From the NCBI GenBank assembly GCA_902795045.1, contig CADBJU010000021.1, forward strand, positions 56,143-120,142: DNA of 64,000 nucleotides. Reading direction: 5' to 3'. Below, piece by piece: positions 1 through 64,000 of this stretch (its first letter is position 1; the number at the start of each line of letters is the position of its first letter). The notes beneath the pieces were generated by a model, which had not been told where the DNA came from, searched no databases, and worked only from the letters and a program-made list of their open reading frames with translations. Position numbers and translations under genes: made by a program. This stretch comes from Oscillospiraceae bacterium (lineage in GTDB: Bacteria > Bacillota > Clostridia > Oscillospirales > Oscillospiraceae).

Positions 1-1
1 C

Positions 2-121
2 GCCATGGCCTGCAACATCATCGGCCTCGGCAAGGAGCATTTCAAGGTGGGTGACATGCTGCCCGGGATCTTCCTGCCGATCGTGCTGGTGCCCCTGGCA
101 AAAGCCGTCGGATTATTCTGA
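2..121 (+). CDS. C-terminal end of an integral membrane protein, probably a transporter (partial)
   Basis: An open frame enters from the left edge and stops with TGA at 119-121. The visible 39 residues include a glycine-containing cytoplasmic-looking stretch followed by a hydrophobic helix (MLPGIFLPIVLVPLAKAV) that ends the protein. This is typical of the last transmembrane segment of a polytopic carrier. The family cannot be named from so little sequence. The stop lies 17 bases before the next start, so it may be cotranscribed with the RNA methyltransferase gene. Confidence 0.6.
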   Translation, partial: AMACNIIGLGKEHFKVGDMLPGIFLPIVLVPLAKAVGLF

Positions 122-138
122 ATATCGAAGAGGTCATT

Positions 139-1257
139 ATGAACTATAAAATGTGTGTGCCCTGTCTGCTGGGGCTCGAGGGTCCGATCGCGGACGAGCT
201 GAAACGGCTGAATATCCCGGATGTGGCCGCCGAAAACGGGCGCGTGTACTTCGGCGGCAGCGACAACGAGCTTGCCCGCGCCAACATCTGCCTGCGCATC
301 GGGGAGCGTGTCCTGATCGAGGTCGGCTCCTTTGAGGCCAGGACCTTCGACCAGCTCTTTGAGGGCACCAAAGCCCTCCCCTGGGAGAGCCTCATCCCGT
401 CAGACGGGGCCTTCCCCGTCAAGGGCTACAGCCTCAACTCCCAGCTCTTCTCCGTATCCGACTGCCAGAAGATCATCAAAAAGGCGGTCGTGGAGCGGCT
501 TAAAAGCAAGTACCATATCGACTGGTTTCCGGAGACGGGTGCCCTGTACCAGATCCAGTTTTCCATCATGAAGGACCGGGTCTCCCTCTGCATTGACAGC
601 TCCGGCGAGGGGCTTCACAAGCGCGGCTATCGTCCTGCCCACAACGCCGCCCCGCTCAAGGAGACCATGGCGGCGGCGATGGTCACGCTCTCACGCTACC
701 GGGGCCGGGACGATTTCTGCGACCCCTTCTGCGGCAGCGGCACCATCCCCATCGAGGCGGCGCTGATCGCCAAAAACCGCGCCCCCGGCCTGGACCGCGG
801 CTTTACGGCCCAGAGCTGGAGATCCATCCCCCGCCGCGTGTGGGAGGACGAGCGCGAGGCCGCCCGTTCCCGTGAGTTCCACGGCGAGTACCGGATCGTC
901 GGCTCCGACATCGACCCGAAGGCCGTCGCCATCGCAAAAGAGAATGCGCAGCGCGCGGGCGTGGACGATGTGGTGCGCTTCGAGGTGGCCGACGCCATGG
1001 CCTTTGACCGCGTGACCGAGCGCGGCGTCATCGTCACCAATCCCCCTTACGGCGAGCGCATCATGGAAAAGCAGGAGGCCGAAACCCTCTACCGCGGGTT
1101 CGGCAAGGCCTGGGCGGCCTGCCCCAACTGGCAGCTTTACCTGCTGTCCTCCCACACGGAGTTTGAGCGCTGCTTCGGGAGAACAGCGGACAAGAAGCGC
1201 AAGCTCTACAACGGCATGATCAAATGCGATCTGTACATGTACTTCAACAAGCGCTGA
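139..1257 (+). CDS. THUMP-domain class I SAM-dependent RNA methyltransferase (RlmL/YpsC type)
   Basis: A 372-residue protein of the family of putative 23S rRNA m2G methyltransferases (N-terminal half of RlmL; Bacillus YpsC). The N-terminal about 160 residues match the THUMP RNA-binding region. The C-terminal Rossmann-fold methyltransferase shows motif I DPFCGSGT near residue 195 and the NPPYGE motif IV near residue 305, as expected for N-methylation of a base amino group. The length is normal for the short Firmicutes form, which lacks the second methyltransferase of E. coli RlmL. The exact target nucleotide is not shown by the sequence. The gene lies immediately upstream of groESL, but the groE promoter separates them. 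Confidence 0.9.
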   Translation: MNYKMCVPCLLGLEGPIADELKRLNIPDVAAENGRVYFGGSDNELARANICLRIGERVLIEVGSFEARTFDQLFEGTKALPWESLIPSDGAFPVKGYSLNSQLFSVSDCQKIIKKAVVERLKSKYHIDWFPETGALYQIQFSIMKDRVSLCIDSSGEGLHKRGYRPAHNAAPLKETMAAAMVTLSRYRGRDDFCDPFCGSGTIPIEAALIAKNRAPGLDRGFTAQSWRSIPRRVWEDEREAARSREFHGEYRIVGSDIDPKAVAIAKENAQRAGVDDVVRFEVADAMAFDRVTERGVIVTNPPYGERIMEKQEAETLYRGFGKAWAACPNWQLYLLSSHTEFERCFGRTADKKRKLYNGMIKCDLYMYFNKR

Positions 1258-1310
1258 AGCATTTTCACAAAAAGTTCAAAAACGAAAAGCGAAAAAATCT
1301 TTCCAGACTC

Positions 1311-1338
1311 TTGCAAAATTGAAAAAGTGTGGTATAGT
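1311..1338 (+). promoter_or_regulatory. Vegetative promoter of groESL
   Basis: A -35 TTGCAA (1311-1316) and a -10 TATAGT (1333-1338) are separated by 16 bp and sit just upstream of the CIRCE operator. This is the usual sigma-A promoter plus HrcA operator arrangement. Confidence 0.8.
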
Positions 1339-1341
1339 ATG

Positions 1342-1378
1342 CATCGTTAGCACTCAGGATGTTTGAGTGCTAACGATG
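1342..1378. promoter_or_regulatory. CIRCE operator (HrcA-binding inverted repeat)
   Basis: A perfect TTAGCACTC-N9-GAGTGCTAA occupies 1347-1373 and is extended by five more complementary bases on each side (CATCG/CGATG), giving 14-bp arms. CIRCE is the known binding site of the heat-shock repressor HrcA. It lies between the -10 box and groES, so transcription of groESL should be heat inducible. The hrcA gene is not in the window. Confidence 0.97.
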
Positions 1379-1415
1379 TTGATTTTTGTTAATAAATAAT
1401 TGGAGGTATATAAGC

Positions 1416-1700
1416 ATGAAACTCAAACCCTTGGCAGACAGAGTCGTTCTCAAGCAGAACAAGGCCGAAGAGCGCACCGCTTCCGGCATCTTCCTCACCT
1501 CCTCCGCGCAGGAGAAGCCCGAGATTTATGAGGTCGTCGAGGTAGGCCCCGGCGGCATGGTCGAAGGCAACGAGGTCAAGATGATCGTCACCGCCGGTCA
1601 GAAGGTCCTGGTCGGCAAGTACAGCGGCAGCAAGGTCAAGCTCGAGGACGAGGAGTACACCATCGTCCGCCAGTCCGACATCCTGGCTGTCATTGAATAA
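1416..1700 (+). CDS. groES: Co-chaperonin GroES
   Basis: A 94-residue Hsp10 co-chaperonin that caps the GroEL ring. It starts MKLKPLADRVVLK, the canonical GroES opening, and contains the mobile loop (EERTASGIFL, about residues 17-26) that contacts GroEL. The start chosen is the ATG at 1416, which has a GGAGG 9 bases upstream (1402-1406). The longer in-frame ATG at 1386 has no ribosome site and lies in the 5' leader. It is the first gene of the CIRCE-controlled operon, 22 bases before groEL. Confidence 0.97.
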   Translation: MKLKPLADRVVLKQNKAEERTASGIFLTSSAQEKPEIYEVVEVGPGGMVEGNEVKMIVTAGQKVLVGKYSGSKVKLEDEEYTIVRQSDILAVIE

Positions 1701-1716
1701 TCAATTCGGAGGTTAA

Positions 1717-3351
<1,635 letters not shown>

Positions 3352-3384
3352 TCCAAGCGGTCAATCGCAAAAGCAAATAATGCC

Positions 3385-3418
3385 AAAGGCCGATGCTGAA
3401 ACAAGCATCGGCCTTTTT
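3385..3418 (+). terminator. Rho-independent terminator of groESL
   Basis: A 13-bp perfect stem (AAAGGCCGATGCT / AGCATCGGCCTTT) with a 6-nt loop is followed by a T run. It also lies at the end of the convergent flavodoxin operon and may work in both directions. Confidence 0.9.
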
Positions 3419-3461
3419 ACTGTATATTCTTACCGTGTTTTGCCGCAGCTGCGGTTGTGCG

Positions 3462-3878
3462 TTATCCGACCAGAGCAGCGCCGAGAGCCTTACAGGCATC
3501 GGCTCCTTCGCCCTCGGGCGCATTGTTTACAAGCACGCTCTCCGCTGCGAGGTTGATGCCGCAGGCCCTGCAGTCATCCTCCCAATTGCGCATCCACTCG
3601 CCGTCGCCCCAGCCGTAGGAGCCGAAGAGGCCGACTTTCTTGCCGCCGAGACTCTTTTTCACGCCGTCGAACATCGGCTCGAATTCACTGTCCTCCAGCT
3701 GCTCGGAGCCCATGGCGGGGCAGCCGAAAGCGATAGCGTCATAGGCGGAGAGATCGGTGACGGAATTGCACTCGATGAGCTCGGCGTCCGCGCCGGCGCT
3801 CTTCATGCCTTCCAGGACGAGATCTGCCATGGCCGCGGTGTTGCCCGTGCCGCTCCAGTAAACAACTGCTGCTTTCAT
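3462..3878 (-). CDS. Flavodoxin
   Basis: A 138-residue FMN electron carrier. The N-terminus KAAVVYWSGTGNTAAMA carries the phosphate-binding loop SGTGNT, and the later segments FGCPAMGSE and FGSYGWGDGEWM match the two loops that sandwich the flavin ring. Flavodoxins replace ferredoxin when iron is scarce. The gene is last in a minus-strand set with DUF3793 and DUF2325, a set that recurs in Firmicutes with metal or iron genes. That context, plus the palindromic operators upstream of 4800, suggests metal-responsive expression (inference). Confidence 0.9.
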   Translation of the reverse strand: MKAAVVYWSGTGNTAAMADLVLEGMKSAGADAELIECNSVTDLSAYDAIAFGCPAMGSEQLEDSEFEPMFDGVKKSLGGKKVGLFGSYGWGDGEWMRNWEDDCRACGINLAAESVLVNNAPEGEGADACKALGAALVG

Positions 3879-3973
3879 TTTTGTTTCTCCTTCATACCAA
3901 TATTCAGAGTATATTATAGTGCGGCTCTGTACGCACTTCTATCTGATGGAAAGATATACAGTTTCAGATGTTT

Positions 3974-4522
3974 TTAAACCGCGACAGCCAGCTTCTCAAG
4001 GCCGACTCCGCTCTCCCAGAGACGGCAGTAGCACTCGGAGCACTTTTTGAACTGCTCGCACAGCTTCTGTGCCTTCTCCTCGTCTCCGTAGATTTTCCAG
4101 AGGCCGATGACCTTATAGTTGTCCCTGTCGTCGATGAAGCCCTTGACATCCGCTGGCGGATAGCTCAGAAACAGGCCGACCTCATGCGGGAAGTCCCGCT
4201 CGGCGCGAAAGCGCTCCACCAGATGCCGCACACAGGCGGCACAGCTCAGGCAGGCATAACCCGATTCCTGCAAAACCTCCTGTGACAGCTCATCCTTCAA
4301 ATCCTTCTCCAGACTCTGCGGACGATAGAGATACAAAAGCGCGGACTTCTCCATCACACTCAGCAGAAGCAGGCACATCCCGCGCGGGGCAAAGATACGG
4401 TTAAAGGCGCGGATATCTTCCAGCAGCTCTTCCCGGCTTTCAAAGCGGTAAGGGAACATGCTGCCCGTCTTGATCCCGGCCAGGGTCGGCGCGGCCTGGC
4501 GCACAATCGTTTCCTCCGACAT
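3974..4522 (-). CDS. DUF3793 family protein
   Basis: A 182-residue cytosolic protein matching DUF3793: the conserved N-terminal LAGIKTGSMF, a central LYLYRPQSLEKDL, and cysteine motifs including a C-terminal CSECYCRLW. Its biochemical role is unknown. Family members are found beside flavodoxin, DUF2325 and Feo-type genes, which hints at iron or redox homeostasis. The start is the ATG at 4522, which shares one base with the stop of the upstream gene (TGATG), indicating translational coupling. The longer frame to 4591 runs inside DUF2325 and is rejected. Confidence 0.8.
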   Translation of the reverse strand: MSEETIVRQAAPTLAGIKTGSMFPYRFESREELLEDIRAFNRIFAPRGMCLLLLSVMEKSALLYLYRPQSLEKDLKDELSQEVLQESGYACLSCAACVRHLVERFRAERDFPHEVGLFLSYPPADVKGFIDDRDNYKVIGLWKIYGDEEKAQKLCEQFKKCSECYCRLWESGVGLEKLAVAV

Positions 4523-4800
4523 CAGGCGTACTTCTCCAATACCTTCCTGAGCGCGGACACCGAGCTTGTGGGACAGTATTCCACGATGCAATTCTGCCCC
4601 TTGATCTCCCCCAGCGCGCCCTGCAGCATCTTATGGGACATGGCGCCGGTGAAAAAGATCACCATGTCAGGCTTGCCCATCTTGCGCTTGACACCGCCGA
4701 CAGGCTTTACCACCACCTTGGCCTCATGCTGATAGTCCCGGCACAGGCTTTTGTATTTCTGTTCCATGCATTCGTTCCCGCCAAGAATGACGACGCTCAT
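4522..4800 (-). CDS. DUF2325 family protein
   Basis: A 92-residue protein that begins MSVVILGGNECMEQKYK and contains FFTGAMSHKML, both hallmarks of DUF2325. It is a small Rossmann-like domain with a conserved cysteine and histidine of unknown function. It is the first gene of the minus-strand operon DUF2325-DUF3793-flavodoxin. It is preceded by GGAGG a few bases upstream and by two palindromic operator candidates at 35 and 109 bp. Likely cofunctional with the two downstream genes in metal or redox homeostasis (inference). Confidence 0.8.
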   Translation of the reverse strand: MSVVILGGNECMEQKYKSLCRDYQHEAKVVVKPVGGVKRKMGKPDMVIFFTGAMSHKMLQGALGEIKGQNCIVEYCPTSSVSALRKVLEKYA

Positions 4801-4834
4801 GTCTATCCCTCCTGATTTTGTATATTGTTCAGAA

Positions 4835-4850
4835 GTTAGTTTATGCTAAC
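4835..4850. promoter_or_regulatory. Palindromic operator candidate, copy A
   Basis: GTTAG-TTTATG-CTAAC, the first of five related 16-bp palindromes with consensus GTTAGCNNNNGCTAAC at 4.8-6.9 kb. It lies 35 bp upstream of DUF2325. The half-site resembles DtxR/IdeR/MntR-family operators (TTAGG-type arms); the regulator is not in the window. Confidence 0.65.
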
Positions 4851-4908
4851 TATCGCTTTGAAGAAAAGACCCGGCTGAACCAAGTCTTATGAGTAACTGA
4901 CGCATCAA

Positions 4909-4924
4909 GTTAGCTATTGCTAAC
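4909..4924. promoter_or_regulatory. Palindromic operator candidate, copy B
   Basis: GTTAGC-TATT-GCTAAC, a perfect 6-4-6 palindrome 74 bp from copy A. Its wider flanks are AT-rich. The space from 4925 to 5136 contains no gene that I can support. Confidence 0.65.
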
Positions 4925-5136
4925 CTTTGAATGTATTATAGCAGGAAGCAAAGCTTCTGTCAATATGCTTTGTTTAAGCAACACCGCACAATACGTCTGC
5001 GGCATCTTCCGGATAATTTGTGCCCTGATTTCGTCACTTTTTCTTGAGGTATTCAACGTACATCTTCAAAAAAGTGCCATCATCAGAACCCAAATTGTCT
5101 CGGGATCTGCTCTTGCCAAATTATGCGGCATTGCCT

Positions 5137-5970
5137 TTATTCTCTGAAATCGATCCTGACGATCTTCATCTTTACAAAGCTGTCACAGAAGTGGATCATC
5201 AGTTTGTGAAATGCCCCGACCTTTTTGTAAATATCCCGGTATCCGCGCATATAGCTTTTGGCTGTAACGGAGGCAAAACGATCGCTCCAGCCCATGAGCT
5301 CCGTCTCATCCTCAAGGGAGAAAAACGCGCTCACATCGGTGATCCCGGCTTCCTTCAGCCATGTCTTTCGCATCAGCCCGGCGCCGCGTTCGTTGCAGGT
5401 GTCAAAGGCAAGCATGCCGCCGGGGAAACGCTCTGCCATCACGCAAAGCAGCTTTTTCATATCCTCCGTTTTGAAATAATAGAAAACACCCGCCGCGAAG
5501 AAAACCGCTCCATGCGATGCCTCGATCTCATCCATCCATGAAAAATCGTTCAGATCACAGGCAAGATTTCTTTCCCGCACACCTGCCGGGAGAAGCTCGT
5601 TTCGCACCCCGATCACATCCGGCAGGTCGATGTTATAGCCCCTGCACTGTCCGTTATCGACCTTGGAGAAGGTGTCGTCCAGGCCGCAGCCGAGGTTCAC
5701 CACAGCCGCTTCCGGATGCTCCCGCAGATAGCTCACGACCTCACAGCGCAGGTCATACTGGCGCTGAGCCACCTCCAACGCGCCGAACAGGCCTGCGGCG
5801 GATTCCATTTTCTTTCGCTTCTCCGCAAAATCGTAGTCCAGCGAGTTGCAGATCCTTTCGGCTTCGGGATCTGAAAACAGCTCGGGAAAATGCTCCGAAC
5901 ACACCAGCCGCCCGAAAAGCGGAATGACCAGTGTTTCCTGAACCGTATTCTTTTCAATGTGATACTTCAT
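5137..5970 (-). CDS. Class I SAM-dependent methyltransferase, leucine-carboxyl-methyltransferase (LCMT/PPM1) type
   Basis: A 277-residue protein. NLGCGLDDTFSKVD (about residues 92-105) is the SAM-binding motif I in the form seen in LCMT/Ppm1 and bacterial O-methyltransferases once linked to polyketide genes. YNIDLPDVI follows as the acidic motif II, and FFAAGVFYYF as motif IV. The start overlaps the stop of the upstream ATC-hydrolase gene by four bases (ATGA), so the two are translationally coupled. The substrate is unknown. Association with a putative thiazoline hydrolase and with the five-copy operator family suggests a small-molecule role in metal or sulfur stress (inference). Confidence 0.75.
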   Translation of the reverse strand: MKYHIEKNTVQETLVIPLFGRLVCSEHFPELFSDPEAERICNSLDYDFAEKRKKMESAAGLFGALEVAQRQYDLRCEVVSYLREHPEAAVVNLGCGLDDTFSKVDNGQCRGYNIDLPDVIGVRNELLPAGVRERNLACDLNDFSWMDEIEASHGAVFFAAGVFYYFKTEDMKKLLCVMAERFPGGMLAFDTCNERGAGLMRKTWLKEAGITDVSAFFSLEDETELMGWSDRFASVTAKSYMRGYRDIYKKVGAFHKLMIHFCDSFVKMKIVRIDFRE

Positions 5971-6608
5971 GACCCTGCCCCCTTTTTTCTGTACCCGCAG
6001 TCACAATAGGGTCCGCCGGACGCGAGCGTGTACTGCCGGACAAATTCCGTTGCGCCGCCCGCTTCACTCATGGTATAGTCCAGCCGACACATGGCCGGGA
6101 CAAGCTCGTACAGCCCCAGTTCCTTCATGAGCCGACAGATGCCGCATGCTGTAAAGCGCGCCTCATAACCGCTTCCGTCCGCGTAAGGAAGGAAGTCCAT
6201 GTTCCAGGAATACGGATTCCGGTCTGCCGCGCGAAGCGCCGCCGTCTTCTTCATCCCTTCCACATCCGCGTCCGTAAACTTTTTTCTTCCGCTCTGTCTG
6301 CAAAACCATTTCATGGGGTCGGTCATCATGGATTCCCGATAATATGCCGTCGCCTTTTCTACCGTTGGCTTTTCCGGCAGATTCAGGAGGAAAGCGGATA
6401 GCATCGCGCAATTGACAATATTCATCCGAAAGCGATCCGCCTTCTCAAATTCCGGTAAGCTGCGGATGATTTCTTTGTATCTTTGTTTTGCCTTTGCGGT
6501 AATCGTCCCGGCTGTTTTGGAATCATATCCCAGGACTGACGATAAGTGCTTCCTGAATGATCCCGCAAACAGCACCCACATCCCCAGAGGCATTCCGGTG
6601 TATCTCAT
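5967..6608 (-). CDS. L-2-amino-thiazoline-4-carboxylate hydrolase-like protein
   Basis: A 213-residue protein resembling the ATC hydrolase family, named for the Pseudomonas enzyme that opens L-2-amino-delta2-thiazoline-4-carboxylate on the way to cysteine. The C-terminal half carries the family pattern: FTACGICRLMKELGLYELVPAMCRLDY, then YTLASGGPYCDCGY, with paired cysteines that could bind metal or form the active site. Most family members in gut Firmicutes are uncharacterised, so the reaction is not certain. It is first in a two-gene operon with the methyltransferase, with operator copy C 48 bp upstream of its start. Confidence 0.65.
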   Translation of the reverse strand: MRYTGMPLGMWVLFAGSFRKHLSSVLGYDSKTAGTITAKAKQRYKEIIRSLPEFEKADRFRMNIVNCAMLSAFLLNLPEKPTVEKATAYYRESMMTDPMKWFCRQSGRKKFTDADVEGMKKTAALRAADRNPYSWNMDFLPYADGSGYEARFTACGICRLMKELGLYELVPAMCRLDYTMSEAGGATEFVRQYTLASGGPYCDCGYRKKGAGS

Positions 6609-6655
6609 GTAAGCTGACTCCTTATAAGCTGTTCTCTCATTCTCGCCCGCAAGCG

Positions 6656-6671
6656 GTTAGCAATATCTAAC
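6656..6671. promoter_or_regulatory. Palindromic operator candidate, copy C
   Basis: GTTAG-CAATAT-CTAAC, located 48-63 bp upstream of the ATC hydrolase start, where a promoter for the minus-strand pair would lie. Confidence 0.65.
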
Positions 6672-6806
6672 CCTTATTATATACGTTCTTTTTCCGCGCG
6701 TCAATGTATAGGCATAAAATATTTGCCGAAGCATCAAAGCGCAACTATTGTATGGCGCGGCCTGTATATGTCCGGCTGTATGAAGCGAATAAAATGAATC
6801 ACAGCA

Positions 6807-6835
6807 TTGACAAATCGAACCGGCAGTGATAATAT
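6807..6835 (+). promoter_or_regulatory. Consensus promoter upstream of the decayed gene and ZIP remnant
   Basis: TTGACA (6807-6812), a 17-bp spacer, and TAATAT (6830-6835). Operator copy D begins 8 bp after the -10 box and so covers the expected transcription start, the classic position for repression. Confidence 0.75.
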
Positions 6836-6842
6836 GCGTGCT

Positions 6843-6858
6843 GTTAGCATTTGCCAAC
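6843..6858. promoter_or_regulatory. Palindromic operator candidate, copy D
   Basis: GTTAGC-ATTT-GCCAAC, one mismatch from a perfect palindrome, placed directly over the predicted start of the plus-strand promoter at 6807-6835. Confidence 0.65.
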
Positions 6859-6901
6859 TCTCCTTTGTCCGGCAGTTTCAGGCTTTTATTTTTCACATAT
6901 G

Positions 6902-6917
6902 GTTAGCTGTTGCTAAC
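6902..6917. promoter_or_regulatory. Palindromic operator candidate, copy E
   Basis: GTTAGC-TGTT-GCTAAC, a perfect palindrome 59 bp after copy D and 57 bp before the ATG at 6974. The D/E spacing is similar to that of A/B (74 bp). Confidence 0.65.
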
Positions 6918-6973
6918 TTTGAGTCGCAGCTGAAACCGACTGTATTTTATGCCGGAACAGCAAGGAGGAATAC

Positions 6974-7332
6974 ATGATAACACTGCTCAGACCGGTCCTT
7001 ATGGTTTGCCTGTGCCCGAGTCCCGGCGTTGCTGCCAACGCGCAGGAAAGCGCGCCTATGTCTTGATGAACATCCCCTACTGCGATTTCTAAGCCGCAGA
7101 TGGCACGGGAAGCTTCACCCGTTTTGCCTGCTCCGGCGACAACCTTGCGGATACGCAGCATATCGAGCTCCGCTGCGGGGAACAGCCGGAGGATATGGCC
7201 AATTACTCCGAGGTTGAATACGCCTGCCGGCCCGCCTCCGGCATCCAGGATGGGTACAGGGACAAGCTGATCCAGACCTGCATCAAGCTCTTCGTCGACA
7301 AGAATGTCGGCGCGGCTGTTGAAGCCTCCTGA
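6974..7332 (+). pseudogene. Decayed gene with signal-peptide-like start, original function unknown
   Basis: A strong AAGGAGG sits 6 bases before an ATG at 6974. The frame opens with a hydrophobic leader (MITLLRPVLMVCLC) but stops after 30 codons. A second frame resumes at 7057 (YVLMNIPYCDF), hits a TAA, then stays open as a soluble-looking stretch ending at 7330-7332 (SEVEYACRPASGIQDGY, then KLIQTCIKLFVDKNVG). The good ribosome site, the operator-covered promoter and the fragmentation fit a gene that has lost function through a frameshift and a nonsense change. I do not recognise the family. It could instead be two unrelated remnants. Confidence 0.5.
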
Positions 7333-7424
7333 TTCGTTTTGTGATGCTGCGGCAGACCGGGATTTCTCCTGATCTGCCGCATTCCTCTGTTTGATGATTT
7401 TTCCATGAAAGGCCGGGTGAACCA

Positions 7425-7691
7425 ATGGATTCCGTAAAAGTCGCACAGGGCCTGCTTCTCCCTTTCCTGGGGACTGCGCTCGGTTCGGCCTGTGTATTCT
7501 TTATGAAGCGGATGCTCAGCCGCAATGTCCAGCGCGCACTGACAGGCTTTGCCGCCGGTGTCATGGTTGCTGCCTCCATCTGGAGTCTGCTGATCCCGGA
7601 GATGTCCGAAGGAGAACACTCCAACATCGGCGTCATTCTGTTCGCCGTCGGTTTTACCCTGATGATGGCGTTGGACGTTGCGCTGGGGTGA
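7425..7691 (+). pseudogene. ZIP-family metal transporter with large in-frame internal deletion
   Basis: An 88-residue frame. The first about 62 residues (LLLPFLGTALGSACVFFMK, then QRALTGFAAGVMVAASIWSLL) match the N-terminus of bacterial ZIP transporters. The last about 27 (PEMSEGEHSNIGVILFAVGFTLMMALDVALG, here read in two parts around GEHSNIG) match the extreme C-terminus that follows the EELIPEMSEG motif. The roughly 260-residue family length implies that about 170 central residues are missing, including the HNIPEG and EELIP metal-site helices. The join falls at CTGATCCCG, a sequence expected at both ends (SLLIP and EELIP), so deletion by short direct-repeat recombination is likely. Transport activity is not expected. 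Confidence 0.75.
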
Positions 7692-7705
7692 TGCTATCCC
7701 CAAAG

Positions 7706-7742
7706 AAGCCGATACCGTAATCGCTGCGGTATCGGCTTTTTA
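7706..7742 (+). terminator. Rho-independent terminator after the ZIP remnant
   Basis: A 12-bp stem AAGCCGATACCG / CGGTATCGGCTT is followed by a T run. It also faces the end of the convergent EAL gene. Confidence 0.88.
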
Positions 7743-7758
7743 TTCACCTTATGAAACT

Positions 7759-9651
7759 TTAAGTCTTCCCGACTTCCGGCGGCGCCGCTTTGTTATGTTC
7801 TCTGAGAAAGCGAACAAATTCCGCGGCGGGCAGCGGTCTGGAATAATAAAAGCCCTGGATATAGTCACAGGAGAGCTCCTCACAGGCTTTTGCCTCCTTC
7901 TCGGTCTCGACGCCCTCCACGACCAGCTCCTTGCGGATCCCCTTCATCATCCGCACGGTGTTTTCGATGATGACCTCACCGTCCATGGTGAACATGTCGT
8001 CCACCATGCTCTTGTCGATCTTGATGATATCCAGCGGCAGCGCCCTGAGTCTCTGTATATTGGAGTAGCCCACGCCGTAATCGTCCAGCGAGAAGGTATA
8101 GCCCATGTCGGAAAGGGTTCGCAGGTTTTTATCCATGATGCCGCCGAGATTGTCGAACAGCGTCTCCGTCACTTCAAAGTTCACCTGGCGCGGGTCTATG
8201 CGGTACTTCTCCTGAAGTTCGCGTATCCTTTCGGGCAGCTCCCGCTGCAGGCACTGTGCAACGGATAGATTGATCTCAACACGGGATATCCCCAGTGCGC
8301 TGAGATCGGTCTGAGCCATGAAGCTGAATACAGCCTCCAGGATCCTGTACCCCAGCGCCACGATCATGCCGACCCTCTCCGCCGCCGGGATGAAGAGCGC
8401 CGGGGACACCATGCCGTACACAGGATCATTCAGCCTCGCCAGCGCCTCCGCCGAGCGGAAGCCTCCCGTTCTGATATCGTAGATCGGCTGGAAGTACATC
8501 TCAAGGGTGTCCTCTGTGATCGCTCTGTTCAGGATCTCCTTGATATTGGTCAGAGGGCCGTAATTGCGCTCCCGGATCAGATCGGCGGCCTCATACACCT
8601 CCGCCGGTTTTCTGAGATACCGGAAGCTGTGTCCGAAATTGATGATCTCCCGGAAGTCCTTCAGGTCATCCGGACACTTGATGAGGCAGTACTCCAGATT
8701 GAAGCGGACGCCCTGCCTGGCATAGTCCTCCATCCGCTCCGCAATCGTTCTGTTGAAGGGCGGGATGAGCGTCTTTACATCGATTTGGGCGTCGTCAAGG
8801 ATCAGATAAAAGGTGCCCGGTATCTCAAAAAACTGATCGACTTGCTTGTCGCCCAGATAGCTGCGGATCTCTGCGGCATTCACGATCTCCACAACGACGA
8901 TCTGAAAGTGTCGGCCGGATCGAAGGGTTCTTTTCAGCGTATCCTGATATGCGTTCCAGTCCCGCACAAGGCCCTGCCCGTCCAGGGTCTCCTCCGGCCG
9001 CATGATCAGCAGCAGAATAAACATCAGGCCGACCGCCGTCGAAAACATCTCCACGAGGTAATGGGGCTTCACCATCTGGATCAGGACGCCGGCAAAGGTC
9101 AGCACATAGACCGAAATCAGGGCGACCCATTTGCTGCCGACAAGATAACGCCGACAATAGATACAATAAGCTGTCCCCACAAGGGCATAGATATACGAAA
9201 TGGCATACAGGATCATCAATACCGGGCCGCGGGTGTATCCTGCCTCCGCCGTGATCACGAAAACATTGTGCGTGAAAAAGTTCTGCACGAGTGCGCCGAC
9301 AGCAACTGCGCTCGGCAGCCATATAAACAGTTGGGAACCGAGGGTATTGAGGCGGTACTCTGTCCGCGTAACGGAAAAGATGTAGATGAGATAGACCACA
9401 AGGCTGCTGTTTCGCAGGAGCTTATAGGTGAAGGAGAGCACCGTGCCGAGTATGACCTGCTCACGGCTCAGGGGGACAGGGTTTACCACAAACTCCATCC
9501 AGAGGTCGGCAATCGCGCAGATCAGGGACATACAGGCCAAGGCGATAAACAGACGGTTTGTGCGGCCTTTTGTCAGCTTTCGCACATGGCAGGTCCACAA
9601 GGTCAGCAAATAGAACGGAATCGCACACGCATCAAAGAATATGTTTTTCAC
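7759..9651 (-). CDS. Membrane-bound EAL-domain cyclic-di-GMP phosphodiesterase
   Basis: About 630 residues: an N-terminal sensory region of about seven transmembrane helices (roughly residues 1-220), a degenerate GGDEF-like linker, and a C-terminal EAL domain (roughly 365-620). Catalytic features are present: EAL within SAEALARL, the metal-binding FEVTET, LDDYG, IKIDKSMV and VVEGVET, so hydrolysis of c-di-GMP to pGpG is likely. The GTG at 9651 is chosen because GGGGGTG lies 8 bases upstream. The longer ATG at 9684 has no ribosome site and lies only about 12 bases from the predicted transcription start. Starting at ATG would add 11 residues. Confidence 0.88.
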   Translation of the reverse strand: MKNIFFDACAIPFYLLTLWTCHVRKLTKGRTNRLFIALACMSLICAIADLWMEFVVNPVPLSREQVILGTVLSFTYKLLRNSSLVVYLIYIFSVTRTEYRLNTLGSQLFIWLPSAVAVGALVQNFFTHNVFVITAEAGYTRGPVLMILYAISYIYALVGTAYCIYCRRYLVGSKWVALISVYVLTFAGVLIQMVKPHYLVEMFSTAVGLMFILLLIMRPEETLDGQGLVRDWNAYQDTLKRTLRSGRHFQIVVVEIVNAAEIRSYLGDKQVDQFFEIPGTFYLILDDAQIDVKTLIPPFNRTIAERMEDYARQGVRFNLEYCLIKCPDDLKDFREIINFGHSFRYLRKPAEVYEAADLIRERNYGPLTNIKEILNRAITEDTLEMYFQPIYDIRTGGFRSAEALARLNDPVYGMVSPALFIPAAERVGMIVALGYRILEAVFSFMAQTDLSALGISRVEINLSVAQCLQRELPERIRELQEKYRIDPRQVNFEVTETLFDNLGGIMDKNLRTLSDMGYTFSLDDYGVGYSNIQRLRALPLDIIKIDKSMVDDMFTMDGEVIIENTVRMMKGIRKELVVEGVETEKEAKACEELSCDYIQGFYYSRPLPAAEFVRFLREHNKAAPPEVGKT

Positions 9652-9701
9652 GCTGCCATCACCCCCTGTGCCCTGTTTAGCCATGAGTCGTGGATTATTT
9701 T

Positions 9702-9730
9702 ATTATAGCATCGTGCGCCGCTCTTGTCTA
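9702..9730 (-). promoter_or_regulatory. Promoter of the EAL gene
   Basis: On the minus strand TAGACA (9730-9725), 17 bp, TATAAT (9707-9702). The short distance to ATG 9684 supports the internal GTG start. Confidence 0.7.
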
Positions 9731-9832
9731 TACTTTCGCTGTGCACTTTCAACGCGGGATTGCAAACTTTTGGGGAAGGTTTTTTTGTGAAAACAGGCTG
9801 GCCGCTGTTTCTGTGTGAGGTGTCGGTATATC

Positions 9833-9893
9833 GAAAAAAGGCTGTGACATCCGCGAGCTCCTTTGATCGCCCGGACGTCCCAGCCCTTTTTCT
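9833..9893 (-). terminator. Terminator at the end of the phosphonate operon
   Basis: On the minus strand an imperfect long stem (GGCTGGGACGTCC / GGATGTCACAGCC) ends in six T residues just after the P-loop gene. Confidence 0.65.
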
Positions 9894-9908
9894 TCGGTCT
9901 CTTACTGT

Positions 9909-10880
9909 TTACTTTTTGTAGTTTTCAAACATGGCGTCTGTGGCGGCGCGGATGGCGGCGGTCACATCGGCCACAAGATCGGGGTCCCAGAGCTCGGGCT
10001 CGCTGCGCAAGAAGGTGGTCTTGTCTTCGCGGTTGTCGAACACACCGATGGGGATGTCCCAGTGTCTGCCGTGGGCCTCAAAGCTCACGCAGTTCTTCCT
10101 GGAGTGCTCACGCAGGTACTCCATGTCGTCGCAGCCGTAGTCGCCCAGCATGACGGCCATGGGCACGCCGTGGTGGAGGTTGGAGCCGGGATCGTTGGGG
10201 TCGGCGCGGTCGGCGTTCTTGCGGCGCGATTCCTCGGGTGTGACCCAGATGTAGAGGATGACGGCGTTTTCCAGGATCTCCGGGCAGAACATGGGCAGGG
10301 AGTACTGGTAGCCGAAGGTGCCGGTGAGGGGCATGGAGGCGCCGTCCGGGCCGCCGCGGGCACACTCGATGATGATCGTCTTGTCCTCGAAGGTCTCGGG
10401 ATAGGCGTTCTGCTTTTCCTCCAGCATGGCACGGGCCTCGTCCTCGAGCTTTGCGGCGACTTTGGCGCGCACGCTCTCATCCAGCATGCCGAGGCGCGGC
10501 GCGATCCCAGCGCCGAGGCCGGCGCGGTCGATGCGCTCGAAGAGATACTGCGCGGCGGAATCCGGGCAGACCTTCACGCGGTTGAGCAGATCGTGGTAAT
10601 CCTCGTTCAGGAGGTTGCAGAGAGTGCCCCAATCGCGCCCGTCATTGAAGGGGGCCTCGCCGGGGTAGAAGATGCGCGGCTCATCCATGGCCTGCAGCTC
10701 GTTGTCGATGCGGCGCATCATGTGGACATAGGGGAAGTCGTCGAGCTGGAGGTTTGCGCCGATGTGGAACTCATCGTGCAGGGTGTCGGGCTCGACATGG
10801 GCCATAAAGTTGCGCACCTCGGATTTGCCCGAGGCGGGCAGCGCCTGGAGCAGAACGACTTTGAAGATGTTGTTGGACAT
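9909..10880 (-). CDS. P-loop ATP-binding protein, possible kinase, in the phosphonate operon
   Basis: A 323-residue soluble protein. ALPASGKS at residues 13-20 is a Walker A loop. DKTIIIECARGGPDGASMP near residue 168 could carry the Walker B acid, and the remainder is acidic and rich in aromatic residues. I do not recognise a named family; kinases of the zeta-toxin/adenylylsulfate-kinase fold have similar loops. It is the last gene of the phn cluster, after the 5'-nucleotidase and a repeat, with AAAAGGAG 8 bases before the ATG. Position suggests nucleotide or phospho-substrate handling linked to the imported compound (inference only). Confidence 0.6.
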   Translation of the reverse strand: MSNNIFKVVLLQALPASGKSEVRNFMAHVEPDTLHDEFHIGANLQLDDFPYVHMMRRIDNELQAMDEPRIFYPGEAPFNDGRDWGTLCNLLNEDYHDLLNRVKVCPDSAAQYLFERIDRAGLGAGIAPRLGMLDESVRAKVAAKLEDEARAMLEEKQNAYPETFEDKTIIIECARGGPDGASMPLTGTFGYQYSLPMFCPEILENAVILYIWVTPEESRRKNADRADPNDPGSNLHHGVPMAVMLGDYGCDDMEYLREHSRKNCVSFEAHGRHWDIPIGVFDNREDKTTFLRSEPELWDPDLVADVTAAIRAATDAMFENYKK

Positions 10881-10920
10881 AGTATTTTCTCCTTTTTCGG
10901 TAATTTACGAATGAAAGCAT

Positions 10921-11039
10921 GCCTCCCCTGAAAGGGGAGGTGCCCAAAGGGCGGAGGGGTCATCCCGTGACGGGCAACCCCCTCAGTCACGATGCTTGCA
11001 GGAGACGCATCGTGACAGCTCCCCTTGCAGGGGAGCCAA
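10921..11039. repeat. REP-like palindromic element, copy A1
   Basis: Nested palindromes: CCTCCCCTGAAAGGGGAGG, then CCCGTGACGGG, and CACGATGC...GCATCGTG, ending GCTCCCCTTGCAGGGGAGC. It shares its style and several words with copies at 15.3, 23.8, 26.1 and 28.5 kb. It separates two genes read in the same direction and may stabilise or attenuate the transcript. Confidence 0.75.
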
Positions 11040-11042
11040 GGG

Positions 11043-12557
11043 TCAGCACAAAATGTTGAGCCAGTACGTCTTATCCACAACGATATCCCGATGCCGGTCG
11101 ACGTAGTTGATGATGAGCTCCGCGATGTCATCCGGCTGTTCGCGCACGAGTTCGCAGTCGGCGTAGAAATCATAGCCGCCCGCGCCGCTGGCGCGGTAAT
11201 CGTTGAGGCACATGGTGAGGGTTTTGTCCTCCGGCAGCTCCTCTCCGTGCCAGCGGATGGAAGTCACTCTCTCCCCCGGTGCTCTGTGCAGGTCAATAGT
11301 CGCCTCGATGCCCGTGATGAAATCGTAGTTAAAGTGGGCAACGATGGGATGCAGAAAGCTGTCGCTGACGCAGACCTCGCCGTTTTCGTCGATGGCATAG
11401 TAATCAGCGCTGCGCTCCAGAGCTTTTTTCAGTACTGCCCTGTCAACCATGATGGTTTTCAGCGTGTTCGGGAAGACGTAGCTTGCCACAATGTCCCGCA
11501 CAGTGATGTTTTCGGAAAAGCCGCGCATGGTGTTGGCAAGGCAGGTGCAGGAGATGTCCGCCCCCGAGGCCTCGAGCTGTACCTGGTTGTAAAAGTTTGC
11601 GATCAGGGAGCCCTTGAGCGCGCGCTTGAGCGGTGTGGAGGGCCGCAGATCCCGATCGAGATGGCCGAGGGGCGTGTCGAGGAATTTTGCGGTCTCCGCC
11701 TCCAGCGGTTCCAGCAGTTCCTTGAAGGCTTCCGGCGTCACATCTCCGGCGGGGCAGAGCTCCGATTTTGCCATGACCTTGCCGTCGTCCACTGTCACGT
11801 CCATCTTGATGTACTGCCGGGCCTTGTCCGGCGGCTGGCAGGTGAAGGTGCCGTTTACGCACTTGTCCGCAAAGGGCATGTGCTGGTGACCGGTGAGCAG
11901 GATGTCATAGTCCAGCTCCTGACACATGCGCCAGCCTTCGTTTTCGAGGGTTTTGGAGAGCGGCCTGCCGGTGTCCACATCGTTTTCAAAGCCGCCGTGA
12001 TAGAGGCAGATCGTTATGTCAACCTTCTGCGTCTTCAGCTCCGCCAGTATGTCCCGCGCGGCCTCAAAGGCATCGGTGAAGGTCAGGCCTGCGATGTTCT
12101 CCTTTTTTTCCCATTTGGGGACAAACTGCGAGGTGACGCCGGTCAGCCCCACACGCAGTCCGTTTTCCAATGTTACAACCGCGCAGCGTTCCACGCCTCT
12201 CAGGCCCTGCACATTGGCGCAAAGGCAGCGTGCGTCCATGGCCTCGATGTAGCGCTCAAGCTCTGTCGGCCCGTAGTTGAAGTCATGGTTTCCAAGGGTG
12301 AAGAAGTCGCAGCCCGCCAGGGTCATGAGCCGGGCCGGGATGAGGCTTTTTTCCTCCGTGCGGCTGTAGAGCCAGTAGGTGAAGGGACTGCCCTGGAGGG
12401 TGTCGCCCCCGTCGAGGATGAGGGTGTTGCGGTCATGGGTGAAATTTGCCGCGCAGTTGGCAAGGCCCGAGGCTGCGCGGCAGTTGTTGGCATAATCCGT
12501 GGGAGCGAAGTAGCCGTGAATGTCGGATGTGAAATAGATTGTCAGCTTACGATCCAT
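11043..12557 (-). CDS. 5'-nucleotidase / UshA-like metallophosphatase
   Basis: A 504-residue protein of the UDP-sugar hydrolase/5'-nucleotidase family. The N-terminal calcineurin-like phosphoesterase has YFTSDIHGYF (metal-binding DxH), LDGGDTLQGS, TLGNHDFNYG (GNHD) and LLTGHQHMPF (GHxH). The C-terminal 5_nucleotid_C domain contains the substrate-stacking CLANTMRGFSE region and YRASGAGGYDFY. No signal peptide is visible, so unlike UshA it appears cytoplasmic. It follows phnE in the phosphonate transporter cluster and probably releases phosphate from an imported or derived phosphoester (inference). Confidence 0.88.
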   Translation of the reverse strand: MDRKLTIYFTSDIHGYFAPTDYANNCRAASGLANCAANFTHDRNTLILDGGDTLQGSPFTYWLYSRTEEKSLIPARLMTLAGCDFFTLGNHDFNYGPTELERYIEAMDARCLCANVQGLRGVERCAVVTLENGLRVGLTGVTSQFVPKWEKKENIAGLTFTDAFEAARDILAELKTQKVDITICLYHGGFENDVDTGRPLSKTLENEGWRMCQELDYDILLTGHQHMPFADKCVNGTFTCQPPDKARQYIKMDVTVDDGKVMAKSELCPAGDVTPEAFKELLEPLEAETAKFLDTPLGHLDRDLRPSTPLKRALKGSLIANFYNQVQLEASGADISCTCLANTMRGFSENITVRDIVASYVFPNTLKTIMVDRAVLKKALERSADYYAIDENGEVCVSDSFLHPIVAHFNYDFITGIEATIDLHRAPGERVTSIRWHGEELPEDKTLTMCLNDYRASGAGGYDFYADCELVREQPDDIAELIINYVDRHRDIVVDKTYWLNILC

Positions 12558-12591
12558 GGGTACCCTCTTGTAAGTGTGTCTTTAAGAATCA

Positions 12592-12708
12592 GTAGGGGCC
12601 GACGCCCCCGGCGGCCCGGCAGTATGCTGTCCGTTTTACGTATTTGCCCGGGCGCTTTCGCACAACAATCTATCTGCCGCGCGGGCCGCCGAGGGCGTCG
12701 GCCCCTAC
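12592..12708. repeat. MITE-like element with 27-bp terminal inverted repeats, copy B1
   Basis: Ends are GTAGGGGCCGACGCCC... and its reverse complement, 27 bp with one mismatch between arms. The element is 117 bp, non-coding, and sits between phnE and the 5'-nucleotidase. A second copy (31062-31211) has the same ends but a different middle. Confidence 0.85.
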
Positions 12709-12723
12709 ATGATTTTATAGGGT

Positions 12724-13575
12724 TTATTCGCCTCTTGCCAGCTTGCTTCTGACCTGGGTTGACAGGTACTCGATAATCAGCACCAGGATCATCAGACCCC
12801 AGACGAAGGAGCCGACCATGGCCCAGCGGCGGGAGTTGAGGCACTGCACGAGGCTCGCGCCGATGCCGCCCGCGCCCACGATGCCGAGGGTCGTAGCGTC
12901 CTTGAGGTTGATGTCGAAGCGATAGATGGTCGTGGAGATGAAGCTTGCGGTGAGCTGCGGGATAACGCCGTAGCGGATCTTCTGGAAGGGCGTGCAGCCC
13001 ATGGCGTCGAGGCTCTCGAGGATGCGGGTGTCGAGATCCTCGATGGCGGTGATGTACATTTTGGAGATCATGCCGATGGAGCACACCGACTGGGTGATGA
13101 CGCCGCAGGCGGCGCCGGGGCCGGTCACGCGGATCCACATGAGGGCCCAGACAAGGCTCGGGATCGTGCGGATAAGCAGGATCACCACGCGGAAGAGATA
13201 GGCCAGGGGCTTCGGCAGGATGTTCGTCGAGGCGAGGAAGGCGAACGGGATCGCGAGGATCGCCCCGAAGATGGTGCCGAGCACGGCGATGGCCATGGTC
13301 TGCAGGAGCAGATAGGGCACGTCGGTATTGCCGGTGCCGAACATGAGCTTGAGATCCGGATGGGTGATGCCGCTGATGACGCCCTGGGCGACCGAACGGC
13401 CCGTGACCGTGAGGCCCTCAAACTCCACCGTGGAGCCGGACCAGCCGACAAGCGCCGCGATGATGAGCACCACGAGGGTGTAGACCCACCACTTGCGGGG
13501 GCGGTTTGCGTACATTTCGGCGACGGTCAGCTTCTCGTCGACCGCCTTTTCGATTTTTTCCAGTTTTTCAGCCAT
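12724..13575 (-). CDS. phnE: Phosphonate ABC transporter permease PhnE (second permease)
   Basis: A 283-residue inner-membrane permease. About six transmembrane helices follow a charged cytoplasmic N-terminus; the EAA-type loop LDAMGCTPFQKIRYGVIPQL near residue 200 contacts the ATPase PhnC, and IVGAGGIGASL is typical of PhnE. It is paired with a second permease 14 bases upstream, implying a heterodimeric channel. GGAGG lies 8 bases before the ATG. It works with PhnC and PhnD in uptake of phosphonates or a related oxyanion or phosphoester. Confidence 0.92.
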   Translation of the reverse strand: MAEKLEKIEKAVDEKLTVAEMYANRPRKWWVYTLVVLIIAALVGWSGSTVEFEGLTVTGRSVAQGVISGITHPDLKLMFGTGNTDVPYLLLQTMAIAVLGTIFGAILAIPFAFLASTNILPKPLAYLFRVVILLIRTIPSLVWALMWIRVTGPGAACGVITQSVCSIGMISKMYITAIEDLDTRILESLDAMGCTPFQKIRYGVIPQLTASFISTTIYRFDINLKDATTLGIVGAGGIGASLVQCLNSRRWAMVGSFVWGLMILVLIIEYLSTQVRSKLARGE

Positions 13576-13588
13576 ATCGCGCCTCCTC

Positions 13589-14440
13589 TCAGCTCAGCTT
13601 GCCGCGCAGGTACTCGCTGGTGAACTCGATGACGACGACCACCACGAACAGCGTCAGCAGTACCATGCCGAGACCCTCATAGTCGCGCCAGCCGATGCGT
13701 TCGTTGATGGTGATGCCGAGGCCGCCCGCGCCGACGTAGCCGAGGATGGCGGAGGCGCGCACGTTCATCTCGAAGCAGTAAAGGCTGTGGGAGAGGTAGA
13801 CGGGCAGGATCTGGGGCACACAGGCCGACCAGAAGGCCTGGAACTTGTTGGCGCCCATGGCCTCCATGGCCTCGAAGGGGCCCATGTCGATGGTCTCGAT
13901 GCTCTCATAGAGCATCTTGGCCACGATGCCGAAGGTAAAGATGGAGATGGCGAGCGTGCCGGCGAAGGTGCCGAGGCCGAAGATGAGCGCGCACACCAGA
14001 GCAATGACCAGGGTGGGCAGGGTGCGGATCAGGGCCAGGATAAAGCGCAGCACGGAGACGATCACGCGGTTTTTGTCGATATTCGTCGAGGACAGCACCG
14101 CGATGGGCAGGGCCAGGGCGCAGCCGATGACGGTGCCCAGGATAGACATTTTGATGGTGTCTATGAGGGGGCGGGTGACCTTGTCGAAGAAGCTCCACTT
14201 GGGGTGGAAGAGCTTGACCATGAGGTCCATGAGCTTGTCGAACTTGCGGATGATGAGGCCCATATCAAAGCCCGTCATGCGCAGCGACAGGATAATGGCC
14301 AGCAGCACCAGCGCCACAATGAAGGGGGCGCGGCTGCGGCGGCGTATGGTCGAATGGCCGTTCGGCAGCGTGATGACCTGAGGCTTGAAAATTCTGTCAA
14401 ACCAGGTCAGCTTGACGGCGGCGTTGTTTTCGTTATCCAT
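13589..14440 (-). CDS. phnE: Phosphonate ABC transporter permease PhnE (first permease)
   Basis: A 283-residue permease with about six transmembrane helices and the coupling loop MEAMGANKFQAFWSACVPQI; YVGAGGLGITI matches the PhnE consensus. The ATG at 14440 is chosen: GGGGAG, formed at the end of phnC, lies 8 bases upstream. Longer starts lie within phnC. It begins 4 bases after the phnC stop, so it is coupled to the ATPase gene. Likely forms a heterodimer with the downstream PhnE. Confidence 0.92.
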   Translation of the reverse strand: MDNENNAAVKLTWFDRIFKPQVITLPNGHSTIRRRSRAPFIVALVLLAIILSLRMTGFDMGLIIRKFDKLMDLMVKLFHPKWSFFDKVTRPLIDTIKMSILGTVIGCALALPIAVLSSTNIDKNRVIVSVLRFILALIRTLPTLVIALVCALIFGLGTFAGTLAISIFTFGIVAKMLYESIETIDMGPFEAMEAMGANKFQAFWSACVPQILPVYLSHSLYCFEMNVRASAILGYVGAGGLGITINERIGWRDYEGLGMVLLTLFVVVVVIEFTSEYLRGKLS

Positions 14441-14444
14441 CGGC

Positions 14445-15209
14445 TCACTCCCCATTGCCCAGTACGGGCGCCTTGGTGCCGTTGTAGACGTAGTCGATCT
14501 GCTCCTGGGTGATGGTGGCGGCGGGGCCGTCGAAGACGATCTCGCCCGCGCGCACGCCGATAACGCGGTCGCAGTACTGGAGCGCAAGGTCGATGTGATG
14601 GATGTTCAGGAGGATGGAGATGTTGTAGTCCTTGTTGATGCGCACAAAGTCCTGCATGACCTGGCGGGCGGTGATGGGGTCGAGGGACGCGACCGGCTCG
14701 TCGGCCAGGATGATCTTTGGGTTCTGGTTGAGGGTGCGGGCCAGGGCAACGCGCTGCTGCTGACCACCGGAGAGCTGGTCGCAGCGGGTGTAGGCCTTGG
14801 AGAGGATGCCCACCTTATCGAGGCTTTCGAGGGCGCGCATTTTCTGCTCCTTGGAGAAGATGCCGAAGAGCACCTGGAAGAAGCCCATGTCCGGCACGTC
14901 CGCCGTCAGCACGTTCTTGATGGCGGTGGAGCGGCTTACAAGGTTGAAGCTCTGGAAGATCATGCCCACCTTACGGCGATAGCGGCGAAGCTCCGCGCCC
15001 TTGAGGGTGTTGACATCCACGCCGTCAACGGTTAGGGTGCCTCGGGTCACGTCGTGCATGCGGTTGATGCAGCGGAGTATCGTGGACTTGCCTGCGCCGG
15101 ACAGGCCGATGATGGCCACAAACTCCCCCTGCTCGATCTGGAGGTTTACGTCCTTGAGCGCGGTGAAGCCGTTGGGATAGGTCTTGTAGACATTCTTGAA
15201 TTCAATCAT
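14445..15209 (-). CDS. phnC: Phosphonate ABC transporter ATP-binding protein PhnC
   Basis: A 254-residue ABC ATPase energising phosphonate import. Walker A is GLSGAGKST (near residue 36), the signature LSGGQQQR (near 146) and Walker B IILADEP (near 166). The N-terminus IEFKNVYKTYPNGFTALKDV is typical of PhnC. It is separated from phnD by a terminator and a repeat, so it and the permeases are probably expressed at a lower level than the binding protein. Confidence 0.93.
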   Translation of the reverse strand: MIEFKNVYKTYPNGFTALKDVNLQIEQGEFVAIIGLSGAGKSTILRCINRMHDVTRGTLTVDGVDVNTLKGAELRRYRRKVGMIFQSFNLVSRSTAIKNVLTADVPDMGFFQVLFGIFSKEQKMRALESLDKVGILSKAYTRCDQLSGGQQQRVALARTLNQNPKIILADEPVASLDPITARQVMQDFVRINKDYNISILLNIHHIDLALQYCDRVIGVRAGEIVFDGPAATITQEQIDYVYNGTKAPVLGNGE

Positions 15210-15300
15210 ACGGCTGCTTTACTCCCTTTGTATCTTTAGTTTCCCTGTCGGAACCGTTCAGCGGCAAAGTACGTTTGCCGTTCAACGCTTGCGGCAACTT

Positions 15301-15482
15301 TCCTGGCCCCCTTGCCTAAAGGGGGCTGTCAGCGCCATTTATGGCGATGACTGGGGGATTCCGTTCTTGCGGCCAGGGTGCGCTGGACCGTATCCCCCCG
15401 GCCTTCGGCCACCCCCCTTTAGGCAAGGGGGGCTTTAATAGTCTCTGCGCACCGGGGCACCCCCTTTAGGCAAGGGAGGCAG
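15301..15482. repeat. REP-like palindromic element, copy A2 (composite)
   Basis: Repeated arms CCCCCTTGCCTAAAGGGGGC and CCCCCTTTAGGCAAGGGGG flank a GGCCGAAGGCC-type hairpin. A third partial arm occurs at 15461-15480. It lies between phnD and phnC and is not coding. Confidence 0.75.
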
Positions 15483-15494
15483 CGCGCAAAATCA

Positions 15495-15536
15495 GAAAAA
15501 ACCGGGCTCTGTATTCACTTGGATACAGAGCCCGGC
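15495..15536 (-). terminator. Terminator/attenuator after phnD
   Basis: Minus-strand stem CCGGGCTCTGTAT / ATACAGAGCCCGG (13 bp) followed by TTTTTT. It ends phnD transcripts and allows only partial read-through to phnCEE. Confidence 0.9.
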
Positions 15537-15558
15537 GAAAATGGCTTGCGTCGGCAAA

Positions 15559-16620
15559 TCAGCCGCCGACAACGGTCAGAGCCTGGCGGGCGCCGTCATA
15601 GTCGGCGTCGGTAGCCTTGGCGTAACCGGCATGGCTGTACACGTCGAAGATGGCCTTGCCCTCTTCGGTATTGATAATGTTGATGAAGCAGTCCTGCAGC
15701 TTCTCGACCATCTCGGGAGTGTAGAAGGGGCTCTCCTTGGAGATGGCGACGGTGTCGTTGTAGATGCCCTCGGTCACGCCGATGACGTTCATCTCGTTCC
15801 AGATGGAGTCGGAGCGGCCCATGCCCTGCTTGCCGGTCTCGTCCTGCTGATCGGTGGGCAGAGTCCAGGAGGCTTCGTAGTCGTTGCGGCCGTCAGCATA
15901 GCAGACCAGGATGTCGATGCTCTCAGCGGCGGCGTAGGAGAAAGCGGTGCCGTAGCCGGAGTCGATGGGGATAACGTTGGACAGGTCGGAGATCTTCTTG
16001 CCGTCGTAGTTCTTCATGAGCCACATGGTGGGGTAGATGTAGCCTGCGGAGGAGGAGGTCTTCTGCACGGCCCACTTGGCGCCGTCAAGGTCTTCCCAGG
16101 TGAGCTTCTCGCCGTTATTGACCTTCTCAGCCAGCTTCTTGCCGTACTCGGAGGGAGCGGCGTAGATCAGGGAGCGGTAGAAGGTGACCTGGGGGCCGTT
16201 CTTGAGGGTCTTGTTGGCCTCGCCGTTCCAGTCGGCGGGATTCTCGCTGTCGTTGGAAAGGCCGTTGCGGGTGGCGGTCAGGATAACGTCGGTGTCGTCG
16301 GAGTACAGGGCGTAGGTGCCGCCGGGCAGCCAGCCCAGATCGATGGAGCCTGCGGACATGGCCTCGCCGGTGGCGTCATAGTTGGTGCCGACGGTGATAT
16401 CGACCTCGTCGATATCGACACCGAGCTTGGCCATCTCGGCCTTGACGAGCTCAGGGAGGTTCGCGGTGCCGGCGATGATGACGTCAGCGTCCTTGGAGGG
16501 GACGAACTCGAGGGTCAGCTTGTCAAAGTGCTGGTTGTCGGCAAAAGCGGAGACGGAGCCGCCAACGAACAGCGCACTGACCATCACGAGCGCGAGGAGC
16601 ATGGCAATGATCTTCTTCAT
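15559..16620 (-). CDS. phnD: Phosphonate ABC transporter substrate-binding protein PhnD
   Basis: A 353-residue secreted binding protein. The N-terminus KKIIAMLLALVMVSALFVGG is a signal peptide. LTLEFVPSKDADVI opens the mature domain as in PhnD proteins, and YRSLIYA plus TSSSAGYIYPTMWLM form the ligand pocket region. It has no obvious lipobox cysteine, which is unusual for a Gram-positive binding protein, so anchoring is uncertain. It is the first gene of the operon behind its own promoter, with a terminator directly after it. Confidence 0.92.
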   Translation of the reverse strand: MKKIIAMLLALVMVSALFVGGSVSAFADNQHFDKLTLEFVPSKDADVIIAGTANLPELVKAEMAKLGVDIDEVDITVGTNYDATGEAMSAGSIDLGWLPGGTYALYSDDTDVILTATRNGLSNDSENPADWNGEANKTLKNGPQVTFYRSLIYAAPSEYGKKLAEKVNNGEKLTWEDLDGAKWAVQKTSSSAGYIYPTMWLMKNYDGKKISDLSNVIPIDSGYGTAFSYAAAESIDILVCYADGRNDYEASWTLPTDQQDETGKQGMGRSDSIWNEMNVIGVTEGIYNDTVAISKESPFYTPEMVEKLQDCFINIINTEEGKAIFDVYSHAGYAKATDADYDGARQALTVVGG

Positions 16621-16719
16621 AGAGTATAGCCTCCTAATAAAATATGTTCACGCCCGAGGGCGGTGAATACGCGAAACCACAAAATATTGAAGTTTTCGGT
16701 GTTATTGATCACAATATAT

Positions 16720-16748
16720 ATTGTACCATGGTCGACGTTTTTTGACAA
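16720..16748 (-). promoter_or_regulatory. Promoter of phnD operon
   Basis: Minus strand TTGTCA (16748-16743), 17 bp, TACAAT (16725-16720). The -10 box overlaps an AT-rich near-palindrome (ACAATATATATTGT, 16711-16724) that could be an operator. Confidence 0.7.
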
Positions 16749-16808
16749 GTAGGCAATTGCAAAGAGCAAAAGCGAAGAAGCCGCATCTTCACTTTTCACT
16801 CTTCACAT

Positions 16809-17531
16809 TCATATCATGACCGGGCTCTTGATTTTCCCGATGGAGATATATCCGTCCAGCACGGCGGCGATGTCGCTGCCCTCCGGGGCTATGCCCTTTC
16901 CGATGGGGACGCCCTTCTGGGTGACGAGCGTGTGACCATCCGGGTGCTGCCGGGCGGTGATGGCGCTTTCAAACAGCTGCATGGGAGCGATGGAGCGCTC
17001 ATGCAGGATGCCGCGCACTTCAGACGCCTCTCCCCCGGGAAAGTTCACGTTCCAGATCTCGCCGCGCCCCTGGCCGCGTTCGATCAGCTCGGCGGCGATT
17101 TGCGGCATATACCGCTCGGCAATCTCCAGATCTCCCCAGCCCTTTGCCGAAAAGGCGATGGCCGGGATGCCGTTCATGACTGCCTCAAAGCAGGCGCCGA
17201 TGGTGCCGGAATACGCGATGTCATGACCCACGTTCCAGCCGTCGTTGACGCCGGAGAAAATATAGTCCGGCTTAAAATCAAGCACATGCGCAAGCGCGAC
17301 CTTCACGCAGTCGGCAGGTGCGCCGCCGAGGCTCCACGCCCCCGCGACAGGGACGGGAAAGCGCTCTTCGCGCAGGGCCATCTCGTCAAAGAGCGTGAGC
17401 CTCTGGCTCATGCCGCTGCACTGTTCAGAAGGCGAGACGACGTATGTCTCGCCGAGCTGCGCCGCCACTCGGGCAAGCGCCGCGATGCCGGGGGAACGGA
17501 TGCCGTCGTCGTTGACCACCAGAATACGCAA
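16809..17531 (-). CDS. surE: 5'/3'-nucleotidase SurE
   Basis: A 240-residue survival protein SurE, a metal-dependent phosphatase acting on nucleoside 5'- and 3'-monophosphates. The start RILVVNDDGIRSPGI holds the DD metal ligands; SPSEQCSGMSQRLT and FSGVNDGWNVGHDIAYSGTIGA (read in two parts) are family hallmarks with the conserved N and S ligands. Initiation is at TTG (17531), with GGGGGAGAG 4 bases upstream; no ATG or GTG fits better. It is monocistronic, and divergent to the glycosyltransferase gene. Confidence 0.92.
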   Translation of the reverse strand: MRILVVNDDGIRSPGIAALARVAAQLGETYVVSPSEQCSGMSQRLTLFDEMALREERFPVPVAGAWSLGGAPADCVKVALAHVLDFKPDYIFSGVNDGWNVGHDIAYSGTIGACFEAVMNGIPAIAFSAKGWGDLEIAERYMPQIAAELIERGQGRGEIWNVNFPGGEASEVRGILHERSIAPMQLFESAITARQHPDGHTLVTQKGVPIGKGIAPEGSDIAAVLDGYISIGKIKSPVMI

Positions 17532-17763
17532 CTGCTCTCCCCCCTCTCAAAACTCCTGCTTAGTTTAACACAGTTGCGATTGTCGAACAATCGGGAATAA
17601 AGATGAAATTGTGCCCCTCCCCGCCGCCGCTTTTCGGAAAGTCTGTCTAAAACCGGTTTGCATAACAACAAGCCCGGTTTTCAGGCTGAAATGCCTATGG
17701 ATTTTTTAGTCTGCGAGAGGTATAATAGTTTGCGTTTATTCTTACCATCACGGAGAAACTTTC

Positions 17764-19017
17764 ATGGATCTTGCCGCTTATACATTACTCGCGCTTGAGG
17801 GACTGTTCGCGCTGTGGCTGCTGCTGCATGAAGGGCTGCTCAAGAGTCGGCGGGCAATGCTCGTCACGCTGCCGCTGCTCATTGCGGCCTTCGTCCTGCG
17901 CGGGTATTTCCTGTCCTATGAGACGCTGGATTACCGGGATTTTCTGAGCAAGTGGGTCCAGTTCTATCGGGAGAATCTGGGGTTCCGCTCTCTGGCCTAC
18001 CCGCTGGGAAACTACAACATTCCCTATCTCTATTTTCTCTGCTTCTTTTCCTATCTGCCCATGCGCGACCTGTACCTCATCAAGCTTTTGAGCATTCTCT
18101 TTGACGTGGTGCTGGCTTATGCCTCCATGCGTCTTCTCGGTCTGTGCGTTAAGGACGGGCGGGTGAAGCTCGCGTGCTTTCTCACAGTGCTGCTGCTGCC
18201 GACGGTGGTGCTCAACGGTGCGGTCTGGGGGCAGTGCGACAGCATCTATGTGGCCCTTGCCCTGCTTGGGCTGTGGCTGGGACTATCGGACAGGCCGGTA
18301 CTTTCGGTGCTGTGCTTCACACTCTCCTTCGGCTTCAAGCTCCAGGCCGTGTTCATCCTGCCGATCATGGCGGTCCTGTGGTTTCGCGGCAATTACAGGC
18401 TCTGGCACTTTGCGCTCTTTCCCGCGTTTTATGTGCTGCTGGTCCTGCCCGCCGTAGTGCTGGGCAAGCCCTTTATCGAAACACTCACGCTCTACAGCTC
18501 CCAGACCGGGAGCATCGGCACCGGGCTCAACTACAACTCCCCCTCCGTCTACGCCTTTTTCTGGCGCAGCCCCGAGACCGCCGACGCGGCAAATCTCGGC
18601 ATCGTGGGCGCGTTTACTTACATGCTGGTGCTGCTGATCTTCTGCTTTCTGCGCCGGGAGCGGCTGACTTGCCGGGCCGTCATCACGGCGGCGCTGCTGT
18701 TTGCGGTGGGCATTCCCTTCCTGCTGCCGCACATGCACGAGCGCTATTTCTTCGGCGCCGACGTGCTGTCGGTGATCCTGGCTTTCTCGTGCGTGCTGGG
18801 CATCCCGGCGGCGCTGCTTACCCAGTTTGCGTCCCTGCTTGGCTACCACGCGTATTTGAAAATGCGCTTTCTGCTGTACATGGATCACGGCGCAAGGGCG
18901 CTGATCGGCGTGATCCTGCTGGGCTTTGCACAACTTCTGCACGACACTGCCGGCAGGATCCGAAAAAATGGAAATGTTGAAAATTCAGCCTTGACAAACG
19001 GCGAGAATCTGCTATAA
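17764..19017 (+). CDS. Multispanning GT-C type glycosyltransferase (Gpi18/DUF2029-like)
   Basis: A 417-residue integral membrane protein with about ten hydrophobic helices. VLNGAVWGQCDSIYVALALLG near residue 155 is the WGQ.DS signature of prenol-phosphate-sugar-dependent GT-C mannosyltransferase-like proteins, and LLPHMHERYFFGADVLS near 320 is the conserved HERY loop. It probably transfers a sugar from a lipid-linked donor to an envelope acceptor on the outer face. Donor and acceptor are unknown, and no other glycan genes are adjacent. Confidence 0.75.
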   Translation: MDLAAYTLLALEGLFALWLLLHEGLLKSRRAMLVTLPLLIAAFVLRGYFLSYETLDYRDFLSKWVQFYRENLGFRSLAYPLGNYNIPYLYFLCFFSYLPMRDLYLIKLLSILFDVVLAYASMRLLGLCVKDGRVKLACFLTVLLLPTVVLNGAVWGQCDSIYVALALLGLWLGLSDRPVLSVLCFTLSFGFKLQAVFILPIMAVLWFRGNYRLWHFALFPAFYVLLVLPAVVLGKPFIETLTLYSSQTGSIGTGLNYNSPSVYAFFWRSPETADAANLGIVGAFTYMLVLLIFCFLRRERLTCRAVITAALLFAVGIPFLLPHMHERYFFGADVLSVILAFSCVLGIPAALLTQFASLLGYHAYLKMRFLLYMDHGARALIGVILLGFAQLLHDTAGRIRKNGNVENSALTNGENLL

Positions 19018-19049
19018 TACCCCTTGCCTTGAACGAGGCAGGGAAATAA

Positions 19050-19134
19050 GCGAGAGTGCTGGAACAGGTAGACAGGCACGTTTGAGGGGCGTGTGTCAAC
19101 CGACGTGGGAGTTCAAGTCTCCTCTCTCGCACCA
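19050..19134 (+). tRNA. tRNA-Leu (anticodon GAG)
   Basis: An 85-nt type II tRNA. Acceptor GCGAGAG pairs with CTCTCGC, with encoded ACCA at the 3' end. The anticodon stem CACGT/GCGTG holds loop TTGAGGG (anticodon GAG). A long variable arm is followed by the T-loop GTTCAAGTC. It reads CUC/CUU codons. Confidence 0.95.
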
Positions 19135-19168
19135 AAAATACTGTGGTCTTCGACCACAGTATTTTTTT
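19135..19168 (+). terminator. Terminator after tRNA-Leu
   Basis: Perfect stem AATACTGTGGTC-TTC-GACCACAGTATT followed by seven T residues. Confidence 0.92.
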
Positions 19169-19290
19169 GTGCGAGAGAGGGACTTGAATCATAATAGAAC
19201 GCCCCGGTGGGGCGTTCATCGACCAGTGCGCACATCTGGTCGATTCCTCTATTTGCGCCGATCCCCCACGAGGCGCAAATGCAAACAAGG
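19169..19290. repeat. Inverted tRNA-Leu 3' fragment followed by three tandem hairpins
   Basis: At 19169-19190 the minus strand reads ATTCAAGTCCCTCTCTCGCA, nearly the 3' end (T-arm plus acceptor) of the tRNA-Leu just upstream, in inverted orientation. Three perfect hairpins follow: GAACGCCCC/GGGGCGTTC, ATCGACCAG/CTGGTCGAT and ATTTGCGCC/GGCGCAAAT. No coding potential is evident. It may be a remnant of an integration at the tRNA or of a lost inverted tRNA copy. Confidence 0.6.
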
Positions 19291-19347
19291 CTCCTCTCTG
19301 TTGGTCATCCGACCGGCCCCAAAACGGGCGCTTTTATTTCGCTCTTC

Positions 19348-19415
19348 CATGTAAAGCGCGCTTGACATTCTTCCTTCCCTGTGCTACACTATGCATGTAA
19401 AGCAAGCTTTACATG
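19348..19415 (+). promoter_or_regulatory. Promoter with two palindromic operators of the XRE regulator
   Basis: TTGACA (19362-19367), 17 bp, TACACT (19385-19390). Operator O2 (19394-19415) is CATGTAAAGC-AA-GCTTTACATG, a perfect palindrome just after the -10 box. Operator O1 (19348-19369) is CATGTAAAGC-GC-GCTTGACATT, an imperfect copy that overlaps the -35 box. The layout predicts negative autoregulation by the downstream HTH protein. Confidence 0.8.
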
Positions 19416-19435
19416 GATACAGAAACGGAGGCGCT

Positions 19436-19633
19436 ATGAAAAACCGTATCGAAAAGCTTCGCAATGAAAAAGGGATACGCCAGGAGGAGCTGGCGCGGGA
19501 GCTCGGCGTGTCCCGGCAGACCATCAGTTCACTGGAAAACGGGCGCTACAACCCCTCCATCGGGCTTGCGCACAAGGTCGCCGTTTTCTTCGGGCTGACG
19601 ATTGAAGACGTGTTTATCTTTGAGGAGGAATGA
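19436..19633 (+). CDS. XRE/Cro-type helix-turn-helix regulator
   Basis: A 65-residue DNA-binding protein, essentially one HTH domain: LRNEKGIRQEELARELGVSR then QTISSLENGRYNPS, the classic XRE recognition helix. The ATG at 19436 has GGAGGC 5 bases upstream; the longer frame to 19391 crosses the operator and is rejected. It overlaps or abuts a small membrane protein gene, a recurrent Firmicutes pairing in which a minimal XRE repressor controls itself and a DUF2178-like membrane protein. Two palindromes in its promoter are probable binding sites. Confidence 0.88.
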   Translation: MKNRIEKLRNEKGIRQEELARELGVSRQTISSLENGRYNPSIGLAHKVAVFFGLTIEDVFIFEEE

Positions 19634-19635
19634 GC

Positions 19636-20040
19636 ATGTATAACAACAAGAGACTTGCGCTGAGCATTTTCTGGGTCGTTCTGGGCCTCGTGCTGTTCGC
19701 GCTGTCTATGGTCGGAATATTGGATTCTTCCTATTTCTCCGCCATGGGCGTCGCCCTGGCAGTGGTCGGGACGCTTCAGATCATCCGGAACCTGCGGTAT
19801 TGGAAGGACAAAGACTATAAGGAAAAAATCGACATTGAAGTGAAGGACGAGCGCAACCGTTTTCTGCGCCTGCAAAGCTGGGCCTGGACCGGTTATATCG
19901 TTGTAATGATCGAAGCGGCGGGGAGCATTGTCGCGGCCGTGCTCGGACAGGAGATCGTCCGACAGGTGCTCAGTTATTCCGTGTGCCTGATCGTCTGTGT
20001 CTACTGGATCACCTGGCTTGTACTCAGTCGGAAATATTGA
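19636..20040 (+). CDS. Small four-helix membrane protein (DUF2178-like)
   Basis: A 134-residue protein with four hydrophobic helices: about residues 6-27, 32-48, 79-98 and 105-128. A charged cytoplasmic segment (WKDKDYKEKIDIEVKDER) separates the pairs, a pattern found in DUF2178-like proteins encoded after XRE regulators. ATG 19636 is chosen because GAGGAGG ends 7 bases upstream; ATG 19630 overlaps the regulator stop (ATGA) but is too close to that site. Function unknown; probably regulated together with the XRE gene. Confidence 0.75.
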   Translation: MYNNKRLALSIFWVVLGLVLFALSMVGILDSSYFSAMGVALAVVGTLQIIRNLRYWKDKDYKEKIDIEVKDERNRFLRLQSWAWTGYIVVMIEAAGSIVAAVLGQEIVRQVLSYSVCLIVCVYWITWLVLSRKY

Positions 20041-20252
20041 GCGGGCAATAATCTGCCAAACCGGGCACAACAGTTTTCACAATTTCCGATTTACATAATT
20101 TCAGCTTTCATGGTATTATCAACAGCTTGTCATTTTGAGTAAAATATACCACAAAATATTGTATTTTTCTGTTTTTTGAACCTTTCTTGTCGAATTTCAC
20201 AGATTCTTCATTTTTTGAAGAGGCAGAAATATATAATTCTTACAAAAAGTTC

Positions 20253-20281
20253 TTGACAAACCCACGCCGTTGTGGTATATA
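20253..20281 (+). promoter_or_regulatory. Strong promoter of the structured RNA
   Basis: TTGACA (20253-20258), exactly 17 bp, TATATA (20276-20281): near consensus, with no coding frame downstream. Confidence 0.85.
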
Positions 20282-20286
20282 TGATA

Positions 20287-20487
20287 GCGGAGATGGGCGT
20301 CACCCATCGGTGAAATCGGCACCGTAACCTGTAGGAGCAAGCAAAGTTTACTTGTGGGCCGCCGGCGGCATTGTAGCCGGAACGTTGAGCAGGCAACACC
20401 AGCGTACATCTTGTAGTGTAGGCGGAAATAACCGGTTCTAAGGCAGTCTGAACTTTCAATGAAGTTGCAGACTGCCTTCTCTTTTTT
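20287..20487 (+). ncRNA. Free-standing structured non-coding RNA of about 200 nt (class uncertain; raiA-type considered)
   Basis: A near-consensus promoter leads into a non-coding, GC-rich segment ending in a clear terminator (AAGGCAGTCTG / CAGACTGCCTT then CTCTTTTTT). Inside are short hairpins ATGGG-CGTCA-CCCAT, GGTG-AAATCGG-CACC and GCCGCCGGCGGC. A tmRNA tag frame, RNase P core and SRP Alu/GGAAG motifs are not visible. Length and isolation fit 6S or raiA-type RNAs of Clostridia. I cannot confirm either from memory, and no long closing stem of 6S type was found. Existence of an RNA gene is well supported; its class is not. Confidence 0.7.
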
Positions 20488-20530
20488 AGCGAAAGGGACT
20501 GCCCGGAAAACGAGGGCAGTCCCTTTTTCT

Positions 20531-20734
20531 TTATCCGAAATAGCGGCGATAGAGGTTGAGAACGAGCGGGTCCAGCTCCTTTTTCAGGTTGACTTCATTA
20601 TCCTGGATCAGCTTCTCGATATTCCTTTTCTGATTCGCAAAGCCCTTTGTGTGATGCAGCCCGTGCTGAATGTGGAGCCGGGCAAGCGTCTCGATCTCCG
20701 CACTCAGATCGCGGATCACTGCCTGGCGTTCCAT
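20531..20734 (-). CDS. Small hypothetical protein, 67 aa
   Basis: A 67-residue, charged, helical protein (MERQAVIRDLSAEIETLARL at the start, NIEKLIQDNEVNLKKELDPL near the end). ATG 20734 has GGAGGG 6 bases upstream. The upstream extension to 20857 is basic, low-complexity and lacks a ribosome site, so it is rejected. It has no transmembrane segment or recognised domain. It converges on the structured RNA gene; 43 bases separate them. Function unknown. Confidence 0.55.
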   Translation of the reverse strand: MERQAVIRDLSAEIETLARLHIQHGLHHTKGFANQKRNIEKLIQDNEVNLKKELDPLVLNLYRRYFG

Positions 20735-21026
20735 ATTGTCCCTCCATGTTGTAATGTAAACCGCAGGACAGCCGCGGACTCTTCCCCTTGCATCCCTGCC
20801 TTTCCCGTCCGGTCTGGCCCGTCCCGGCAATTTCTCTTTATATATGTATATTACCATATCCCGTCCCTTGCTTCAATTTGGCATTTTGCCGATATTTGTT
20901 CTTGTTTTCTGTAGTTTATGACAGTATAACAAATATTTTAATCAATTAATTTCAAGATTTATAGTTTTTTCTTTTTCCATTTTTCATCGTGCACCGTTTT
21001 TTGTCCGGATGAGCGTTGGTTTCAAG

Positions 21027-21055
21027 TTGACAGCGTTGACAAGAAACGATAGAAT
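21027..21055 (+). promoter_or_regulatory. Promoter of the amylosucrase/PTS operon
   Basis: TTGACA (21027-21032), 17 bp, TAGAAT (21050-21055). A second TTGACA-like hexamer (TTGACA at 21036-21041) lies close by. No cre-like site was recognised with confidence. Confidence 0.7.
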
Positions 21056-21097
21056 AGACTTGACTCTGAACAAAACTGACAGGACGGAGGAACTGCT

Positions 21098-22963
21098 ATG
21101 AATAAAAAGGGATGGGCGCAGGAATTTCGTACCCGCTTTGAGCGGCACGAGGAGGAACTGCGCTGGCTTTTTATGGAGCTTTACCACAACGACGAACAGG
21201 CTTACGACTACTTCACCCAAATGCTCTGGCACGCTTACGAGCAGCGCAGCGAAGAGCTGCGCTGGATCGACCGGCGCCGGCTCACCGATCCCGACTGGTA
21301 CAAGGGGAACAATCTGGTGGGCATGCTCATGTATGTGGACTGCTTTGCCGGAACGCTCCAGGGCGTGCGGGAAAAGCTCGACTACATCCAGGAGACCGGC
21401 GTCAACTACCTGCACCTGATGCCCCTGCTGGAAAGCCCCGTGGGCCGCAGCGACGGCGGTTATGCGGTCTCGGACTTCCGCAAGGTGCAGCCCTCTCTCG
21501 GCACGATGGAGGATCTGGCGCAGCTCGCCTCCGACTGCCACAAGCGTGGCATCGCCGTCTGCCTTGACTTTGTCATGAACCACACCAGCGAGGACCACGA
21601 GTGGGCAAAGCGCGCCCGCGCCGGGGACAAGTCGTATCAGGACCGCTACTTTTTCTACGACAACTGGGACATCCCCAACGAGTTTGAGCGCACCGTGCCC
21701 CAGGTCTTCCCCACCACCGCGCCCGGCAACTTCAGCTGGTGCCAGGAGGCGGGCAAGGTGGTCATGACCACCTTCTACCCCTATCAGTGGGACCTCAACT
21801 ACGCAAACCCCGTCGTCTTCAACGACATGACGGAGAACATGCTCTACCTCTGCAACCAGGGCGTGGACATCATCCGCCTCGACGCGGTGCCCTATATCTG
21901 GAAGCAGCTGGGCACCAACTGCCGCAACCTCCCGCAGGTGCACTCCATGGTGCGCATGATGCGCATGGTGTGCGAGATCGTCTGCCCCTCCTGCCTGCTG
22001 CTGGGCGAGGTGGTCATGGAGCCGAGCAAGGTGGTCCCCTACTTCGGCACGGTCGAAAAGCCCGAGTGCCATCTCCTCTACAACGTCACTACCATGGCCA
22101 GCACCTGGCACACCGTGGCCACCAAGGACGTGCGCCTTCTCCAGCACCAGCTGGGCCAGGTCTTCGCCCTGCCGCGGGAGTACACCTTCTTAAACTACCT
22201 GCGCTGCCATGACGACATCGGCTGGGGCCTGGACTACGGCTTCCTCGCCCGCTTCGGCGCGGAGGAGGGCGAGCACAAGCGCTTCCTCAACGATTACCTC
22301 ACCGGCAAATGGTGGGGCAGCCCCGCCAGAGGCGAGCTTTACAACAACGATCCCCGCCTGCGCGACGCGAGACTCTGCGGCACCACCGCCTCCCTCTGCG
22401 GTCTTGAGGCCGGGCGCTATGAGCACGACCAGGGCAAGATCGAGTGGGCCTCCCGCCTCGACATCATGCTGCACGCCTATATGTTCACGCTCAGCGGTAT
22501 CCCCGTCCTCTACAGCGGCGACGAGATCGGCATGCAGAACGATTATTCCTACCACGACGATCCCAACAAGGCAGCCGACAGCCGCTACCTCCACCGCGGC
22601 AAAATGAACTGGGAGGCCGCCGAAAAGCGCAGCGATCCCGAGACCGTGGAGGGCAGGCTCTTCTCCTCCATCACCTTCCTCGAAAAGCTCCGCGCGGCCC
22701 ACCGGGTCTTCATGGCCGGGGCCGACACCTGGCTGCTGCTGACCGGGGACGACGGGCTGCTCGGCATCGGGCGTTACTATAACGGCGAAAAGCTTGCCGC
22801 CTTCTTCAACTTCTCCGAAGGCGAGCGCTGGGCGCCGCTGAACACCCCGGGCGATTTCAGCGATCTGCTCACCGGCGAGCCCATCACAAACGGCGGCGTC
22901 CTGCTGCCCCCCGGCGGCTTTACCTGGCTCATCTGCGACTTTGGCGAGGAGGGCAAGCGGTGA
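21098..22963 (+). CDS. Amylosucrase-type GH13 glucosyltransferase
   Basis: A 621-residue protein. It has the helical N-terminal domain of amylosucrases (residues 1-90), then a (beta/alpha)8 barrel with VCLDFVMNHTSEDHEW, the nucleophile D262 in IIRLDAV, acid E304 in LLGEV and D372 in LRCHDDIGWG, and a C-terminal beta domain. Length and the CHDDIGWGLDYGF segment fit amylosucrase (sucrose to alpha-1,4-glucan plus fructose) better than sucrose phosphorylase (about 490 residues). No signal peptide, so it is cytoplasmic. It heads an operon with a HAD phosphatase, PTS and fructokinase. A hydrolytic or sucrose-6-phosphate-acting relative cannot be excluded. Confidence 0.82.
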   Translation: MNKKGWAQEFRTRFERHEEELRWLFMELYHNDEQAYDYFTQMLWHAYEQRSEELRWIDRRRLTDPDWYKGNNLVGMLMYVDCFAGTLQGVREKLDYIQETGVNYLHLMPLLESPVGRSDGGYAVSDFRKVQPSLGTMEDLAQLASDCHKRGIAVCLDFVMNHTSEDHEWAKRARAGDKSYQDRYFFYDNWDIPNEFERTVPQVFPTTAPGNFSWCQEAGKVVMTTFYPYQWDLNYANPVVFNDMTENMLYLCNQGVDIIRLDAVPYIWKQLGTNCRNLPQVHSMVRMMRMVCEIVCPSCLLLGEVVMEPSKVVPYFGTVEKPECHLLYNVTTMASTWHTVATKDVRLLQHQLGQVFALPREYTFLNYLRCHDDIGWGLDYGFLARFGAEEGEHKRFLNDYLTGKWWGSPARGELYNNDPRLRDARLCGTTASLCGLEAGRYEHDQGKIEWASRLDIMLHAYMFTLSGIPVLYSGDEIGMQNDYSYHDDPNKAADSRYLHRGKMNWEAAEKRSDPETVEGRLFSSITFLEKLRAAHRVFMAGADTWLLLTGDDGLLGIGRYYNGEKLAAFFNFSEGERWAPLNTPGDFSDLLTGEPITNGGVLLPPGGFTWLICDFGEEGKR

Positions 22964-23787
22964 ACAAGAAACTGATCTTTCTGGACATAGACGGAACATT
23001 GACCGTTCCCGGCAGCAATGTCCCGCCGGACAGCGCCCTCGAGGTCATCCGCCTTGCCCGCGCGGCGGGACACAAGGTCTTTCTCTGCTCCGGGCGCAAC
23101 TACGATATGCTCTCCCCCCTGCTCAAGTACGACTGCTTTGACGGCGCGGTGGCAAGCTCCGGCGGCTACGTCTTCTACGGCGACGAGGTGCTGTACGACT
23201 GCCCCATGACCGAGGAGCAGAAGGACACCGCCATGCGGCTTTTCAAGGAAAACGGCGTCTTCCGTACGGTTGAGGCCAAAGACGGCAGCTTCTGCGACGA
23301 GGGGCTTTCCGATTTCCTCAACGAATCCTCCGGCGGCAACAGCGAGCTCGTGCGCTGGCGCAAGGCGCTGGAATCCGACCTCGGCATCCGGCCCATGGCG
23401 GAGTACGACGGGCGGCCCATCTACAAGGTCGTGTTCATGTGCAAGGAGGCAAGCCAGCTGGCCCCGGCCATCGAAGCACTGGAAAAGGATTTCTTCTTCC
23501 TCGTGCAGGACATGGCCGCCGCCAACTGCTTAAACGGCGAGCTTGTCAACCGCAAGTTCGACAAGGGCCTCGGCATCCGCCGCGTATGCGAGGCGCTGGG
23601 CTATGACATTGCCGACACCGTGGGCTTCGGCGACAGCATGAACGATCTGGAGATGATCGAGACCGTCGGCACCTCCGTCTGCATGGCAAACGGCAGCCCC
23701 AACCTCAAGAAGAAGAGCCAGATCGTCTGCCCCGCCGTCGAAGAGGACGGCATGGCGAAGGCTTTCCGCGACCTGGGACTCTGCTGA
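22960..23787 (+). CDS. Cof-type HAD-IIB sugar-phosphate phosphatase
   Basis: A 275-residue HAD phosphatase. Motif I is LDIDGTLT (residues 7-14, nucleophile D8 and acid D10), motif II lies in LCSGRNYD, motif III is the lysine in NRKFDKGLGI, and motif IV is GFGDSMNDLEM. The cap between motifs II and III is type IIB, as in sugar-phosphate phosphatases. Translation starts at a GTG that overlaps the amylosucrase stop by four bases (GTGA), so the two proteins are made together. Context makes a sugar phosphate such as sucrose 6-phosphate or fructose phosphate a plausible substrate (inference). Confidence 0.85.
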   Translation: MNKKLIFLDIDGTLTVPGSNVPPDSALEVIRLARAAGHKVFLCSGRNYDMLSPLLKYDCFDGAVASSGGYVFYGDEVLYDCPMTEEQKDTAMRLFKENGVFRTVEAKDGSFCDEGLSDFLNESSGGNSELVRWRKALESDLGIRPMAEYDGRPIYKVVFMCKEASQLAPAIEALEKDFFFLVQDMAAANCLNGELVNRKFDKGLGIRRVCEALGYDIADTVGFGDSMNDLEMIETVGTSVCMANGSPNLKKKSQIVCPAVEEDGMAKAFRDLGLC

Positions 23788-23799
23788 GGACGGCCCGGC

Positions 23800-23950
23800 T
23801 CTCTCTTTGAGGAAGCTGGCTGCGCCGATGCTCCGCGAGGCGAAGACTGAGAGAGTCTCACGCCTGGTGTAAGGTCTGATTTATCCCCTTCCACCGCTGA
23901 AGCGGTTCCCCTCCCCCATTACGCCGCACGCGCGGCTGGGGGAGGCATTT
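23800..23950. repeat. REP-like palindromic element, copy A3
   Basis: Contains CTCTCTCTTTGAG...CTGAGAGAG arms and a second palindrome, CACCGCTGAAGCGGT, plus CCTCCCCCA...TGGGGGAGG. The same CCTTCCACCGCTGAAGCGGT word occurs in copy A4 at 26.2 kb. Non-coding. Confidence 0.75.
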
Positions 23951-24055
23951 TTATTTTTGTACAATCTCCACAAAAACGAACCTTGTTTTTTTACTTCCGC
24001 TTTTTGTTCTTCCTTTACTTTGACAATTTTTTGATGTATTATATCTCTGTAAGGC

Positions 24056-24194
24056 GGGCGCGTTGCAAAACGCTTATCGTTTTGTCATTCTGAGGAGCGA
24101 AGTGACGAAGAATCTTTCTTTTGAAGGTTTTTGCAAACTTTCAGGAAAAGTTTCTTTGCTTACGCTCAGGATGACACGCATTTTGCAACGCGCC
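24056..24194. repeat. Nested inverted repeat upstream of the PTS gene, containing family-C element copy C1
   Basis: Outer arms GGGCGCGTTGCAAAACGC (24056-24073) and its complement at 24177-24194 enclose the family-C palindrome, which starts GTCATTCTGAGGAGCGAAG at 24084 and ends GCTCAGGATGAC at 24175. The element forms much of the leader of the EIIBCA gene. A nominal in-frame start at 24063 within it is not credible. Confidence 0.75.
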
Positions 24195-24233
24195 CAATTT
24201 GAGAAAACGGATTATTGGAAAAGGAGAGTTTCT

Positions 24234-26108
24234 ATGGCACTCGACTATCGCAAATGCGCTGAAGAGATCGCCGCCAACATAGGCGGTGGATCGAACGTCA
24301 TCAGCGCTGCGCACTGCGCCACCCGACTGAGGCTGGTTATCGCGGATAACAGCAAGGTCAACAAGGAAGCGCTGGAGAACATTGACGGCGTCAAGGGCAT
24401 GTTCGAATCCAACGGACAGCTCCAGCTCATTATCGGCACCGGCACCGTAAACAAGGTCTACGACGAGTTCCTGGCAGTCACCGGCGCCTCCGCCGCCTCG
24501 AAGGCCGATGTCAAAGCCGCCGCTGCCTCCCGCATGCCTTTGTGGAAAAAGATCCTCAAGACCCCCGGCGATGTGTTCGTCCCCATTCTGCCCGCCATCG
24601 TGGCCTCCGGCCTGATGATGGGTATTGTCGAAGCCATCCCGAAGTTCTGGCCTGCCTTCGGCAACAGCGACTGGTTCTCCTTCCTTGACCTCGTCGCCAA
24701 CACCGCCTTCGCCCTGCTGCCTGTCCTGGTGGCGATCTCCTCCGCCCGCGTCTTCGGCGGCAACATCTTCCTCGGCGCTGTCATCGGTCTGATGATGGTC
24801 CACCCCGCCCTCATCAACGCCTGGACCGTCGGCAACTACGCCCCCGGCGAGATCCCCGTATGGCACCTGTTCTTCTTCAAGGTACAGCAGGTAGGCTATC
24901 AGGGCCACGTCATCCCGGTCATCCTGGCAGTATTGCTGATGAGCACGGTCGAGAAATGGCTGCACAAGCATGTGCCCGAAATGATCGACCTCTTCGTCAC
25001 CCCGCTGTGCACCGTCCTCATTACCGCCTTTGTCACCTTCACCGTCATCGGCCCCATCTTCTCCGTGTTTGAAAGCTGGGTGCTCGTCGGTGCCGAGAAG
25101 CTCATCACCATCGGCCACGGTGCCGGCGCCGCCGTCATGGGCGCTATCTACCCGCTGACCGTCGTCATGGGCCTGCACCACATGTACAACGTTATCGAGG
25201 CCGGCATGATCTCCTCCACCGGCGTCAACTTCTGGATGCCCATCGCCTCCGCAGCAAACTTCGCCCAGTTCGGCGCGTGCCTTGCGGTCGCACTCAAGTG
25301 CAAAAACCAGAAGACCAAGAGTGTGGCTCTGCCCTCCTCCCTGTCCGCCTCCCTCGGCATCACCGAGCCCGCCATCTTCGGTATCAACTTCCGCTTCATG
25401 AAGCCCTTCATCGCCGGCATGATCGGCGGCGCGGTCGGCTCCTTCTTCTCCACCTGGATGCACGGCATCAACGCCAAGGGCGAGATCGTGAAGTTCGGCG
25501 CCACCACCTACGGCGTCACCGGTATCCCCGGCATCCCCGCCGTCAACAACGTCCCCATGTACATCGTTGAGCTTTGCATCGCGTCCGGCATCGCCTTCGC
25601 CATCACCTGGTTCATCTGGAAGGAAGACGCCCCCGCGAAGAAAGCCAAGAAGGGTGCGGAAGAGCCCCCGAAGGACATGCCTGTCGTCGTCCGCTGCTCC
25701 GCAGGCGAGCTCAAGCAGCCCGTGGAAGGCAAGGTAATCGACCGCGAGAGCATCCCCGATGAGACCTTCGCCACCGGCATCCTCGGCGACGGCATCGGCG
25801 TCGAGCCCACGAGCGGCACGGTTCTCGCTCCCTTTGACGGCACCGTCACCTCTGTCTTCGACACCAAGCACGCCGTCACCCTTGAGAAGGACGGCATGGA
25901 AGTCCTCATCCACATCGGCGTCAACACCGTCAACATGAACGGCGACGGCTTCACCGCCTATGTCAAGGAGGGCGACGAGGTCAAGGCGGGCCAGCGTCTG
26001 CTGGGCTTTGACAGCGCCAAGATCAAGGCCGCCGGCTACAGCGACTGTGTCGTCATGCTGCTGACAAACTCCGACGATCTCGACGACGTCGAGTGCGGAC
26101 TGAAATAA
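24234..26108 (+). CDS. PTS glucosides/sucrose-type EIIBCA transporter
   Basis: A 624-residue sugar permease and kinase. EIIB (residues 1-85) has the phosphorylated Cys28 in AHCATRLRL. The EIIC membrane domain (about 100-460) contains VVMGLHHMYNVIEAGMI and SLGITEPAIFGIN, as in sucrose, trehalose and beta-glucoside systems. EIIA (about 480-624) has the active His560 in VLIHIGVNTV. ATG 24234 follows AAGGAGAG; the longer frame runs through a repeat. With amylosucrase and fructokinase alongside, sucrose is the likely substrate, delivered as sucrose 6-phosphate; trehalose or a glucoside remains possible. Confidence 0.87.
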   Translation: MALDYRKCAEEIAANIGGGSNVISAAHCATRLRLVIADNSKVNKEALENIDGVKGMFESNGQLQLIIGTGTVNKVYDEFLAVTGASAASKADVKAAAASRMPLWKKILKTPGDVFVPILPAIVASGLMMGIVEAIPKFWPAFGNSDWFSFLDLVANTAFALLPVLVAISSARVFGGNIFLGAVIGLMMVHPALINAWTVGNYAPGEIPVWHLFFFKVQQVGYQGHVIPVILAVLLMSTVEKWLHKHVPEMIDLFVTPLCTVLITAFVTFTVIGPIFSVFESWVLVGAEKLITIGHGAGAAVMGAIYPLTVVMGLHHMYNVIEAGMISSTGVNFWMPIASAANFAQFGACLAVALKCKNQKTKSVALPSSLSASLGITEPAIFGINFRFMKPFIAGMIGGAVGSFFSTWMHGINAKGEIVKFGATTYGVTGIPGIPAVNNVPMYIVELCIASGIAFAITWFIWKEDAPAKKAKKGAEEPPKDMPVVVRCSAGELKQPVEGKVIDRESIPDETFATGILGDGIGVEPTSGTVLAPFDGTVTSVFDTKHAVTLEKDGMEVLIHIGVNTVNMNGDGFTAYVKEGDEVKAGQRLLGFDSAKIKAAGYSDCVVMLLTNSDDLDDVECGLK

Positions 26109-26296
26109 AGCTGCCCTCTCCGCCCTTCGGGCACCTCTCCCAAAGGGAGAGGCAGGTTTTTGGCTCCCTCTCCGAGGGAACTGGCACCAGTGCTCACACT
26201 GGTGACTGAGGGAGTTGTCTGTCTAAGTACAGACCCCTTCCACCGCTGAAGCGGTCCCCCTCCCCCAATCGCCGCAAGCGCCTGGGGGAGGCAAGA
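26109..26296. repeat. REP-like palindromic element, copy A4
   Basis: Tandem palindromes: CCTCTCCCAAAGGGAGAGG, CTCCCTCTCCGAGGGA with CACCAGTG...CACTGGTG, CCACCGCTGAAGCGGT and CCTCCCCCA...TGGGGGAGG. It fills the gap between the EII gene and ptsH. Confidence 0.75.
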
Positions 26297-26317
26297 ATAA
26301 AAATTGGAGGTAAACCA

Positions 26318-26578
26318 ATGAAATCTTTTGATTACGTCATCACCGATCCTGTGGGCATCCACGCCCGCCCCGCCGGCATCCTGGTCAAGGAAGTCAAGAA
26401 CTACAAGGACTCCACCATCACCCTCACCAAGGGCGAGAAGAGCGTGAACCTGCTCAAGCTGATGGCCCTCATGCAGATGGGCATCAAGCAGGGCGACAAA
26501 GTCACCGTTACCGTCGAGGGCGGCGACGAGGAAGCTGTCTGCGCCAAGATCGAAGAGTTCTTCAAGGCCAACATGTAA
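26318..26578 (+). CDS. ptsH: HPr phosphocarrier protein
   Basis: An 86-residue general PTS phosphocarrier passing phosphate from enzyme I to EIIA. Active His15 is in GIHARPAG. The region that normally holds regulatory Ser46 (VNLKSIMGVM in Bacillus) reads VNLLKLMALM, with lysine at that position, so phosphorylation by HPr kinase there is not possible; Ser42 is nearby but not equivalent. GGAGG lies 8 bases before the ATG. It is encoded between EII and enzyme I, so general and sugar-specific PTS parts share one operon. Confidence 0.95.
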   Translation: MKSFDYVITDPVGIHARPAGILVKEVKNYKDSTITLTKGEKSVNLLKLMALMQMGIKQGDKVTVTVEGGDEEAVCAKIEEFFKANM

Positions 26579-26592
26579 TTCCAATACCGACA

Positions 26593-26628
26593 AGATACGG
26601 CTGCCCCTGCGACAGCCGTATCTATTTT
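26593..26628 (+). terminator. Hairpin terminator after ptsH
   Basis: Stem AGATACGGCTG / CAGCCGTATCT with a 9-nt loop, followed by a short T-rich stretch (ATTTTC). Probably partial, since enzyme I follows. Confidence 0.7.
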
Positions 26629-26767
26629 CAATTGCGAACAAGTTTCGCAATTGAGTTGCTCGCGCTTATCGCACGCGGCAAAGCGTGATATGCCGCGTTT
26701 GGTCGGCGCGAGGCCTCACGAAGCTCGGCTTAGTGTGTTTTTGAGGCGGCAAAGCTGCCTCAAAAAC
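26629..26767 (+). repeat. Multi-hairpin dispersed element, family D copy 1
   Basis: 139 bp. Hairpin 1 is CAATTGCGAA/TTCGCAATTG. The core, CTCGCGCTTATCGCACGCGGC through GCCGCGTTTGGTCGGCGCGAG (read as two words), forms a CTCGCGC/GCGCGAG stem around a GCGGC/GCCGC hairpin. Hairpin 3 is GTTTTTGAGGC/GCCTCAAAAAC. Two other copies are at 47238-47375 (inverted) and 56830-56966. It lies between ptsH and ptsI. Confidence 0.85.
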
Positions 26768-26821
26768 GATTTTATTATTGTGATCTATCGTCTTTCATTA
26801 TTTTGAGAGGAGTTAACCATT

Positions 26822-28501
26822 ATGATTTCCATTCAGGGCAAGGGCGTATCCACCGGTGTCGCCGCAGGTCCCCTTTACTTCTATCAGCGCGCCAAGGCCA
26901 CCATCCACCGCTATGAGATCGTCGATGTCGACGCCGAATGGGCCCGCTTCAAGGCCGCCCAGGCCAAGGCCATCGAGCAGCTGGGCGTGCTGGCCGAGAA
27001 GGCGCGCGAGGAGGCAGGCGACGAGGCCGCCATGCTCTTTGAGACCCATCAGCTTATGGCGGAGGACCTCGACTACGAGGAGGCCATCGAGGAGCTCATC
27101 AAGAACGAAAAGCAGAACGCCGAGTCCGTGGTCACCGATGTTGCCGCCCAGTTTGCGGAGATGTTCGCCTCCATGGACGACAGCTACATGCAGGCCCGTG
27201 CCGCCGACGTGAAGGACGTGTCCACCCGCATCATCGCGATTCTCTCCGGTGTTGTGCAGGGCGGCATCGACTCCGACGTGCCCGTCATCCTCGCAGCCGA
27301 CGATCTCGCCCCCTCCGAGACCGTGCAGCTTGACAAGTCCAAGATCCTGGGCTTCATCACCGCAGGCGGCTCCGGTTCCAGCCACACCGCCATTCTCGCC
27401 CGCACCATGGGCATCCCTGCCATCATCGGCGTGGGCGACCAGCTCAAGCCCGAGTATGAGGGCCGCGAGGTCATCGCCGACGGCGGCACCGGCAACGTGG
27501 TCATCGACCCCGACGAGCCCACCCGCGACCGCCTCATGGCAAAGCGGGCCGAGCTTCTCAAGCGCCAGGAGCTCTTAAATCAGCTCAAGGGCCTGTCCAA
27601 CGAGACCAAGGACGGCAGGACCGTGCGCATCTACTGCAACATCGGAAACCCCGAGGACGTGCACGCGGTGCTCGAAAACGACGGTGCCGGCATCGGCCTG
27701 TTCCGCAGCGAGTTCCTCTACCTCAACTGCGACGATTATCCCACCGAGGATTACCAGTTTGAGGCTTACAAAAAGGTCCTCTCCGACATGGGCGGCAAGG
27801 AGGTCGTCATCCGCACGCTGGATATCGGCGCGGACAAGATGATCGAGTACTTCCAGCTGCCGAAGGAGGAAAACCCCGCCCTCGGCAACCGCGCTCTGCG
27901 CATCTGCCTCAACCGCCCCGAGATCTTCCACACCCAGCTGCGCGCCCTCTACCGCGCCTCCGCCTATGGCCGCCTCTCCATCATGTTCCCGATGGTCACC
28001 TCCGTCTGGGAGGTCAAGGAGGCCAAGAAGATGTGCGAGCAGGTCAAGGCCGAGCTCACCGCGGAGGGCATCCCCTACTCCGATGAGGTGGATGTCGGCA
28101 TCATGATCGAGACCCCCGCCGCCGCCGTCATCAGCGACAGGCTGGCAAAGATCGTCGACTTCTTCTCCATCGGCACCAACGACCTGACCCAGTACACTCT
28201 GGCCTGCGACAGGCAGAACAACGACCTGGGCCGCTTCTTTAACGCCCATCACCCCGCCGTGCTGAGGCTTATCAAGATGGTGGCCGAGAACGCCCACAAG
28301 GCGGGCATCTGGTGCGGCATCTGCGGCGAGCTCGGCGCAGATCTTGAGCTGACGGAGACCTTCCTCTCCATCGGCGTGGACGAGCTGTCCGTCTCCCCGC
28401 GCGCGGTCCTCCCGCTCAGGCAGAAGGTGCGCGAGACCACCGTCGCCGACGTGCAGGAGAAGCTGGTCGCCAATCTCATGAGCGACGAGAACGACATCTG
28501 A
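26822..28501 (+). CDS. ptsI: PTS enzyme I (PEP-protein phosphotransferase)
   Basis: A 559-residue enzyme that takes phosphate from PEP and gives it to HPr. The phosphohistidine is His188 in GGSGSSHTAILARTMGIPAI (active-site swivel domain). The PEP-binding barrel has FRSEFLYL, RTLDIGADK, MFPMVTS, GIMIETPAA and FFSIGTNDLTQYTLACDR. Near the C-terminus, IWCGICGELGAD carries the PEP-domain catalytic cysteine. It follows ptsH after a terminator-like hairpin and a family-D element, with GAGAGGAG before the ATG. Confidence 0.97.
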   Translation: MISIQGKGVSTGVAAGPLYFYQRAKATIHRYEIVDVDAEWARFKAAQAKAIEQLGVLAEKAREEAGDEAAMLFETHQLMAEDLDYEEAIEELIKNEKQNAESVVTDVAAQFAEMFASMDDSYMQARAADVKDVSTRIIAILSGVVQGGIDSDVPVILAADDLAPSETVQLDKSKILGFITAGGSGSSHTAILARTMGIPAIIGVGDQLKPEYEGREVIADGGTGNVVIDPDEPTRDRLMAKRAELLKRQELLNQLKGLSNETKDGRTVRIYCNIGNPEDVHAVLENDGAGIGLFRSEFLYLNCDDYPTEDYQFEAYKKVLSDMGGKEVVIRTLDIGADKMIEYFQLPKEENPALGNRALRICLNRPEIFHTQLRALYRASAYGRLSIMFPMVTSVWEVKEAKKMCEQVKAELTAEGIPYSDEVDVGIMIETPAAAVISDRLAKIVDFFSIGTNDLTQYTLACDRQNNDLGRFFNAHHPAVLRLIKMVAENAHKAGIWCGICGELGADLELTETFLSIGVDELSVSPRAVLPLRQKVRETTVADVQEKLVANLMSDENDI

Positions 28502-28672
28502 CCCTCTCCGCCCCAGTGTTGCGACACTGGGGCACCTCCCCCAGAGGGGGGGAGGCAAGTACACGTTTTATACTCGACTTTCCCCCAGAGGGTGTCAAGT
28601 ATGCGATATATACTTGGCTCCCCCTCTGGGGGAGCTGTCACGTCGGCATGCCGCCGTGACTGAGAGGGCCAA
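28502..28672. repeat. REP-like palindromic element, copy A5
   Basis: GCCCCAGTGTTGCGACACTGGGGC hairpin (in two 12-base halves), CCTCCCCCAGAGGGGGGGAGG, and CTCCCCCTCTGGGGGAG, plus CACGTCGGCATGCCGCCGTG. Non-coding spacer between ptsI and the phosphoesterase. Confidence 0.75.
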
Positions 28673-28674
28673 CT

Positions 28675-29172
28675 ATGAAATTCATTGTCTTCTCCGATTC
28701 CCACGGGGTTTCGGCCAATATGATCCGGGCGGTGCAGGCGGAAAAGCCCGATCTGTGTTTCTATCTCGGCGACGGGGAAAACGACCTGCGGCTGCTACAA
28801 AAACGCTTTCCCCGGCTTGCGGTGTATGCCGTGCGCGGCAACTGCGACATGTTTTCCAGCTCGCCGAAAACGCTCATCTGTGCGGCGGGCGGGCTGAAAA
28901 TCTTCATGACCCATGGGCATCTGTACGGCGTCAAGCATGACCCGATCCTGCGGGATCTCACCGAGGCCGCGCTGGAAGCGGACGCTGACGTGGTGCTCTT
29001 CGGGCACACCCACGAGCCGTTCCGGGATCACACCATGGGGATGCATGTCTTAAACCCCGGCAGTATCGGGCCCACGACGCACCCCAGCTACGGCCTGATC
29101 CGCACCGACGGCGAGCGTGTGGAAACCGAAGTCGTTTTCATGGCGCGGGAAAGCGCTCCCTCCGGCTATTGA
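28675..29172 (+). CDS. YfcE/MJ0936-type metallophosphoesterase
   Basis: A 165-residue phosphodiesterase. Metal-binding motifs are in order: FSDSHG (residues 6-11), YLGDGEND, VRGNCD, MTHGH and LFGHTHEP, all conserved for a dinuclear centre. Small members of this family cleave phosphodiesters such as cyclic nucleotides or model substrates; the physiological substrate is usually unknown. It lies between ptsI and fructokinase and may simply be carried in the operon. Confidence 0.9.
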   Translation: MKFIVFSDSHGVSANMIRAVQAEKPDLCFYLGDGENDLRLLQKRFPRLAVYAVRGNCDMFSSSPKTLICAAGGLKIFMTHGHLYGVKHDPILRDLTEAALEADADVVLFGHTHEPFRDHTMGMHVLNPGSIGPTTHPSYGLIRTDGERVETEVVFMARESAPSGY

Positions 29173-29231
29173 CATCGGGGTCCGGCCGGTTTATGATGGC
29201 TGTACCATAAATGATAGGAAGTTGAACTACT

Positions 29232-30203
29232 ATGGATAACAAGCAATTTGACGTTGTCGCCCTGGGCGAGCTGCTGGTCGATTTCACTCAGAACGGCGTG
29301 AGCGGGCAGGGCAACCTGCTCTTCGAGGCAAACCCCGGCGGCGCGCCCGCAAATGTGCTGGCCATGCTTCGCAAGCTCGGCAAGCGCTGTGCTTTCATCG
29401 GCAAGGTGGGCAAGGACAGCTTCGGCGACATGCTGGCAAGAACCGTCGAGGAGGCCGGGATCGATATCCGCGGCCTTCGGCGGGATGCGGATATCCCCAC
29501 GACGCTCGCGGTGGTGCATACCTTCCCGAACGGTGACCGGGATTTCAGCTTCTACCGCAAGCCCGGCGCGGACATCCTGCTGCGCGCCGACGAGCTGGAT
29601 GAGGCGCTTTTGAAGGACTGCCGCATCTTCCACTTCGGCACCCTGTCCCTGACGGACGAGCCGTGCAAAAGCGCAACCGTGAAGGCCTACGAGCTTGCCA
29701 AAGCAGCCGGAGCCCTCATCTCCTTTGACCCGAACCTCCGCCCGCCGCTCTGGAAATCCGAGGCCGACGCGAAGGCCGCCATCGAGTGGGGCCTCCAGCG
29801 CTGCGACATTCTCAAGATCTCCGACAACGAGATCGAGTTCATGACCGGCGAAACGGACTTTGACAAGGGCGCCGCCATTTTGAAGGAGCGCTTCCCCCAG
29901 ATCCGCCTCCTGAACGTCACCGCGGGCGGGGACGGCAGCTTCTCTTATTACGGCGGCAAACGCGTCTTTGTCCCGGCCTGCAAGCTCGGCGGCGTGATCG
30001 AGACCACCGGCGCGGGCGACACCTTCTGCGCAAGCGTGCTGAACTTTATGCTCGAGCACGGACTGGATGAGCTGACCGAGCAGGACATGACCGCCATGCT
30101 GCGCTTTGCCAACACCGCCGCCTACATCGTCACCACGAAAAAAGGCGCCATCCGCTCCATGCCCGAGCGCGAACAGGTGGAAGAGCTGCTGAAAAGGATT
30201 TGA
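29232..30203 (+). CDS. scrK: Fructokinase (PfkB/ribokinase family)
   Basis: A 323-residue sugar kinase phosphorylating fructose. GELLVDFTQ opens the PfkB fold; NPGGAPANVLAMLRKLGK is the family signature 1 (sugar site); FDPNLRPPLWKS is typical of fructokinases; TTGAGDTFCASVL is signature 2, with the catalytic Asp and anion hole. It closes a sugar operon with amylosucrase, whose by-product is fructose, which makes fructose the expected substrate. GGAAG lies upstream of the ATG. Confidence 0.93.
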   Translation: MDNKQFDVVALGELLVDFTQNGVSGQGNLLFEANPGGAPANVLAMLRKLGKRCAFIGKVGKDSFGDMLARTVEEAGIDIRGLRRDADIPTTLAVVHTFPNGDRDFSFYRKPGADILLRADELDEALLKDCRIFHFGTLSLTDEPCKSATVKAYELAKAAGALISFDPNLRPPLWKSEADAKAAIEWGLQRCDILKISDNEIEFMTGETDFDKGAAILKERFPQIRLLNVTAGGDGSFSYYGGKRVFVPACKLGGVIETTGAGDTFCASVLNFMLEHGLDELTEQDMTAMLRFANTAAYIVTTKKGAIRSMPEREQVEELLKRI

Positions 30204-30235
30204 TCCGGATTTCCCCGAGCCGGGAGGATAGCGCT

Positions 30236-31006
30236 ATGCTTTTTGATCTGTTTAAAAAGCAGGAGAAAATCAACGTGCCCGAGATCACAGACGAGATCGA
30301 GAGCCGCATTTACCCCGCCTTAAAGCCCCTTGGCTTCCGCAAGCATGGCCGGACCCTTCATCGTTTTGTGTCCGGCGACATCTCACAGGTCATCCACTTT
30401 CAAAGCGGCATGCCCTTGAAAGGGATGGGCGGTCTGCTGTGTGTGAATTTGGGGATCCGTATACCCGAATGTGTGGAGCAGACTTTTCATCCAAACCCGG
30501 AAAAGAAGAAATACTATCCGGAATACGACTGCACGCTCCGCTCAAGACTGGGCACCGTTTCCGGGAAGAAAGAGACATGGTATGACCTGCGCCGCGGTGC
30601 GGAAAAGATAGCCGCCGATGTGCTGTACCAGATCAACGGAATCGTCCTCCCGGCTTACGATGTGCTGAGCAGCCGAGAGGGAATCCTCGCCCACCGCAGG
30701 GAATACCCCCTGTTTGACACGATAACGCCGCATCTGATCCTGCTGGATGAGTGTATGATCTACGGGCGCCTGGGCGATCTGGCAAAAGCGAAAGAAAAGT
30801 TTGAGGCTTATTACCGCTCCGCTGTGAGTGAATATGAGGATCAAGCAAAAAACGGCAGGCAGCAGTATCTGAAAAAGGGAGAGCGTGTCGTGTACATGGG
30901 GCAGGATATCACCGCCGAGGAGGATGGTTGGGTTACGCTCTACGGGGCGAGCCACCGGCATATAGAATTCCTTGATCAATTGGCCAAGGATCTGAATCTG
31001 AGATAA
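30236..31006 (+). CDS. DUF4304-like protein
   Basis: A 256-residue cytosolic protein. The segment IYPALKPLGFRKHGRTLHRF with the following VIHFQ strand resembles DUF4304, a family found scattered in bacteria, often near immunity or toxin loci, with no known activity. The C-terminal part is unassigned. The ATG at 30236 follows GGGAGG; the earlier ATG at 30200 overlaps the fructokinase stop but has a poor ribosome site and yields an atypical N-terminus. The gene is followed by a MITE-like repeat. Confidence 0.6.
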   Translation: MLFDLFKKQEKINVPEITDEIESRIYPALKPLGFRKHGRTLHRFVSGDISQVIHFQSGMPLKGMGGLLCVNLGIRIPECVEQTFHPNPEKKKYYPEYDCTLRSRLGTVSGKKETWYDLRRGAEKIAADVLYQINGIVLPAYDVLSSREGILAHRREYPLFDTITPHLILLDECMIYGRLGDLAKAKEKFEAYYRSAVSEYEDQAKNGRQQYLKKGERVVYMGQDITAEEDGWVTLYGASHRHIEFLDQLAKDLNLR

Positions 31007-31061
31007 AGCGTAAAGGGCTGCGGCAAACCACAGTTTTCATGCGTTTCAACCCGTCTTAAGC

Positions 31062-31211
31062 GTAGGGGCCGACGCCCTCGGCGGCCCGAGCGGAACAGTC
31101 TAAATTTGTGCAGCAATCCCCGGCGAAATCGTATGTATATTGCGAAATCGCCGGGGATAAGTGCATTTGTTGAGATTCTTCCGCCGGGCCGCCGAGGGCG
31201 TCGGCCCCTAC
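31062..31211. repeat. MITE-like element with 27-bp terminal inverted repeats, copy B2
   Basis: 150 bp. Both ends are identical 27-bp inverted repeats beginning GTAGGGGCCGACGCCCTCGG. The middle carries its own palindrome TCCCCGGCGA/TCGCCGGGGA and is unrelated to the middle of copy B1. Confidence 0.87.
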
Positions 31212-31266
31212 AATCATATGGATTTATTTACCACAAAGCAGAACTATATTGTCGTTTGTTATAGCC

Positions 31267-32220
31267 CTATTTGTAAAAACCCGCATCAGGGTCAAGCTCC
31301 ACGTTCCGAAACAGGGCCGACACCGCCGCGCGGTAGTCCGGGAGCGTGCGCGACTTGAGGATCGCCTTGCCCGCCCGCTCGGAACCTGGGAACATGCACA
31401 GCTGATAAAACCACAGCTCCTTCATGCGCGAGACCGTAAAGTTCGGCGCGAGACCGGAGGCGAGGTATTCCTCCACAAGCCTGTCGTGGAAATTCTCCAG
31501 CTCCCCCGCCGTCAGCGCCGTGCCGCCGCGCAGCTCACGGAACAGAGCGGGGTTGGTCACCGCGCCGCGGCCCAGCATAGCAGCGTTCAGATTTGGATAG
31601 CGTTCCCTGAGTGCTGCGAGATCGGCCGGGGTGAAGGTGTTCCCGTTATATTCCACCGGGAAGGGACACGAAAGCGCGGCGGCAAAGGCTTCGACATCCG
31701 GTTTGCTTTTGTACATGCCGTCCCGGTCACGCACATGCACGATCAGACGCGAGAGCGGGTACTTTCGGTAAACCTCGAGTATGGCGGGAAACTCATCCGC
31801 GCTGTGCAGGCCGAGCCGCGTTTTCACCGACACCCGCAGCGGGCAGCGGGAGAAGATGTCCGCCAGACAATCGTCGAGCTGTCTGCGATCCCCCAGCATC
31901 CCCGCGCCCTTGTGCTTGGCGACCACCGTGCCGGACGGGCAGCCGATGTTGAAATTGACTTCCTCATATCCGAGATCCTCAAGTTCCCGCGCAACCGCGA
32001 GGAAGGGCTCTGCGGCATTGCACAGAAGCTGCGGCACGAGCTTTATGCCTTCGTTGTTCTCCGGCAGCACATCCCGCAGATTGCCCGCCTTGAAGCGGCC
32101 GGTGCTGTCGGGCGCGATGAAGGGAGCGTAGTAGCGGTCAGCTCCCGGGAAAATCTCGGCATGAATGCGCCGGTAGCCGCTGTAGGTGATCCCTTCCATG
32201 GGGGCAAAGCTCAGTTCCAT
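31267..32220 (-). CDS. tRNA-dihydrouridine synthase
   Basis: A 317-residue FMN enzyme reducing uridines in tRNA. MELSFAPMEGIT is the standard Dus start; PQLLCNAAEPF, then NFNIGCPSGTVVAKHKGAGM with the catalytic cysteine, SVKTRLGL, LIVHVRDRDGM and AMLGRGAVTNP follow in order. ATG 32220 is chosen because AAAGGA lies 9 bases upstream; ATG 32238 would put that site inside the gene. Monocistronic, so the Dus subgroup and target position cannot be set. Confidence 0.92.
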   Translation of the reverse strand: MELSFAPMEGITYSGYRRIHAEIFPGADRYYAPFIAPDSTGRFKAGNLRDVLPENNEGIKLVPQLLCNAAEPFLAVARELEDLGYEEVNFNIGCPSGTVVAKHKGAGMLGDRRQLDDCLADIFSRCPLRVSVKTRLGLHSADEFPAILEVYRKYPLSRLIVHVRDRDGMYKSKPDVEAFAAALSCPFPVEYNGNTFTPADLAALRERYPNLNAAMLGRGAVTNPALFRELRGGTALTAGELENFHDRLVEEYLASGLAPNFTVSRMKELWFYQLCMFPGSERAGKAILKSRTLPDYRAAVSALFRNVELDPDAGFYK

Positions 32221-32368
32221 GTGTCGAATCCTTTCCAATTCATGTGCTTCTCCGTATAATATAAGCGATTTGAGAGGGAAAGAAAAGAATTATTTTTGCC
32301 TATGTAACAATATTTTCACATATTTGCACTATAATAAAAGCTGATTATTCTATGAGGAGGGAGAGGCT

Positions 32369-34225
32369 ATGAAACATCCGGCACTGGCGCGTGTTTTTTC
32401 GGTCGTCGTGACCATACTCGGCCTGCTCCTCCTTTTGTATGGAATACGTGGCTTTGGCAAGGCGGACAGCGAACATGCCGACCGCCTGGCTTATGAAAAG
32501 AAAACCAGCGGCAGGATCGAAAACTATGAGACGCTGCGCGCTGAATACTTAAACAGCGCCGACTATCAGGAGACCATGGACGCCCTCAAGCGCTTTCTGG
32601 ACGAACACGAGAAGGCGGCGGCCAAGCACAAGACCGACACCGCCCTCTACAGCGCTACAAAGGGCGGTCTCAAGATGGGCGAGGATATGATCGTTACCAT
32701 TCGCGCCCAGATGAACGAGATCAAAGAGCAGCTTCGAAACGCAGCTTCCCGCAAGGCATTTCTGGAGGGGCTCCTGACCGAGCTCATCGCCTCGCAGAAG
32801 AGCAATCTGCCCTGGCTGGAGGCGCTGTCAGCGCAGGCCGCGCAGTACGCGGTCGAAAGCTATAGCCAGGGTGCGAAGGTCAAGCTCGTCTCTTCTGAGC
32901 TTCGTGCCCTGATGGAGGACGAGCCGACGCCGGCAAGCGTCGCCGCCGCGCTCTACACCCCGCCCGAGCCGCCCTCGGTGCCGATGCTGCCCCTGTTGCC
33001 CGATATGGCCGGCACGCCCGTCGACATGATGCAGGCTGCCTACGGCGCGGCGATGGATTCGTTTCTGGGTGCCGCCGCCGACTATGAGCAGGCCATGACG
33101 GACTACGCCCAGAATCTCCAGGATTCCTACAACGCCTCGGCCCAACAGTTCATGGATCAGTTCAGCGGCGGTTACAGCGATGTGGCCGACGTACTCACCG
33201 ACGCCGCTGCCAGCGCCGAATACAAGCTCGCCCACAAGCTCTGGGAAGAGGAGTGTGAGATGGTAAAGGGCCAGCTTGATCTGCATGAGGCGCGCCGCTA
33301 TATCCCCAGGCTGAGTTCGGCACTCGCCGCGCTGATCCGGCAGGGCGACAGCTATTTTGCTTCCGTCACGCTCGAGACCGGTGGCATCTATCCCGCCATA
33401 GCCGAGCTTATGGCGATGGCCGATTCGACCGGCGCGCGCATCGACGCTCACCTGGACACGGATCTCAAGAGCCTGCCCAATGCCGAATTTCTCGCCCTCA
33501 CGGATGAGATCGAGCAGCTGTTTGACATGATCACCGACGGTTTCATCGTGGTTGCCCAGAACCTGGACAATCCCGCCTCGCTGATCGCGGAGCTGATGGA
33601 GAGGCTGCACATCACCGAGGCGCTGGTGGAGCTGCTCGAGCCGATGCTGGAGAAGGCCGAACAGCAGATGCAGGCCGCTTTGGAGGAGCTTTGGTATCAA
33701 ATGGGCGAGGCGGAGAAGGACACACTCAAGCTGGAAGCCGAGAAGCTCGGTCTTGACAAGGAGGCCGTGCTGCTTTCCAAGCGCACGCTGGACGCCGACG
33801 CGCTCAAGGATCTTAGAAGCCGCTACATCTCGTCCCGGCAGCTGCTGATGAATATTCCGGAGGTCAGGGCAATGACCGAGGACGAGAGCGAGCTTGCCGA
33901 GAATGCGCGCTCCTGGCTCGGTACATATGCCCAGGAGACCGAGCGGCTCTATCAGGGCAAGCGGCTCATCAATATCCTGGCCATCATCAGCGGCGTGATG
34001 GCGGTACTCGGCATCCCCGCCGCCTTTGAGCTGCTGAAAAGCCGCTTCTTCCTCATCGTGCCGGTGCTGCTGTGCATGGTGAGCGCGGCGGGAGCGGAAG
34101 CGCTGAACCTGTACCTCGGCGAGGGACAGCACTACTTCGGGCTGTTCACCGCGATCTTCGCCTTCATCCAGCTTCTGGTCGTGCTGCCCCGGGTGAAGAA
34201 GCCCGGGTACATACCGCAGCATTAA
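32369..34225 (+). CDS. Uncharacterised membrane-anchored coiled-coil protein
   Basis: A 618-residue protein. There is one transmembrane helix at residues 8-26, then a long helical extracytoplasmic or cytoplasmic region (about 35-520) rich in Ala, Glu and Lys with heptad-like stretches. A proline-rich break (TPPEPPSVPMLPLLPDM) lies near residue 195. Three hydrophobic helices (about 533-610) close the protein, which ends in a basic tail. The architecture recalls septation-ring or MscK-like scaffold proteins, but no family is recognised. It is the first of four plus-strand envelope genes with a D,D-carboxypeptidase and VanZ protein. Confidence 0.6.
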   Translation: MKHPALARVFSVVVTILGLLLLLYGIRGFGKADSEHADRLAYEKKTSGRIENYETLRAEYLNSADYQETMDALKRFLDEHEKAAAKHKTDTALYSATKGGLKMGEDMIVTIRAQMNEIKEQLRNAASRKAFLEGLLTELIASQKSNLPWLEALSAQAAQYAVESYSQGAKVKLVSSELRALMEDEPTPASVAAALYTPPEPPSVPMLPLLPDMAGTPVDMMQAAYGAAMDSFLGAAADYEQAMTDYAQNLQDSYNASAQQFMDQFSGGYSDVADVLTDAAASAEYKLAHKLWEEECEMVKGQLDLHEARRYIPRLSSALAALIRQGDSYFASVTLETGGIYPAIAELMAMADSTGARIDAHLDTDLKSLPNAEFLALTDEIEQLFDMITDGFIVVAQNLDNPASLIAELMERLHITEALVELLEPMLEKAEQQMQAALEELWYQMGEAEKDTLKLEAEKLGLDKEAVLLSKRTLDADALKDLRSRYISSRQLLMNIPEVRAMTEDESELAENARSWLGTYAQETERLYQGKRLINILAIISGVMAVLGIPAAFELLKSRFFLIVPVLLCMVSAAGAEALNLYLGEGQHYFGLFTAIFAFIQLLVVLPRVKKPGYIPQH

Positions 34226-34250
34226 TTTTCCTTTTCGGAGGAACTCTTTC

Positions 34251-34913
34251 ATGGCTAAAGAGAAGAAAAGCCGCGGGCACAAGCTGATCGTCCTGCTGCT
34301 GCTTTTTGTGATCCTGCTGCTCTCCGCGATCTCCTGCGCCCTCTCCCTGCGCCTTTATAAGCGGAGCGATCCTTCGCTCGCAGGGCACTGGCAGATGGAG
34401 CTTGTATTGACAGACAGCGCATTATCCCGCGCAAAGCTCTGGCTGCACGCTGCCGCGCTCGGGGATCAGATAAATGTGGAAACCTATATGCCGAAGCTGA
34501 CGGCGCATGTCGACCTGTATCTGGATAGGGACGGCAGCTGGAGCCGGGGTCTGGACGAAGCGAGTCTGGACACCGCGCGTGCAATGGCTGAGAGCGCGCT
34601 GGGAAACGCCCTGCGGGAGCTTGCGCGCCTGCGTATTATGAGTGCGGGCAGACCGGACGGGACCGATGCGGAGCTGGACGCGCGCCTTGCTGACGCGGCC
34701 GGGATGCCGCTTGACCGCTACTTTGCCGAATACGGACCCAGGCTCCTGCCCGCGGCGGACGAGCTCCGGGCACAGTATGACGGCAGCGGCAGCTATCAGA
34801 TCGAGGGCGTGCACATCCGCTTTGACGGGCTGGACGACGCGCGCTACCTCGCCGACGACGCCCTGCTGGTGCTGGAATTTACGGATCGGACGGAGGTGTA
34901 CAGACGTGCTTAA
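34251..34913 (+). CDS. Uncharacterised single-pass membrane protein
   Basis: A 220-residue protein. A basic N-terminus (KEKKSRGHK) precedes a helix at residues 12-32, and the remaining 185 residues form an extracytoplasmic domain with LAGHWQMELVLTDS resembling a lipocalin-like or DUF-type beta start. No family is recognised. It begins 25 bases after the coiled-coil gene and overlaps the carboxypeptidase gene by 8 bases, so it belongs to the same operon. An envelope role is inferred from that context. Confidence 0.6.
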   Translation: MAKEKKSRGHKLIVLLLLFVILLLSAISCALSLRLYKRSDPSLAGHWQMELVLTDSALSRAKLWLHAAALGDQINVETYMPKLTAHVDLYLDRDGSWSRGLDEASLDTARAMAESALGNALRELARLRIMSAGRPDGTDAELDARLADAAGMPLDRYFAEYGPRLLPAADELRAQYDGSGSYQIEGVHIRFDGLDDARYLADDALLVLEFTDRTEVYRRA

Positions 34914-36354
34914 AGTCTGGAAGCGTACGCTGTGCGCCATGCTTGTCATCGTGCTGCTGCTCCCCGGAGCATCAGCCTTTGCCGAGGCAAGCGAGACACA
35001 CACGGTGCTGGAGAACCTCGTCCTGCTGGTGGACGGCAGGCAGCAGAAGATCGTCAAGGCCCTGCACTACGCCTACGGGAACAACCGCTATGTCTCTCTC
35101 CGTGATCTGGCGGCGGCCCTGAGCGGCACGGACAAGCGCTTTTCCGTGAACATCACCGGTGACCAGGTGATCATCACCACCGGCGCAGACTATGAGACTG
35201 TCGGCGGCGAGGGGGAGCCCTTCCCCAATGTGGATGCGGGTGCCTCGTATACTACCAGGGCGCTGGCGCAGAACGCTATAGAGCTTGACGGGCGTGCCCT
35301 GCGCTACCTGAGCTTTTTGGGCGTCAACACCGCCTCGCGCCAGGACTGCTTCATGAGTCTGAAGGATCTCGCCATGCAGCTGGATCTGGACCTTGCCGTC
35401 TCGGCCGGGGACATGACGGTCAACACCGCCGGAGGCTATCATATCGACCTTGAAGAGCTTGAAAACGAGGGCTTTTATTTTGAGATCCACTCCGCCCTGG
35501 TTGGTGACGCCACGACGGGACTCATGTACACCGGCTGGGAGCCGGAGCTCTCCGTCCCCATTGCGAGCACCACGAAGCTCATGAGCTTTGTCGTGATCAT
35601 GGATGCGGTCCGCGACGGGGAGATCACCCTGGACGACACCGTCACCATTACGGAGGAAACCGTGAAGCTTTCACGCACGATGGACGGCGTCATCTACATG
35701 GAGACCGGCTGGGAGGTCAGCATGGCCGACCTGCTGTGCGGGATGCTGCTGCGCTCGAGCAATGAGTGTGCCCTGGCGCTCGCGATCCATACGGCGGGCA
35801 GCGAGGACGCCTTTGTCGAGCGTATGAACCGCAAGGCCCAGGCTCTGAGCCTGTCGGACAATGCGGTGTTCTATAACTGTCACGGTCTGCCAGTTTACAC
35901 GGACAATCTCGCGGCGACCAAGATCCAAAACCGCATGACCGCCCACGACATGTTCTCTCTGGTGTGCTACCTGCTGCGCACCTACCCCGAGGTAACAAAC
36001 ATCACCTCCCTCAAGTTCGCGGAGCTGCCGACCCTCCGGACCACCGTTTACAACACCAATCCCCTGCTGTACAATCTGCCGGGTGTCGTAGGGCTCAAGA
36101 CCGGGACGACCAACAGGTCCGGCTCCTGCCTTGTGACCGCCATGGAGACGCAGGATGCCCAGGGGCAGGTCCACATGCTGACCTCCATCGTCTTCGGCGC
36201 GGAGGACAGCGCCACGCGCAACACCCTCTCCGAGGAGCTGCTGCGCTACGCCATGCAATGCCTGCGGGAGGACAGCTTCTACATGGACGGCCCGCCGCGC
36301 TCTGTTCCGGCTGACGCCGAGACCCTGATCCGGCGCGTGCTGGAGGGGTATTGA
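34906..36354 (+). CDS. Serine-type D-Ala-D-Ala carboxypeptidase (DacF/PBP5-like) with N-terminal copper-amine-oxidase-like domain
   Basis: A 482-residue secreted peptidoglycan enzyme. Signal peptide (residues 1-24), then a stalk domain like the copper amine oxidase N-terminal repeat (YGNNRYVSLRDLAAAL, VSAGDMTVNT), then a peptidase S11 domain with the three active-site motifs: SxxK in ASTTKLMS, SxN in RSSNECA, and KTGT. It trims the terminal D-Ala from pentapeptides. The start is GTG 34906, with GGAGG 9 bases upstream; longer frames run through the preceding gene. A terminator follows. Confidence 0.87.
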   Translation: MLKVWKRTLCAMLVIVLLLPGASAFAEASETHTVLENLVLLVDGRQQKIVKALHYAYGNNRYVSLRDLAAALSGTDKRFSVNITGDQVIITTGADYETVGGEGEPFPNVDAGASYTTRALAQNAIELDGRALRYLSFLGVNTASRQDCFMSLKDLAMQLDLDLAVSAGDMTVNTAGGYHIDLEELENEGFYFEIHSALVGDATTGLMYTGWEPELSVPIASTTKLMSFVVIMDAVRDGEITLDDTVTITEETVKLSRTMDGVIYMETGWEVSMADLLCGMLLRSSNECALALAIHTAGSEDAFVERMNRKAQALSLSDNAVFYNCHGLPVYTDNLAATKIQNRMTAHDMFSLVCYLLRTYPEVTNITSLKFAELPTLRTTVYNTNPLLYNLPGVVGLKTGTTNRSGSCLVTAMETQDAQGQVHMLTSIVFGAEDSATRNTLSEELLRYAMQCLREDSFYMDGPPRSVPADAETLIRRVLEGY

Positions 36355-36358
36355 TGGA

Positions 36359-36387
36359 ACCGGCCTGCAGATGCAGGCCGGTTTTTT
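36359..36387 (+). terminator. Terminator after the carboxypeptidase gene
   Basis: Stem ACCGGCCTGCA / TGCAGGCCGGT with a tiny loop followed by TTTTT. Confidence 0.92.
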
Positions 36388-36459
36388 ACGCGCGGTACTG
36401 TTTATTTCCGGGAAATTGTGTTATAGTATTCCTATTCTTTATACGAGGGAATTGCCGCC

Positions 36460-37542
36460 ATGTTGAATGCCAACCGAATGTCCACCAATGTCATCGTCAC
36501 AGTGCTTGTGATGCTGCTGGTATTTGTGCTGCCTCTGATGGACAGGCGCATCTGCACGAAGCTCGGCCTCAACCTCCACCACGGCGTGAGCACCAACCCC
36601 AAGGCCGACGCTCTGCTGCAGATCAGGCAGCTGATCCTGTTCGCGGTATTCTTCGTTTATGTGATGGTGTTCGCATATCTGGTGTTTTTCTCCCGCACGG
36701 CCTCCGAGGAATATCTGGTGCACATCGCGCCCTTTGTCGATCTGCAAAACGCCATCAGCACCGATTACGGGCTCTCCGATTTTCTGGTGACGCTCTTTCG
36801 CGGCGGCATTCAGGAGGCCTTCTCTCATGTGTACGTGCTCAAGTTTGAAGATATCGCCCAGGTGTACATGAACATCATGCTCTATGTCCCCATGGGCTAT
36901 CTGCTGCCCTATGTGTTTGAGTTCTTCCGCTCCCGCTCCGGCATCCGCCCGGTGCTGGCCTGCTTTGTGATCTCCTTCATCACAGAAAATTTGCAGCTCA
37001 TCTTTCGCCGCGGCTTTTATGATATGGATGATCTGCTCTCCAACACCTTCGGAGGGCTCATCGGGCAGCTGCTGTTCATCGCGGTGGGCTATGTGGTGAC
37101 GCACCCGGACTGGCGCAGCGAGCTGTTCACCTACCGCCGCTGGCGGCGGGCTGCGCGGCGCAGCGCCCTATACCCCTTTGCCCGCGGCATCAAGCTCTCC
37201 CGCACCACCCTGCTCGGCACCGATGAGGACGCGGTCTATTTCTTCTATGTGACCAAGCTCGGCTTCCGGCCCCGCAAGCAGCTGACGGTGGAGTATTCCT
37301 TCGGCACGGACTTTCTCTTTGAGATGGGCAACTCCCAGGTGGAGGTACACTGCTCCAACCGTCCCGACAAGCTGCCGACGCAGTACCTGAGCATCTCGGC
37401 CCGAAACCTCCCGAGCATACGCGATCGCCTCAAGGCCCACGATGTGGAGACCGGCCCCTTTGAACAGGACCCCTACACCGGTCAGCGCCGCATGAGCTTT
37501 ACCGGCCCCGACGGCGTGATCGTCACGATCCTGGAGGAATAA
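36460..37542 (+). CDS. VanZ-family membrane protein with C-terminal cytosolic domain
   Basis: A 360-residue protein. An N-terminal helix is followed by a VanZ domain of four to five helices (about residues 50-215): NIMLYVPMGYLLPY, FVISFITENLQLIF and the DMDDLLSNTFGGLIG motif are diagnostic. The last 130 residues are soluble and not recognised. VanZ proteins alter teicoplanin susceptibility or act in surface polymer metabolism. This one has its own transcription unit (terminators on both sides) but neighbours a D,D-carboxypeptidase. Confidence 0.85.
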   Translation: MLNANRMSTNVIVTVLVMLLVFVLPLMDRRICTKLGLNLHHGVSTNPKADALLQIRQLILFAVFFVYVMVFAYLVFFSRTASEEYLVHIAPFVDLQNAISTDYGLSDFLVTLFRGGIQEAFSHVYVLKFEDIAQVYMNIMLYVPMGYLLPYVFEFFRSRSGIRPVLACFVISFITENLQLIFRRGFYDMDDLLSNTFGGLIGQLLFIAVGYVVTHPDWRSELFTYRRWRRAARRSALYPFARGIKLSRTTLLGTDEDAVYFFYVTKLGFRPRKQLTVEYSFGTDFLFEMGNSQVEVHCSNRPDKLPTQYLSISARNLPSIRDRLKAHDVETGPFEQDPYTGQRRMSFTGPDGVIVTILEE

Positions 37543-37544
37543 TG

Positions 37545-37596
37545 ATATCGGGCGGATTCGCTGGTGCATCCAACGAATCCGCCCGATATTTTTTTA
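37545..37596 (+). terminator. Terminator after the VanZ gene
   Basis: Stem ATATCGGGCGGATTCG / CGAATCCGCCCGATAT (16 bp) followed by seven T residues. Confidence 0.94.
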
Positions 37597-37651
37597 CTTG
37601 GACGCCGCAGCCCTGCGGCCAAAGTTTCATACTATCCCTTGATAGAAATCT

Positions 37652-38881
37652 TTAAGTCTTCCCGGCGAAATTTGCGCCAAGACTTCGTTGAAGCCCTTGA
37701 CCATATATCTCCATTATGCTCTGCGGGCTTCGCCTAGTCTGGCGCAAATTTCTCTCGGGAATCCAATAAAGCTTCTTATAGTTTACATAATCGAGCATTG
37801 CCTGATCCAGACTGCGGAAGGCGTACTCGTTATAGAGGGCGCTGAAGTTCTCAATGTCGGGGTAGAGGATCTCCATGGCCTCCTCGCCCATCTCTTCGAT
37901 GTAGCCCTCATCCTTGTACACCACGGAGTTCGGGGTTGCGTAGTAGATGAACTCGGCATTGGCGATGGCGGGCTCGGGAGAGAGCATGTAGTTGATGAAG
38001 CGCTCGGCAAGCTCCTTGTTCTGGCAGCAGGAGGGGATGCACATGGCGTCAACAAAGTAGTTGGTGCGCTCGGGATAGTAGAACCTGAGGTCCACGCCCT
38101 CGGCCTGAGCGTCGAGCATGGTGAAATAGTCGCCGGCGTAGTAGGTGCCGATGGCAGCCTCGCCGGACTCCATCATGTTGTAGATCTCATCCATGACATA
38201 GCTCTTGACCAGGGGGGCCTGCTTCTTGAGCTCGGCAAGGGCCTGGTCCCAGGAGGCGTGGTCGGTGTCGTTGACATCGAGGCCCAGCTTGTACTGGGCG
38301 GTGCCGAAGGCGTCGCGGGAGTTATTGAACTGGAGGATATTGCCCTTGTACTTGTCATTCCACAGCAGGTCCCAGCCGCCGACATCGGCTTCATCCACGG
38401 CGTTTGCATTGTAGATCACGCCCACTACGCCATAGGTGTAGGGCACGGTGTACTTGTTGTCGGGATCGTAGTAGAGGCTGCGGAAGCTCTCGTCGATGTT
38501 CTGATAGTTGGGGATGTTGTTGAAATCCAGCTCGAGCAGCATGTTCTCTTCGCGCATGCGGGCGATCATGTAGTCGGAGGGGATGACCACATCGAAGGAG
38601 ACGGCGCCGCTGGAGAGCTTGGCATACATGTCCTCGTTGCTGGCGAAGGTGGTGTAGTTGACCTTGACCTTCTGCTTGTAGGTCTCCTCGTACCACTTTT
38701 CAAACTCGCGCACGGTGTTGAAGGAGCCCTCGGAACCGTCGGAGATGTATTCGCCCCAGTTGTATACATTGAGGGTAAGGGTCTTGCCGCTGTCGCCGGT
38801 GCTGCCGCCTCCGCCGCAGCCGGTGAGGATGAGGGTACACAGCAGCATGACTGCCGCTGCAAGAGCGGTGAATCTTTTCAT
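37652..38881 (-). CDS. potD: Spermidine/putrescine-binding lipoprotein PotD
   Basis: A 409-residue polyamine-binding protein. Signal peptide with lipobox LILTGCGG (lipidated Cys22). The mature start LTLNVYNWGEYISDG and PSDYMIARM, YTVPYTYGVVGVIYN and the YNMMESGEAAIGTYYAGD segment fit PotD. The last about 30 residues (from NLRQTRRSP onward) are basic, unlike the family, and are encoded by an inverted-repeat element, so the native C-terminus was probably near WIPE. It starts in an ATGA overlap with potC, as last gene of potABCD. Confidence 0.92.
   Translation of the reverse strand: MKRFTALAAAVMLLCTLILTGCGGGGSTGDSGKTLTLNVYNWGEYISDGSEGSFNTVREFEKWYEETYKQKVKVNYTTFASNEDMYAKLSSGAVSFDVVIPSDYMIARMREENMLLELDFNNIPNYQNIDESFRSLYYDPDNKYTVPYTYGVVGVIYNANAVDEADVGGWDLLWNDKYKGNILQFNNSRDAFGTAQYKLGLDVNDTDHASWDQALAELKKQAPLVKSYVMDEIYNMMESGEAAIGTYYAGDYFTMLDAQAEGVDLRFYYPERTNYFVDAMCIPSCCQNKELAERFINYMLSPEPAIANAEFIYYATPNSVVYKDEGYIEEMGEEAMEILYPDIENFSALYNEYAFRSLDQAMLDYVNYKKLYWIPERNLRQTRRSPQSIMEIYGQGLQRSLGANFAGKT
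37660..37758. repeat. Inverted-repeat element forming the 3' end of potD
   Basis: Arms GAAATTTGCGCCAAGAC (37667-37683) and its near complement AGTCTGGCGCAAATTTC (37737-37753), with an inner GAAGCCC/GGGCTTC pair. It supplies the last codons of potD. Confidence 0.75.
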
Positions 38882-39717
38882 GTTCTTGCCTCCTTGGCGT
38901 TCTTTTTATTTGCTCTGGCTTCCCGGCGCTTCTGTACAGTCTCCTCGTCATAGAGGTTGGAGATGAGCAGCAGCGTCAGGATCACAAAGAAGATGATGGT
39001 CGCAAGGGCGTACATCTTCGGGGTGACGGTTTTCTTGGTCATGTTGTAGATGCGGATCGGCAGGGTCTGGAAGCCGTTGCCGGAGGTAAAGTAGCTGATG
39101 ACGAAGTCATCGAGCGACAGGGTGAAGGCCATGATCATGCCGGTGATGACACCGGGCATGATCTCGGGCAGCTCCGCCTTGAAGAAGGCGCGAAATGGGG
39201 TGCAGCCCAGATCCATCGCAGCCTCGGGCAGGGCCTTGTCCATCTGCTGAAGCTTGGGCAGCACCTGCAGGATCACATAGGGCAGGCAGAAGGTGATGTG
39301 GGCCAAGAGCATGGTGCCGAAGTTCAGGCTGGTGGCCGCGCCGAATAATCTGCCCACGAAGACAAACATGAGCATCAGGGAGATGCCGGTGATGATGTCG
39401 GGGTTTATCATGGGGATGTTGGTCACGCTGTCCATGGCGGTGCGCAGGACACGGCTTCGCAGCCTGTTCATGCCGACGGCAGCGGCGGTGCCCATCACCG
39501 TGGAGATGAGGGCCGCGAGGACCGCGAGGACCAGGGTATTTACCACAGCCTTGAGTGTCTCCTCATCGCGGAACAGCTCCCTGTACCATTTGAGAGAGAA
39601 GCCGGAGAAGACCGACAGGCTCTTGGCCTCGTTGAAGGAGAAGACCAGCAGGATCACCATCGGCGCAAACAGGAAGACCATGATCAGCGCCGTGTAGATT
39701 TTCGATGCACGTTTCAT
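38878..39717 (-). CDS. potC: Spermidine/putrescine ABC permease PotC
   Basis: A 279-residue permease with six transmembrane helices. LVFSFNEAKSLSVFSGFSLKWY is the usual PotC opening loop (two parts), and EAAMDLGCTPFRAFFKAELPEIMPG holds the EAA coupling motif for PotA, with SLDDFVISYFTSGNGFQTLP typical of PotC. It pairs with PotB to form the polyamine channel. Its stop overlaps the potD start. Confidence 0.93.
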   Translation of the reverse strand: MKRASKIYTALIMVFLFAPMVILLVFSFNEAKSLSVFSGFSLKWYRELFRDEETLKAVVNTLVLAVLAALISTVMGTAAAVGMNRLRSRVLRTAMDSVTNIPMINPDIITGISLMLMFVFVGRLFGAATSLNFGTMLLAHITFCLPYVILQVLPKLQQMDKALPEAAMDLGCTPFRAFFKAELPEIMPGVITGMIMAFTLSLDDFVISYFTSGNGFQTLPIRIYNMTKKTVTPKMYALATIIFFVILTLLLISNLYDEETVQKRREARANKKNAKEART

Positions 39718-39729
39718 ATTCTCCCCTCC

Positions 39730-40599
39730 TTACGGTACGATAATCTTGCGGTTGGTGAGCTTCTGAATCAGCTGCATGCAGAAAAGCAGGATCACCATCA
39801 GGATGAAGGCAATGGCGGCGGCAAAGTGCAGGTTGTTGGCCGTGTACTGGCCCTCGATGGCGTCGCCGATGAGGTAGAATTTGCCGTTGCCGAGCTTCTG
39901 AGAGATGTAGAAAGTACTGATCGAGGGGATGAGCACCATGGTCACGCCGGAGAGGACACCCGGCAGGCTCAAAGGCCAGATCACGCGGCGCAGTACACTG
40001 ACAGACGGGCAGCCGAGGTCGGAGGCGGCCTCCAGGAGTCTCACGTCAAGCTTTGCCATGACGGAGTAAATCGGCAGCACCATGTACGGGAAATAGTCGT
40101 ACACCATGCCGATGACGACCGCGGTCTCGGTGCCGATGATGTGGACACGCCCGAGGTGCAGAGCTGAGAGGATGCTGTTGAGGATGCCGGTATCCTGCAG
40201 AATGGTCATCCAGGCGTAGGTGCGGATCAGGAAGTTCATCCACATGGGGATCATGATGAGGGTCATCAGAATGCTCTGGGTGCGCTCCTTCGCTCTGGCC
40301 ATGATGTAGGCCAGCGGATACCCCATCAGCAGGCAGATGACCGTGGAGATGACCGCGAGCTTTAACGAGCGCATGAAAATGACGAGATAGGTGTGTACCT
40401 CCTTCACCGACTCCCCGTCGTCGATCTGAGAGGTGGCGGTAAAGAAACGGCTGATATTGTCAAAAGTGAAGTGGAAGTTCTGGTCCGTGAAGGCGTAGTA
40501 GGCCACAAACACAAGCGGGACCACGATGAACACCGCCGCCCAGATGGAATAGGGCGTCAGCGTCATATACTGTATAAGACTGCGGGTTTTCTTATTCAT
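39730..40599 (-). CDS. potB: Spermidine/putrescine ABC permease PotB
   Basis: A 289-residue permease with six helices. [20 protein letters not shown] begins the domain, and [27 protein letters not shown] contains the EAA loop (two parts). ATG 40599 lies inside the last codons of potA (ATGAATAA), an 8-base overlap that implies coupling; the longer frame to 40623 adds residues within potA and is not favoured. Confidence 0.93.
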
Positions 40600-41743
40600 T
40601 GTCCGGCTCGCTTTCCGCCTCAAGCTCTTCGAGCTCTTCCAGATCCACCTCGCCGATCTTCTCCATCTCGTCGGAAAAGCTGGAATAGTCGCCGAACATG
40701 CCGGAGAACTTGGACTTCTTCATGACATGGATGGCGTCCGGCTCGATAAACAGGCCAATGTGCTCGTCCACATCGTGAAAGTCGGTGGTCTGGATCATCC
40801 ACTTGAAGCCGCCGATGTCCACGATGATCTCATAGTGTACACCCAGGAAGGTGACAGAGGTCACGACGCCGCGCAGGTGCCCCTTCTCCTCGGGGACGAT
40901 ATCCACGTCCTCGGGGCGCACCACCACGTCCACTGCCTCGCGCGCGTCAAAGCCCTTGTCCAGGCACTGGAAGGTATGGCCGGAAAAGCGGACCTTGTAG
41001 TCCTCGAGCATCATGCCGTCGAGGATGTTCGACTCGCCGATGAAGTCGGCCACGAAGGCATTCTGCGGCTCATTGTAGATGTCCACGGGGGTGCCGATCT
41101 GCTGGATGTGGCCTTCGGTCATGACCACCACCGTGTCGGACATGCTCAGTGCTTCCTCCTGGTCGTGGGTGACGAAAACAAAGGTAATGCCGGTGGCCTT
41201 CTGGATGTTTTTCAGCTCCACCTGCATGTCCTTGCGGAGCTTGAGGTCGAGGGCCGACAGCGGCTCGTCCAGAAGAAGGACCTTGGGCTGGTTGATAAGG
41301 GCGCGGGCGATGGCGACGCGCTGCTGCTGGCCGCCGGAGAGGCTGGTCACGGCGCGCTTTTCAAAGCCCTTGAGGGCCACAAGCGTCAGCATCTCGGTCA
41401 CGCGCTTTTTGATCTCCTCCTTCGGCACCTTTTTCTCCCGCAGGGAGAAGGCCACGTTTTCAAACACGTTCAGGTGCGGGAACAGGGCGTAGCGCTGGAA
41501 GACGGTGTTGACGTTTCGTTTATGGGGCGGCAGACCGTTGATGTTTTCACCCATAAAGATGACATCGCCGCTGTCGGGGGTCTCAAAGCCGCCGATGATG
41601 CGCAGCAGCGTCGTCTTCCCGCAGCCTGACGGACCGAGCAGGGTGATGAACTCATTGTCGTAGATGTTGAGGTTGATGTTGTCGAGCACAACCTCGCTAC
41701 CAAAGGATTTGGTGATGTTTTTGATTTCGACGATCTTTTTCAT
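40592..41743 (-). CDS. potA: Spermidine/putrescine ABC ATPase PotA
   Basis: A 383-residue ATPase. Walker [10 protein letters not shown] (near residue 40), signature [15 protein letters not shown] (near 136), Walker [12 protein letters not shown], then a C-terminal TOBE domain with [20 protein letters not shown]. The extreme C-terminus is an acidic tail. ATG 41743 follows GGGGGACGGG; the longer frame starts inside the leader terminator hairpin and is rejected. First gene of potABCD, preceded by a long leader with an attenuator. Confidence 0.94.
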
Positions 41744-41756
41744 ATCCCGTCCCCCA

Positions 41757-41790
41757 AACGAAAAAGCAGCCATGCAAAAGCATAGCTGCT
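41757..41790 (-). terminator. Leader terminator (attenuator) before potA
   Basis: Minus-strand stem AGCAGCTATGC-TTTT-GCATGGCTGCT (11 bp with one T-G pair) followed by TTTTT, ending 14 bases before the potA start. It would stop leader transcripts unless overridden. Confidence 0.8.
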
Positions 41791-42118
41791 GTAAGGGACC
41801 GGACGTGCATATACACGTATAGAGCCCCGGAAAAAACAGGGCCCGGCCTCAATGGATTTTAAGAGTCTATATAGCAAAGAACACTTTTACTACTCTTATT
41901 GACCATTTCACAGATTTGTATGCTTTTACAAAACCATAAAATTTGAGCTCCCATGAAACCGTATCGAAAGAACGGTTCCCAGCTCAATCAATAAGGCAAC
42001 AGAAGTTGCCGCCGCATTCCGCGGTTCTTCGGCATCCGACCCGGCTGTCCGTATGGCCTTGGCCCTGAAAGGGCGGTCGATATCTTGCTTCGGATAAACT
42101 CGGTATATCCAATTGAGA
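41791..42118 (-). ncRNA. Structured 5' leader or small RNA upstream of potA (class unknown)
   Basis: Transcribed from the promoter at 42125-42153, this non-coding segment shows many hairpins on the minus strand: a closing pair GGCATC/GATGCC, an adjacent CGACC/GGTCG, hairpins GGATA/TATCC, GCCCT-TTC-AGGGC, CCGC/GCGG and GGCAAC-TTCT-GTTGCC, and an outer GAGCT/AGCTC enclosing AACCGT/ACGGTT (41945-41985). It could be a riboswitch-like sensor with the attenuator as expression platform, or a separate small RNA ending near 41940. It matches no riboswitch consensus that I can recall. Confidence 0.55.
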
Positions 42119-42124
42119 TGCCTT

Positions 42125-42153
42125 ATTTTAGCAGGATTCGTCAGGGGTGTCAA
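42125..42153 (-). promoter_or_regulatory. Near-consensus promoter of the potA leader
   Basis: Minus strand TTGACA (42153-42148), 17 bp, TAAAAT (42130-42125). It places transcription start near 42118, about 375 nt before the potA ATG. Confidence 0.88.
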
Positions 42154-42180
42154 TGATTACTTTTCAACAAATATCCCCAC

Positions 42181-42348
42181 TCATGGTTGGAGAATATAGG
42201 AGATTTGATGCTGTTTCAGGTATTCTTCAAGCGCCTCATCCTCCGGGCAGAGCACCACCGCGTCGGAGAAAGACGCTGGCAGGCTTTGGACCGTTGACGG
42301 AAGCTCCACCGTTTTGAGCGCCGGGATATTGCGCTCCCCCGCCCACGC
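42181..42348 (-). pseudogene. C-terminal remnant of a leucine-rich-repeat (LRR_5/BspA-type) protein
   Basis: Directly after the truA stop, another minus-strand frame reads NIPALKTVELPSTVQSLPAS then a tail ending QISYILQP and TGA at 42183-42181. The PALKTVELPSTVQSLP pattern is the BspA-like LRR_5 repeat with its terminal extension. There is no start codon or upstream repeat, so this is about 50 codons of a gene whose 5' part has been lost. Confidence 0.6.
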
Positions 42349-43089
42349 TCAATAGCGCACGTCCCATAGGATCAGTCCCTGAGCCGGGGCCGTGAAGCCC
42401 GCCTGTTCCCGGTCAAGGCTTTCAAGCGCAGCCGAAACGCTCTGGGCGCTGCGCTGCCCGCTGCCGACCTCGAGGAGCGTACCTGTGAGGATGCGAACCA
42501 TATTATAGAGAAAGCCGCTGCCGGTGAACGTCAGACGCACTTCCCCGCCCGCACGTTCGATTTCAATGGCTTTCAGCTCCCTTACGGCGGATTTTTTCAT
42601 GTGCTTATTCGAGCAGAAGGCGGAAAAGTCATGCTCCCCCAGCAGCAGCGCCGCAGCCTCCCGCATGGCGTCCAGATCCAGCGGGGCGGAATAAACGTAA
42701 AGATACCTCCGCTCAAAGACGTTCGGCTCCTCGCTGTTCCAGACGCGGTAGACGTAGGTTTTCTCCCGGCAGTTTAGCCTTGCGTGAAATCTGGGCGGTG
42801 CCTCCGCCAGCGTGACAGCCCCGATATCCTCGGGGAGATATTTACGTAATTCTGTTAACATAAAATTGGTGTCATAATCCGTATCCGCTTTGAAGGAGCA
42901 CACCTGGCACCTTGCGTGTACGCCCGCGTCCGTACGCCCGGAGGCGGCAAGCTCCACCGGCTCGCCGAGCATGCGCTTGAGCAGGCCCTCCATTCTCTCC
43001 TGGATGGTGTTGTCGGTGTTCCCCTGCCGCTGCCAGCCGCGGTAGCGCGTGCCGTCATAGCAGAGCGTGAGTCTGAAATTGCGCGTCAT
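42349..43089 (-). CDS. truA: tRNA pseudouridine(38-40) synthase TruA
   Basis: A 246-residue enzyme isomerising uridines in the anticodon arm. RLTLCYDGTRYRGWQRQ is the TruA N-terminus; the catalytic Asp is in AASGRTDAGVHARCQV, and FTGSGFLYNMVRILTGTLLEVG is the C-terminal signature (two parts). ATG 43089 is chosen because AGGAG lies 6 bases upstream; extensions to 43167 lack a ribosome site. Length is normal. Confidence 0.95.
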   Translation of the reverse strand: MTRNFRLTLCYDGTRYRGWQRQGNTDNTIQERMEGLLKRMLGEPVELAASGRTDAGVHARCQVCSFKADTDYDTNFMLTELRKYLPEDIGAVTLAEAPPRFHARLNCREKTYVYRVWNSEEPNVFERRYLYVYSAPLDLDAMREAAALLLGEHDFSAFCSNKHMKKSAVRELKAIEIERAGGEVRLTFTGSGFLYNMVRILTGTLLEVGSGQRSAQSVSAALESLDREQAGFTAPAQGLILWDVRY

Positions 43090-43288
43090 AGACATCTCCT
43101 GTTTGTTTGATAAGGGCAGTTTATACGTTTTTCGCTTGTTTTGCAAGCCGCGATTCCCCTCTTGCACGATTGGGAATTTGGTGGTATCTTAGTGACGTTT
43201 CAGAAATTCACAGTTTTTTGATACATTGCCGTCTCGTTGTGGTAAAATTACAAAGTATGAATCCTGAAGAAAGCGACGGCGGAGCCTC

Positions 43289-43693
43289 ATGAGAGAAAAA
43301 CTGATGCGTTTCATGGTCGGGAGAAACGGCAACGATCAACTGAATCTGTTTCTGTATGCCGTGGACGCGGTGCTGCTCATTGCGGCGACGCTCATCGGCG
43401 GACAGGTCGGGCGCTGGATGTTCGTGGCCGTTCTGGCCCTGCTGGGCTATATCTACTTCCGCATGTTCTCGCGCAACCTCACCAGGCGGCGTGAGGAGAA
43501 CGGGAAGTTCCTGCGCCTGCTCTACAGCGTGCAGGCCGGGCTCAAGATCCGCAGGGAGAAATGGGTGCAGCGTAAGGACTACAAGTTCTTCACCTGTCCC
43601 TCCTGCAAGACCACGCTGCGCGTACCGCGCGGCAACGGCAAGATCAAGATCGTCTGCCGCAAGTGCGGCAATTCGTTTACGGGGAAAAGCTGA
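43289..43693 (+). CDS. Small membrane protein with C-terminal zinc ribbon
   Basis: A 134-residue protein. Two helices (about residues 22-40 and 44-60) are followed by a basic linker and a zinc-ribbon-like end, FTCPSCKTTLRVPRGNGKIKIVCRKCGNSF (CPSC and CRKC, given here as landmarks at residues 103-106 and 124-127). The function is unknown. Its stop shares one base with the start of the DUF5685 gene (TGATG), and a J-domain gene follows. The three genes form an operon, perhaps in membrane-linked protein quality control (inference). Confidence 0.7.
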   Translation: MREKLMRFMVGRNGNDQLNLFLYAVDAVLLIAATLIGGQVGRWMFVAVLALLGYIYFRMFSRNLTRRREENGKFLRLLYSVQAGLKIRREKWVQRKDYKFFTCPSCKTTLRVPRGNGKIKIVCRKCGNSFTGKS

Positions 43694-44538
43694 TGTTCGG
43701 GTATCTGGTTGCGGCGACAAAGGTCCTGGAAAACGAGGACCTTGCGCGTTATAAATCCGTATACTGCGGCCTGTGCAGAAGTCTCAGCCGCTGCTTCGGG
43801 CAGACCGCCCGCCTCACGCTGAATTTTGACATGACCTTCCTCGTGCTCCTGCTCGGTTCCCTGTATGAGCCCGAGGAGGAGCGTGGCGATCAGACCTGCG
43901 TCCGCCACCCCATCGAGGCCCATCCCTACGCCATGAGCGAGCTCACGGACTACGCGGCGCATATGAACATCGCCATGGCCTACCTCAAGTGTCTGGACGA
44001 CTGGAAGGACGACAAGCGCTTGACCGCCTGGGCCGAGGCCAGGACCTTGAAGGCCGGGTACGAAACCGTGAAGGCGAAATACCCCCGCCAGTGCGGCGCG
44101 ATCGAGCAGGCGCTGAAAGAGCTCTCCGCCCTGGAAGACGCGGGCCGTGAGGACCCGGACGCGGCTGCCGCATGCTTCGGGGCCATGATGCGCGAGATTT
44201 TTGTTTTTAACGAAGACCGCTGGGCGGAGTCCCTGCGGAACATGGCCGACGCCCTCGGGCGCTTTGTCTATCTGCTGGATGCGGCGATCGACCTGGAGGA
44301 CGATGTCTCCCACGGCAGCTACAATCCCTTCCGCAGCTTTGCCGGAGACGCGGACAACGGGGAGCGCTTCCGCGACATATTGCGCATGCAGCTCGGCGAG
44401 TGCATTTTCTGGTTTGACAGGCTGCCCCTGGTGCAGGATGTGAACCTTCTGAAAAACATCCTGTGCGTAGGCTTATGGGCGGCATTTAATCAAAAATACA
44501 TGGGAGAGGATCCTAAAGATGGTTCAGGACCCGTATAA
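43693..44538 (+). CDS. DUF5685 family protein
   Basis: A 281-residue helical protein. [20 protein letters not shown], then [19 protein letters not shown], with paired cysteines, and [15 protein letters not shown] are typical of DUF5685. Further motifs are [12 protein letters not shown] and [13 protein letters not shown], aspartate-rich helices that resemble the metal-binding helices of isoprenoid-synthase-like folds (inference). Activity is unknown. It is coupled to the upstream zinc-ribbon gene, and its end overlaps the J-domain gene by 20 bases. Confidence 0.75.
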
Positions 44539-45202
44539 AGTACTGGGCGTGTCCCCGGACGCCTCCGACGAGGAGGTCAAGAAGGCCTATCGCGATCTGA
44601 CAAAGAAATACCACCCCGACCTGAACCCGGATGATCCGAAGGCCGCCGAGAAGATGAACGACATCAACGCCGCCTACGACCAGATCAAGAACGGGAACGT
44701 GCAGCAGGGTGCACCCGGCTACGGTCCCGGCTATGGCCCGGGATACGGCGCCGGCTACGGCGCGGCGGGAGCGTACCAGCAGCAGTACGGTTACAGCGGC
44801 CGGACGGATTATTACAACGCCCAGGCCCGGCAGACCGAGCGCAGCGAGTACACCGCGGCTCGGAATTTCATGCGCAACGGCATGTACCGCGAGGCGCTCA
44901 ACGCCCTGTCCGGTGTCCCCGAGGAGGAGCGCGACGGCAAGTGGTACTACCTCACGGCGGGCGCGAACATGTATCTCGGCAACAAGGTCGCGGCGCTCGA
45001 GCACGCCAAGCGCGCCGTGAGACTCGACCCCAACAACGACGAATACCGGCGGCTTCTTGAGATGCTGCAAAGCGGCGGCGATTTCTACGACAGCTATTCC
45101 AGCGGCTACCAGCGTTCGGTCAACCTCAATCCGATCTGGGTGTGGCTCTGCGCCGCCTCTCTCTGCACGGGCGGGCGCCTGCCGCTTCTGTGCTGCTGCT
45201 GA
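44519..45202 (+). CDS. J-domain (DnaJ-like) protein with TPR and cysteine-rich C-terminus
   Basis: A 227-residue co-chaperone. The J domain spans residues 4-62 with the Hsp70-stimulating HPD at 32-34. A Gly/Tyr/Ala-rich repeat (about 65-90) leads to a TPR-like segment ([20 protein letters not shown] onward). A tail ends in a cysteine cluster ([13 protein letters not shown] then LLCCC), perhaps metal-binding or acylated. It ends the zinc-ribbon/DUF5685/J operon and probably recruits DnaK to a membrane-near client (inference). Confidence 0.85.
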
Positions 45203-45214
45203 GAAAGTGTGCAA

Positions 45215-45262
45215 AACACCCCTGCGAACTGTTGCATGTTCGCAGGGGTGTTGTCTGTTTAT
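45215..45262. terminator. Terminator between convergent J-domain and IIC-like genes
   Basis: Stem ACACCCCTGCGAAC / GTTCGCAGGGGTGT, T-rich on the plus side. Serves both converging genes. Confidence 0.8.
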
Positions 45263-45264
45263 CC

Positions 45265-46338
45265 TTATGCGAGGGTCAGGTCTCCGTCCTTCACCCAGCC
45301 GAGCTTACGGCAGACGGCGTTCAGAAGCGGGCAGAGCACGGCGGGCAGCACAAAGCAGATGAGCAGAAGTCCCAGCCAGTCGAAGGCCGTGGGGCTGATG
45401 GCCTGCGCGCCCTTGGCGACAGCCTCGGCGCTCGGGGACACCCAGCCGGTCCACACGCCGATCTGACCGCACAGGCCGCAGGTGCCCATGCCGGAGTTGA
45501 TGGGCGCGCCGTTCATCTCGAGGCGGAAGAGGCAGGTGGCAAGCGGGCCGGTGATCGCCGAGCACACGATGGGGGCGATCCAGACGCGGGGGTTTTTGAT
45601 GATGTTCGGCATCTGGAGCATTGAGGTGCCGAGGCCCTGGGACACGAGGCCGCCCCAGCGGTTTTCCCGAAAGCTCATGACCGCAAAGCCCACCATCTGG
45701 GCGCAGCAGCCCGCGACCGCAGCGCCGCCCGCAAGGCCGGTCAGCTGCAAGACAGAGCAGATGGCGGCAGAGGAGATCGGCAGCGTGAGCGCGATGCCGA
45801 CCAGCACCGACACCGCAATGCCCATCCAGAAGGGCTGGAGCTTCGTGGCCCGGTCGATCATGATGCCGAAGGCGGAGGCAGCCGTGCCGATGGGCGGGGC
45901 AATGAGCTTGGCAAGCGCCACGCCCACAACGATGGTCACAGCAGGCGTCACCAGCAGGTCGATCTTGGTCTCCTTGCTGACGGCCTTGCCGCACTCAGCG
46001 GCGATGATGGCGATGATCAAAACCGCGAGCGGCCCGCCCGCGCCGCCCTCGGCATTGGACGCCCAGCCCACGGCGGCAAGGGAAAAGAGCACCATGGGCG
46101 GCGCCTGCAAAGCGTAGCCGATGGCGACCGCCATCGCGGGGCCGGACACCGCCATAGCATAAGCGCCGATATCAACGAGCATCTGAACGCCGAGCTGCGC
46201 GCCCAGGGTCCTGATGATCGTGCCGATAAGCAGGGAGCAGAAAAGTCCCTGTGCCATCGCGCCGAGGGCGTCGATGCCGTAGCGCTTGCCGGAGAAAACA
46301 ATATTTTTGCGTTTGAGAAACGCGCGAAACTTTTCCAT
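45265..46338 (-). CDS. PTS_EIIC_2-type membrane transporter
   Basis: A 357-residue integral membrane protein of about ten helices, matching the PTS_EIIC_2 (YlxR/regulatory IIC-like) family: FSGKRYGIDALGAMAQGLFC at the start, GIMIDRATKLQPFWMG, LPISSAAI and RLEMNGAPINSGMGTCGLCG. No EIIA or EIIB domain is attached or adjacent, so the substrate and energy source are unclear; family members may be substrate sensors or carriers. The ribosome site and start codon lie within a 13-bp inverted repeat (46336-46370). Confidence 0.8.
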   Translation of the reverse strand: MEKFRAFLKRKNIVFSGKRYGIDALGAMAQGLFCSLLIGTIIRTLGAQLGVQMLVDIGAYAMAVSGPAMAVAIGYALQAPPMVLFSLAAVGWASNAEGGAGGPLAVLIIAIIAAECGKAVSKETKIDLLVTPAVTIVVGVALAKLIAPPIGTAASAFGIMIDRATKLQPFWMGIAVSVLVGIALTLPISSAAICSVLQLTGLAGGAAVAGCCAQMVGFAVMSFRENRWGGLVSQGLGTSMLQMPNIIKNPRVWIAPIVCSAITGPLATCLFRLEMNGAPINSGMGTCGLCGQIGVWTGWVSPSAEAVAKGAQAISPTAFDWLGLLLICFVLPAVLCPLLNAVCRKLGWVKDGDLTLA

Positions 46339-46370
46339 GTTACCATCCTCCCAAAAAGGATGGTAACATG
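46336..46370 (-). promoter_or_regulatory. Hairpin that encloses the ribosome site and start codon of the IIC-like gene
   Basis: Minus strand CATGTTACCATCC, 9-nt loop with GGGA, GGATGGTAACATG. The 3' arm contains the start ATG and the loop/arm contain GGGAGG, so folding in the mRNA would hide both. It could equally be a palindromic operator. Confidence 0.65.
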
Positions 46371-46454
46371 ATACCCGCCGAAGAAAGCTTTGTCAAGGAA
46401 AGCCAAAAGTGTAACAAAGGGCAAATAACAGAACCGTCCCGGCGATGGGACGGT

Positions 46455-46649
46455 TCAAAACCTGTGGTCAATGCCGCTTTGCTTCATGATCTCGTTGGCT
46501 GTATGTCTCGATTTGATTTTTCCGTCAACAGTGACATTGGTATTGGTGATCGGGCTGAACCAGATGTCGTGATCGCCCTTGCCATGACGGACAAAATAGC
46601 AGCCGTACAGCTTCAAAACATCACGGACTTTCTTCTCATATTCAGCCAT
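46455..46649 (-). CDS. HicA-type mRNA interferase toxin
   Basis: A 64-residue protein. The HicA double-stranded-RNA-binding-like fold is marked by YFVRHGKGDHDIWF, with the catalytic histidine in GKGDH, and a C-terminal NEIMKQSGI helix. Such toxins cleave mRNA during stress. It overlaps the end of the upstream antitoxin gene by 8 bases. The order antitoxin-toxin is reversed relative to classical hicAB and fits the DUF1902-HicA arrangement. Confidence 0.85.
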   Translation of the reverse strand: MAEYEKKVRDVLKLYGCYFVRHGKGDHDIWFSPITNTNVTVDGKIKSRHTANEIMKQSGIDHRF

Positions 46650-46866
46650 AGACCGCTACCTGATCGTTTCTCTCGGCGAGAAAGGTGATATTATATGCGG
46701 CATGCTTTTGTCCGTTCAGTTCGTTCAGCTCCGGGATCGCATATTTGACTCTCTCAAGCAGTGCGTCGAAGGACCCGGACTCCAAAACGAGACCGGGCAC
46801 ATCCTCACTTGTCGCTACCCAGACCTCCGCTTCCCTGTCCCAAATCATTTTAACCTTATAACTCAT
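46642..46866 (-). CDS. DUF1902 antitoxin (HicB-like)
   Basis: A 74-residue protein. YKVKMIWDREAEVWVATSED followed by VPGLVLESGSFDALLERVKY is the partial RNase-H-like HicB/DUF1902 fold that blocks the toxin. There is no added DNA-binding domain, so autoregulation may differ from HicB. ATG 46866 has AAAGGA 8 bases upstream; the frame to 46905 lacks one. Confidence 0.83.
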   Translation of the reverse strand: MSYKVKMIWDREAEVWVATSEDVPGLVLESGSFDALLERVKYAIPELNELNGQKHAAYNITFLAERNDQVAVYG

Positions 46867-46990
46867 CGTTTGTTCCTTTCCCTCACAGCAGTCATATACC
46901 GTCAACAGTTTACTCTATCAGTATACCACATTCATTGTGGGAAATCTGTAAAACTTCATCTTTATGATACCCGCCGTCTCCCCTGTTGTC

Positions 46991-47020
46991 AAGCCCGGCG
47001 GAGATCCGCCGGGCTTGTTT
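46991..47020. terminator. Terminator hairpin
   Basis: Stem AAGCCCGGCGGA / TCCGCCGGGCTT, T-rich on the plus side. It lies just after the 56-aa gene on the minus strand and probably ends the dehydratase transcript. Confidence 0.75.
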
Positions 47021-47022
47021 CA

Positions 47023-47193
47023 TTAGATATATTGTTTTCTCTCCAGCCGGTCGTACCACTTTTCAAGAAGCGGGGCGACCATGGCGGTGGCCTTCATGTC
47101 GAGGTTGAAGAAATACATGGTAAAAGTCACCACGAAGAAGCCCAGCACCACCAGCAGGAGCTTAAACAATAAACTCAATATAATTTTTTTCAT
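47023..47193 (-). CDS. Small membrane protein, 56 aa
   Basis: Begins MKKIILSLLFKLLLVVLGFF and forms a single hydrophobic helix (residues 4-26) followed by an amphipathic charged end (KWYDRLERK). GAGGAAAG lies 5 bases before the ATG at 47193 and a terminator follows the stop. It is downstream of the dehydratase pair, separated by a family-D repeat. No family is recognised; the good ribosome site and natural protein composition support a real gene. Confidence 0.65.
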   Translation of the reverse strand: MKKIILSLLFKLLLVVLGFFVVTFTMYFFNLDMKATAMVAPLLEKWYDRLERKQYI

Positions 47194-47237
47194 AGAGCTT
47201 TCCTCTTTCCGTAAATGCCAAAATAGTATTCAAATCC

Positions 47238-47375
47238 GTTATTGAGGGAGCTTTGCTTCCTCAATAACACCATAGGTGAGCAAAGCGAACCCTCGCGCCG
47301 ACCAAGCGCGGCGTATCACGCCTCGCCGTGCGCGATAAGCGCGAGTCAATCAAATGCGAACCGTGTTCGCATTTG
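47238..47375 (-). repeat. Multi-hairpin dispersed element, family D copy 2 (inverted)
   Basis: 138 bp on the minus strand. Hairpin 1 is CAAATGCGAAC/GTTCGCATTTG, the core CTCGCGCTTATCGC is shared with copies 1 and 3, and hairpin 3 is GTTATTGAGG/CCTCAATAAC. It starts 4 bases past the end of the dehydratase gene. Confidence 0.85.
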
Positions 47376-47379
47376 ACGG

Positions 47380-48978
47380 TTAGTATGCCTCATTGTCGGG
47401 GATGTTTTCAAGCGACGGGTCGAGCGGCTCCTCGCGCATGACGGTGCGCATGTAGTTGTTGACCTGGTCGCGGATGGCCTGGCGGGTGAAGACGCGCGGG
47501 TCACACAGATCGTGAGAAACCCACATGACATGGATGCCGCGCGCGCGGCCCTGCTCTTCAAACATGCCGTGCATGCCGGTGAGAGCCTTGCAGGACATAT
47601 GCTCCCACATCATGACCACGTCCGCGTTCATCTTCTCGCACAGATCCCACAGATCGTCCAGCAGCACCTTGTAGCCGCCGTGGGTGTGGTTGCGCATGAT
47701 CATCTCCATGTTCAGCATCGCCATGTCGCGGTAGGCCTGCTCGCGGTTCTCGGGCGTGTCGGTGTCGGCGATCATGTCGGTGTTGATAACAGACAGCATA
47801 TCGGTCAGCGGCACGACGCCCCAGCACTGGACCATCCAGTAGAGCATGTCGATGACGTACTGCGGCTGTACGCCCCAGACGATCGCGCGGTGGCGGTATT
47901 CCTTGGCGTACATGCGCTTGGCCTTGTAGCCCTGCTCGGCAAGCTTTAAGAGCTTGTGGTCGATCTTCACAAAGTTGGGATCGCGGCCGGAGTTGCCCAT
48001 ATAGTTGGTGTCGTTATAGAGGGAGAAGGCCGCGCCGAAGAACTGGGGATAGGGCGTGGAGTTGATCTCCATCTGGGCGATGCGGCAGCGGGTGGCGTCG
48101 TTGACGCGCTTTGCGGCGGCAAAGTACACGTCCCAGTCCCACTTCTCGCCGGTGTGCTTTTCGACGAAGGCGATGGCGTTCTTGATCTCCTGGGCGGCGT
48201 AGTCCATGACGTCCGGCTCCTTGTGACGCAGAGGCGTGGCGAGCTGGAAGGTGGGAATGCCGTACTCGCGGTCGAGGCGCTTGGCGATGATGCCGTTGCC
48301 CATGAGGGAGCCGTCGCAGGTGGTGTTGTTCTGCACCGCGCAGCAGCCCAGGACACAGAAATCGTCCTCGATGGAGATGCCGGCCTCGGCCTCGGGCATG
48401 GGACAGACATCGCCGGGGATGCCGTACTGCTGGGCGATGTCCAGATAGTGCATGACGTTGAACTGATGGAAGATGTTGGAGGCAAACATGGTGGGCACCT
48501 CGCGCAGGATGGTGTGCACCTTGTCGCGGTCAAAGCCCATCATAAAGGTGACCATGGAGTTTTCGTCGGTGATGACGCACTTGTCGGAATAGGCCTTGTC
48601 GTTGCCGACACGGCGGTCGCCGCGGAAGCAGTTGGCGATGGCCTGGGTCACGTCGGCGATGACGAAGTTGAAGGAGGTGTGGGCGATGCGCAGCGCCTCG
48701 CCGCGAAGGCCGATGGTGAACTTGTCCATGCCGTGGGGCACGAAGAGATAGCTCATCATCCAGCGGTAGCGGAAGAAGCCCTTGACGTTGCGCGGGACCA
48801 TGATGAAGCGGCCCAGCACGCTCAACAGGTACAGCCAGCGGGTGTAGTCGTAGAAGGTGTCCTTTACACCGCGCCACTCGCGCCGCGCGCGGACCTTCAG
48901 CTTTTCGTCGTAGATTTTCCCGGGGGACTGTTCACCCGCGCGGGGGACGGGATTGATGATCTTTTCGACAGTCTTCAT
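47380..48978 (-). CDS. 2-hydroxyacyl-CoA dehydratase-family subunit (larger)
   Basis: A 532-residue protein of the HgdB/FldC/BcrC iron-sulfur dehydratase superfamily. PMPEAEAGISIEDDFCVLGC and CDGSLMGNGII supply cysteine ligands for a [4Fe-4S] cluster in the N-terminal domain, and VMMWEHMSCKALTG with VSHDLCDPRVF matches the C-terminal domain. It is longer than characterised subunits (380-480), with an N-terminal extension of about 100 residues. It is cotranscribed with a second subunit. The activating ATPase and CoA-transferase are absent from the window, so the substrate is unknown. Confidence 0.8.
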   Translation of the reverse strand: MKTVEKIINPVPRAGEQSPGKIYDEKLKVRARREWRGVKDTFYDYTRWLYLLSVLGRFIMVPRNVKGFFRYRWMMSYLFVPHGMDKFTIGLRGEALRIAHTSFNFVIADVTQAIANCFRGDRRVGNDKAYSDKCVITDENSMVTFMMGFDRDKVHTILREVPTMFASNIFHQFNVMHYLDIAQQYGIPGDVCPMPEAEAGISIEDDFCVLGCCAVQNNTTCDGSLMGNGIIAKRLDREYGIPTFQLATPLRHKEPDVMDYAAQEIKNAIAFVEKHTGEKWDWDVYFAAAKRVNDATRCRIAQMEINSTPYPQFFGAAFSLYNDTNYMGNSGRDPNFVKIDHKLLKLAEQGYKAKRMYAKEYRHRAIVWGVQPQYVIDMLYWMVQCWGVVPLTDMLSVINTDMIADTDTPENREQAYRDMAMLNMEMIMRNHTHGGYKVLLDDLWDLCEKMNADVVMMWEHMSCKALTGMHGMFEEQGRARGIHVMWVSHDLCDPRVFTRQAIRDQVNNYMRTVMREEPLDPSLENIPDNEAY

Positions 48979-50174
48979 GCTCTCCCACCTCTCTGAATAT
49001 TCTTGATCTCAATGCTCTCCACAAAGGCCTGGACGCGGGTGCGCATCTGGCCGGAGGAGGAGGCTATGTTGTACGGGCGGTCGACCGACAGCACCGGGAA
49101 GCCGAAGTCCGCGTGCAGCATGGCCGAGCCCAGCGTGCGCTCGTAGGCCCAGGGGTCGCAGAACTTGACCTGCTCATAGATGACGCCGTCGGCGTTATAC
49201 TCCTTGGCAAGGTCGGCGACATAGCGCTTGCGGTCGTAGACCTTCTCGAGGTTCATCATGCGCGGACACTGGCAGTTCTGGATATAGTGGCGGCAGACCT
49301 GGGTAAGGGCGTCATCCTCGTCGTTGAGGACGATCTCGGTGCGGCCGGGGTAGGAGCCGAAGCAGAAGCGGTCGCAGCAGACGAAAGCGCCCTGCTCCTC
49401 GATGAGCTTGACGAAGCCGGAATCGTCCACCTCGGAGCCCACCAGCAGGACACGGGCACGCCAGGGCTTGTCGTCCGGCACGCGTGTCCTGAGCTCTTCG
49501 AGGGTCTCCTCGAGCTTGTCAAGGATCAGGTACTTGGGACATACATAGGTAGCCAGACACAGCACATGGAACTCATAGCCCGTGATGCGCGGCTTGTCTT
49601 CCTTGCGAAATTCGCCGATCTGCCGGATGACGCGGCAGAGACGGTTGTGCTTTTCCACCGCCGCGCGGATGGCGGCGTCGGAGGTGTCCACGCCGTAATT
49701 TTCCCGCAGAGGCTTGAGAATGTGGTTTTTACACTGCAGGACGGCGAGGTTCACGTCGTTTTCGGTATTCTTGAAGGCGATCTCCATGTACTCATGGAAG
49801 AACTTTGGGTTGCCCTTGCCCATGGTCTCCAGAAGCTCCATGTTCTCGACGGCGCGGTTGATCATGGTGCAGCCGTCGGGCGTGATGACGCAGTCGGAGA
49901 AATTGAAGCCGCCCTCGATGGCGCGCTCCAGAAGGGCGCGGCTCGGCTCGCACAGAAGGTTTGTCATATAGTAGGTGGCAATGTCCAGCGACCCGGTGTT
50001 CGGTGCGGACAGGCGGATGGAGACGCAGTCGCCCAGATTCAAAAGCGGCTCCGGAACATTCTCGCAGGTGTAGGCCACGCAGATTTTCCCGTCGGCCTTG
50101 GCCTGGGCGATCAGCTCGTTATTGGCCTCCTGCAGGAGCTTTTCAAAATAGTTCAGATATTTCAGATCTCTCAT
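48975..50174 (-). CDS. 2-hydroxyacyl-CoA dehydratase-family subunit (smaller)
   Basis: A 399-residue partner subunit. ICVAYTCENVPEPLLNLGDC carries the N-terminal cysteine pair, VLLVGSEVDDSGFVKLIEEQ and GVIYEQVKFCDPWAYER are the domain-2 hallmarks of HgdC/BcrC-type subunits, and LSVDRPYNIASSSGQMRTRV closes the fold. ATG 50174 is chosen, with GGGGGAGAG about 9 bases upstream; the frame to 50324 is a non-homologous extension. It overlaps the larger subunit by four bases (ATGA). An [Fe-S] heterodimer is expected. Confidence 0.82.
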   Translation of the reverse strand: MRDLKYLNYFEKLLQEANNELIAQAKADGKICVAYTCENVPEPLLNLGDCVSIRLSAPNTGSLDIATYYMTNLLCEPSRALLERAIEGGFNFSDCVITPDGCTMINRAVENMELLETMGKGNPKFFHEYMEIAFKNTENDVNLAVLQCKNHILKPLRENYGVDTSDAAIRAAVEKHNRLCRVIRQIGEFRKEDKPRITGYEFHVLCLATYVCPKYLILDKLEETLEELRTRVPDDKPWRARVLLVGSEVDDSGFVKLIEEQGAFVCCDRFCFGSYPGRTEIVLNDEDDALTQVCRHYIQNCQCPRMMNLEKVYDRKRYVADLAKEYNADGVIYEQVKFCDPWAYERTLGSAMLHADFGFPVLSVDRPYNIASSSGQMRTRVQAFVESIEIKNIQRGGRA

Positions 50175-50433
50175 GTGTCTTGTTCTCTCCCCCACTTTCG
50201 GTCGTATGTTTCCATAGCAGAAAAGGCGGATCACTCCGCCCAATGATGGATATATTTTAAGAAAAAATGAACGAATTGTCAATTGCTTGACAGTCCGGTG
50301 GGGTAAAATGGGGATGTTCACCAATCGAGGCCTGACTCATTTGGTTGATTTTAATAAGACAAAAACGCAGGATGTATAAACAGCATCCCGCGTTTTATCT
50401 TGACATTTTTTCTTGTTTATCAATCATTCAAGC

Positions 50434-50514
50434 TGTCATGGCTTCACGTCAGCGAAGGATCTTTCTCGGTTCATGATGAGGCAGAAGATCCTTCGCTGCG
50501 CTCAGGATGACATG
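50434..50514. repeat. Family-C palindromic element, copy C2
   Basis: Carries CAGCGAAGGATCTTTCTCGG with GAAGATCCTTCGCTGCGCTC and ends CAGGATGACA. It lies in the 360-bp gap between the dehydratase and lipoprotein genes. No gene is seen there. Confidence 0.75.
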
Positions 50515-50533
50515 ACCGAAAGCAGAGGGGCCT

Positions 50534-52204
50534 TTATGCGATCTGTCCGACAAAATGCGGGACAACGACGCTGCTCTCCCAGCCGGTGATAAGCTGGGTA
50601 AACTGCTGCTCGGTCAGGTACTCGTCGTAGTCGCGCGGCTCATAGTTGTAGCCGTCGGTCTGGTGATAGCAGCCGTCCCGCTCGCTGCCTTCATACCAGG
50701 TCATGGCGGACTCGATGGGGGTAAGGCTGCTGCCGTAAAGACGGTTGATAACAAAGATACTGTTGCCGGCGCCGTTGGAGCCCTCGTTGAGGATCGAACC
50801 GTCGGAGCGCAGGAAGTAACGGCTGCGGGCGCGTGTGCAGGCCAGCTGCACCGGCTGTCCGTTTTCGAGGGTGTAGAGGTCGAAGATCACGATCTCGGTG
50901 TACGTCTCGTCGTTGATGCCCGCGATAATGAGCTCCTGCACGCCGTCGCCGTTAATGTCCTGCAGGGCGTAGCCCACATGAGGCGCGTAACTGATATACT
51001 CGGAGAGGTTGTTGTTGAAGGCGTACTCCGACGTTGTATTTCCAGTGGTGTAGGCGCGGTAGTAGGCGGAGATCACGGAGCCGTAGGCCGTCAGGGTATC
51101 GTCTACATAGATCATGGCGGGTGCGGTCACGGCGCTGCCGCCGGGGCCGTCAAAACGGGCCTGTACGCTCCACCCGTCAACGGAGACGGGCACATTGCTC
51201 ACGCCCAGGGTATCTTCCGGCAGAACCTGAATCTGAAGGCCGGGGTTTGCGGCCATGGCCTGTTCGACGGTGTAGCTCTGTCCCTGGGGGCTGGTGAGCA
51301 GCCAGGTAAGGGATGTTGCGTTATTGGCGTGGGCAATGAACCAGGCCTTGCCGCCCACGGTCAGGGATTCGCTGGTGGGGTTCTTGGTGATGGTCACGGG
51401 GCCGTTTGCCTGCGGCTGGGCAGTAAACTGCGGCTGGGCGTTGGACTGGGGAGTGACCACGGGCTGCGCGGGCTGGACCTCCATCTGTGTCCAGCTGAGG
51501 GTCAGTGTCCCCTGCTCCTGGCCCTGGAAACGGTTTCTCTCCATGTTGCTGTAGTCGTCCATGGATATTTCGGTGCCGTTTTCATTAAAATAACGGACCG
51601 ACGAGCCGCCGAGATTGTCGTAAAGCTCGTCCTTTGAGGCAAGGGTCCTGAGTTCGATCCGGCCGTTTTCGAGGCAGAAGCTGTCAAGGCCGGTCCAGTA
51701 ATGGGCCGCGCCGTCGCGCATCATGTCCTCGCAGACGTAGGTATAGCGCCCGCTCACGCTGTCACGGTAGCAGGTGATGGTGTCCTTGATGATGTCGGGC
51801 CAGGCCTCGCCCTCGCGGGTATTGTCCGGGCAGCGGCTTAGCCCGGTGAAGCTTTCGTTGACCTCCCAGACATTTACCCAGGTGAACAGACCGCTGCCCT
51901 GGAGGGAAGCGGTCAGGACCTCAAGCCTGCCGTTGCGGTCCAGGTCGGTGATGGCGGAAAACCAGGTCTCGTTGCTGAGATCCGGCTGCCAGACGGCGCG
52001 GCTCCTTTCGATCAGGGCGCGCTGATCCGCCTCGGACATGGGGGCCGGGGTGGGTGCCGGGGTCGGGGTCGCGGCATAGATATCTACCGGTGTCGGCGTG
52101 GGGCTGGGGGCAGGCGCGGGCGCGGCCTGCTTTGCCGAGCAGGCGCAGAGCGCCAGGCAGCACAGAAGCAGGACCGGAAGCAATTTTAATAAAGAGTGTT
52201 TCAT
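50534..52204 (-). CDS. Secreted lipoprotein with proline-rich linker
   Basis: A 556-residue lipoprotein. Signal peptide with lipobox ALCACS (Cys21 or Cys23), then a Pro/Ala/Thr spacer (residues 28-55). Calcium-loop-like repeats ITDLDRNGRLEVLTAS and DINGDGVQELIIAGI resemble FG-GAP/VCBS or EF-like repeats. The middle (about 260-370) holds an Ig-like segment with ESLTVGGKAWFIAHANNATS. Related proteins are surface lipoproteins of gut Clostridia with no known function. Monocistronic. Confidence 0.75.
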   Translation of the reverse strand: MKHSLLKLLPVLLLCCLALCACSAKQAAPAPAPSPTPTPVDIYAATPTPAPTPAPMSEADQRALIERSRAVWQPDLSNETWFSAITDLDRNGRLEVLTASLQGSGLFTWVNVWEVNESFTGLSRCPDNTREGEAWPDIIKDTITCYRDSVSGRYTYVCEDMMRDGAAHYWTGLDSFCLENGRIELRTLASKDELYDNLGGSSVRYFNENGTEISMDDYSNMERNRFQGQEQGTLTLSWTQMEVQPAQPVVTPQSNAQPQFTAQPQANGPVTITKNPTSESLTVGGKAWFIAHANNATSLTWLLTSPQGQSYTVEQAMAANPGLQIQVLPEDTLGVSNVPVSVDGWSVQARFDGPGGSAVTAPAMIYVDDTLTAYGSVISAYYRAYTTGNTTSEYAFNNNLSEYISYAPHVGYALQDINGDGVQELIIAGINDETYTEIVIFDLYTLENGQPVQLACTRARSRYFLRSDGSILNEGSNGAGNSIFVINRLYGSSLTPIESAMTWYEGSERDGCYHQTDGYNYEPRDYDEYLTEQQFTQLITGWESSVVVPHFVGQIA

Positions 52205-52255
52205 CGTAAACCTCCTGTGGTTTTCTGTTCAGCTCTAAGACGTTTTGATCTTGCA

Positions 52256-52286
52256 AATGTTCCGGGGAGAAGCTCCCCGGAACATT
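52256..52286 (-). terminator. Terminator after the diguanylate cyclase gene
   Basis: Stem AATGTTCCGGGGA / TCCCCGGAACATT; T-rich on both sides. Serves the minus-strand GGDEF gene. Confidence 0.75.
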
Positions 52287-52298
52287 GTTTTTCTTATG

Positions 52299-53711
52299 TT
52301 ATGTATTGTGCGTTTCCGCGTCGCGGTGCTGTTCGGCCTTGGCCTCATACATGTTGTGGTCGGCTTCCTCGAACATCTGCCGAAGCTTCTCGCCGCGTAT
52401 ATCCGGCAGGTAGGCGTGGCCTACCGAAATGCTGATGCCGCGGCTCTCCTGCTCCGCGCGAAAGGCGGCAAGCGCCGACCGGCACTGCTCCTCCGTGTCA
52501 CCGAGGCGGATCGCCACGAATTCGTCTCCGCCGGTGCGGAAGACATTTTTGCCCGTGCTGTCCCCGAAGGTTTTCAGGATGCATGATGCCGCCTCACGCA
52601 GGAGCTTGTCGCCGGAGACGTGGCCGAGCTTGTCGTTTGTTACCTTGAGGCCGTCCACGTCCATGGAGTAAATTGTGAGGGAGGTATGCTCCGGCGTGTC
52701 CAGGAGCTTCTTGAGAAACTCCTCATAGGCCAGGCGGTTAGGAAGACCCGTCAGGGCGTCGGTATGCGAAAGCTCCCGCAGGTCTTCTTCCAGCTTGTTG
52801 CGGTGCTCCATCAGGTCGTCGTATGACTCGGCCAGACGCCTCAGCTCGGAAAAGCCGTATTCCTTCGGGATGCTCTCGCCCTTCTGCACACGCTCCACGC
52901 TCTTTTCCAGCGGGATCAGCAGCTTTGTAAACAGCAGCACAATCATCACGAGCATCGTGCCGATGATCAGCGCCATCAGGCCCCACTGCTGCAGGCGGTA
53001 CAGGGACAGGACATTGGAAAGCCGCTGGATGCTTGCCACGTTCTCGTCGTTGACGGTGCTGACGGCAATGCTCAGGTTGCGCTGCACATCGCCGCGTGTG
53101 GACTGGTAATCAGAATCCGCAAGCAGCTCATGGGCTTTGCCGATCTTTGCCCCATCCGGCAGCTTCTCCAGCTCCTGCGGAAGCTCCAGTGTCTGAAGCG
53201 CAGGCCAGGCACTCAGGTCGGCCCCGCGGGACTGCGCCGCAAGGCGCATGGCTGTCATCTCCGTCTGCGCGCGCCCCATCACCGCATCGGCCGAGGCGTT
53301 CAGAAAGCCCGCCGCGCTGCTTTCGGGAGCGGCGTCAGCGCTCAGGTGGGCATGATGGACAGCCCCCTGCTCGGCATCAGAGCCGCTGCGGACGAGCTCC
53401 TGCATAGCGTTGAAGCTGCCCTGCACCCTGCCGAGCTGCTCAAAATAGGCATTGAGTGCGCCCTCGTCCCCGTCGTTGACGTACTGCACGGCCGTGCCGG
53501 TAAGCTGATCCGTCAACTGGGAAATGCCGCTGGACATGCCGGACAGAGCGAAGTTTCGCTGTGTAAACTGGGAGATTACCTGCCCCATGTTGTTGATGCG
53601 CACGGTATTGAACACGATCAGCGCGTGCATGATCAGCATCGCGATGACCGCGGGAATGATCATGCGCTTTGCGGAGATCGCAGGCTTTTTTCTGTTGTTC
53701 GTATTCTCCAT
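52299..53711 (-). CDS. Membrane diguanylate cyclase (GGDEF)
   Basis: A 470-residue signalling protein. A helix at residues 15-35, an extracytoplasmic four-helix-bundle sensor (about 40-225), a second helix (about 230-255), a HAMP-like linker (PLEKSVERVQKGE) and a C-terminal GGDEF domain (about 310-465) with DALTGLPNR and intact RTGGDEFVAIR. It should make c-di-GMP from GTP. No inhibitory RxxD five residues before GGDEF is obvious. It counterbalances the EAL protein at 7.8 kb. Confidence 0.9.
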   Translation of the reverse strand: MENTNNRKKPAISAKRMIIPAVIAMLIMHALIVFNTVRINNMGQVISQFTQRNFALSGMSSGISQLTDQLTGTAVQYVNDGDEGALNAYFEQLGRVQGSFNAMQELVRSGSDAEQGAVHHAHLSADAAPESSAAGFLNASADAVMGRAQTEMTAMRLAAQSRGADLSAWPALQTLELPQELEKLPDGAKIGKAHELLADSDYQSTRGDVQRNLSIAVSTVNDENVASIQRLSNVLSLYRLQQWGLMALIIGTMLVMIVLLFTKLLIPLEKSVERVQKGESIPKEYGFSELRRLAESYDDLMEHRNKLEEDLRELSHTDALTGLPNRLAYEEFLKKLLDTPEHTSLTIYSMDVDGLKVTNDKLGHVSGDKLLREAASCILKTFGDSTGKNVFRTGGDEFVAIRLGDTEEQCRSALAAFRAEQESRGISISVGHAYLPDIRGEKLRQMFEEADHNMYEAKAEQHRDAETHNT

Positions 53712-53981
53712 TAGCTCCCTCCATTCCGGCGTCCAGCGCGCGGGAGTGGCTTCTGTTTTTTCTTCTATAATTTCCTTATTTTAATAATGATATCATATTT
53801 TGCGGAACAGTACAAGTGTTTCCCCGAAAAAATGTGAAATAATGGTATTTCCCCTGTACCTTTCCTTCGCTGTTTACATATTCTATTTGTCAAATATAGA
53901 CAGATTGTCCATACATTATGCGTCACATAATCTTTCTGAAATAAGGGTGGGAATAAAGTTCAAAAAACTTAAACAAAAGAC

Positions 53982-54010
53982 TTGATTTTTTTGTTGCATT
54001 GTACTAATAT
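53982..54010 (+). promoter_or_regulatory. Promoter of cstA
   Basis: TTGATT (53982-53987), 17 bp, TAATAT (54005-54010). The AT-rich 53785-53980 upstream region holds no gene. Confidence 0.7.
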
Positions 54011-54076
54011 GTGTCACAGGGATATGAACATTCTGTTAATACCCAGTACAACCATTATTAATAGGAGGAAGAAAAA

Positions 54077-55546
54077 ATGGTTAGCTTTTTCCTGTGCCTG
54101 GCCGTTCTGATCTGCGGCTACCTGTTCTACGGTAAGTACGTAGACAGCACCTTCAACCCCGACGACCGTGAGACCCCTGCCGTCGCCATCAACGACGGTG
54201 TCGACTACGTCGTCCTGCCCCAGTGGAAGCTGTTCATGATCCAGCTTCTGAACATTGCCGGCCTCGGCCCCATCTTCGGCGCCCTGTCCGGTGCCATGTG
54301 GGGACCTGTGGTCTTCCTGTGGATCACCTTCGGCACCGTGTTTGCCGGTGCTGTGCATGACTACTTCGCCGGCATGCTGTCCGAGCGCAACAACGGCGCC
54401 TCCATCTCCGAGGTCACCGGCATCTACCTCGGACCCACGATGAAGAACGTCATGCGCGTCTTCTCCGTCATCCTGCTGATCATGGTCGGCACCGTGTTCG
54501 CAGTCGGCCCCGCCGGTCTGATCGTCACCCTGACCACCAACAGCGGCCTGAGCGGCATCCTGACCAACAAGGTCTTCTGGCTCGCCATCATCATCGCCTA
54601 CTACTTCACCGCGACCTTCATCTCCATCGACAAGATCATCGGCAAGATCTACCCCGTGTTCGGCATCTGCCTGATCATCATGGCTATCGGCGTCTGCTTC
54701 GGCACCCTGACCAGCGGCGAGAAGATCCCCGAAATCTTCTCCAACTTCCGCAACATGCACCCCAAGGGAACCCCCATCTGGGCCTTCATGTTCATCACCG
54801 TTGCCTGCGGCGCTATCTCCGGCTTCCACGCCACCCAGTCTCCTCTGATGGCCCGCTGCCTCAAGAGCGAGCGTCAGGGCCACTTCGTGTTCTACGGCGC
54901 CATGGTCGCCGAGGGCATCATCGCTCTGATCTGGGCTGCTGCCGGTGTCACCCTGCTGGGTGTCGACAAGCTGTCTGAGATGGGCGGCGGCAACAACAAC
55001 ACCGTCTACACCATCTGCACCATGACCATGGGCAAGATCGGCATCATCCTTGCCATGCTCGGCGTTATCGCCTGCCCCATCACCTCCGGCGACACCGCCT
55101 TCCGTTCCGCCCGTCTGACCTTGGCCGACTGGCTCAAGCTCGATCAGGACAGCGCCAAGAACCGTCTGATCCTCTGCATCCCCGTGCTCGGCATCGGCGC
55201 CATCCTCGGCTTCGGCAACGCCCTCGGCAAGATCGACTACCAGATCATCTGGCGTTACTTCTCCTGGTCCAACCAGACCCTCGCCATGATCGTCCTCTGG
55301 GCCGGCGCCATGTACCTTGCCCAGAACAAGCGCAACTACTGGATCTGCGCTGTCCCCGCCACCTTCATGAGCGCTGTCTCCATGACCTACTTCATGATGG
55401 CCGGCGAGTGCATGGGCCTCATCGCCTTCTTCAAGAACAACGCCAAGGTTGGCTACCCTGTCGGCCTCATCTTCGCCGTCGCCTGCCTGGCCCTGTTCCT
55501 CTCGAAGGCTAAGAACGCCGCTTCCAAGGCTGCAAAGGTCGCGTGA
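54077..55546 (+). CDS. cstA: CstA-type carbon starvation/peptide or pyruvate transporter
   Basis: A 489-residue inner-membrane protein of about 12-13 helices. QLLNIAGLGPIFGALSGAMWGP, GAVHDYFAGMLSERNNGASI (both CstA signatures, quoted in part) and TPIWAFMFITVACGAISGFHATQSPLMARC are diagnostic. It is shorter than E. coli CstA (701) and matches the compact Firmicutes form. The family imports peptides or pyruvate under carbon limitation. GGAGG lies 8 bases before the ATG. Its codon usage is strongly biased to C-ending codons, as for groEL, which suggests high expression. Confidence 0.93.
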   Translation: MVSFFLCLAVLICGYLFYGKYVDSTFNPDDRETPAVAINDGVDYVVLPQWKLFMIQLLNIAGLGPIFGALSGAMWGPVVFLWITFGTVFAGAVHDYFAGMLSERNNGASISEVTGIYLGPTMKNVMRVFSVILLIMVGTVFAVGPAGLIVTLTTNSGLSGILTNKVFWLAIIIAYYFTATFISIDKIIGKIYPVFGICLIIMAIGVCFGTLTSGEKIPEIFSNFRNMHPKGTPIWAFMFITVACGAISGFHATQSPLMARCLKSERQGHFVFYGAMVAEGIIALIWAAAGVTLLGVDKLSEMGGGNNNTVYTICTMTMGKIGIILAMLGVIACPITSGDTAFRSARLTLADWLKLDQDSAKNRLILCIPVLGIGAILGFGNALGKIDYQIIWRYFSWSNQTLAMIVLWAGAMYLAQNKRNYWICAVPATFMSAVSMTYFMMAGECMGLIAFFKNNAKVGYPVGLIFAVACLALFLSKAKNAASKAAKVA

Positions 55547-55584
55547 TCCACGGCCCTTGCGTAACGGTAAAACATAAGCAACAC

Positions 55585-55613
55585 AAGGGGCTGTGAACAT
55601 TCACAGCCCCTTA
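55585..55613 (+). terminator. Terminator after cstA
   Basis: Stem AGGGGCTGTGA / TCACAGCCCCT with a 4-nt loop and a modest T-rich tail. Confidence 0.75.
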
Positions 55614-55658
55614 TCTCTTGCCATCGTATAGTCCTTTTTGTCATACTGTGCTCTTTTT

Positions 55659-55736
55659 GTCAATCTGAGCGAAGCGAAGAATCTTCTCATTTGTCCCTCA
55701 ATGCGGGAAAAATCCTTCGCTTCGCTCAGGATGACA
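55659..55736. repeat. Family-C palindromic element, copy C3
   Basis: TGTCAATCTGAGCGAAGCGA ... TTCGCTTCGCTCAGGATGAC: near-perfect outer inverted repeat, with GAATCTTC/GAAAAATCC inner parts. Confidence 0.8.
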
Positions 55737-55811
55737 GGCCCGGGCCTTTTCTTTTTCGCATATATTTGATATAATCTCAACGCAAATGCACAATCAGGAG
55801 GAAACCGACAC

Positions 55812-56828
55812 ATGATCATCACCCCCTCACCTATCGGCAGCAGGACACTGACGCCGGAGGTTTTGAAGGCTGACAGAAGGGCCAGCCGCAAGTTCGGGCC
55901 CTGCGGCGTCGGCAAAGAGGCGCTGTACATGGGCACCAATTACATTGACCGCTGCTTCTACATTCCCTGGAAAGAGGTCAAACGCGTATTCAAGCGCGTG
56001 GCCATGAGCCAGGGCGCCTATACCGGGCACGGCGCGTTCGGAGCGCTTGCGTATCTGGTAGTACAGTTTGGCAACGGCAAGGAGAAGCAGAGCCGCTTTC
56101 GCCATGAGGCCGATGTGGACCGGCTGCTGGCGGTCGTCGAGAAGGAGCACCCCGGCATCCCCACCCATTCCGCCAAGGCCGAGCGCAAACTGGCCGACGC
56201 AGAAGCCAGGGAGGAAAACCGCTATCTCAAGGAGCTCTCCCCCGAGGCCGAGGACGCCGTGCATGAGATCAGTCAGGCCAAGGTCTATCTTGAACAGCGC
56301 CCCTCGCTGTCCAATGTACTCGCCGCCGCGGCAAAGCAGAAGCGCATTGTGGACAACATCAAGCCCAGCTATCGGATCGCGGGCATTGTGATGGCGGTCG
56401 TGAGCATCCTTGCGGTGATCTACGGTGTCTGGGCGCTGACACAGCATCGCACGGCGGCGACCTATTTCCTGCTGGGCGGCGCGGCGCTGTTCTTCTTCGC
56501 CCTGTCGGCCAACATGCTGCCGAACAAGTGGAACAGCAAAAAGCGCGCGCAGGAAGACTGGGACACGGCCCTGCGTGAGATGCGGGAATATCTAGCTGAA
56601 AAGCCGGACTTCCCTGTGCCCGCGCAGTACGCGCACCCCATCGTGCTCGAGCGTATGATCCGCGCGCTGCGTGAGGGCAAGGCCAAAACCACGGCCCAGG
56701 CCTATACCACCATGAAGAAGGAGCTCAAAGCCCTCAACAACACCGTCAAGGTCTCTCAGGAGGAATATGACGAGGTCGTGAAAATCAAGCCGCTGTTTCT
56801 GGTATGCGAATATAAAGACGAGGTTTAG
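55812..56828 (+). CDS. Uncharacterised protein with PH-like N-terminus and two membrane helices
   Basis: A 338-residue protein. The first 110 residues contain YIDRCFYIPWKEVKRVFKR and ALAYLVVQFGNGKEKQSRFR, a pattern of strands like a bacterial PH domain. A helical segment follows, then two membrane helices (about 193-212 and 217-236) and a basic C-terminal domain. No family is recognised with certainty. A family-D repeat begins one base after its stop, and the MoxR/VWA pair follows in the same direction. Confidence 0.6.
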   Translation: MIITPSPIGSRTLTPEVLKADRRASRKFGPCGVGKEALYMGTNYIDRCFYIPWKEVKRVFKRVAMSQGAYTGHGAFGALAYLVVQFGNGKEKQSRFRHEADVDRLLAVVEKEHPGIPTHSAKAERKLADAEAREENRYLKELSPEAEDAVHEISQAKVYLEQRPSLSNVLAAAAKQKRIVDNIKPSYRIAGIVMAVVSILAVIYGVWALTQHRTAATYFLLGGAALFFFALSANMLPNKWNSKKRAQEDWDTALREMREYLAEKPDFPVPAQYAHPIVLERMIRALREGKAKTTAQAYTTMKKELKALNNTVKVSQEEYDEVVKIKPLFLVCEYKDEV

Positions 56829-56829
56829 T

Positions 56830-56966
56830 CAGGTGCGAACAATGTTCGCACCTGAGTACTCGCGCTTATCGCACGCGGCGAGGCGTGATACGCCGCGTTT
56901 GGTCGGCGCGAGGGTTCGCTTTGCTCACCTAAGGTGTTATTGAGGAAGCAAAGCTCCCTCAATAAC
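56830..56966 (+). repeat. Multi-hairpin dispersed element, family D copy 3
   Basis: 137 bp. Hairpin 1 is CAGGTGCGAAC/GTTCGCACCTG, the core CTCGCGCTTATCGCACGCGG is identical to copy 1, and hairpin 3 is GTTATTGAGG/CCTCAATAAC. It lies between a stop codon and the MoxR gene. Confidence 0.85.
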
Positions 56967-57026
56967 GAATATAAATGTTTTGTCATTATATGGTAATTTT
57001 TATCCTTACACACAGAGGTAAATATC

Positions 57027-57950
57027 ATGGATCAGCTTTATACTTTTCTTGAATCCGAAGGCGTAGACAAGAGTTTGCTGGAGGGCGTGAAGGCCTTCCG
57101 CGCAAAGTACCCCACCGAGGCGGAGAATGCGCCGCGTGTGCCCGACCCTGAATACTTCTACTACGGCAAAAAGACCTGGGAGCTGGCGCTGGCCGCCATC
57201 CTCGCCGGGAAGAATCTGCTGCTAGCCGGGCCCAAGGCCACCGGTAAAAACGTACTGAGCGAAAACCTGGGGGCCTTGTTCGGACGGCCTGTCTGGAACG
57301 TCTCCTTCCACATCAACACCGACGCCTCCTACCTCGTCGGCACGGACACCTACGACGGGAATAAGGTCTCCTTCCGCCCCGGCCCCATCTGGCTGTGCGC
57401 GGCGAAGGGCGGCTTCGGCATCCTTGATGAGATCAACATGGCGAAAAATGAGGCGCTGGCCGTGCTGCACGCGGCGCTTGACTTCCGCCGCAGTCTCGAT
57501 GTGCCGGGCTATGAGAAGACCGACCTCCGGCCCGAGACCCGCTTTATCGCCACGATGAACTACGGCTACGCGGGCACGCGCGACTTAAACGAGGCGCTGA
57601 CGAGCCGCTTTGCGGTGCTGGACATGCCCATCATCTCCGAGGAAAATCTGCAGAAGCTCATCTCCCGCCGCTACCCCGGCATCAGCGTGAAGATCCGCGA
57701 CCAGCTGGTGAAGCTGTATGGGGAACTGGAACGCAAGGCGGAGAGCGCGGAGATCTCCGATTCCGCCCTCGACCTGCGCGGCCTGCTCGACGCCATCGCT
57801 CTGATGGAACAGGGCCTCAGATCCGGCGACGCGCTGGATATGTGCATCGTCAACAAGAGCTTTGACGCCTATGAACGCGGCCTCATCCGCGATGTGATCA
57901 ATGCCCGCATCCCCGCCGACCTCACGCGCGAGGTCGTTTTCCCGACATGA
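57027..57950 (+). CDS. MoxR-type AAA+ ATPase
   Basis: A 307-residue ATPase. Walker A GPKATGKN (near residue 68), sensor loop region NVSFHINTDASYLVGTDTYD, Walker B GFGILDEINMA, and FIATMNYGYAGTRDLNEAL with the sensor 1 Asn and Arg finger region. MoxR ATPases remodel or insert metals into partner proteins with a von Willebrand factor A protein, here encoded immediately after with a four-base overlap (ATGA). The client is not visible. Confidence 0.9.
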   Translation: MDQLYTFLESEGVDKSLLEGVKAFRAKYPTEAENAPRVPDPEYFYYGKKTWELALAAILAGKNLLLAGPKATGKNVLSENLGALFGRPVWNVSFHINTDASYLVGTDTYDGNKVSFRPGPIWLCAAKGGFGILDEINMAKNEALAVLHAALDFRRSLDVPGYEKTDLRPETRFIATMNYGYAGTRDLNEALTSRFAVLDMPIISEENLQKLISRRYPGISVKIRDQLVKLYGELERKAESAEISDSALDLRGLLDAIALMEQGLRSGDALDMCIVNKSFDAYERGLIRDVINARIPADLTREVVFPT

Positions 57951-59674
57951 TTAAGAAAAATTACACCGGCTCTGCCCGCAGGGCCCGCAACATCATCTGG
58001 AACGCCGCCGGGCGCTATGACTTTGACCCGCCCTTCATGGCCTTTTTCGCCAACGGCCACCCCGATCAGTACTTCAACATGGTCGTGGGCTTCGTGCAGA
58101 AGTGGCTGGACCTGCCGCGGCTGTGGGACTTTTTCCTCAGCTACGAGGGGGACCGGCGCGCCGACGAGCTTGACGATCTGCTCTGGCTGGGCCTTGAAAA
58201 CTGTGTGTACGAAAAGGAACTGAAGGAGCGGCCCATCCTGGAAAGCCTGCGGCGGGAGCGCGGCAAGCTCTTCTTTGTGGAGCAGCAGCAGATGTCCGTG
58301 CAGCAGATGGAATACCAGAGCATGCCGGTCTACAACCAGCAGGAGTACCGCTGGGCCAGCGTCTGCAATCGGCGCACGCCCCTGCTCTCCGCACGCGAAA
58401 AGCGCATGGCCCAAGCCCTGCTTTTCTCCGGCGAACTGGACACGGACGGTGTGATCGCCGCCATGCAGGCCTTCCTCCAGGACTTTTTCCGCATTACCCC
58501 CGGCGAGACCACGCAGAAGCACCACAAGGCAACGCCGCTTGCAAAGCTCCTGCTGCGGCATGAACATAAGCGCCGCGACCGTCTGCTGGTGCGCGTTGGC
58601 ACCGGCGAAGGCGACCACCCCAAGGCCGTGCAGCAGCGCCACGCGGGACTCGGGCGGCATGTGGGGCCGGGGCCGGAGGATGAGGAATACGTCCGCGCGG
58701 TTTTTGGGCGTCTGTGCCTTTCCGATCAGGAGATGCGCATTCTGGAAAACGAGCTGTGCGTCGGTGACGACGGGCTGTGCCGCCTCTGGGTGACAAAGGG
58801 CGAGCTTTCCGATACCGCGAACAAGGACGCCCTCGAGGTGCGCGAAAGCGCCGTGCGGCAGAAGGGTCTGAACGAACGCTTCTGCGCCGACAACGCAGCC
58901 ATGATCGAGGGCAGCGTCCGCGCCCTGGCAACACGCATCGACACCATCTTTTCCTCTTACTTTAAGCACATCCCTGAGGAGTCCAGAGGCGGACGCATCC
59001 GTTCCGAGGCTGCCTGGCGCCTGCCGGTGCTGGACGACACGATGGTCTTTCTCAAGGACGGCGAAGAGACGGAGCCGGAAATCTGTGTGGATCTGCTGCT
59101 GGACGCCTCCCAGTCCCGCATGAACTCTCAGGAGGTACTGTCGGCGGAGGGCTACATGATCGCGCGAAGCCTTGAGAAGCTGCACATCCCGGTGCGTGTC
59201 TGCGCCTTTCGCAGCATCCGCAGCTACACGGTACTGGAAATTCTCAAGGACTGGCGGGACCACGACTGCCGCGGCCTTCACCGCTACTTTGCGGGCGGCT
59301 GGAACCGGGACGGTCTCGCCGTCGAGACGCTTGGACGGCTCAACGACGCGCCGGAGATGCTCGGGAAACAGCGCATCCTGCTGGTGCTCACCGACGGCAG
59401 TCCCAACGACTCCACGCCCCTCCCCTCCTCGGGTCTCATCATGGAGCGCGAGTATGAGGGCGAGGCCGCGGTCAGATCCGCCCAGGACGCGGTCAAGCGC
59501 CTGCGGGAAACAGGCGTGCGTGTCGGCGCGGTTTTCCACGGCAACACCGGCCATCTTGAAAACGTGCACCGCATTTACGGCCACGCATACGTCCGCATCC
59601 AGAAGGCCAACCAGCTTGCCCAGGGCGTGGGCGATCTGCTGCTCATGCTCCTGCGTGAAATGCGCACGGATTGA
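57947..59674 (+). CDS. VWA-domain protein (CobT/NorD-like partner of MoxR)
   Basis: A 575-residue cytosolic protein. The C-terminal VWA domain (about 375-565) has the metal-ion-dependent adhesion motif DASQSRM (DxSxS) and later VLTDGSPND. The N-terminal 370 residues are helical, as in NorD and cobaltochelatase CobT relatives. It pairs with the MoxR ATPase, whose gene overlaps it by four bases. A role in metal-dependent enzyme activation is inferred from the family. Confidence 0.87.
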   Translation: MIKKNYTGSARRARNIIWNAAGRYDFDPPFMAFFANGHPDQYFNMVVGFVQKWLDLPRLWDFFLSYEGDRRADELDDLLWLGLENCVYEKELKERPILESLRRERGKLFFVEQQQMSVQQMEYQSMPVYNQQEYRWASVCNRRTPLLSAREKRMAQALLFSGELDTDGVIAAMQAFLQDFFRITPGETTQKHHKATPLAKLLLRHEHKRRDRLLVRVGTGEGDHPKAVQQRHAGLGRHVGPGPEDEEYVRAVFGRLCLSDQEMRILENELCVGDDGLCRLWVTKGELSDTANKDALEVRESAVRQKGLNERFCADNAAMIEGSVRALATRIDTIFSSYFKHIPEESRGGRIRSEAAWRLPVLDDTMVFLKDGEETEPEICVDLLLDASQSRMNSQEVLSAEGYMIARSLEKLHIPVRVCAFRSIRSYTVLEILKDWRDHDCRGLHRYFAGGWNRDGLAVETLGRLNDAPEMLGKQRILLVLTDGSPNDSTPLPSSGLIMEREYEGEAAVRSAQDAVKRLRETGVRVGAVFHGNTGHLENVHRIYGHAYVRIQKANQLAQGVGDLLLMLLREMRTD

Positions 59675-59714
59675 TTGTTTTTTTTGAATATCGCAGCTGT
59701 ACTGCTTAATTCCC

Positions 59715-59790
59715 GTCATTTTGAACAAAGCGAAGGATCTTTGTCCCCACTTGTACCGCGAAAAGATCCTTCGCTCTCGCTCAGGATGAC
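59715..59790. repeat. Family-C palindromic element, copy C4
   Basis: GTCATTTTGAACAAAGCGAA ... TTCGCTCTCGCTCAGGATGAC (ends), with GGATCTTT/AAAGATCC as inner arms. Confidence 0.75.
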
Positions 59791-59812
59791 AAGGAAAGGA
59801 TTTCGTGTTAAA

Positions 59813-59846
59813 AAACGCAGGGGCCGATCTCTTGATCGGCCCCTGT
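59813..59846 (-). terminator. Terminator of the sugar transferase gene
   Basis: Minus-strand stem CAGGGGCCGATC / GATCGGCCCCTG followed by CGTTTTTT. Confidence 0.9.
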
Positions 59847-59865
59847 CGTATTCTTTATGGAATTT

Positions 59866-61356
59866 TTATGAAACGCTCGCGGTTTCTTTCTTTTCTTCCT
59901 TGTTGTGGCCGAAGATGCTTTTGATCACCTTTGCAGCCGTGGCTAAAACGATGCGCAAATCTGTGCCGATATTCCAGTGGGCTATGTACTCCGTATCCAG
60001 CTTGACGATCTCCTCAAACGACATGGTGTCTTTGTTCGGCTGGATCTGCCACAGACCCGTAAGCCCCGGCTGGACGGACAGGCGCGCGCGGTGCCGGTAC
60101 TGGTATTTCTCCCACTCGTCCGGCGTGGGCGGGCGGGTGCCGACAACGCTCATATCCCCCTTGAGCACGTTGAAAAACTGTGGGAACTCATCCAGGCTTG
60201 TGTCACGGATAAAGGCGCCTATCCCTTTCTTCCGGGTCCCGTCGGGCAGGATGCGGTTGCCGATCACGCGTGGGTCAAAATCCATTTTGAACATCATGCC
60301 GTCGGCATGGCTGCTCTGCTCCGCCAGAGCCTTCTTTCGCGCCTCCGCGTCCGGGTACATGGAGCGGATCTTATACATCTTAAACCTCTTGCCGTTCTCG
60401 CCGATACGCTCCTGACAGAAAATCAGCGGGCCCGGAGATGCGGCATAAATAAACGGTCCCAGGATGATCAGCAGGAACACCGCCGCAATGCTTCCGAAAA
60501 AGCCGACGATGACATCAAAGCTGCGCTTCAAAAAGACATCGCGCGGGTTCATCATGTTGATACTGGCCGTCAGGACTTCGTATCCGCCGAGGTAGTTGAT
60601 CATCTGCTTGCTCTCGTCGATGCCCTCGATGCCCACAAAGATGTGGATCGTCATGGCCATCTCCCGGCACTGAGCCATCAGCTTCTGCACAGCGGGCGTC
60701 TGTGAGGCATGGAAAAAGAACACGTCATCGATCCAGTTGTGACAGATGAAATCCGCCGCATCGTCGAGGTTTGCGACAACAGGGACATCCTCGATACTCT
60801 CCCCCCTCGCGTCCCGATCCGACAGCACCAGGCCGACCAGGTTGAAGCGGATGAAGTCATAACCTCGCACGCGCTTCAGTATCTCATGGCTATAGGCGCT
60901 GTCTGTGACGATGAGGAGCGTGCGCTTCGGTTCTTTGGATTCGCCCAAGCGTCGGCGCAGTTCATTTTTCCAGATCACTCGCGTACTGTAAGAGATGAGG
61001 AAATAAAGCACACCGGCCCAAATCTGCATAAAACGCGGGTACGTAACATCTGCGTTACGAATCGCAACAGCAAAGAACGTGAACGCAAGCAGCAGCAGTC
61101 CGTGGCGCACCGTGCGGAATATCTCGGTCGCATAGCCTCTGGTCACGACCCGCTCAAATGAGTCAAAGATAATGATGACCATAAAATCGATCACAAGGAG
61201 CATCACGGCAAAGCTGCTTTTATTTGGATCAAGGAAGGGCTTTCCAGCCGCCTCCGTGATCTGGAAGGAGAGCTCAAGCGCGATGAAAAGGGAGAAAAGG
61301 TCCAGTATGATGAAATCCAAATGCTTGAGCCAACCGCGAATGGCGATTTTATACAT
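59866..61356 (-). CDS. Undecaprenyl-phosphate sugar phosphotransferase (WbaP/polyprenyl glycosylphosphotransferase)
   Basis: A 496-residue membrane enzyme that starts glycan chains by moving a sugar phosphate to undecaprenyl phosphate. Four or five N-terminal helices (about residues 10-145), a Rossmann-like middle, and a C-terminal bacterial sugar transferase domain: LKRSFDVIVGFFGSI, CQERIGENGKRFKMYKIRSM (two landmarks), and SLDEFPQFFNVLKGDMSVVG with the catalytic Asp-Glu. No other glycan genes are adjacent, so the polymer is unknown. Confidence 0.93.
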   Translation of the reverse strand: MYKIAIRGWLKHLDFIILDLFSLFIALELSFQITEAAGKPFLDPNKSSFAVMLLVIDFMVIIIFDSFERVVTRGYATEIFRTVRHGLLLLAFTFFAVAIRNADVTYPRFMQIWAGVLYFLISYSTRVIWKNELRRRLGESKEPKRTLLIVTDSAYSHEILKRVRGYDFIRFNLVGLVLSDRDARGESIEDVPVVANLDDAADFICHNWIDDVFFFHASQTPAVQKLMAQCREMAMTIHIFVGIEGIDESKQMINYLGGYEVLTASINMMNPRDVFLKRSFDVIVGFFGSIAAVFLLIILGPFIYAASPGPLIFCQERIGENGKRFKMYKIRSMYPDAEARKKALAEQSSHADGMMFKMDFDPRVIGNRILPDGTRKKGIGAFIRDTSLDEFPQFFNVLKGDMSVVGTRPPTPDEWEKYQYRHRARLSVQPGLTGLWQIQPNKDTMSFEEIVKLDTEYIAHWNIGTDLRIVLATAAKVIKSIFGHNKEEKKETASVS

Positions 61357-61467
61357 ATTGCTTACCAGCTTTTAGTAATATCGTATGATATATATACTAC
61401 CTTCTTTCGGAAGTTTTGTCAATACGGTAACGAAACTGAAACAAATTTCTCAGCATGGATATAAGAA

Positions 61468-61500
61468 ACAGCCCCTGTCATCACTGACAGGGGCTGCGTT
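61468..61500. terminator. Terminator hairpin between the tuf fragment and the sugar transferase gene
   Basis: Stem CAGCCCCTGTCA / TGACAGGGGCTG. T-rich on either side (CGTTTTAAT on plus; TTTCTTAT on minus). Confidence 0.8.
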
Positions 61501-61545
61501 TTAATTGGCTTGATGGTTGCTTTGGAAGCAATCCGTCACGCGATA

Positions 61546-61711
61546 TTACTCGTTGATGCCGATAACAACACCGGAGCCGACGGTACGGCCGCCCTCACGG
61601 ATAGCGAAGCGAAGGCCGTTCTCGATGGCGATGGGGGTGATCAGCTCGACGTCCATGTCGACGTTGTCGCCGGGCATGCACATCTCAACGCCTTCGGGCA
61701 GGGAGATGACG
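61546..61711 (-). pseudogene. tuf: Truncated 3' fragment of tuf (EF-Tu)
   Basis: Encodes only the last about 55 residues of elongation factor Tu ([17 protein letters not shown] ... [15 protein letters not shown]). It is nearly identical, with one difference seen, to the tuf 3' end at 63835-64000, in the same orientation. The similarity starts at the stop codon and ends at about 61711, beyond which the sequence belongs to an opposite-strand gene. It has no start and cannot be functional as EF-Tu. Confidence 0.88.
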
Positions 61712-61879
61712 ACGGTCATGTCCCACATCCTGCTGCAGGACGAGTCGGTCAAAAGCGTATTCGACCGCTACGGCATCGACTTTGACTCCAGGCGCGACGA
61801 GCTGCAGACGTACAACAGCGAGTCCTTTGACAAGCTCAAGGCCGGGGACAAGCTGCTGATCCCGCTGATCTGGGATTGA
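61712..61879 (+). pseudogene. C-terminal remnant of a LysM-like protein
   Basis: A plus-strand frame resumes at the tuf breakpoint and reads [21 protein letters not shown] then FDKLKAGDKLLIPLIWD and stops at 61877-61879. The pattern of a helix, a loop and KLKAGDKLLIP resembles the second half of a LysM peptidoglycan-binding motif. Its 5' part is missing, having been cut where the tuf fragment begins. The upstream in-frame codons are antisense to tuf and not real coding sequence. Confidence 0.55.
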
Positions 61880-61946
61880 GCCGATCCCGGAGCCATAAGG
61901 GCATGGCTCCCTGAACATGCTACTATTCCTCCATACCTCCATAAAT

Positions 61947-61980
61947 GCCGCCGGGTAAAACCGGCGGCGACTTTTTTAAA
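61947..61980 (+). terminator. Terminator after the LysM-like remnant
   Basis: Stem GCCGCCGG-GTAAAA-CCGGCGGC followed by GACTTTTTT. Confidence 0.88.
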
Positions 61981-62020
61981 CAATCCGGGCTTAACCCCGT
62001 GGCGGTACTGCTTATTCTCC

Positions 62021-62049
62021 TTGACGGCTGAATACGCTTGTGTTATTCT
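62021..62049 (+). promoter_or_regulatory. Promoter of the amidohydrolase gene
   Basis: TTGACG (62021-62026), 17 bp, TATTCT (62044-62049). Confidence 0.65.
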
Positions 62050-62086
62050 GAAAATGCTATTATATTTATATAAAGGAGGAGCACCA

Positions 62087-63751
62087 ATGAAAGCGGATCA
62101 GATCATAAAAAACGCCAGAATCTTCACAGCGGACAAGAGCAAACCGACAGCAACCGCCCTCGCGGTGAAGGATGGAAAATTCATTTATGTGGGTGACGAG
62201 GCCGGTCTTTCTGCGTACGAGGGAGAGGTCACGGATCTTGGCGGGAAATTCATCATGCCCGGTATTATCGACAGCCATGTCCATGTGACCATGGGAGCCG
62301 GATACGATCTGATAGGCGTAACGGGATTCGGGGAAATTATTGTTTGCGAGAGCAAGCAGGGTGCTCTGGATTTTATAGCGGATTATATTCAGAAACATCC
62401 TGGCCAGGACCGTTACCGCTTCATGCTCGACAAAAAGCACCTGAAGCAAGACAGTATCACCAAAGAGGATCTGGACGCGATTTGCCCTGACGGGGAACTG
62501 CAGATTCAGGAGGCGCAGGGGCACAGTATCTGGGTGAACTCGAACATTTTAAGGAAGCATGGTATCACGGACGATATCAAGGATCCAGTACCGGGCTTAA
62601 GCTTTTACGTGCGTAAGGACGGGCATGTGACCGGAGAAATGAGCGAGGGCGCGACGGAGCTGCCGATCATTCTGGACACAGCAATGGATAAGCCGGATTC
62701 GGCGATTGACGCTGCGCTTCAGCGCTGGATCGATTTTTGTGTCAGTGTCGGTGTTTCAGGGGTCTTTGACGCCGGTATCCCCGGATTTCCTGAATTTCAT
62801 GAGCACGTTTATTCTCGCCTCCGCGAGCTGGATCGGCAGGGGAAGCTTCCGATCTATGTCGACGGCTGTTATGTCATCTCGGCAGCCTGGGAGGTGGAAG
62901 AGGGCATAAAAGAGCTGAAGCGCCTTCAAAGGGAATACAATACGGAGCACATAAAGATCCATACCTTGAAGATTTTCATGGACGGCACGCTGAAGCTCCA
63001 CTCCGGAGCTATGGTGACGCCCTATGTGGAAACCGGGGAAAAAGGGTGCACCGCCATGAATCTGGAGGAGCTTGTGGCGCTTCTGAAGGTGCTGAATAAA
63101 GAGGGACTGGATTTCCATGCGCATACCGTCGGCGAGGCGTCCTCCCGCCTGGTGCTGGACGGCGTAGAGCAGGTAAAGAAAGAGCTGGGAGACGATTTCC
63201 GGATCAGGGTCGTATCCGCTCATCTGCAGATTCAGGATACTGCGGATCTGACACGCTTTGCGCCTTTGGGCGTGATTGCGAACTTTACGCCCTGGTGGCA
63301 CGCTGATGATGTCAACGTGTATAAGAAGCTCTTCGGCGAGGAACGCGGTGAATTGCTGTATCGCTGCAAATCGGTCTGGGACAGCGGAGCCCTGGTTTCC
63401 TGGTCCAGCGATACTATCGTATTCATGGATTTTTCAACCTGGAATCCCTATCTTGGCATGGAAGTCGGAATGACGCGCAAAGTTTCGAATAAGACGAAGA
63501 TACCCCCGATCGAGATGTTCGATTATATCTTCCCGCCCGCCGATGAGAGGATGGGGATTGAAGAAATGCTTCTCGGCTACACGATCAACGGGGCAAAGCA
63601 GCTCGGCATCGAAAAGACGAAGGGCTCCATCGAGGCCGGTAAGGACGCGGACTTCCTGGTATTCGACAACAACCTGCTCACGGCAGAGCACGAGGGATTC
63701 AGCCATAACCTGCCGCGGGATGTGTATTTCTGCGGTAAGAAAGTAAACTGA
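62087..63751 (+). CDS. YtcJ-like metal-dependent amidohydrolase (amidohydro_3)
   Basis: A 554-residue enzyme of the amidohydrolase superfamily. GKFIMPGIIDSHVHVTMGAG carries the HxH metal motif; the domain continues with FHAHTVGEAS and the C-terminal GYTINGAKQLGIEKTKGSIEAGKDADFLVFD (landmarks), typical of YtcJ/N-substituted formamide deformylase relatives. ATG 62087 follows AAAGGAGGA; the frame to 62021 overlaps the promoter. Substrate unknown. Its base composition is slightly less GC-rich than its neighbours, and it lies between two copies of the tuf 3' end, which suggests a separate origin. Confidence 0.85.
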   Translation: MKADQIIKNARIFTADKSKPTATALAVKDGKFIYVGDEAGLSAYEGEVTDLGGKFIMPGIIDSHVHVTMGAGYDLIGVTGFGEIIVCESKQGALDFIADYIQKHPGQDRYRFMLDKKHLKQDSITKEDLDAICPDGELQIQEAQGHSIWVNSNILRKHGITDDIKDPVPGLSFYVRKDGHVTGEMSEGATELPIILDTAMDKPDSAIDAALQRWIDFCVSVGVSGVFDAGIPGFPEFHEHVYSRLRELDRQGKLPIYVDGCYVISAAWEVEEGIKELKRLQREYNTEHIKIHTLKIFMDGTLKLHSGAMVTPYVETGEKGCTAMNLEELVALLKVLNKEGLDFHAHTVGEASSRLVLDGVEQVKKELGDDFRIRVVSAHLQIQDTADLTRFAPLGVIANFTPWWHADDVNVYKKLFGEERGELLYRCKSVWDSGALVSWSSDTIVFMDFSTWNPYLGMEVGMTRKVSNKTKIPPIEMFDYIFPPADERMGIEEMLLGYTINGAKQLGIEKTKGSIEAGKDADFLVFDNNLLTAEHEGFSHNLPRDVYFCGKKVN

Positions 63752-63763
63752 TATTTTGCGAAG

Positions 63764-63800
63764 GATAAAAAGAGCGCGGCCCGGGTGGGTCGCGCTCTCC
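63764..63800 (-). terminator. Terminator of tuf (bidirectional)
   Basis: Stem AGAGCGCG / CGCGCTCT with GCCC/GGGT inside; on the minus strand it is followed by TTTTTA. Confidence 0.85.
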
Positions 63801-63834
63801 TGCTGTTTATTTACTTTGGCTTACGCCGTGGTAA

Positions 63835-64000
63835 TTACTCGTTGATGCCGATAACAACACCGGAGCCGACGGTACGGCCGCCCTCACGGATAGCGAAGCG
63901 GAGGCCGTTCTCGATGGCGATGGGGGTGATCAGCTCGACGTCCATGTCGACGTTGTCGCCGGGCATGCACATCTCAACGCCTTCGGGCAGGGAGATGACG
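63835..64000 (-). CDS. tuf: Elongation factor Tu, C-terminal part (partial, runs off the window)
   Basis: The frame ends with [15 protein letters not shown] and TAA at 63837-63835; upstream codons ([20 protein letters not shown]) are the EF-Tu domain 3 end. EF-Tu brings aminoacyl-tRNA to the ribosome. Only about 55 codons are inside the window. Its terminator lies directly after the stop, consistent with the genuine gene, unlike the fragment at 61546-61711. Confidence 0.93.

Follow-up and report, generated by a model that had tools for sequence, protein, structure and literature searches.

The window, 64,000 nucleotides of DNA from an Oscillospiraceae bacterium, carries three copies of a small mobile element of 140-200 letters overall, with four or more hairpins. 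It has defined inverted-repeat ends, target duplications, a fold established by covariation and a low divergence after insertion. A first-pass annotation had noticed a structured, covarying repeat here, and that observation is confirmed. The reading we favor, and hold to be probable, is a MITE-like family built as an array of exchangeable hairpins, which would be moved by a transposase acting in trans and whose plus-strand RNA would be kept by selection. Decades after small repeats like BOX and ERIC were first described, the question whether hosts make use of their folds still has no clear answer. In the present family the many copies, clear ends, empty sites, orthologues and dense covariation allow selection on the fold to be separated from mere copying, and the element can be used as a marker in uncultured rumen and gut bacteria, where it also offers a candidate RNA-binding site.

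Copies in the window and architecture of the element

The three copies lie where the first-pass annotation had placed them, and their covariance-model limits and parts are collected in Table 1. The genes adjoining them are all different. The arm pairs described earlier are present in the copies, both those of hairpin 1 (CAATT/AATTG, CAAAT/ATTTG, CAGGT/ACCTG) and the GTTTTT/AAAAAC versus GTTATT/AATAAC exchange. The conserved hairpins of the proposed architecture stand, with a corrected count, as covariation resolves the core into four hairpins, the third of them small. Likewise, the length of 137-139 bp holds for the core and not for the whole element, since full-length relatives extend to a right inverted repeat, which is not recognisable in copy 1. 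In copy 1 the conserved box of hairpin 2 consists of CUUAUCGC and UUGGUCGG, whose pairing includes wobbles and leaves two 1x1 mismatches.

Table 1. Element copies in the window and parts of copy 1 (window positions; limits of the copies from the covariance model)
Feature	Positions	Strand	Remarks
Copy 1	26628-26767	+	between HPr gene (26318-26578) and ptsI (26822-28501)
Copy 1, hairpin 1	26628-26654	+	5' arm equivalent to left terminal inverted repeat
Copy 1, hairpin 2	26659-26712	+	8-bp stem, conserved box, 8-bp covarying stem, loop
Copy 1, hairpin 3	26713-26729	+	small stem GCC-UC-NN-NNN-NN-UC-GGC; pairs covary across copies
Copy 1, hairpin 4	26737-26767	+	GUUUUUGAGGCGGC AAA GCUGCCUCAAAAAC; GCAAAGC tip conserved
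Copy 2	47238-47376	-	left end 3 nt past stop codon of ORF 47380-48978 (-)
Copy 3	56829-56966	+	immediately after TAG stop of ORF 55812-56828

Fold and covariation

Each of the three window copies is folded much more stably than its shuffled versions (z = -7.0, -5.9 and -7.6), and none of 200 shuffles equals it. In the minimum-energy structure of copy 2, hairpin 2 is paired in a different register, and in that of copy 1 the small hairpin 3 is missing; the shared fold therefore rests on the comparison of copies. In the alignment of 29 copies from this genome 96.3% of the cells are paired and 23 of the 50 pairs are doubly changed, which none of 500 shuffles reaches. The alignment of 105 copies from other genomes gives 96.0% paired cells, double changes in 39 of 50 pairs and 545 doubly changed cells (0 of 500 shuffles; slid controls 36-44%). 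Within hairpin 2 of these 105 copies the wobbles are retained (UG in 104, UG in 103 and GU in 104), as are the mismatches (U/C in 93, C/U in 104), whereas adjacent pairs covary; four of the exceptions to the U/C mismatch are G/C and could pair. The fold of copy 1 scores -73.5 on the plus strand versus -64.5 on the minus strand.

Distribution

The search of this genome and its relatives with a covariance model, which had been proposed with the first description, returned many further copies. This genome has 47 matches at 43 places, after three insert-bearing copies that matched twice were merged and one weak antisense match was dropped. The element is matched in 32 of 61 genomes of the genus and, at the family level, in 12 of 150 genomes, the source genome included; it is a dispersed family of many uncultured gut and rumen bacteria. 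The G+C content of 105 matches is 0.51-0.63, so that the A+T-richness usual, but not defining, for MITEs is not seen. Viral contigs gave no exact match to the core pattern, and a core-pattern match on a Brevinematales contig (L147), which has no covariance-model match, was taken as chance. More distant relatives in the same family (G080, G130, G207 and G191) score 28-49 bits among the matches listed. They too combine a variable first hairpin with a strong terminal hairpin carrying the GCAAAGC tip, and loci in G130, G207 and G191 also have a GGATTTGA tail, but the hairpin-2 box CUUAUCGC/UUGGUCGG is missing from the loci inspected.

Ends, target duplications and modules

Full-length copies measure about 170-205 nt, and their inverted-repeat ends read NAG[T/G]C[A/G]ATTGCGAAA. 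The collected loci hold 30 inverted-repeat pairs 150-400 nt in length with at most four mismatches in all, the terminal repeats expected of a MITE. Eight of the 30 are flanked by exact target duplications of 11-12 nt, also a MITE feature, and 22 are not, the duplication being absent or decayed in most copies. A right inverted repeat with at most 2 mismatches in 12 occurs in 22 of 170 copies versus 0.6 per shuffled pass, a count that includes one locus (L240) where it is really the first hairpin of an adjacent copy. In this genome only 4 of 41 copies examined (of 43) keep a recognisable right end. Direct repeats of at least 10 nt were found near 11 of 170 copies, versus 0-1 with shuffled partners; six of the 11 lie at canonical ends, those of L071, L079, L093 and L223 lie away from them, and that of L186 is farther out. 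With the scan for direct repeats anchored on hairpin 4, no clear signal emerged, as the true end is farther out. Modules are swapped, expanded or lost: L100 is without hairpin 3, derivatives of hairpin 4 only exist, and L345 is a 34-nt derivative of the two ends alone, with a target duplication.

Insertion sites and gene context

The gap between the HPr gene and ptsI, filled in this genome, was aligned on both flanks in nine relatives: in eight, including the close relative G037, it is empty, and the ninth has a different repeat there. Copy 3 is common to G027 and G037 and absent from the other 8 of 10 relatives aligned, all of them more distant. Filled and empty sites are too diverged in these alignments for the duplication to be read directly. 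Such lineage-specific insertion opposite empty sites is the behavior of a MITE, and the mobility of the element, transposable and with terminal inverted repeats, is what the first-pass annotation had missed. The same sites bear on a non-mobile structured RNA, that is, a riboswitch, attenuator or sRNA gene duplicated together with genes. The RNA-grade covariation and the plus-strand-specific box would fit it; the different neighbors of the three window copies, the empty sites, the terminal repeats with target duplications and the lack of an above-threshold Rfam match refute it as a full explanation and leave it very improbable.

The left end lies 0-2 nt from a stop codon in 45 of the 110 copies that have a qualifying upstream ORF (178 examined). 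This position is what one would expect of an intrinsic terminator unit spread as a cassette, which we nevertheless regard as improbable: whichever strand is read, the strong last hairpin has T-rich sequence ahead of its stem and A-rich sequence behind it (GTTTTTG...CAAAAAC), a polarity wrong for an intrinsic terminator, and copy 1 is located within the HPr-ptsI gap. Relative to the genes, both orientations occur (++ 46, -- 27, +- 38, -+ 23; n = 134), which is odd for a strictly cis-acting RNA.

Search for a transposase

In the search for an autonomous partner of the element, no inverted pair of its ends 700-3000 nt apart was found in 12 genomes with one mismatch allowed, or in 102 genus genomes with exact ends, although with such strict patterns and incomplete genomes this is a weak absence. 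Wider-spaced pairs were seen in G007 (6.6 kb) and G212 (about 5 kb). With up to four mismatches, the collected loci contain four pairs 700-3000 nt apart, none of them with a target duplication; the ORFs within one of these (L349) appear to be host genes.

MIC231-type cassettes and elements of the IS231/IS4 family have target duplications of about 10-12 bp, and the 11-12 nt of the present element fall in that range, as for a MITE derived from IS4/IS231. Unlike in such a case, no PF01609 (DDE_Tnp_1) gene was found in this genome. PF01609 transposases were rejected as partners: none of nine loci, in 7 of 13 genomes, has the element's ends, and the best candidate (L325), which lacks a duplication, is three mismatches off at either end.

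The hint at a REP-type Y1 transposase did not hold. Hairpins, intergenic location and multiple copies would suit a REP/BIME-type element moved by a RAYT (IS200/605) enzyme, and so would the fact that 8 of 13 genomes contain Y1_Tnp matches. On the other hand, Y1_Tnp is unmatched in the source genome (G000, 92% complete) and in G027, G051, G035 and G212, and the strongly conserved flanking tetranucleotide was not seen. To our knowledge, enzymes of the IS200/605 type make no target-site duplications; full-length copies have them, and the REP/RAYT reading is therefore largely refuted and hardly credible.

Divergence after insertion and possible function

At 14 orthologous insertions, which we chose from 29 pairs, the element differs by 0.8% (16/1998) versus 5.8% in the flanks (745/12926), and it is the less diverged part at all 14; selection on the inserted, folded copy is therefore suggested. 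One omitted pair (L145/L173) shows the reverse, with 5/125 differences in the element and 12/701 in the flanks, and in L310/L028 the element was apparently replaced (37/137). Stem changes in 20 orthologous pairs comprise 11 that break a pair, 11 double changes that keep it and 10 single changes that keep it, next to 34 loop changes. For the earlier interpretation, selection on the folded form, the counter-evidence named had been that no more copies exist or that arm changes in relatives go uncompensated. The interpretation withstood that comparison, with 11 of the 32 stem changes uncompensated. It is supported by the covariation among the 29 own and 105 other copies, the conserved wobbles and mismatches, and the low divergence at orthologous sites.

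These data also bear on a purely selfish MITE, whose hairpins would serve transposition only, as folded ends or in a single-stranded intermediate, with no host function, and whose paired changes would in part reflect template-switch correction of imperfect palindromes. Both orientations, unrelated gene contexts, the free exchange, expansion and loss of modules (down to hairpin 4 or the 34-nt derivative) and the exact 11-12-nt duplications at 8 of 30 pairs would all be natural for it. However, template-switch correction would erase the mismatches that 93 and 104 of the 105 copies retain, and the orthologues (0.8% versus 5.8% at the 14 chosen loci) do not look like free decay. We consider this reading possible but doubtful.

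In the favored reading of a new MITE family with a structured, probably transcribed hairpin array, a putative transposase acting in trans would insert the element with an 11-12-nt target duplication, often with its left end 0-2 nt from a stop codon. The interior is an array of exchangeable hairpins, among them hairpin 2 with the wobble/mismatch box, and, once adjacent to a gene, the element may be co-transcribed with it. Selection would then keep the folded plus-strand RNA or, less likely, folded single-stranded DNA, for a role such as processing, stability or protein binding where genes end or in the gaps within operons. A bolder and rather unlikely extension is that the copies are folded, strand-specific RNA tags that transposition attaches to the ends of host transcripts, their box read by a dedicated cellular protein or RNA and the inserted tags kept almost unchanged through selection by the host. 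If true, the family would be a post-transcriptional regulon that transposition has assembled in uncultured gut Oscillospiraceae.

Relation to known families

Elements of the MITE-like kind are known, and the present family is best read as a new member with a structured hairpin array. ERIC and Correia elements have short target duplications (TA). The present element differs from both in its several independent tandem hairpins and its exact duplications of 11-12 nt. ERIC and Correia elements are described as mostly intergenic MITEs whose folded transcripts can alter mRNA decay through RNase E/RNase III sites (PMC10969869). Pneumococcal BOX elements are described as modular, small, interspersed and tightly folded, with inverted-repeat ends and target duplications reported, and as transcribed in 5' or 3' extensions of operons (PMC3049150). 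By this description, BOX shares with our element the modularity, fold, inverted-repeat ends and target duplications, and differs in host group and modules; the wobble/mismatch box and the counted double changes are from the present family.

The first-pass statement that no named family matches agrees with the searches: no description was found in the literature searched, which lay mostly outside subscription journals, and Rfam 15 at gathering score over the whole window left the element unmatched. For four loci searched with Rfam 15 at E up to 1, all matches to the element were below threshold, the best being BjrC80 on the opposite strand of L213, a distant relative, at 33.5 of 80 bits. Above gathering score the four loci gave just one match, to a 6S RNA that lies outside the element in L226.

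Window copies and distribution of the element

The three copies of the multi-hairpin element reported in the first-pass annotation are present in the window, with minor adjustments of their limits (see table). Their folding energies give z values of −7.0, −5.9, and −7.6 for copies 1 to 3 against dinucleotide shuffles, with 0 of 200 shuffles folding as well. In the minimum-energy fold of copy 2, hairpin 2 is paired in a different register, and in that of copy 1, hairpin 3 is not formed; the common fold of the three copies is therefore derived from comparison across copies.

Element copies and other features discussed in the text (unprefixed positions are in the window; L-numbers denote individual genomic loci)
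Feature	Position	Strand	Remarks
Copy 1	26628-26767	+	In the HPr-ptsI gap
Copy 2	47238-47376	−	Starts 3 nt after the stop codon of ORF 47380-48978
Copy 3	56829-56966	+	Directly adjoins the TAG stop of ORF 55812-56828
Hairpin GATACGGCTGCC...GACAGCCGTATC	26594-26622		In the HPr-ptsI gap
RF02440 SpF59_sRNA match	42029-42079	−	66.5 bits (gathering 37.2)
Exact 11-12-nt duplications	L055, L331, L044, L073, L389, L036, L124, L343		172-202 nt between ends
34-nt palindrome	L345:1501-1534		Flanked by a 13-nt exact repeat
6S RNA gene match	L226:2378-2584		63.4 bits (gathering 46.4)

The hairpin at 26594-26622 is likely an attenuator or terminator; it is kept, its outer arms being changed, in the relatives inspected that have the same gene order. 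The SpF59_sRNA match is to an Rfam family named from Streptococcus, here in an Oscillospiraceae-like genome.

The covariance-model search proposed in the first-pass annotation, performed with a model built from 29 copies of the window's own genome, yielded 47 matches there and thus further copies, and BLASTN with copy 1 as query gave 47 pieces. The matches represent 43 places once three insert-bearing copies, each matched twice, are counted singly and a weak antisense match is left out. BLASTN matches occur in 32 of 61 genomes of the genus, and covariance-model matches in 12 of 150 genomes and 9 of 106 genera of the family (own genome counted in both). The core pattern is found in at least 108 stretches of named GTDB genomes and has 0 matches in viral contigs. 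Among the matches listed, nearly all are labelled uncultured Oscillospiraceae, Ruminococcaceae, Clostridiales, or Clostridia, many from rumen; one Brevinematales contig is taken as chance, since the covariance model has no match there. The named genomes are titled as MAGs or uncultured isolates, and repeats may be misassembled, but copy 3 reads alike in three genomes.

Covariation and the box in hairpin 2

The core is composed of four hairpins. Pairing is intact in 96.3% of 1442 cells across the 29 own copies, and double changes are seen in 23 of 50 pairs (shuffle mean 8.6, with 0 of 500 shuffles reaching the observed value). The corresponding values for 105 copies from other genomes, drawn from 100 loci at E ≤1e-15, are 96.0% of 5182 cells and double changes in 39 of 50 pairs (545 cells); slid partners are 36% to 44% paired and 0 of 500 shuffles reach the observed covariation, in an alignment that was fitted to the model and is thus biased toward its fold, and that has some orthologous or related rows, which the shuffles ignore.

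Within these covarying stems, hairpin 2 contains a box of conserved sequence, CTTATCGC in 90/105 copies and TTGGTCGG in 97/105. The wobbles of this hairpin are retained in 104, 103, and 104 of the 105 copies, its first 1x1 mismatch is U/C in 93 (the rest being 7 C/C, 4 G/C, and 1 CC/C), and its second is C/U in 104; the internal loop UC/UC of hairpin 3 is kept in 92. Repair that perfects palindromes would erase the mismatches of hairpin 2. The plus strand is probably the one that folds, as the wobbles become non-pairing A.C on the opposite strand, in agreement with the energies of copy 1 (−73.5 vs −64.5 kcal/mol).

Mobility

Nine relatives could be aligned on both flanks of the HPr-ptsI gap: eight are without the element, and in the ninth, genome G027, the gap is occupied by a hairpin repeat of another kind, TCATCCTGAGCG...CGCTCAGAATGAC (L243). 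Copy 3 occupies the same site in G027 and G037 and is absent from the other eight relatives aligned on both flanks. In full-length copies the element continues beyond hairpin 4 and finishes in a right end mirroring the left one. This right end is found in 22 of 170 copies vs 0.6 per shuffled pass, one of the 22 (L240) being in reality the first hairpin of an adjoining copy. Direct repeats of at least 10 nt lie near 11 of 170 copies (0 to 1 with shuffled partners), six of them at the canonical ends, and exact 11-12-nt duplications accompany 8 of 30 inverted-repeat pairs of 150 to 400 nt in the loci examined. The palindrome in L345, consisting of two inverted ends only, is the smallest of the probably mobile derivatives seen. 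In its anatomy the element corresponds to a MITE. A recognisable right end is kept in 4 of the 41 own copies examined (of 43), so that most of the own copies appear to be old.

In a search for a transposase, no inverted pair of element ends 700 to 3000 nt apart was seen in 12 genomes with one mismatch allowed, nor in 102 genus genomes with exact matching. A looser match in the loci examined gave four such pairs, all without duplication; L349, the one where ORFs were read, appears to span host genes. The REP-type Y1 transposase suggested in the first-pass annotation is not borne out, with Y1_Tnp in 8 of 13 genomes and not in the own genome. PF01609 genes, present in 7 of 13 genomes, were rejected as a partner: they are absent from the own genome and without the ends of the element.

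Constraint after insertion and gene context

From 29 orthologous pairs, one was chosen per locus, giving 14 loci. The element differs at 16/1998 positions (0.80%) and the flanks at 745/12926 (5.8%; Fisher p ~3e-29, with sites treated as independent), and the element diverges less than its flanks at all 14. Immediately beside the element, 23/416 positions differ in the 30 nt to its left and 25/695 in the 50 nt to its right, 16 of the latter in the single pair L157/L009. Extra pairs of the same loci, more distant pairs, L310/L028, and L145/L173 were excluded. The last shows the opposite trend (element 5/125, flanks 12/701), and at the site shared by L028 (own) and L310 (G037) the flanks are ~4% different and the elements 27% (37/137), which looks like the exchange of one copy for another. 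Over 20 orthologous pairs, including distant ones, and with base pairs taken from one member's minimum-energy fold, 11 double and 10 single stem changes preserve pairing, 11 disrupt it, and 34 changes fall in loops. The pair L083/L137 has an in-place double change in hairpin 1.

Simple ORF calls place a gene on both sides of 134 of 167 copies (arrangements ++46, −−27, +−38, −+23), with 11 at contig edges and 22 within a possibly spurious ORF. Of 178 copies, 110 have a qualifying ORF ending nearby, and in 45 of these the left end and a stop codon are no more than 2 nt apart. The strand-specific box together with the constraint after insertion suggests, as the best reading of the sequences, a putative role for the element as structured RNA at the ends of genes. 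The element appears to work like BOX elements (PMC3049150) and ERIC and Correia elements (PMC10969869) as these are described there.

Modules and distant relatives

Own copies L060-L062 contain an extra 45-nt hairpin within hairpin 3, and L063-L065 and L070 a multi-hairpin insert of ~200 nt within hairpin 2, possibly a nested element, which is nearly whole at these four own places and elsewhere gives partial or weaker matches. L067-L069 have a different first hairpin, L067-L070 additional hairpins on the 3′ side, and L100 is without hairpin 3.

The ~200-nt module of hairpin 2 also occurs in L327, L334, L336, and L349, and the gap lengths of L063 vs L034/L110 suggest one genomic site with and without it. 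The 6S RNA gene match in L226 lies ~1 kb from an own copy. Six loci of other genera (L213, L224, L215, L225, L216, L217) carry distant hairpin-array relatives that have a GCAAAGC-tipped terminal hairpin and differ in the first and second hairpins; four of the six have a GGATTTGA tail.
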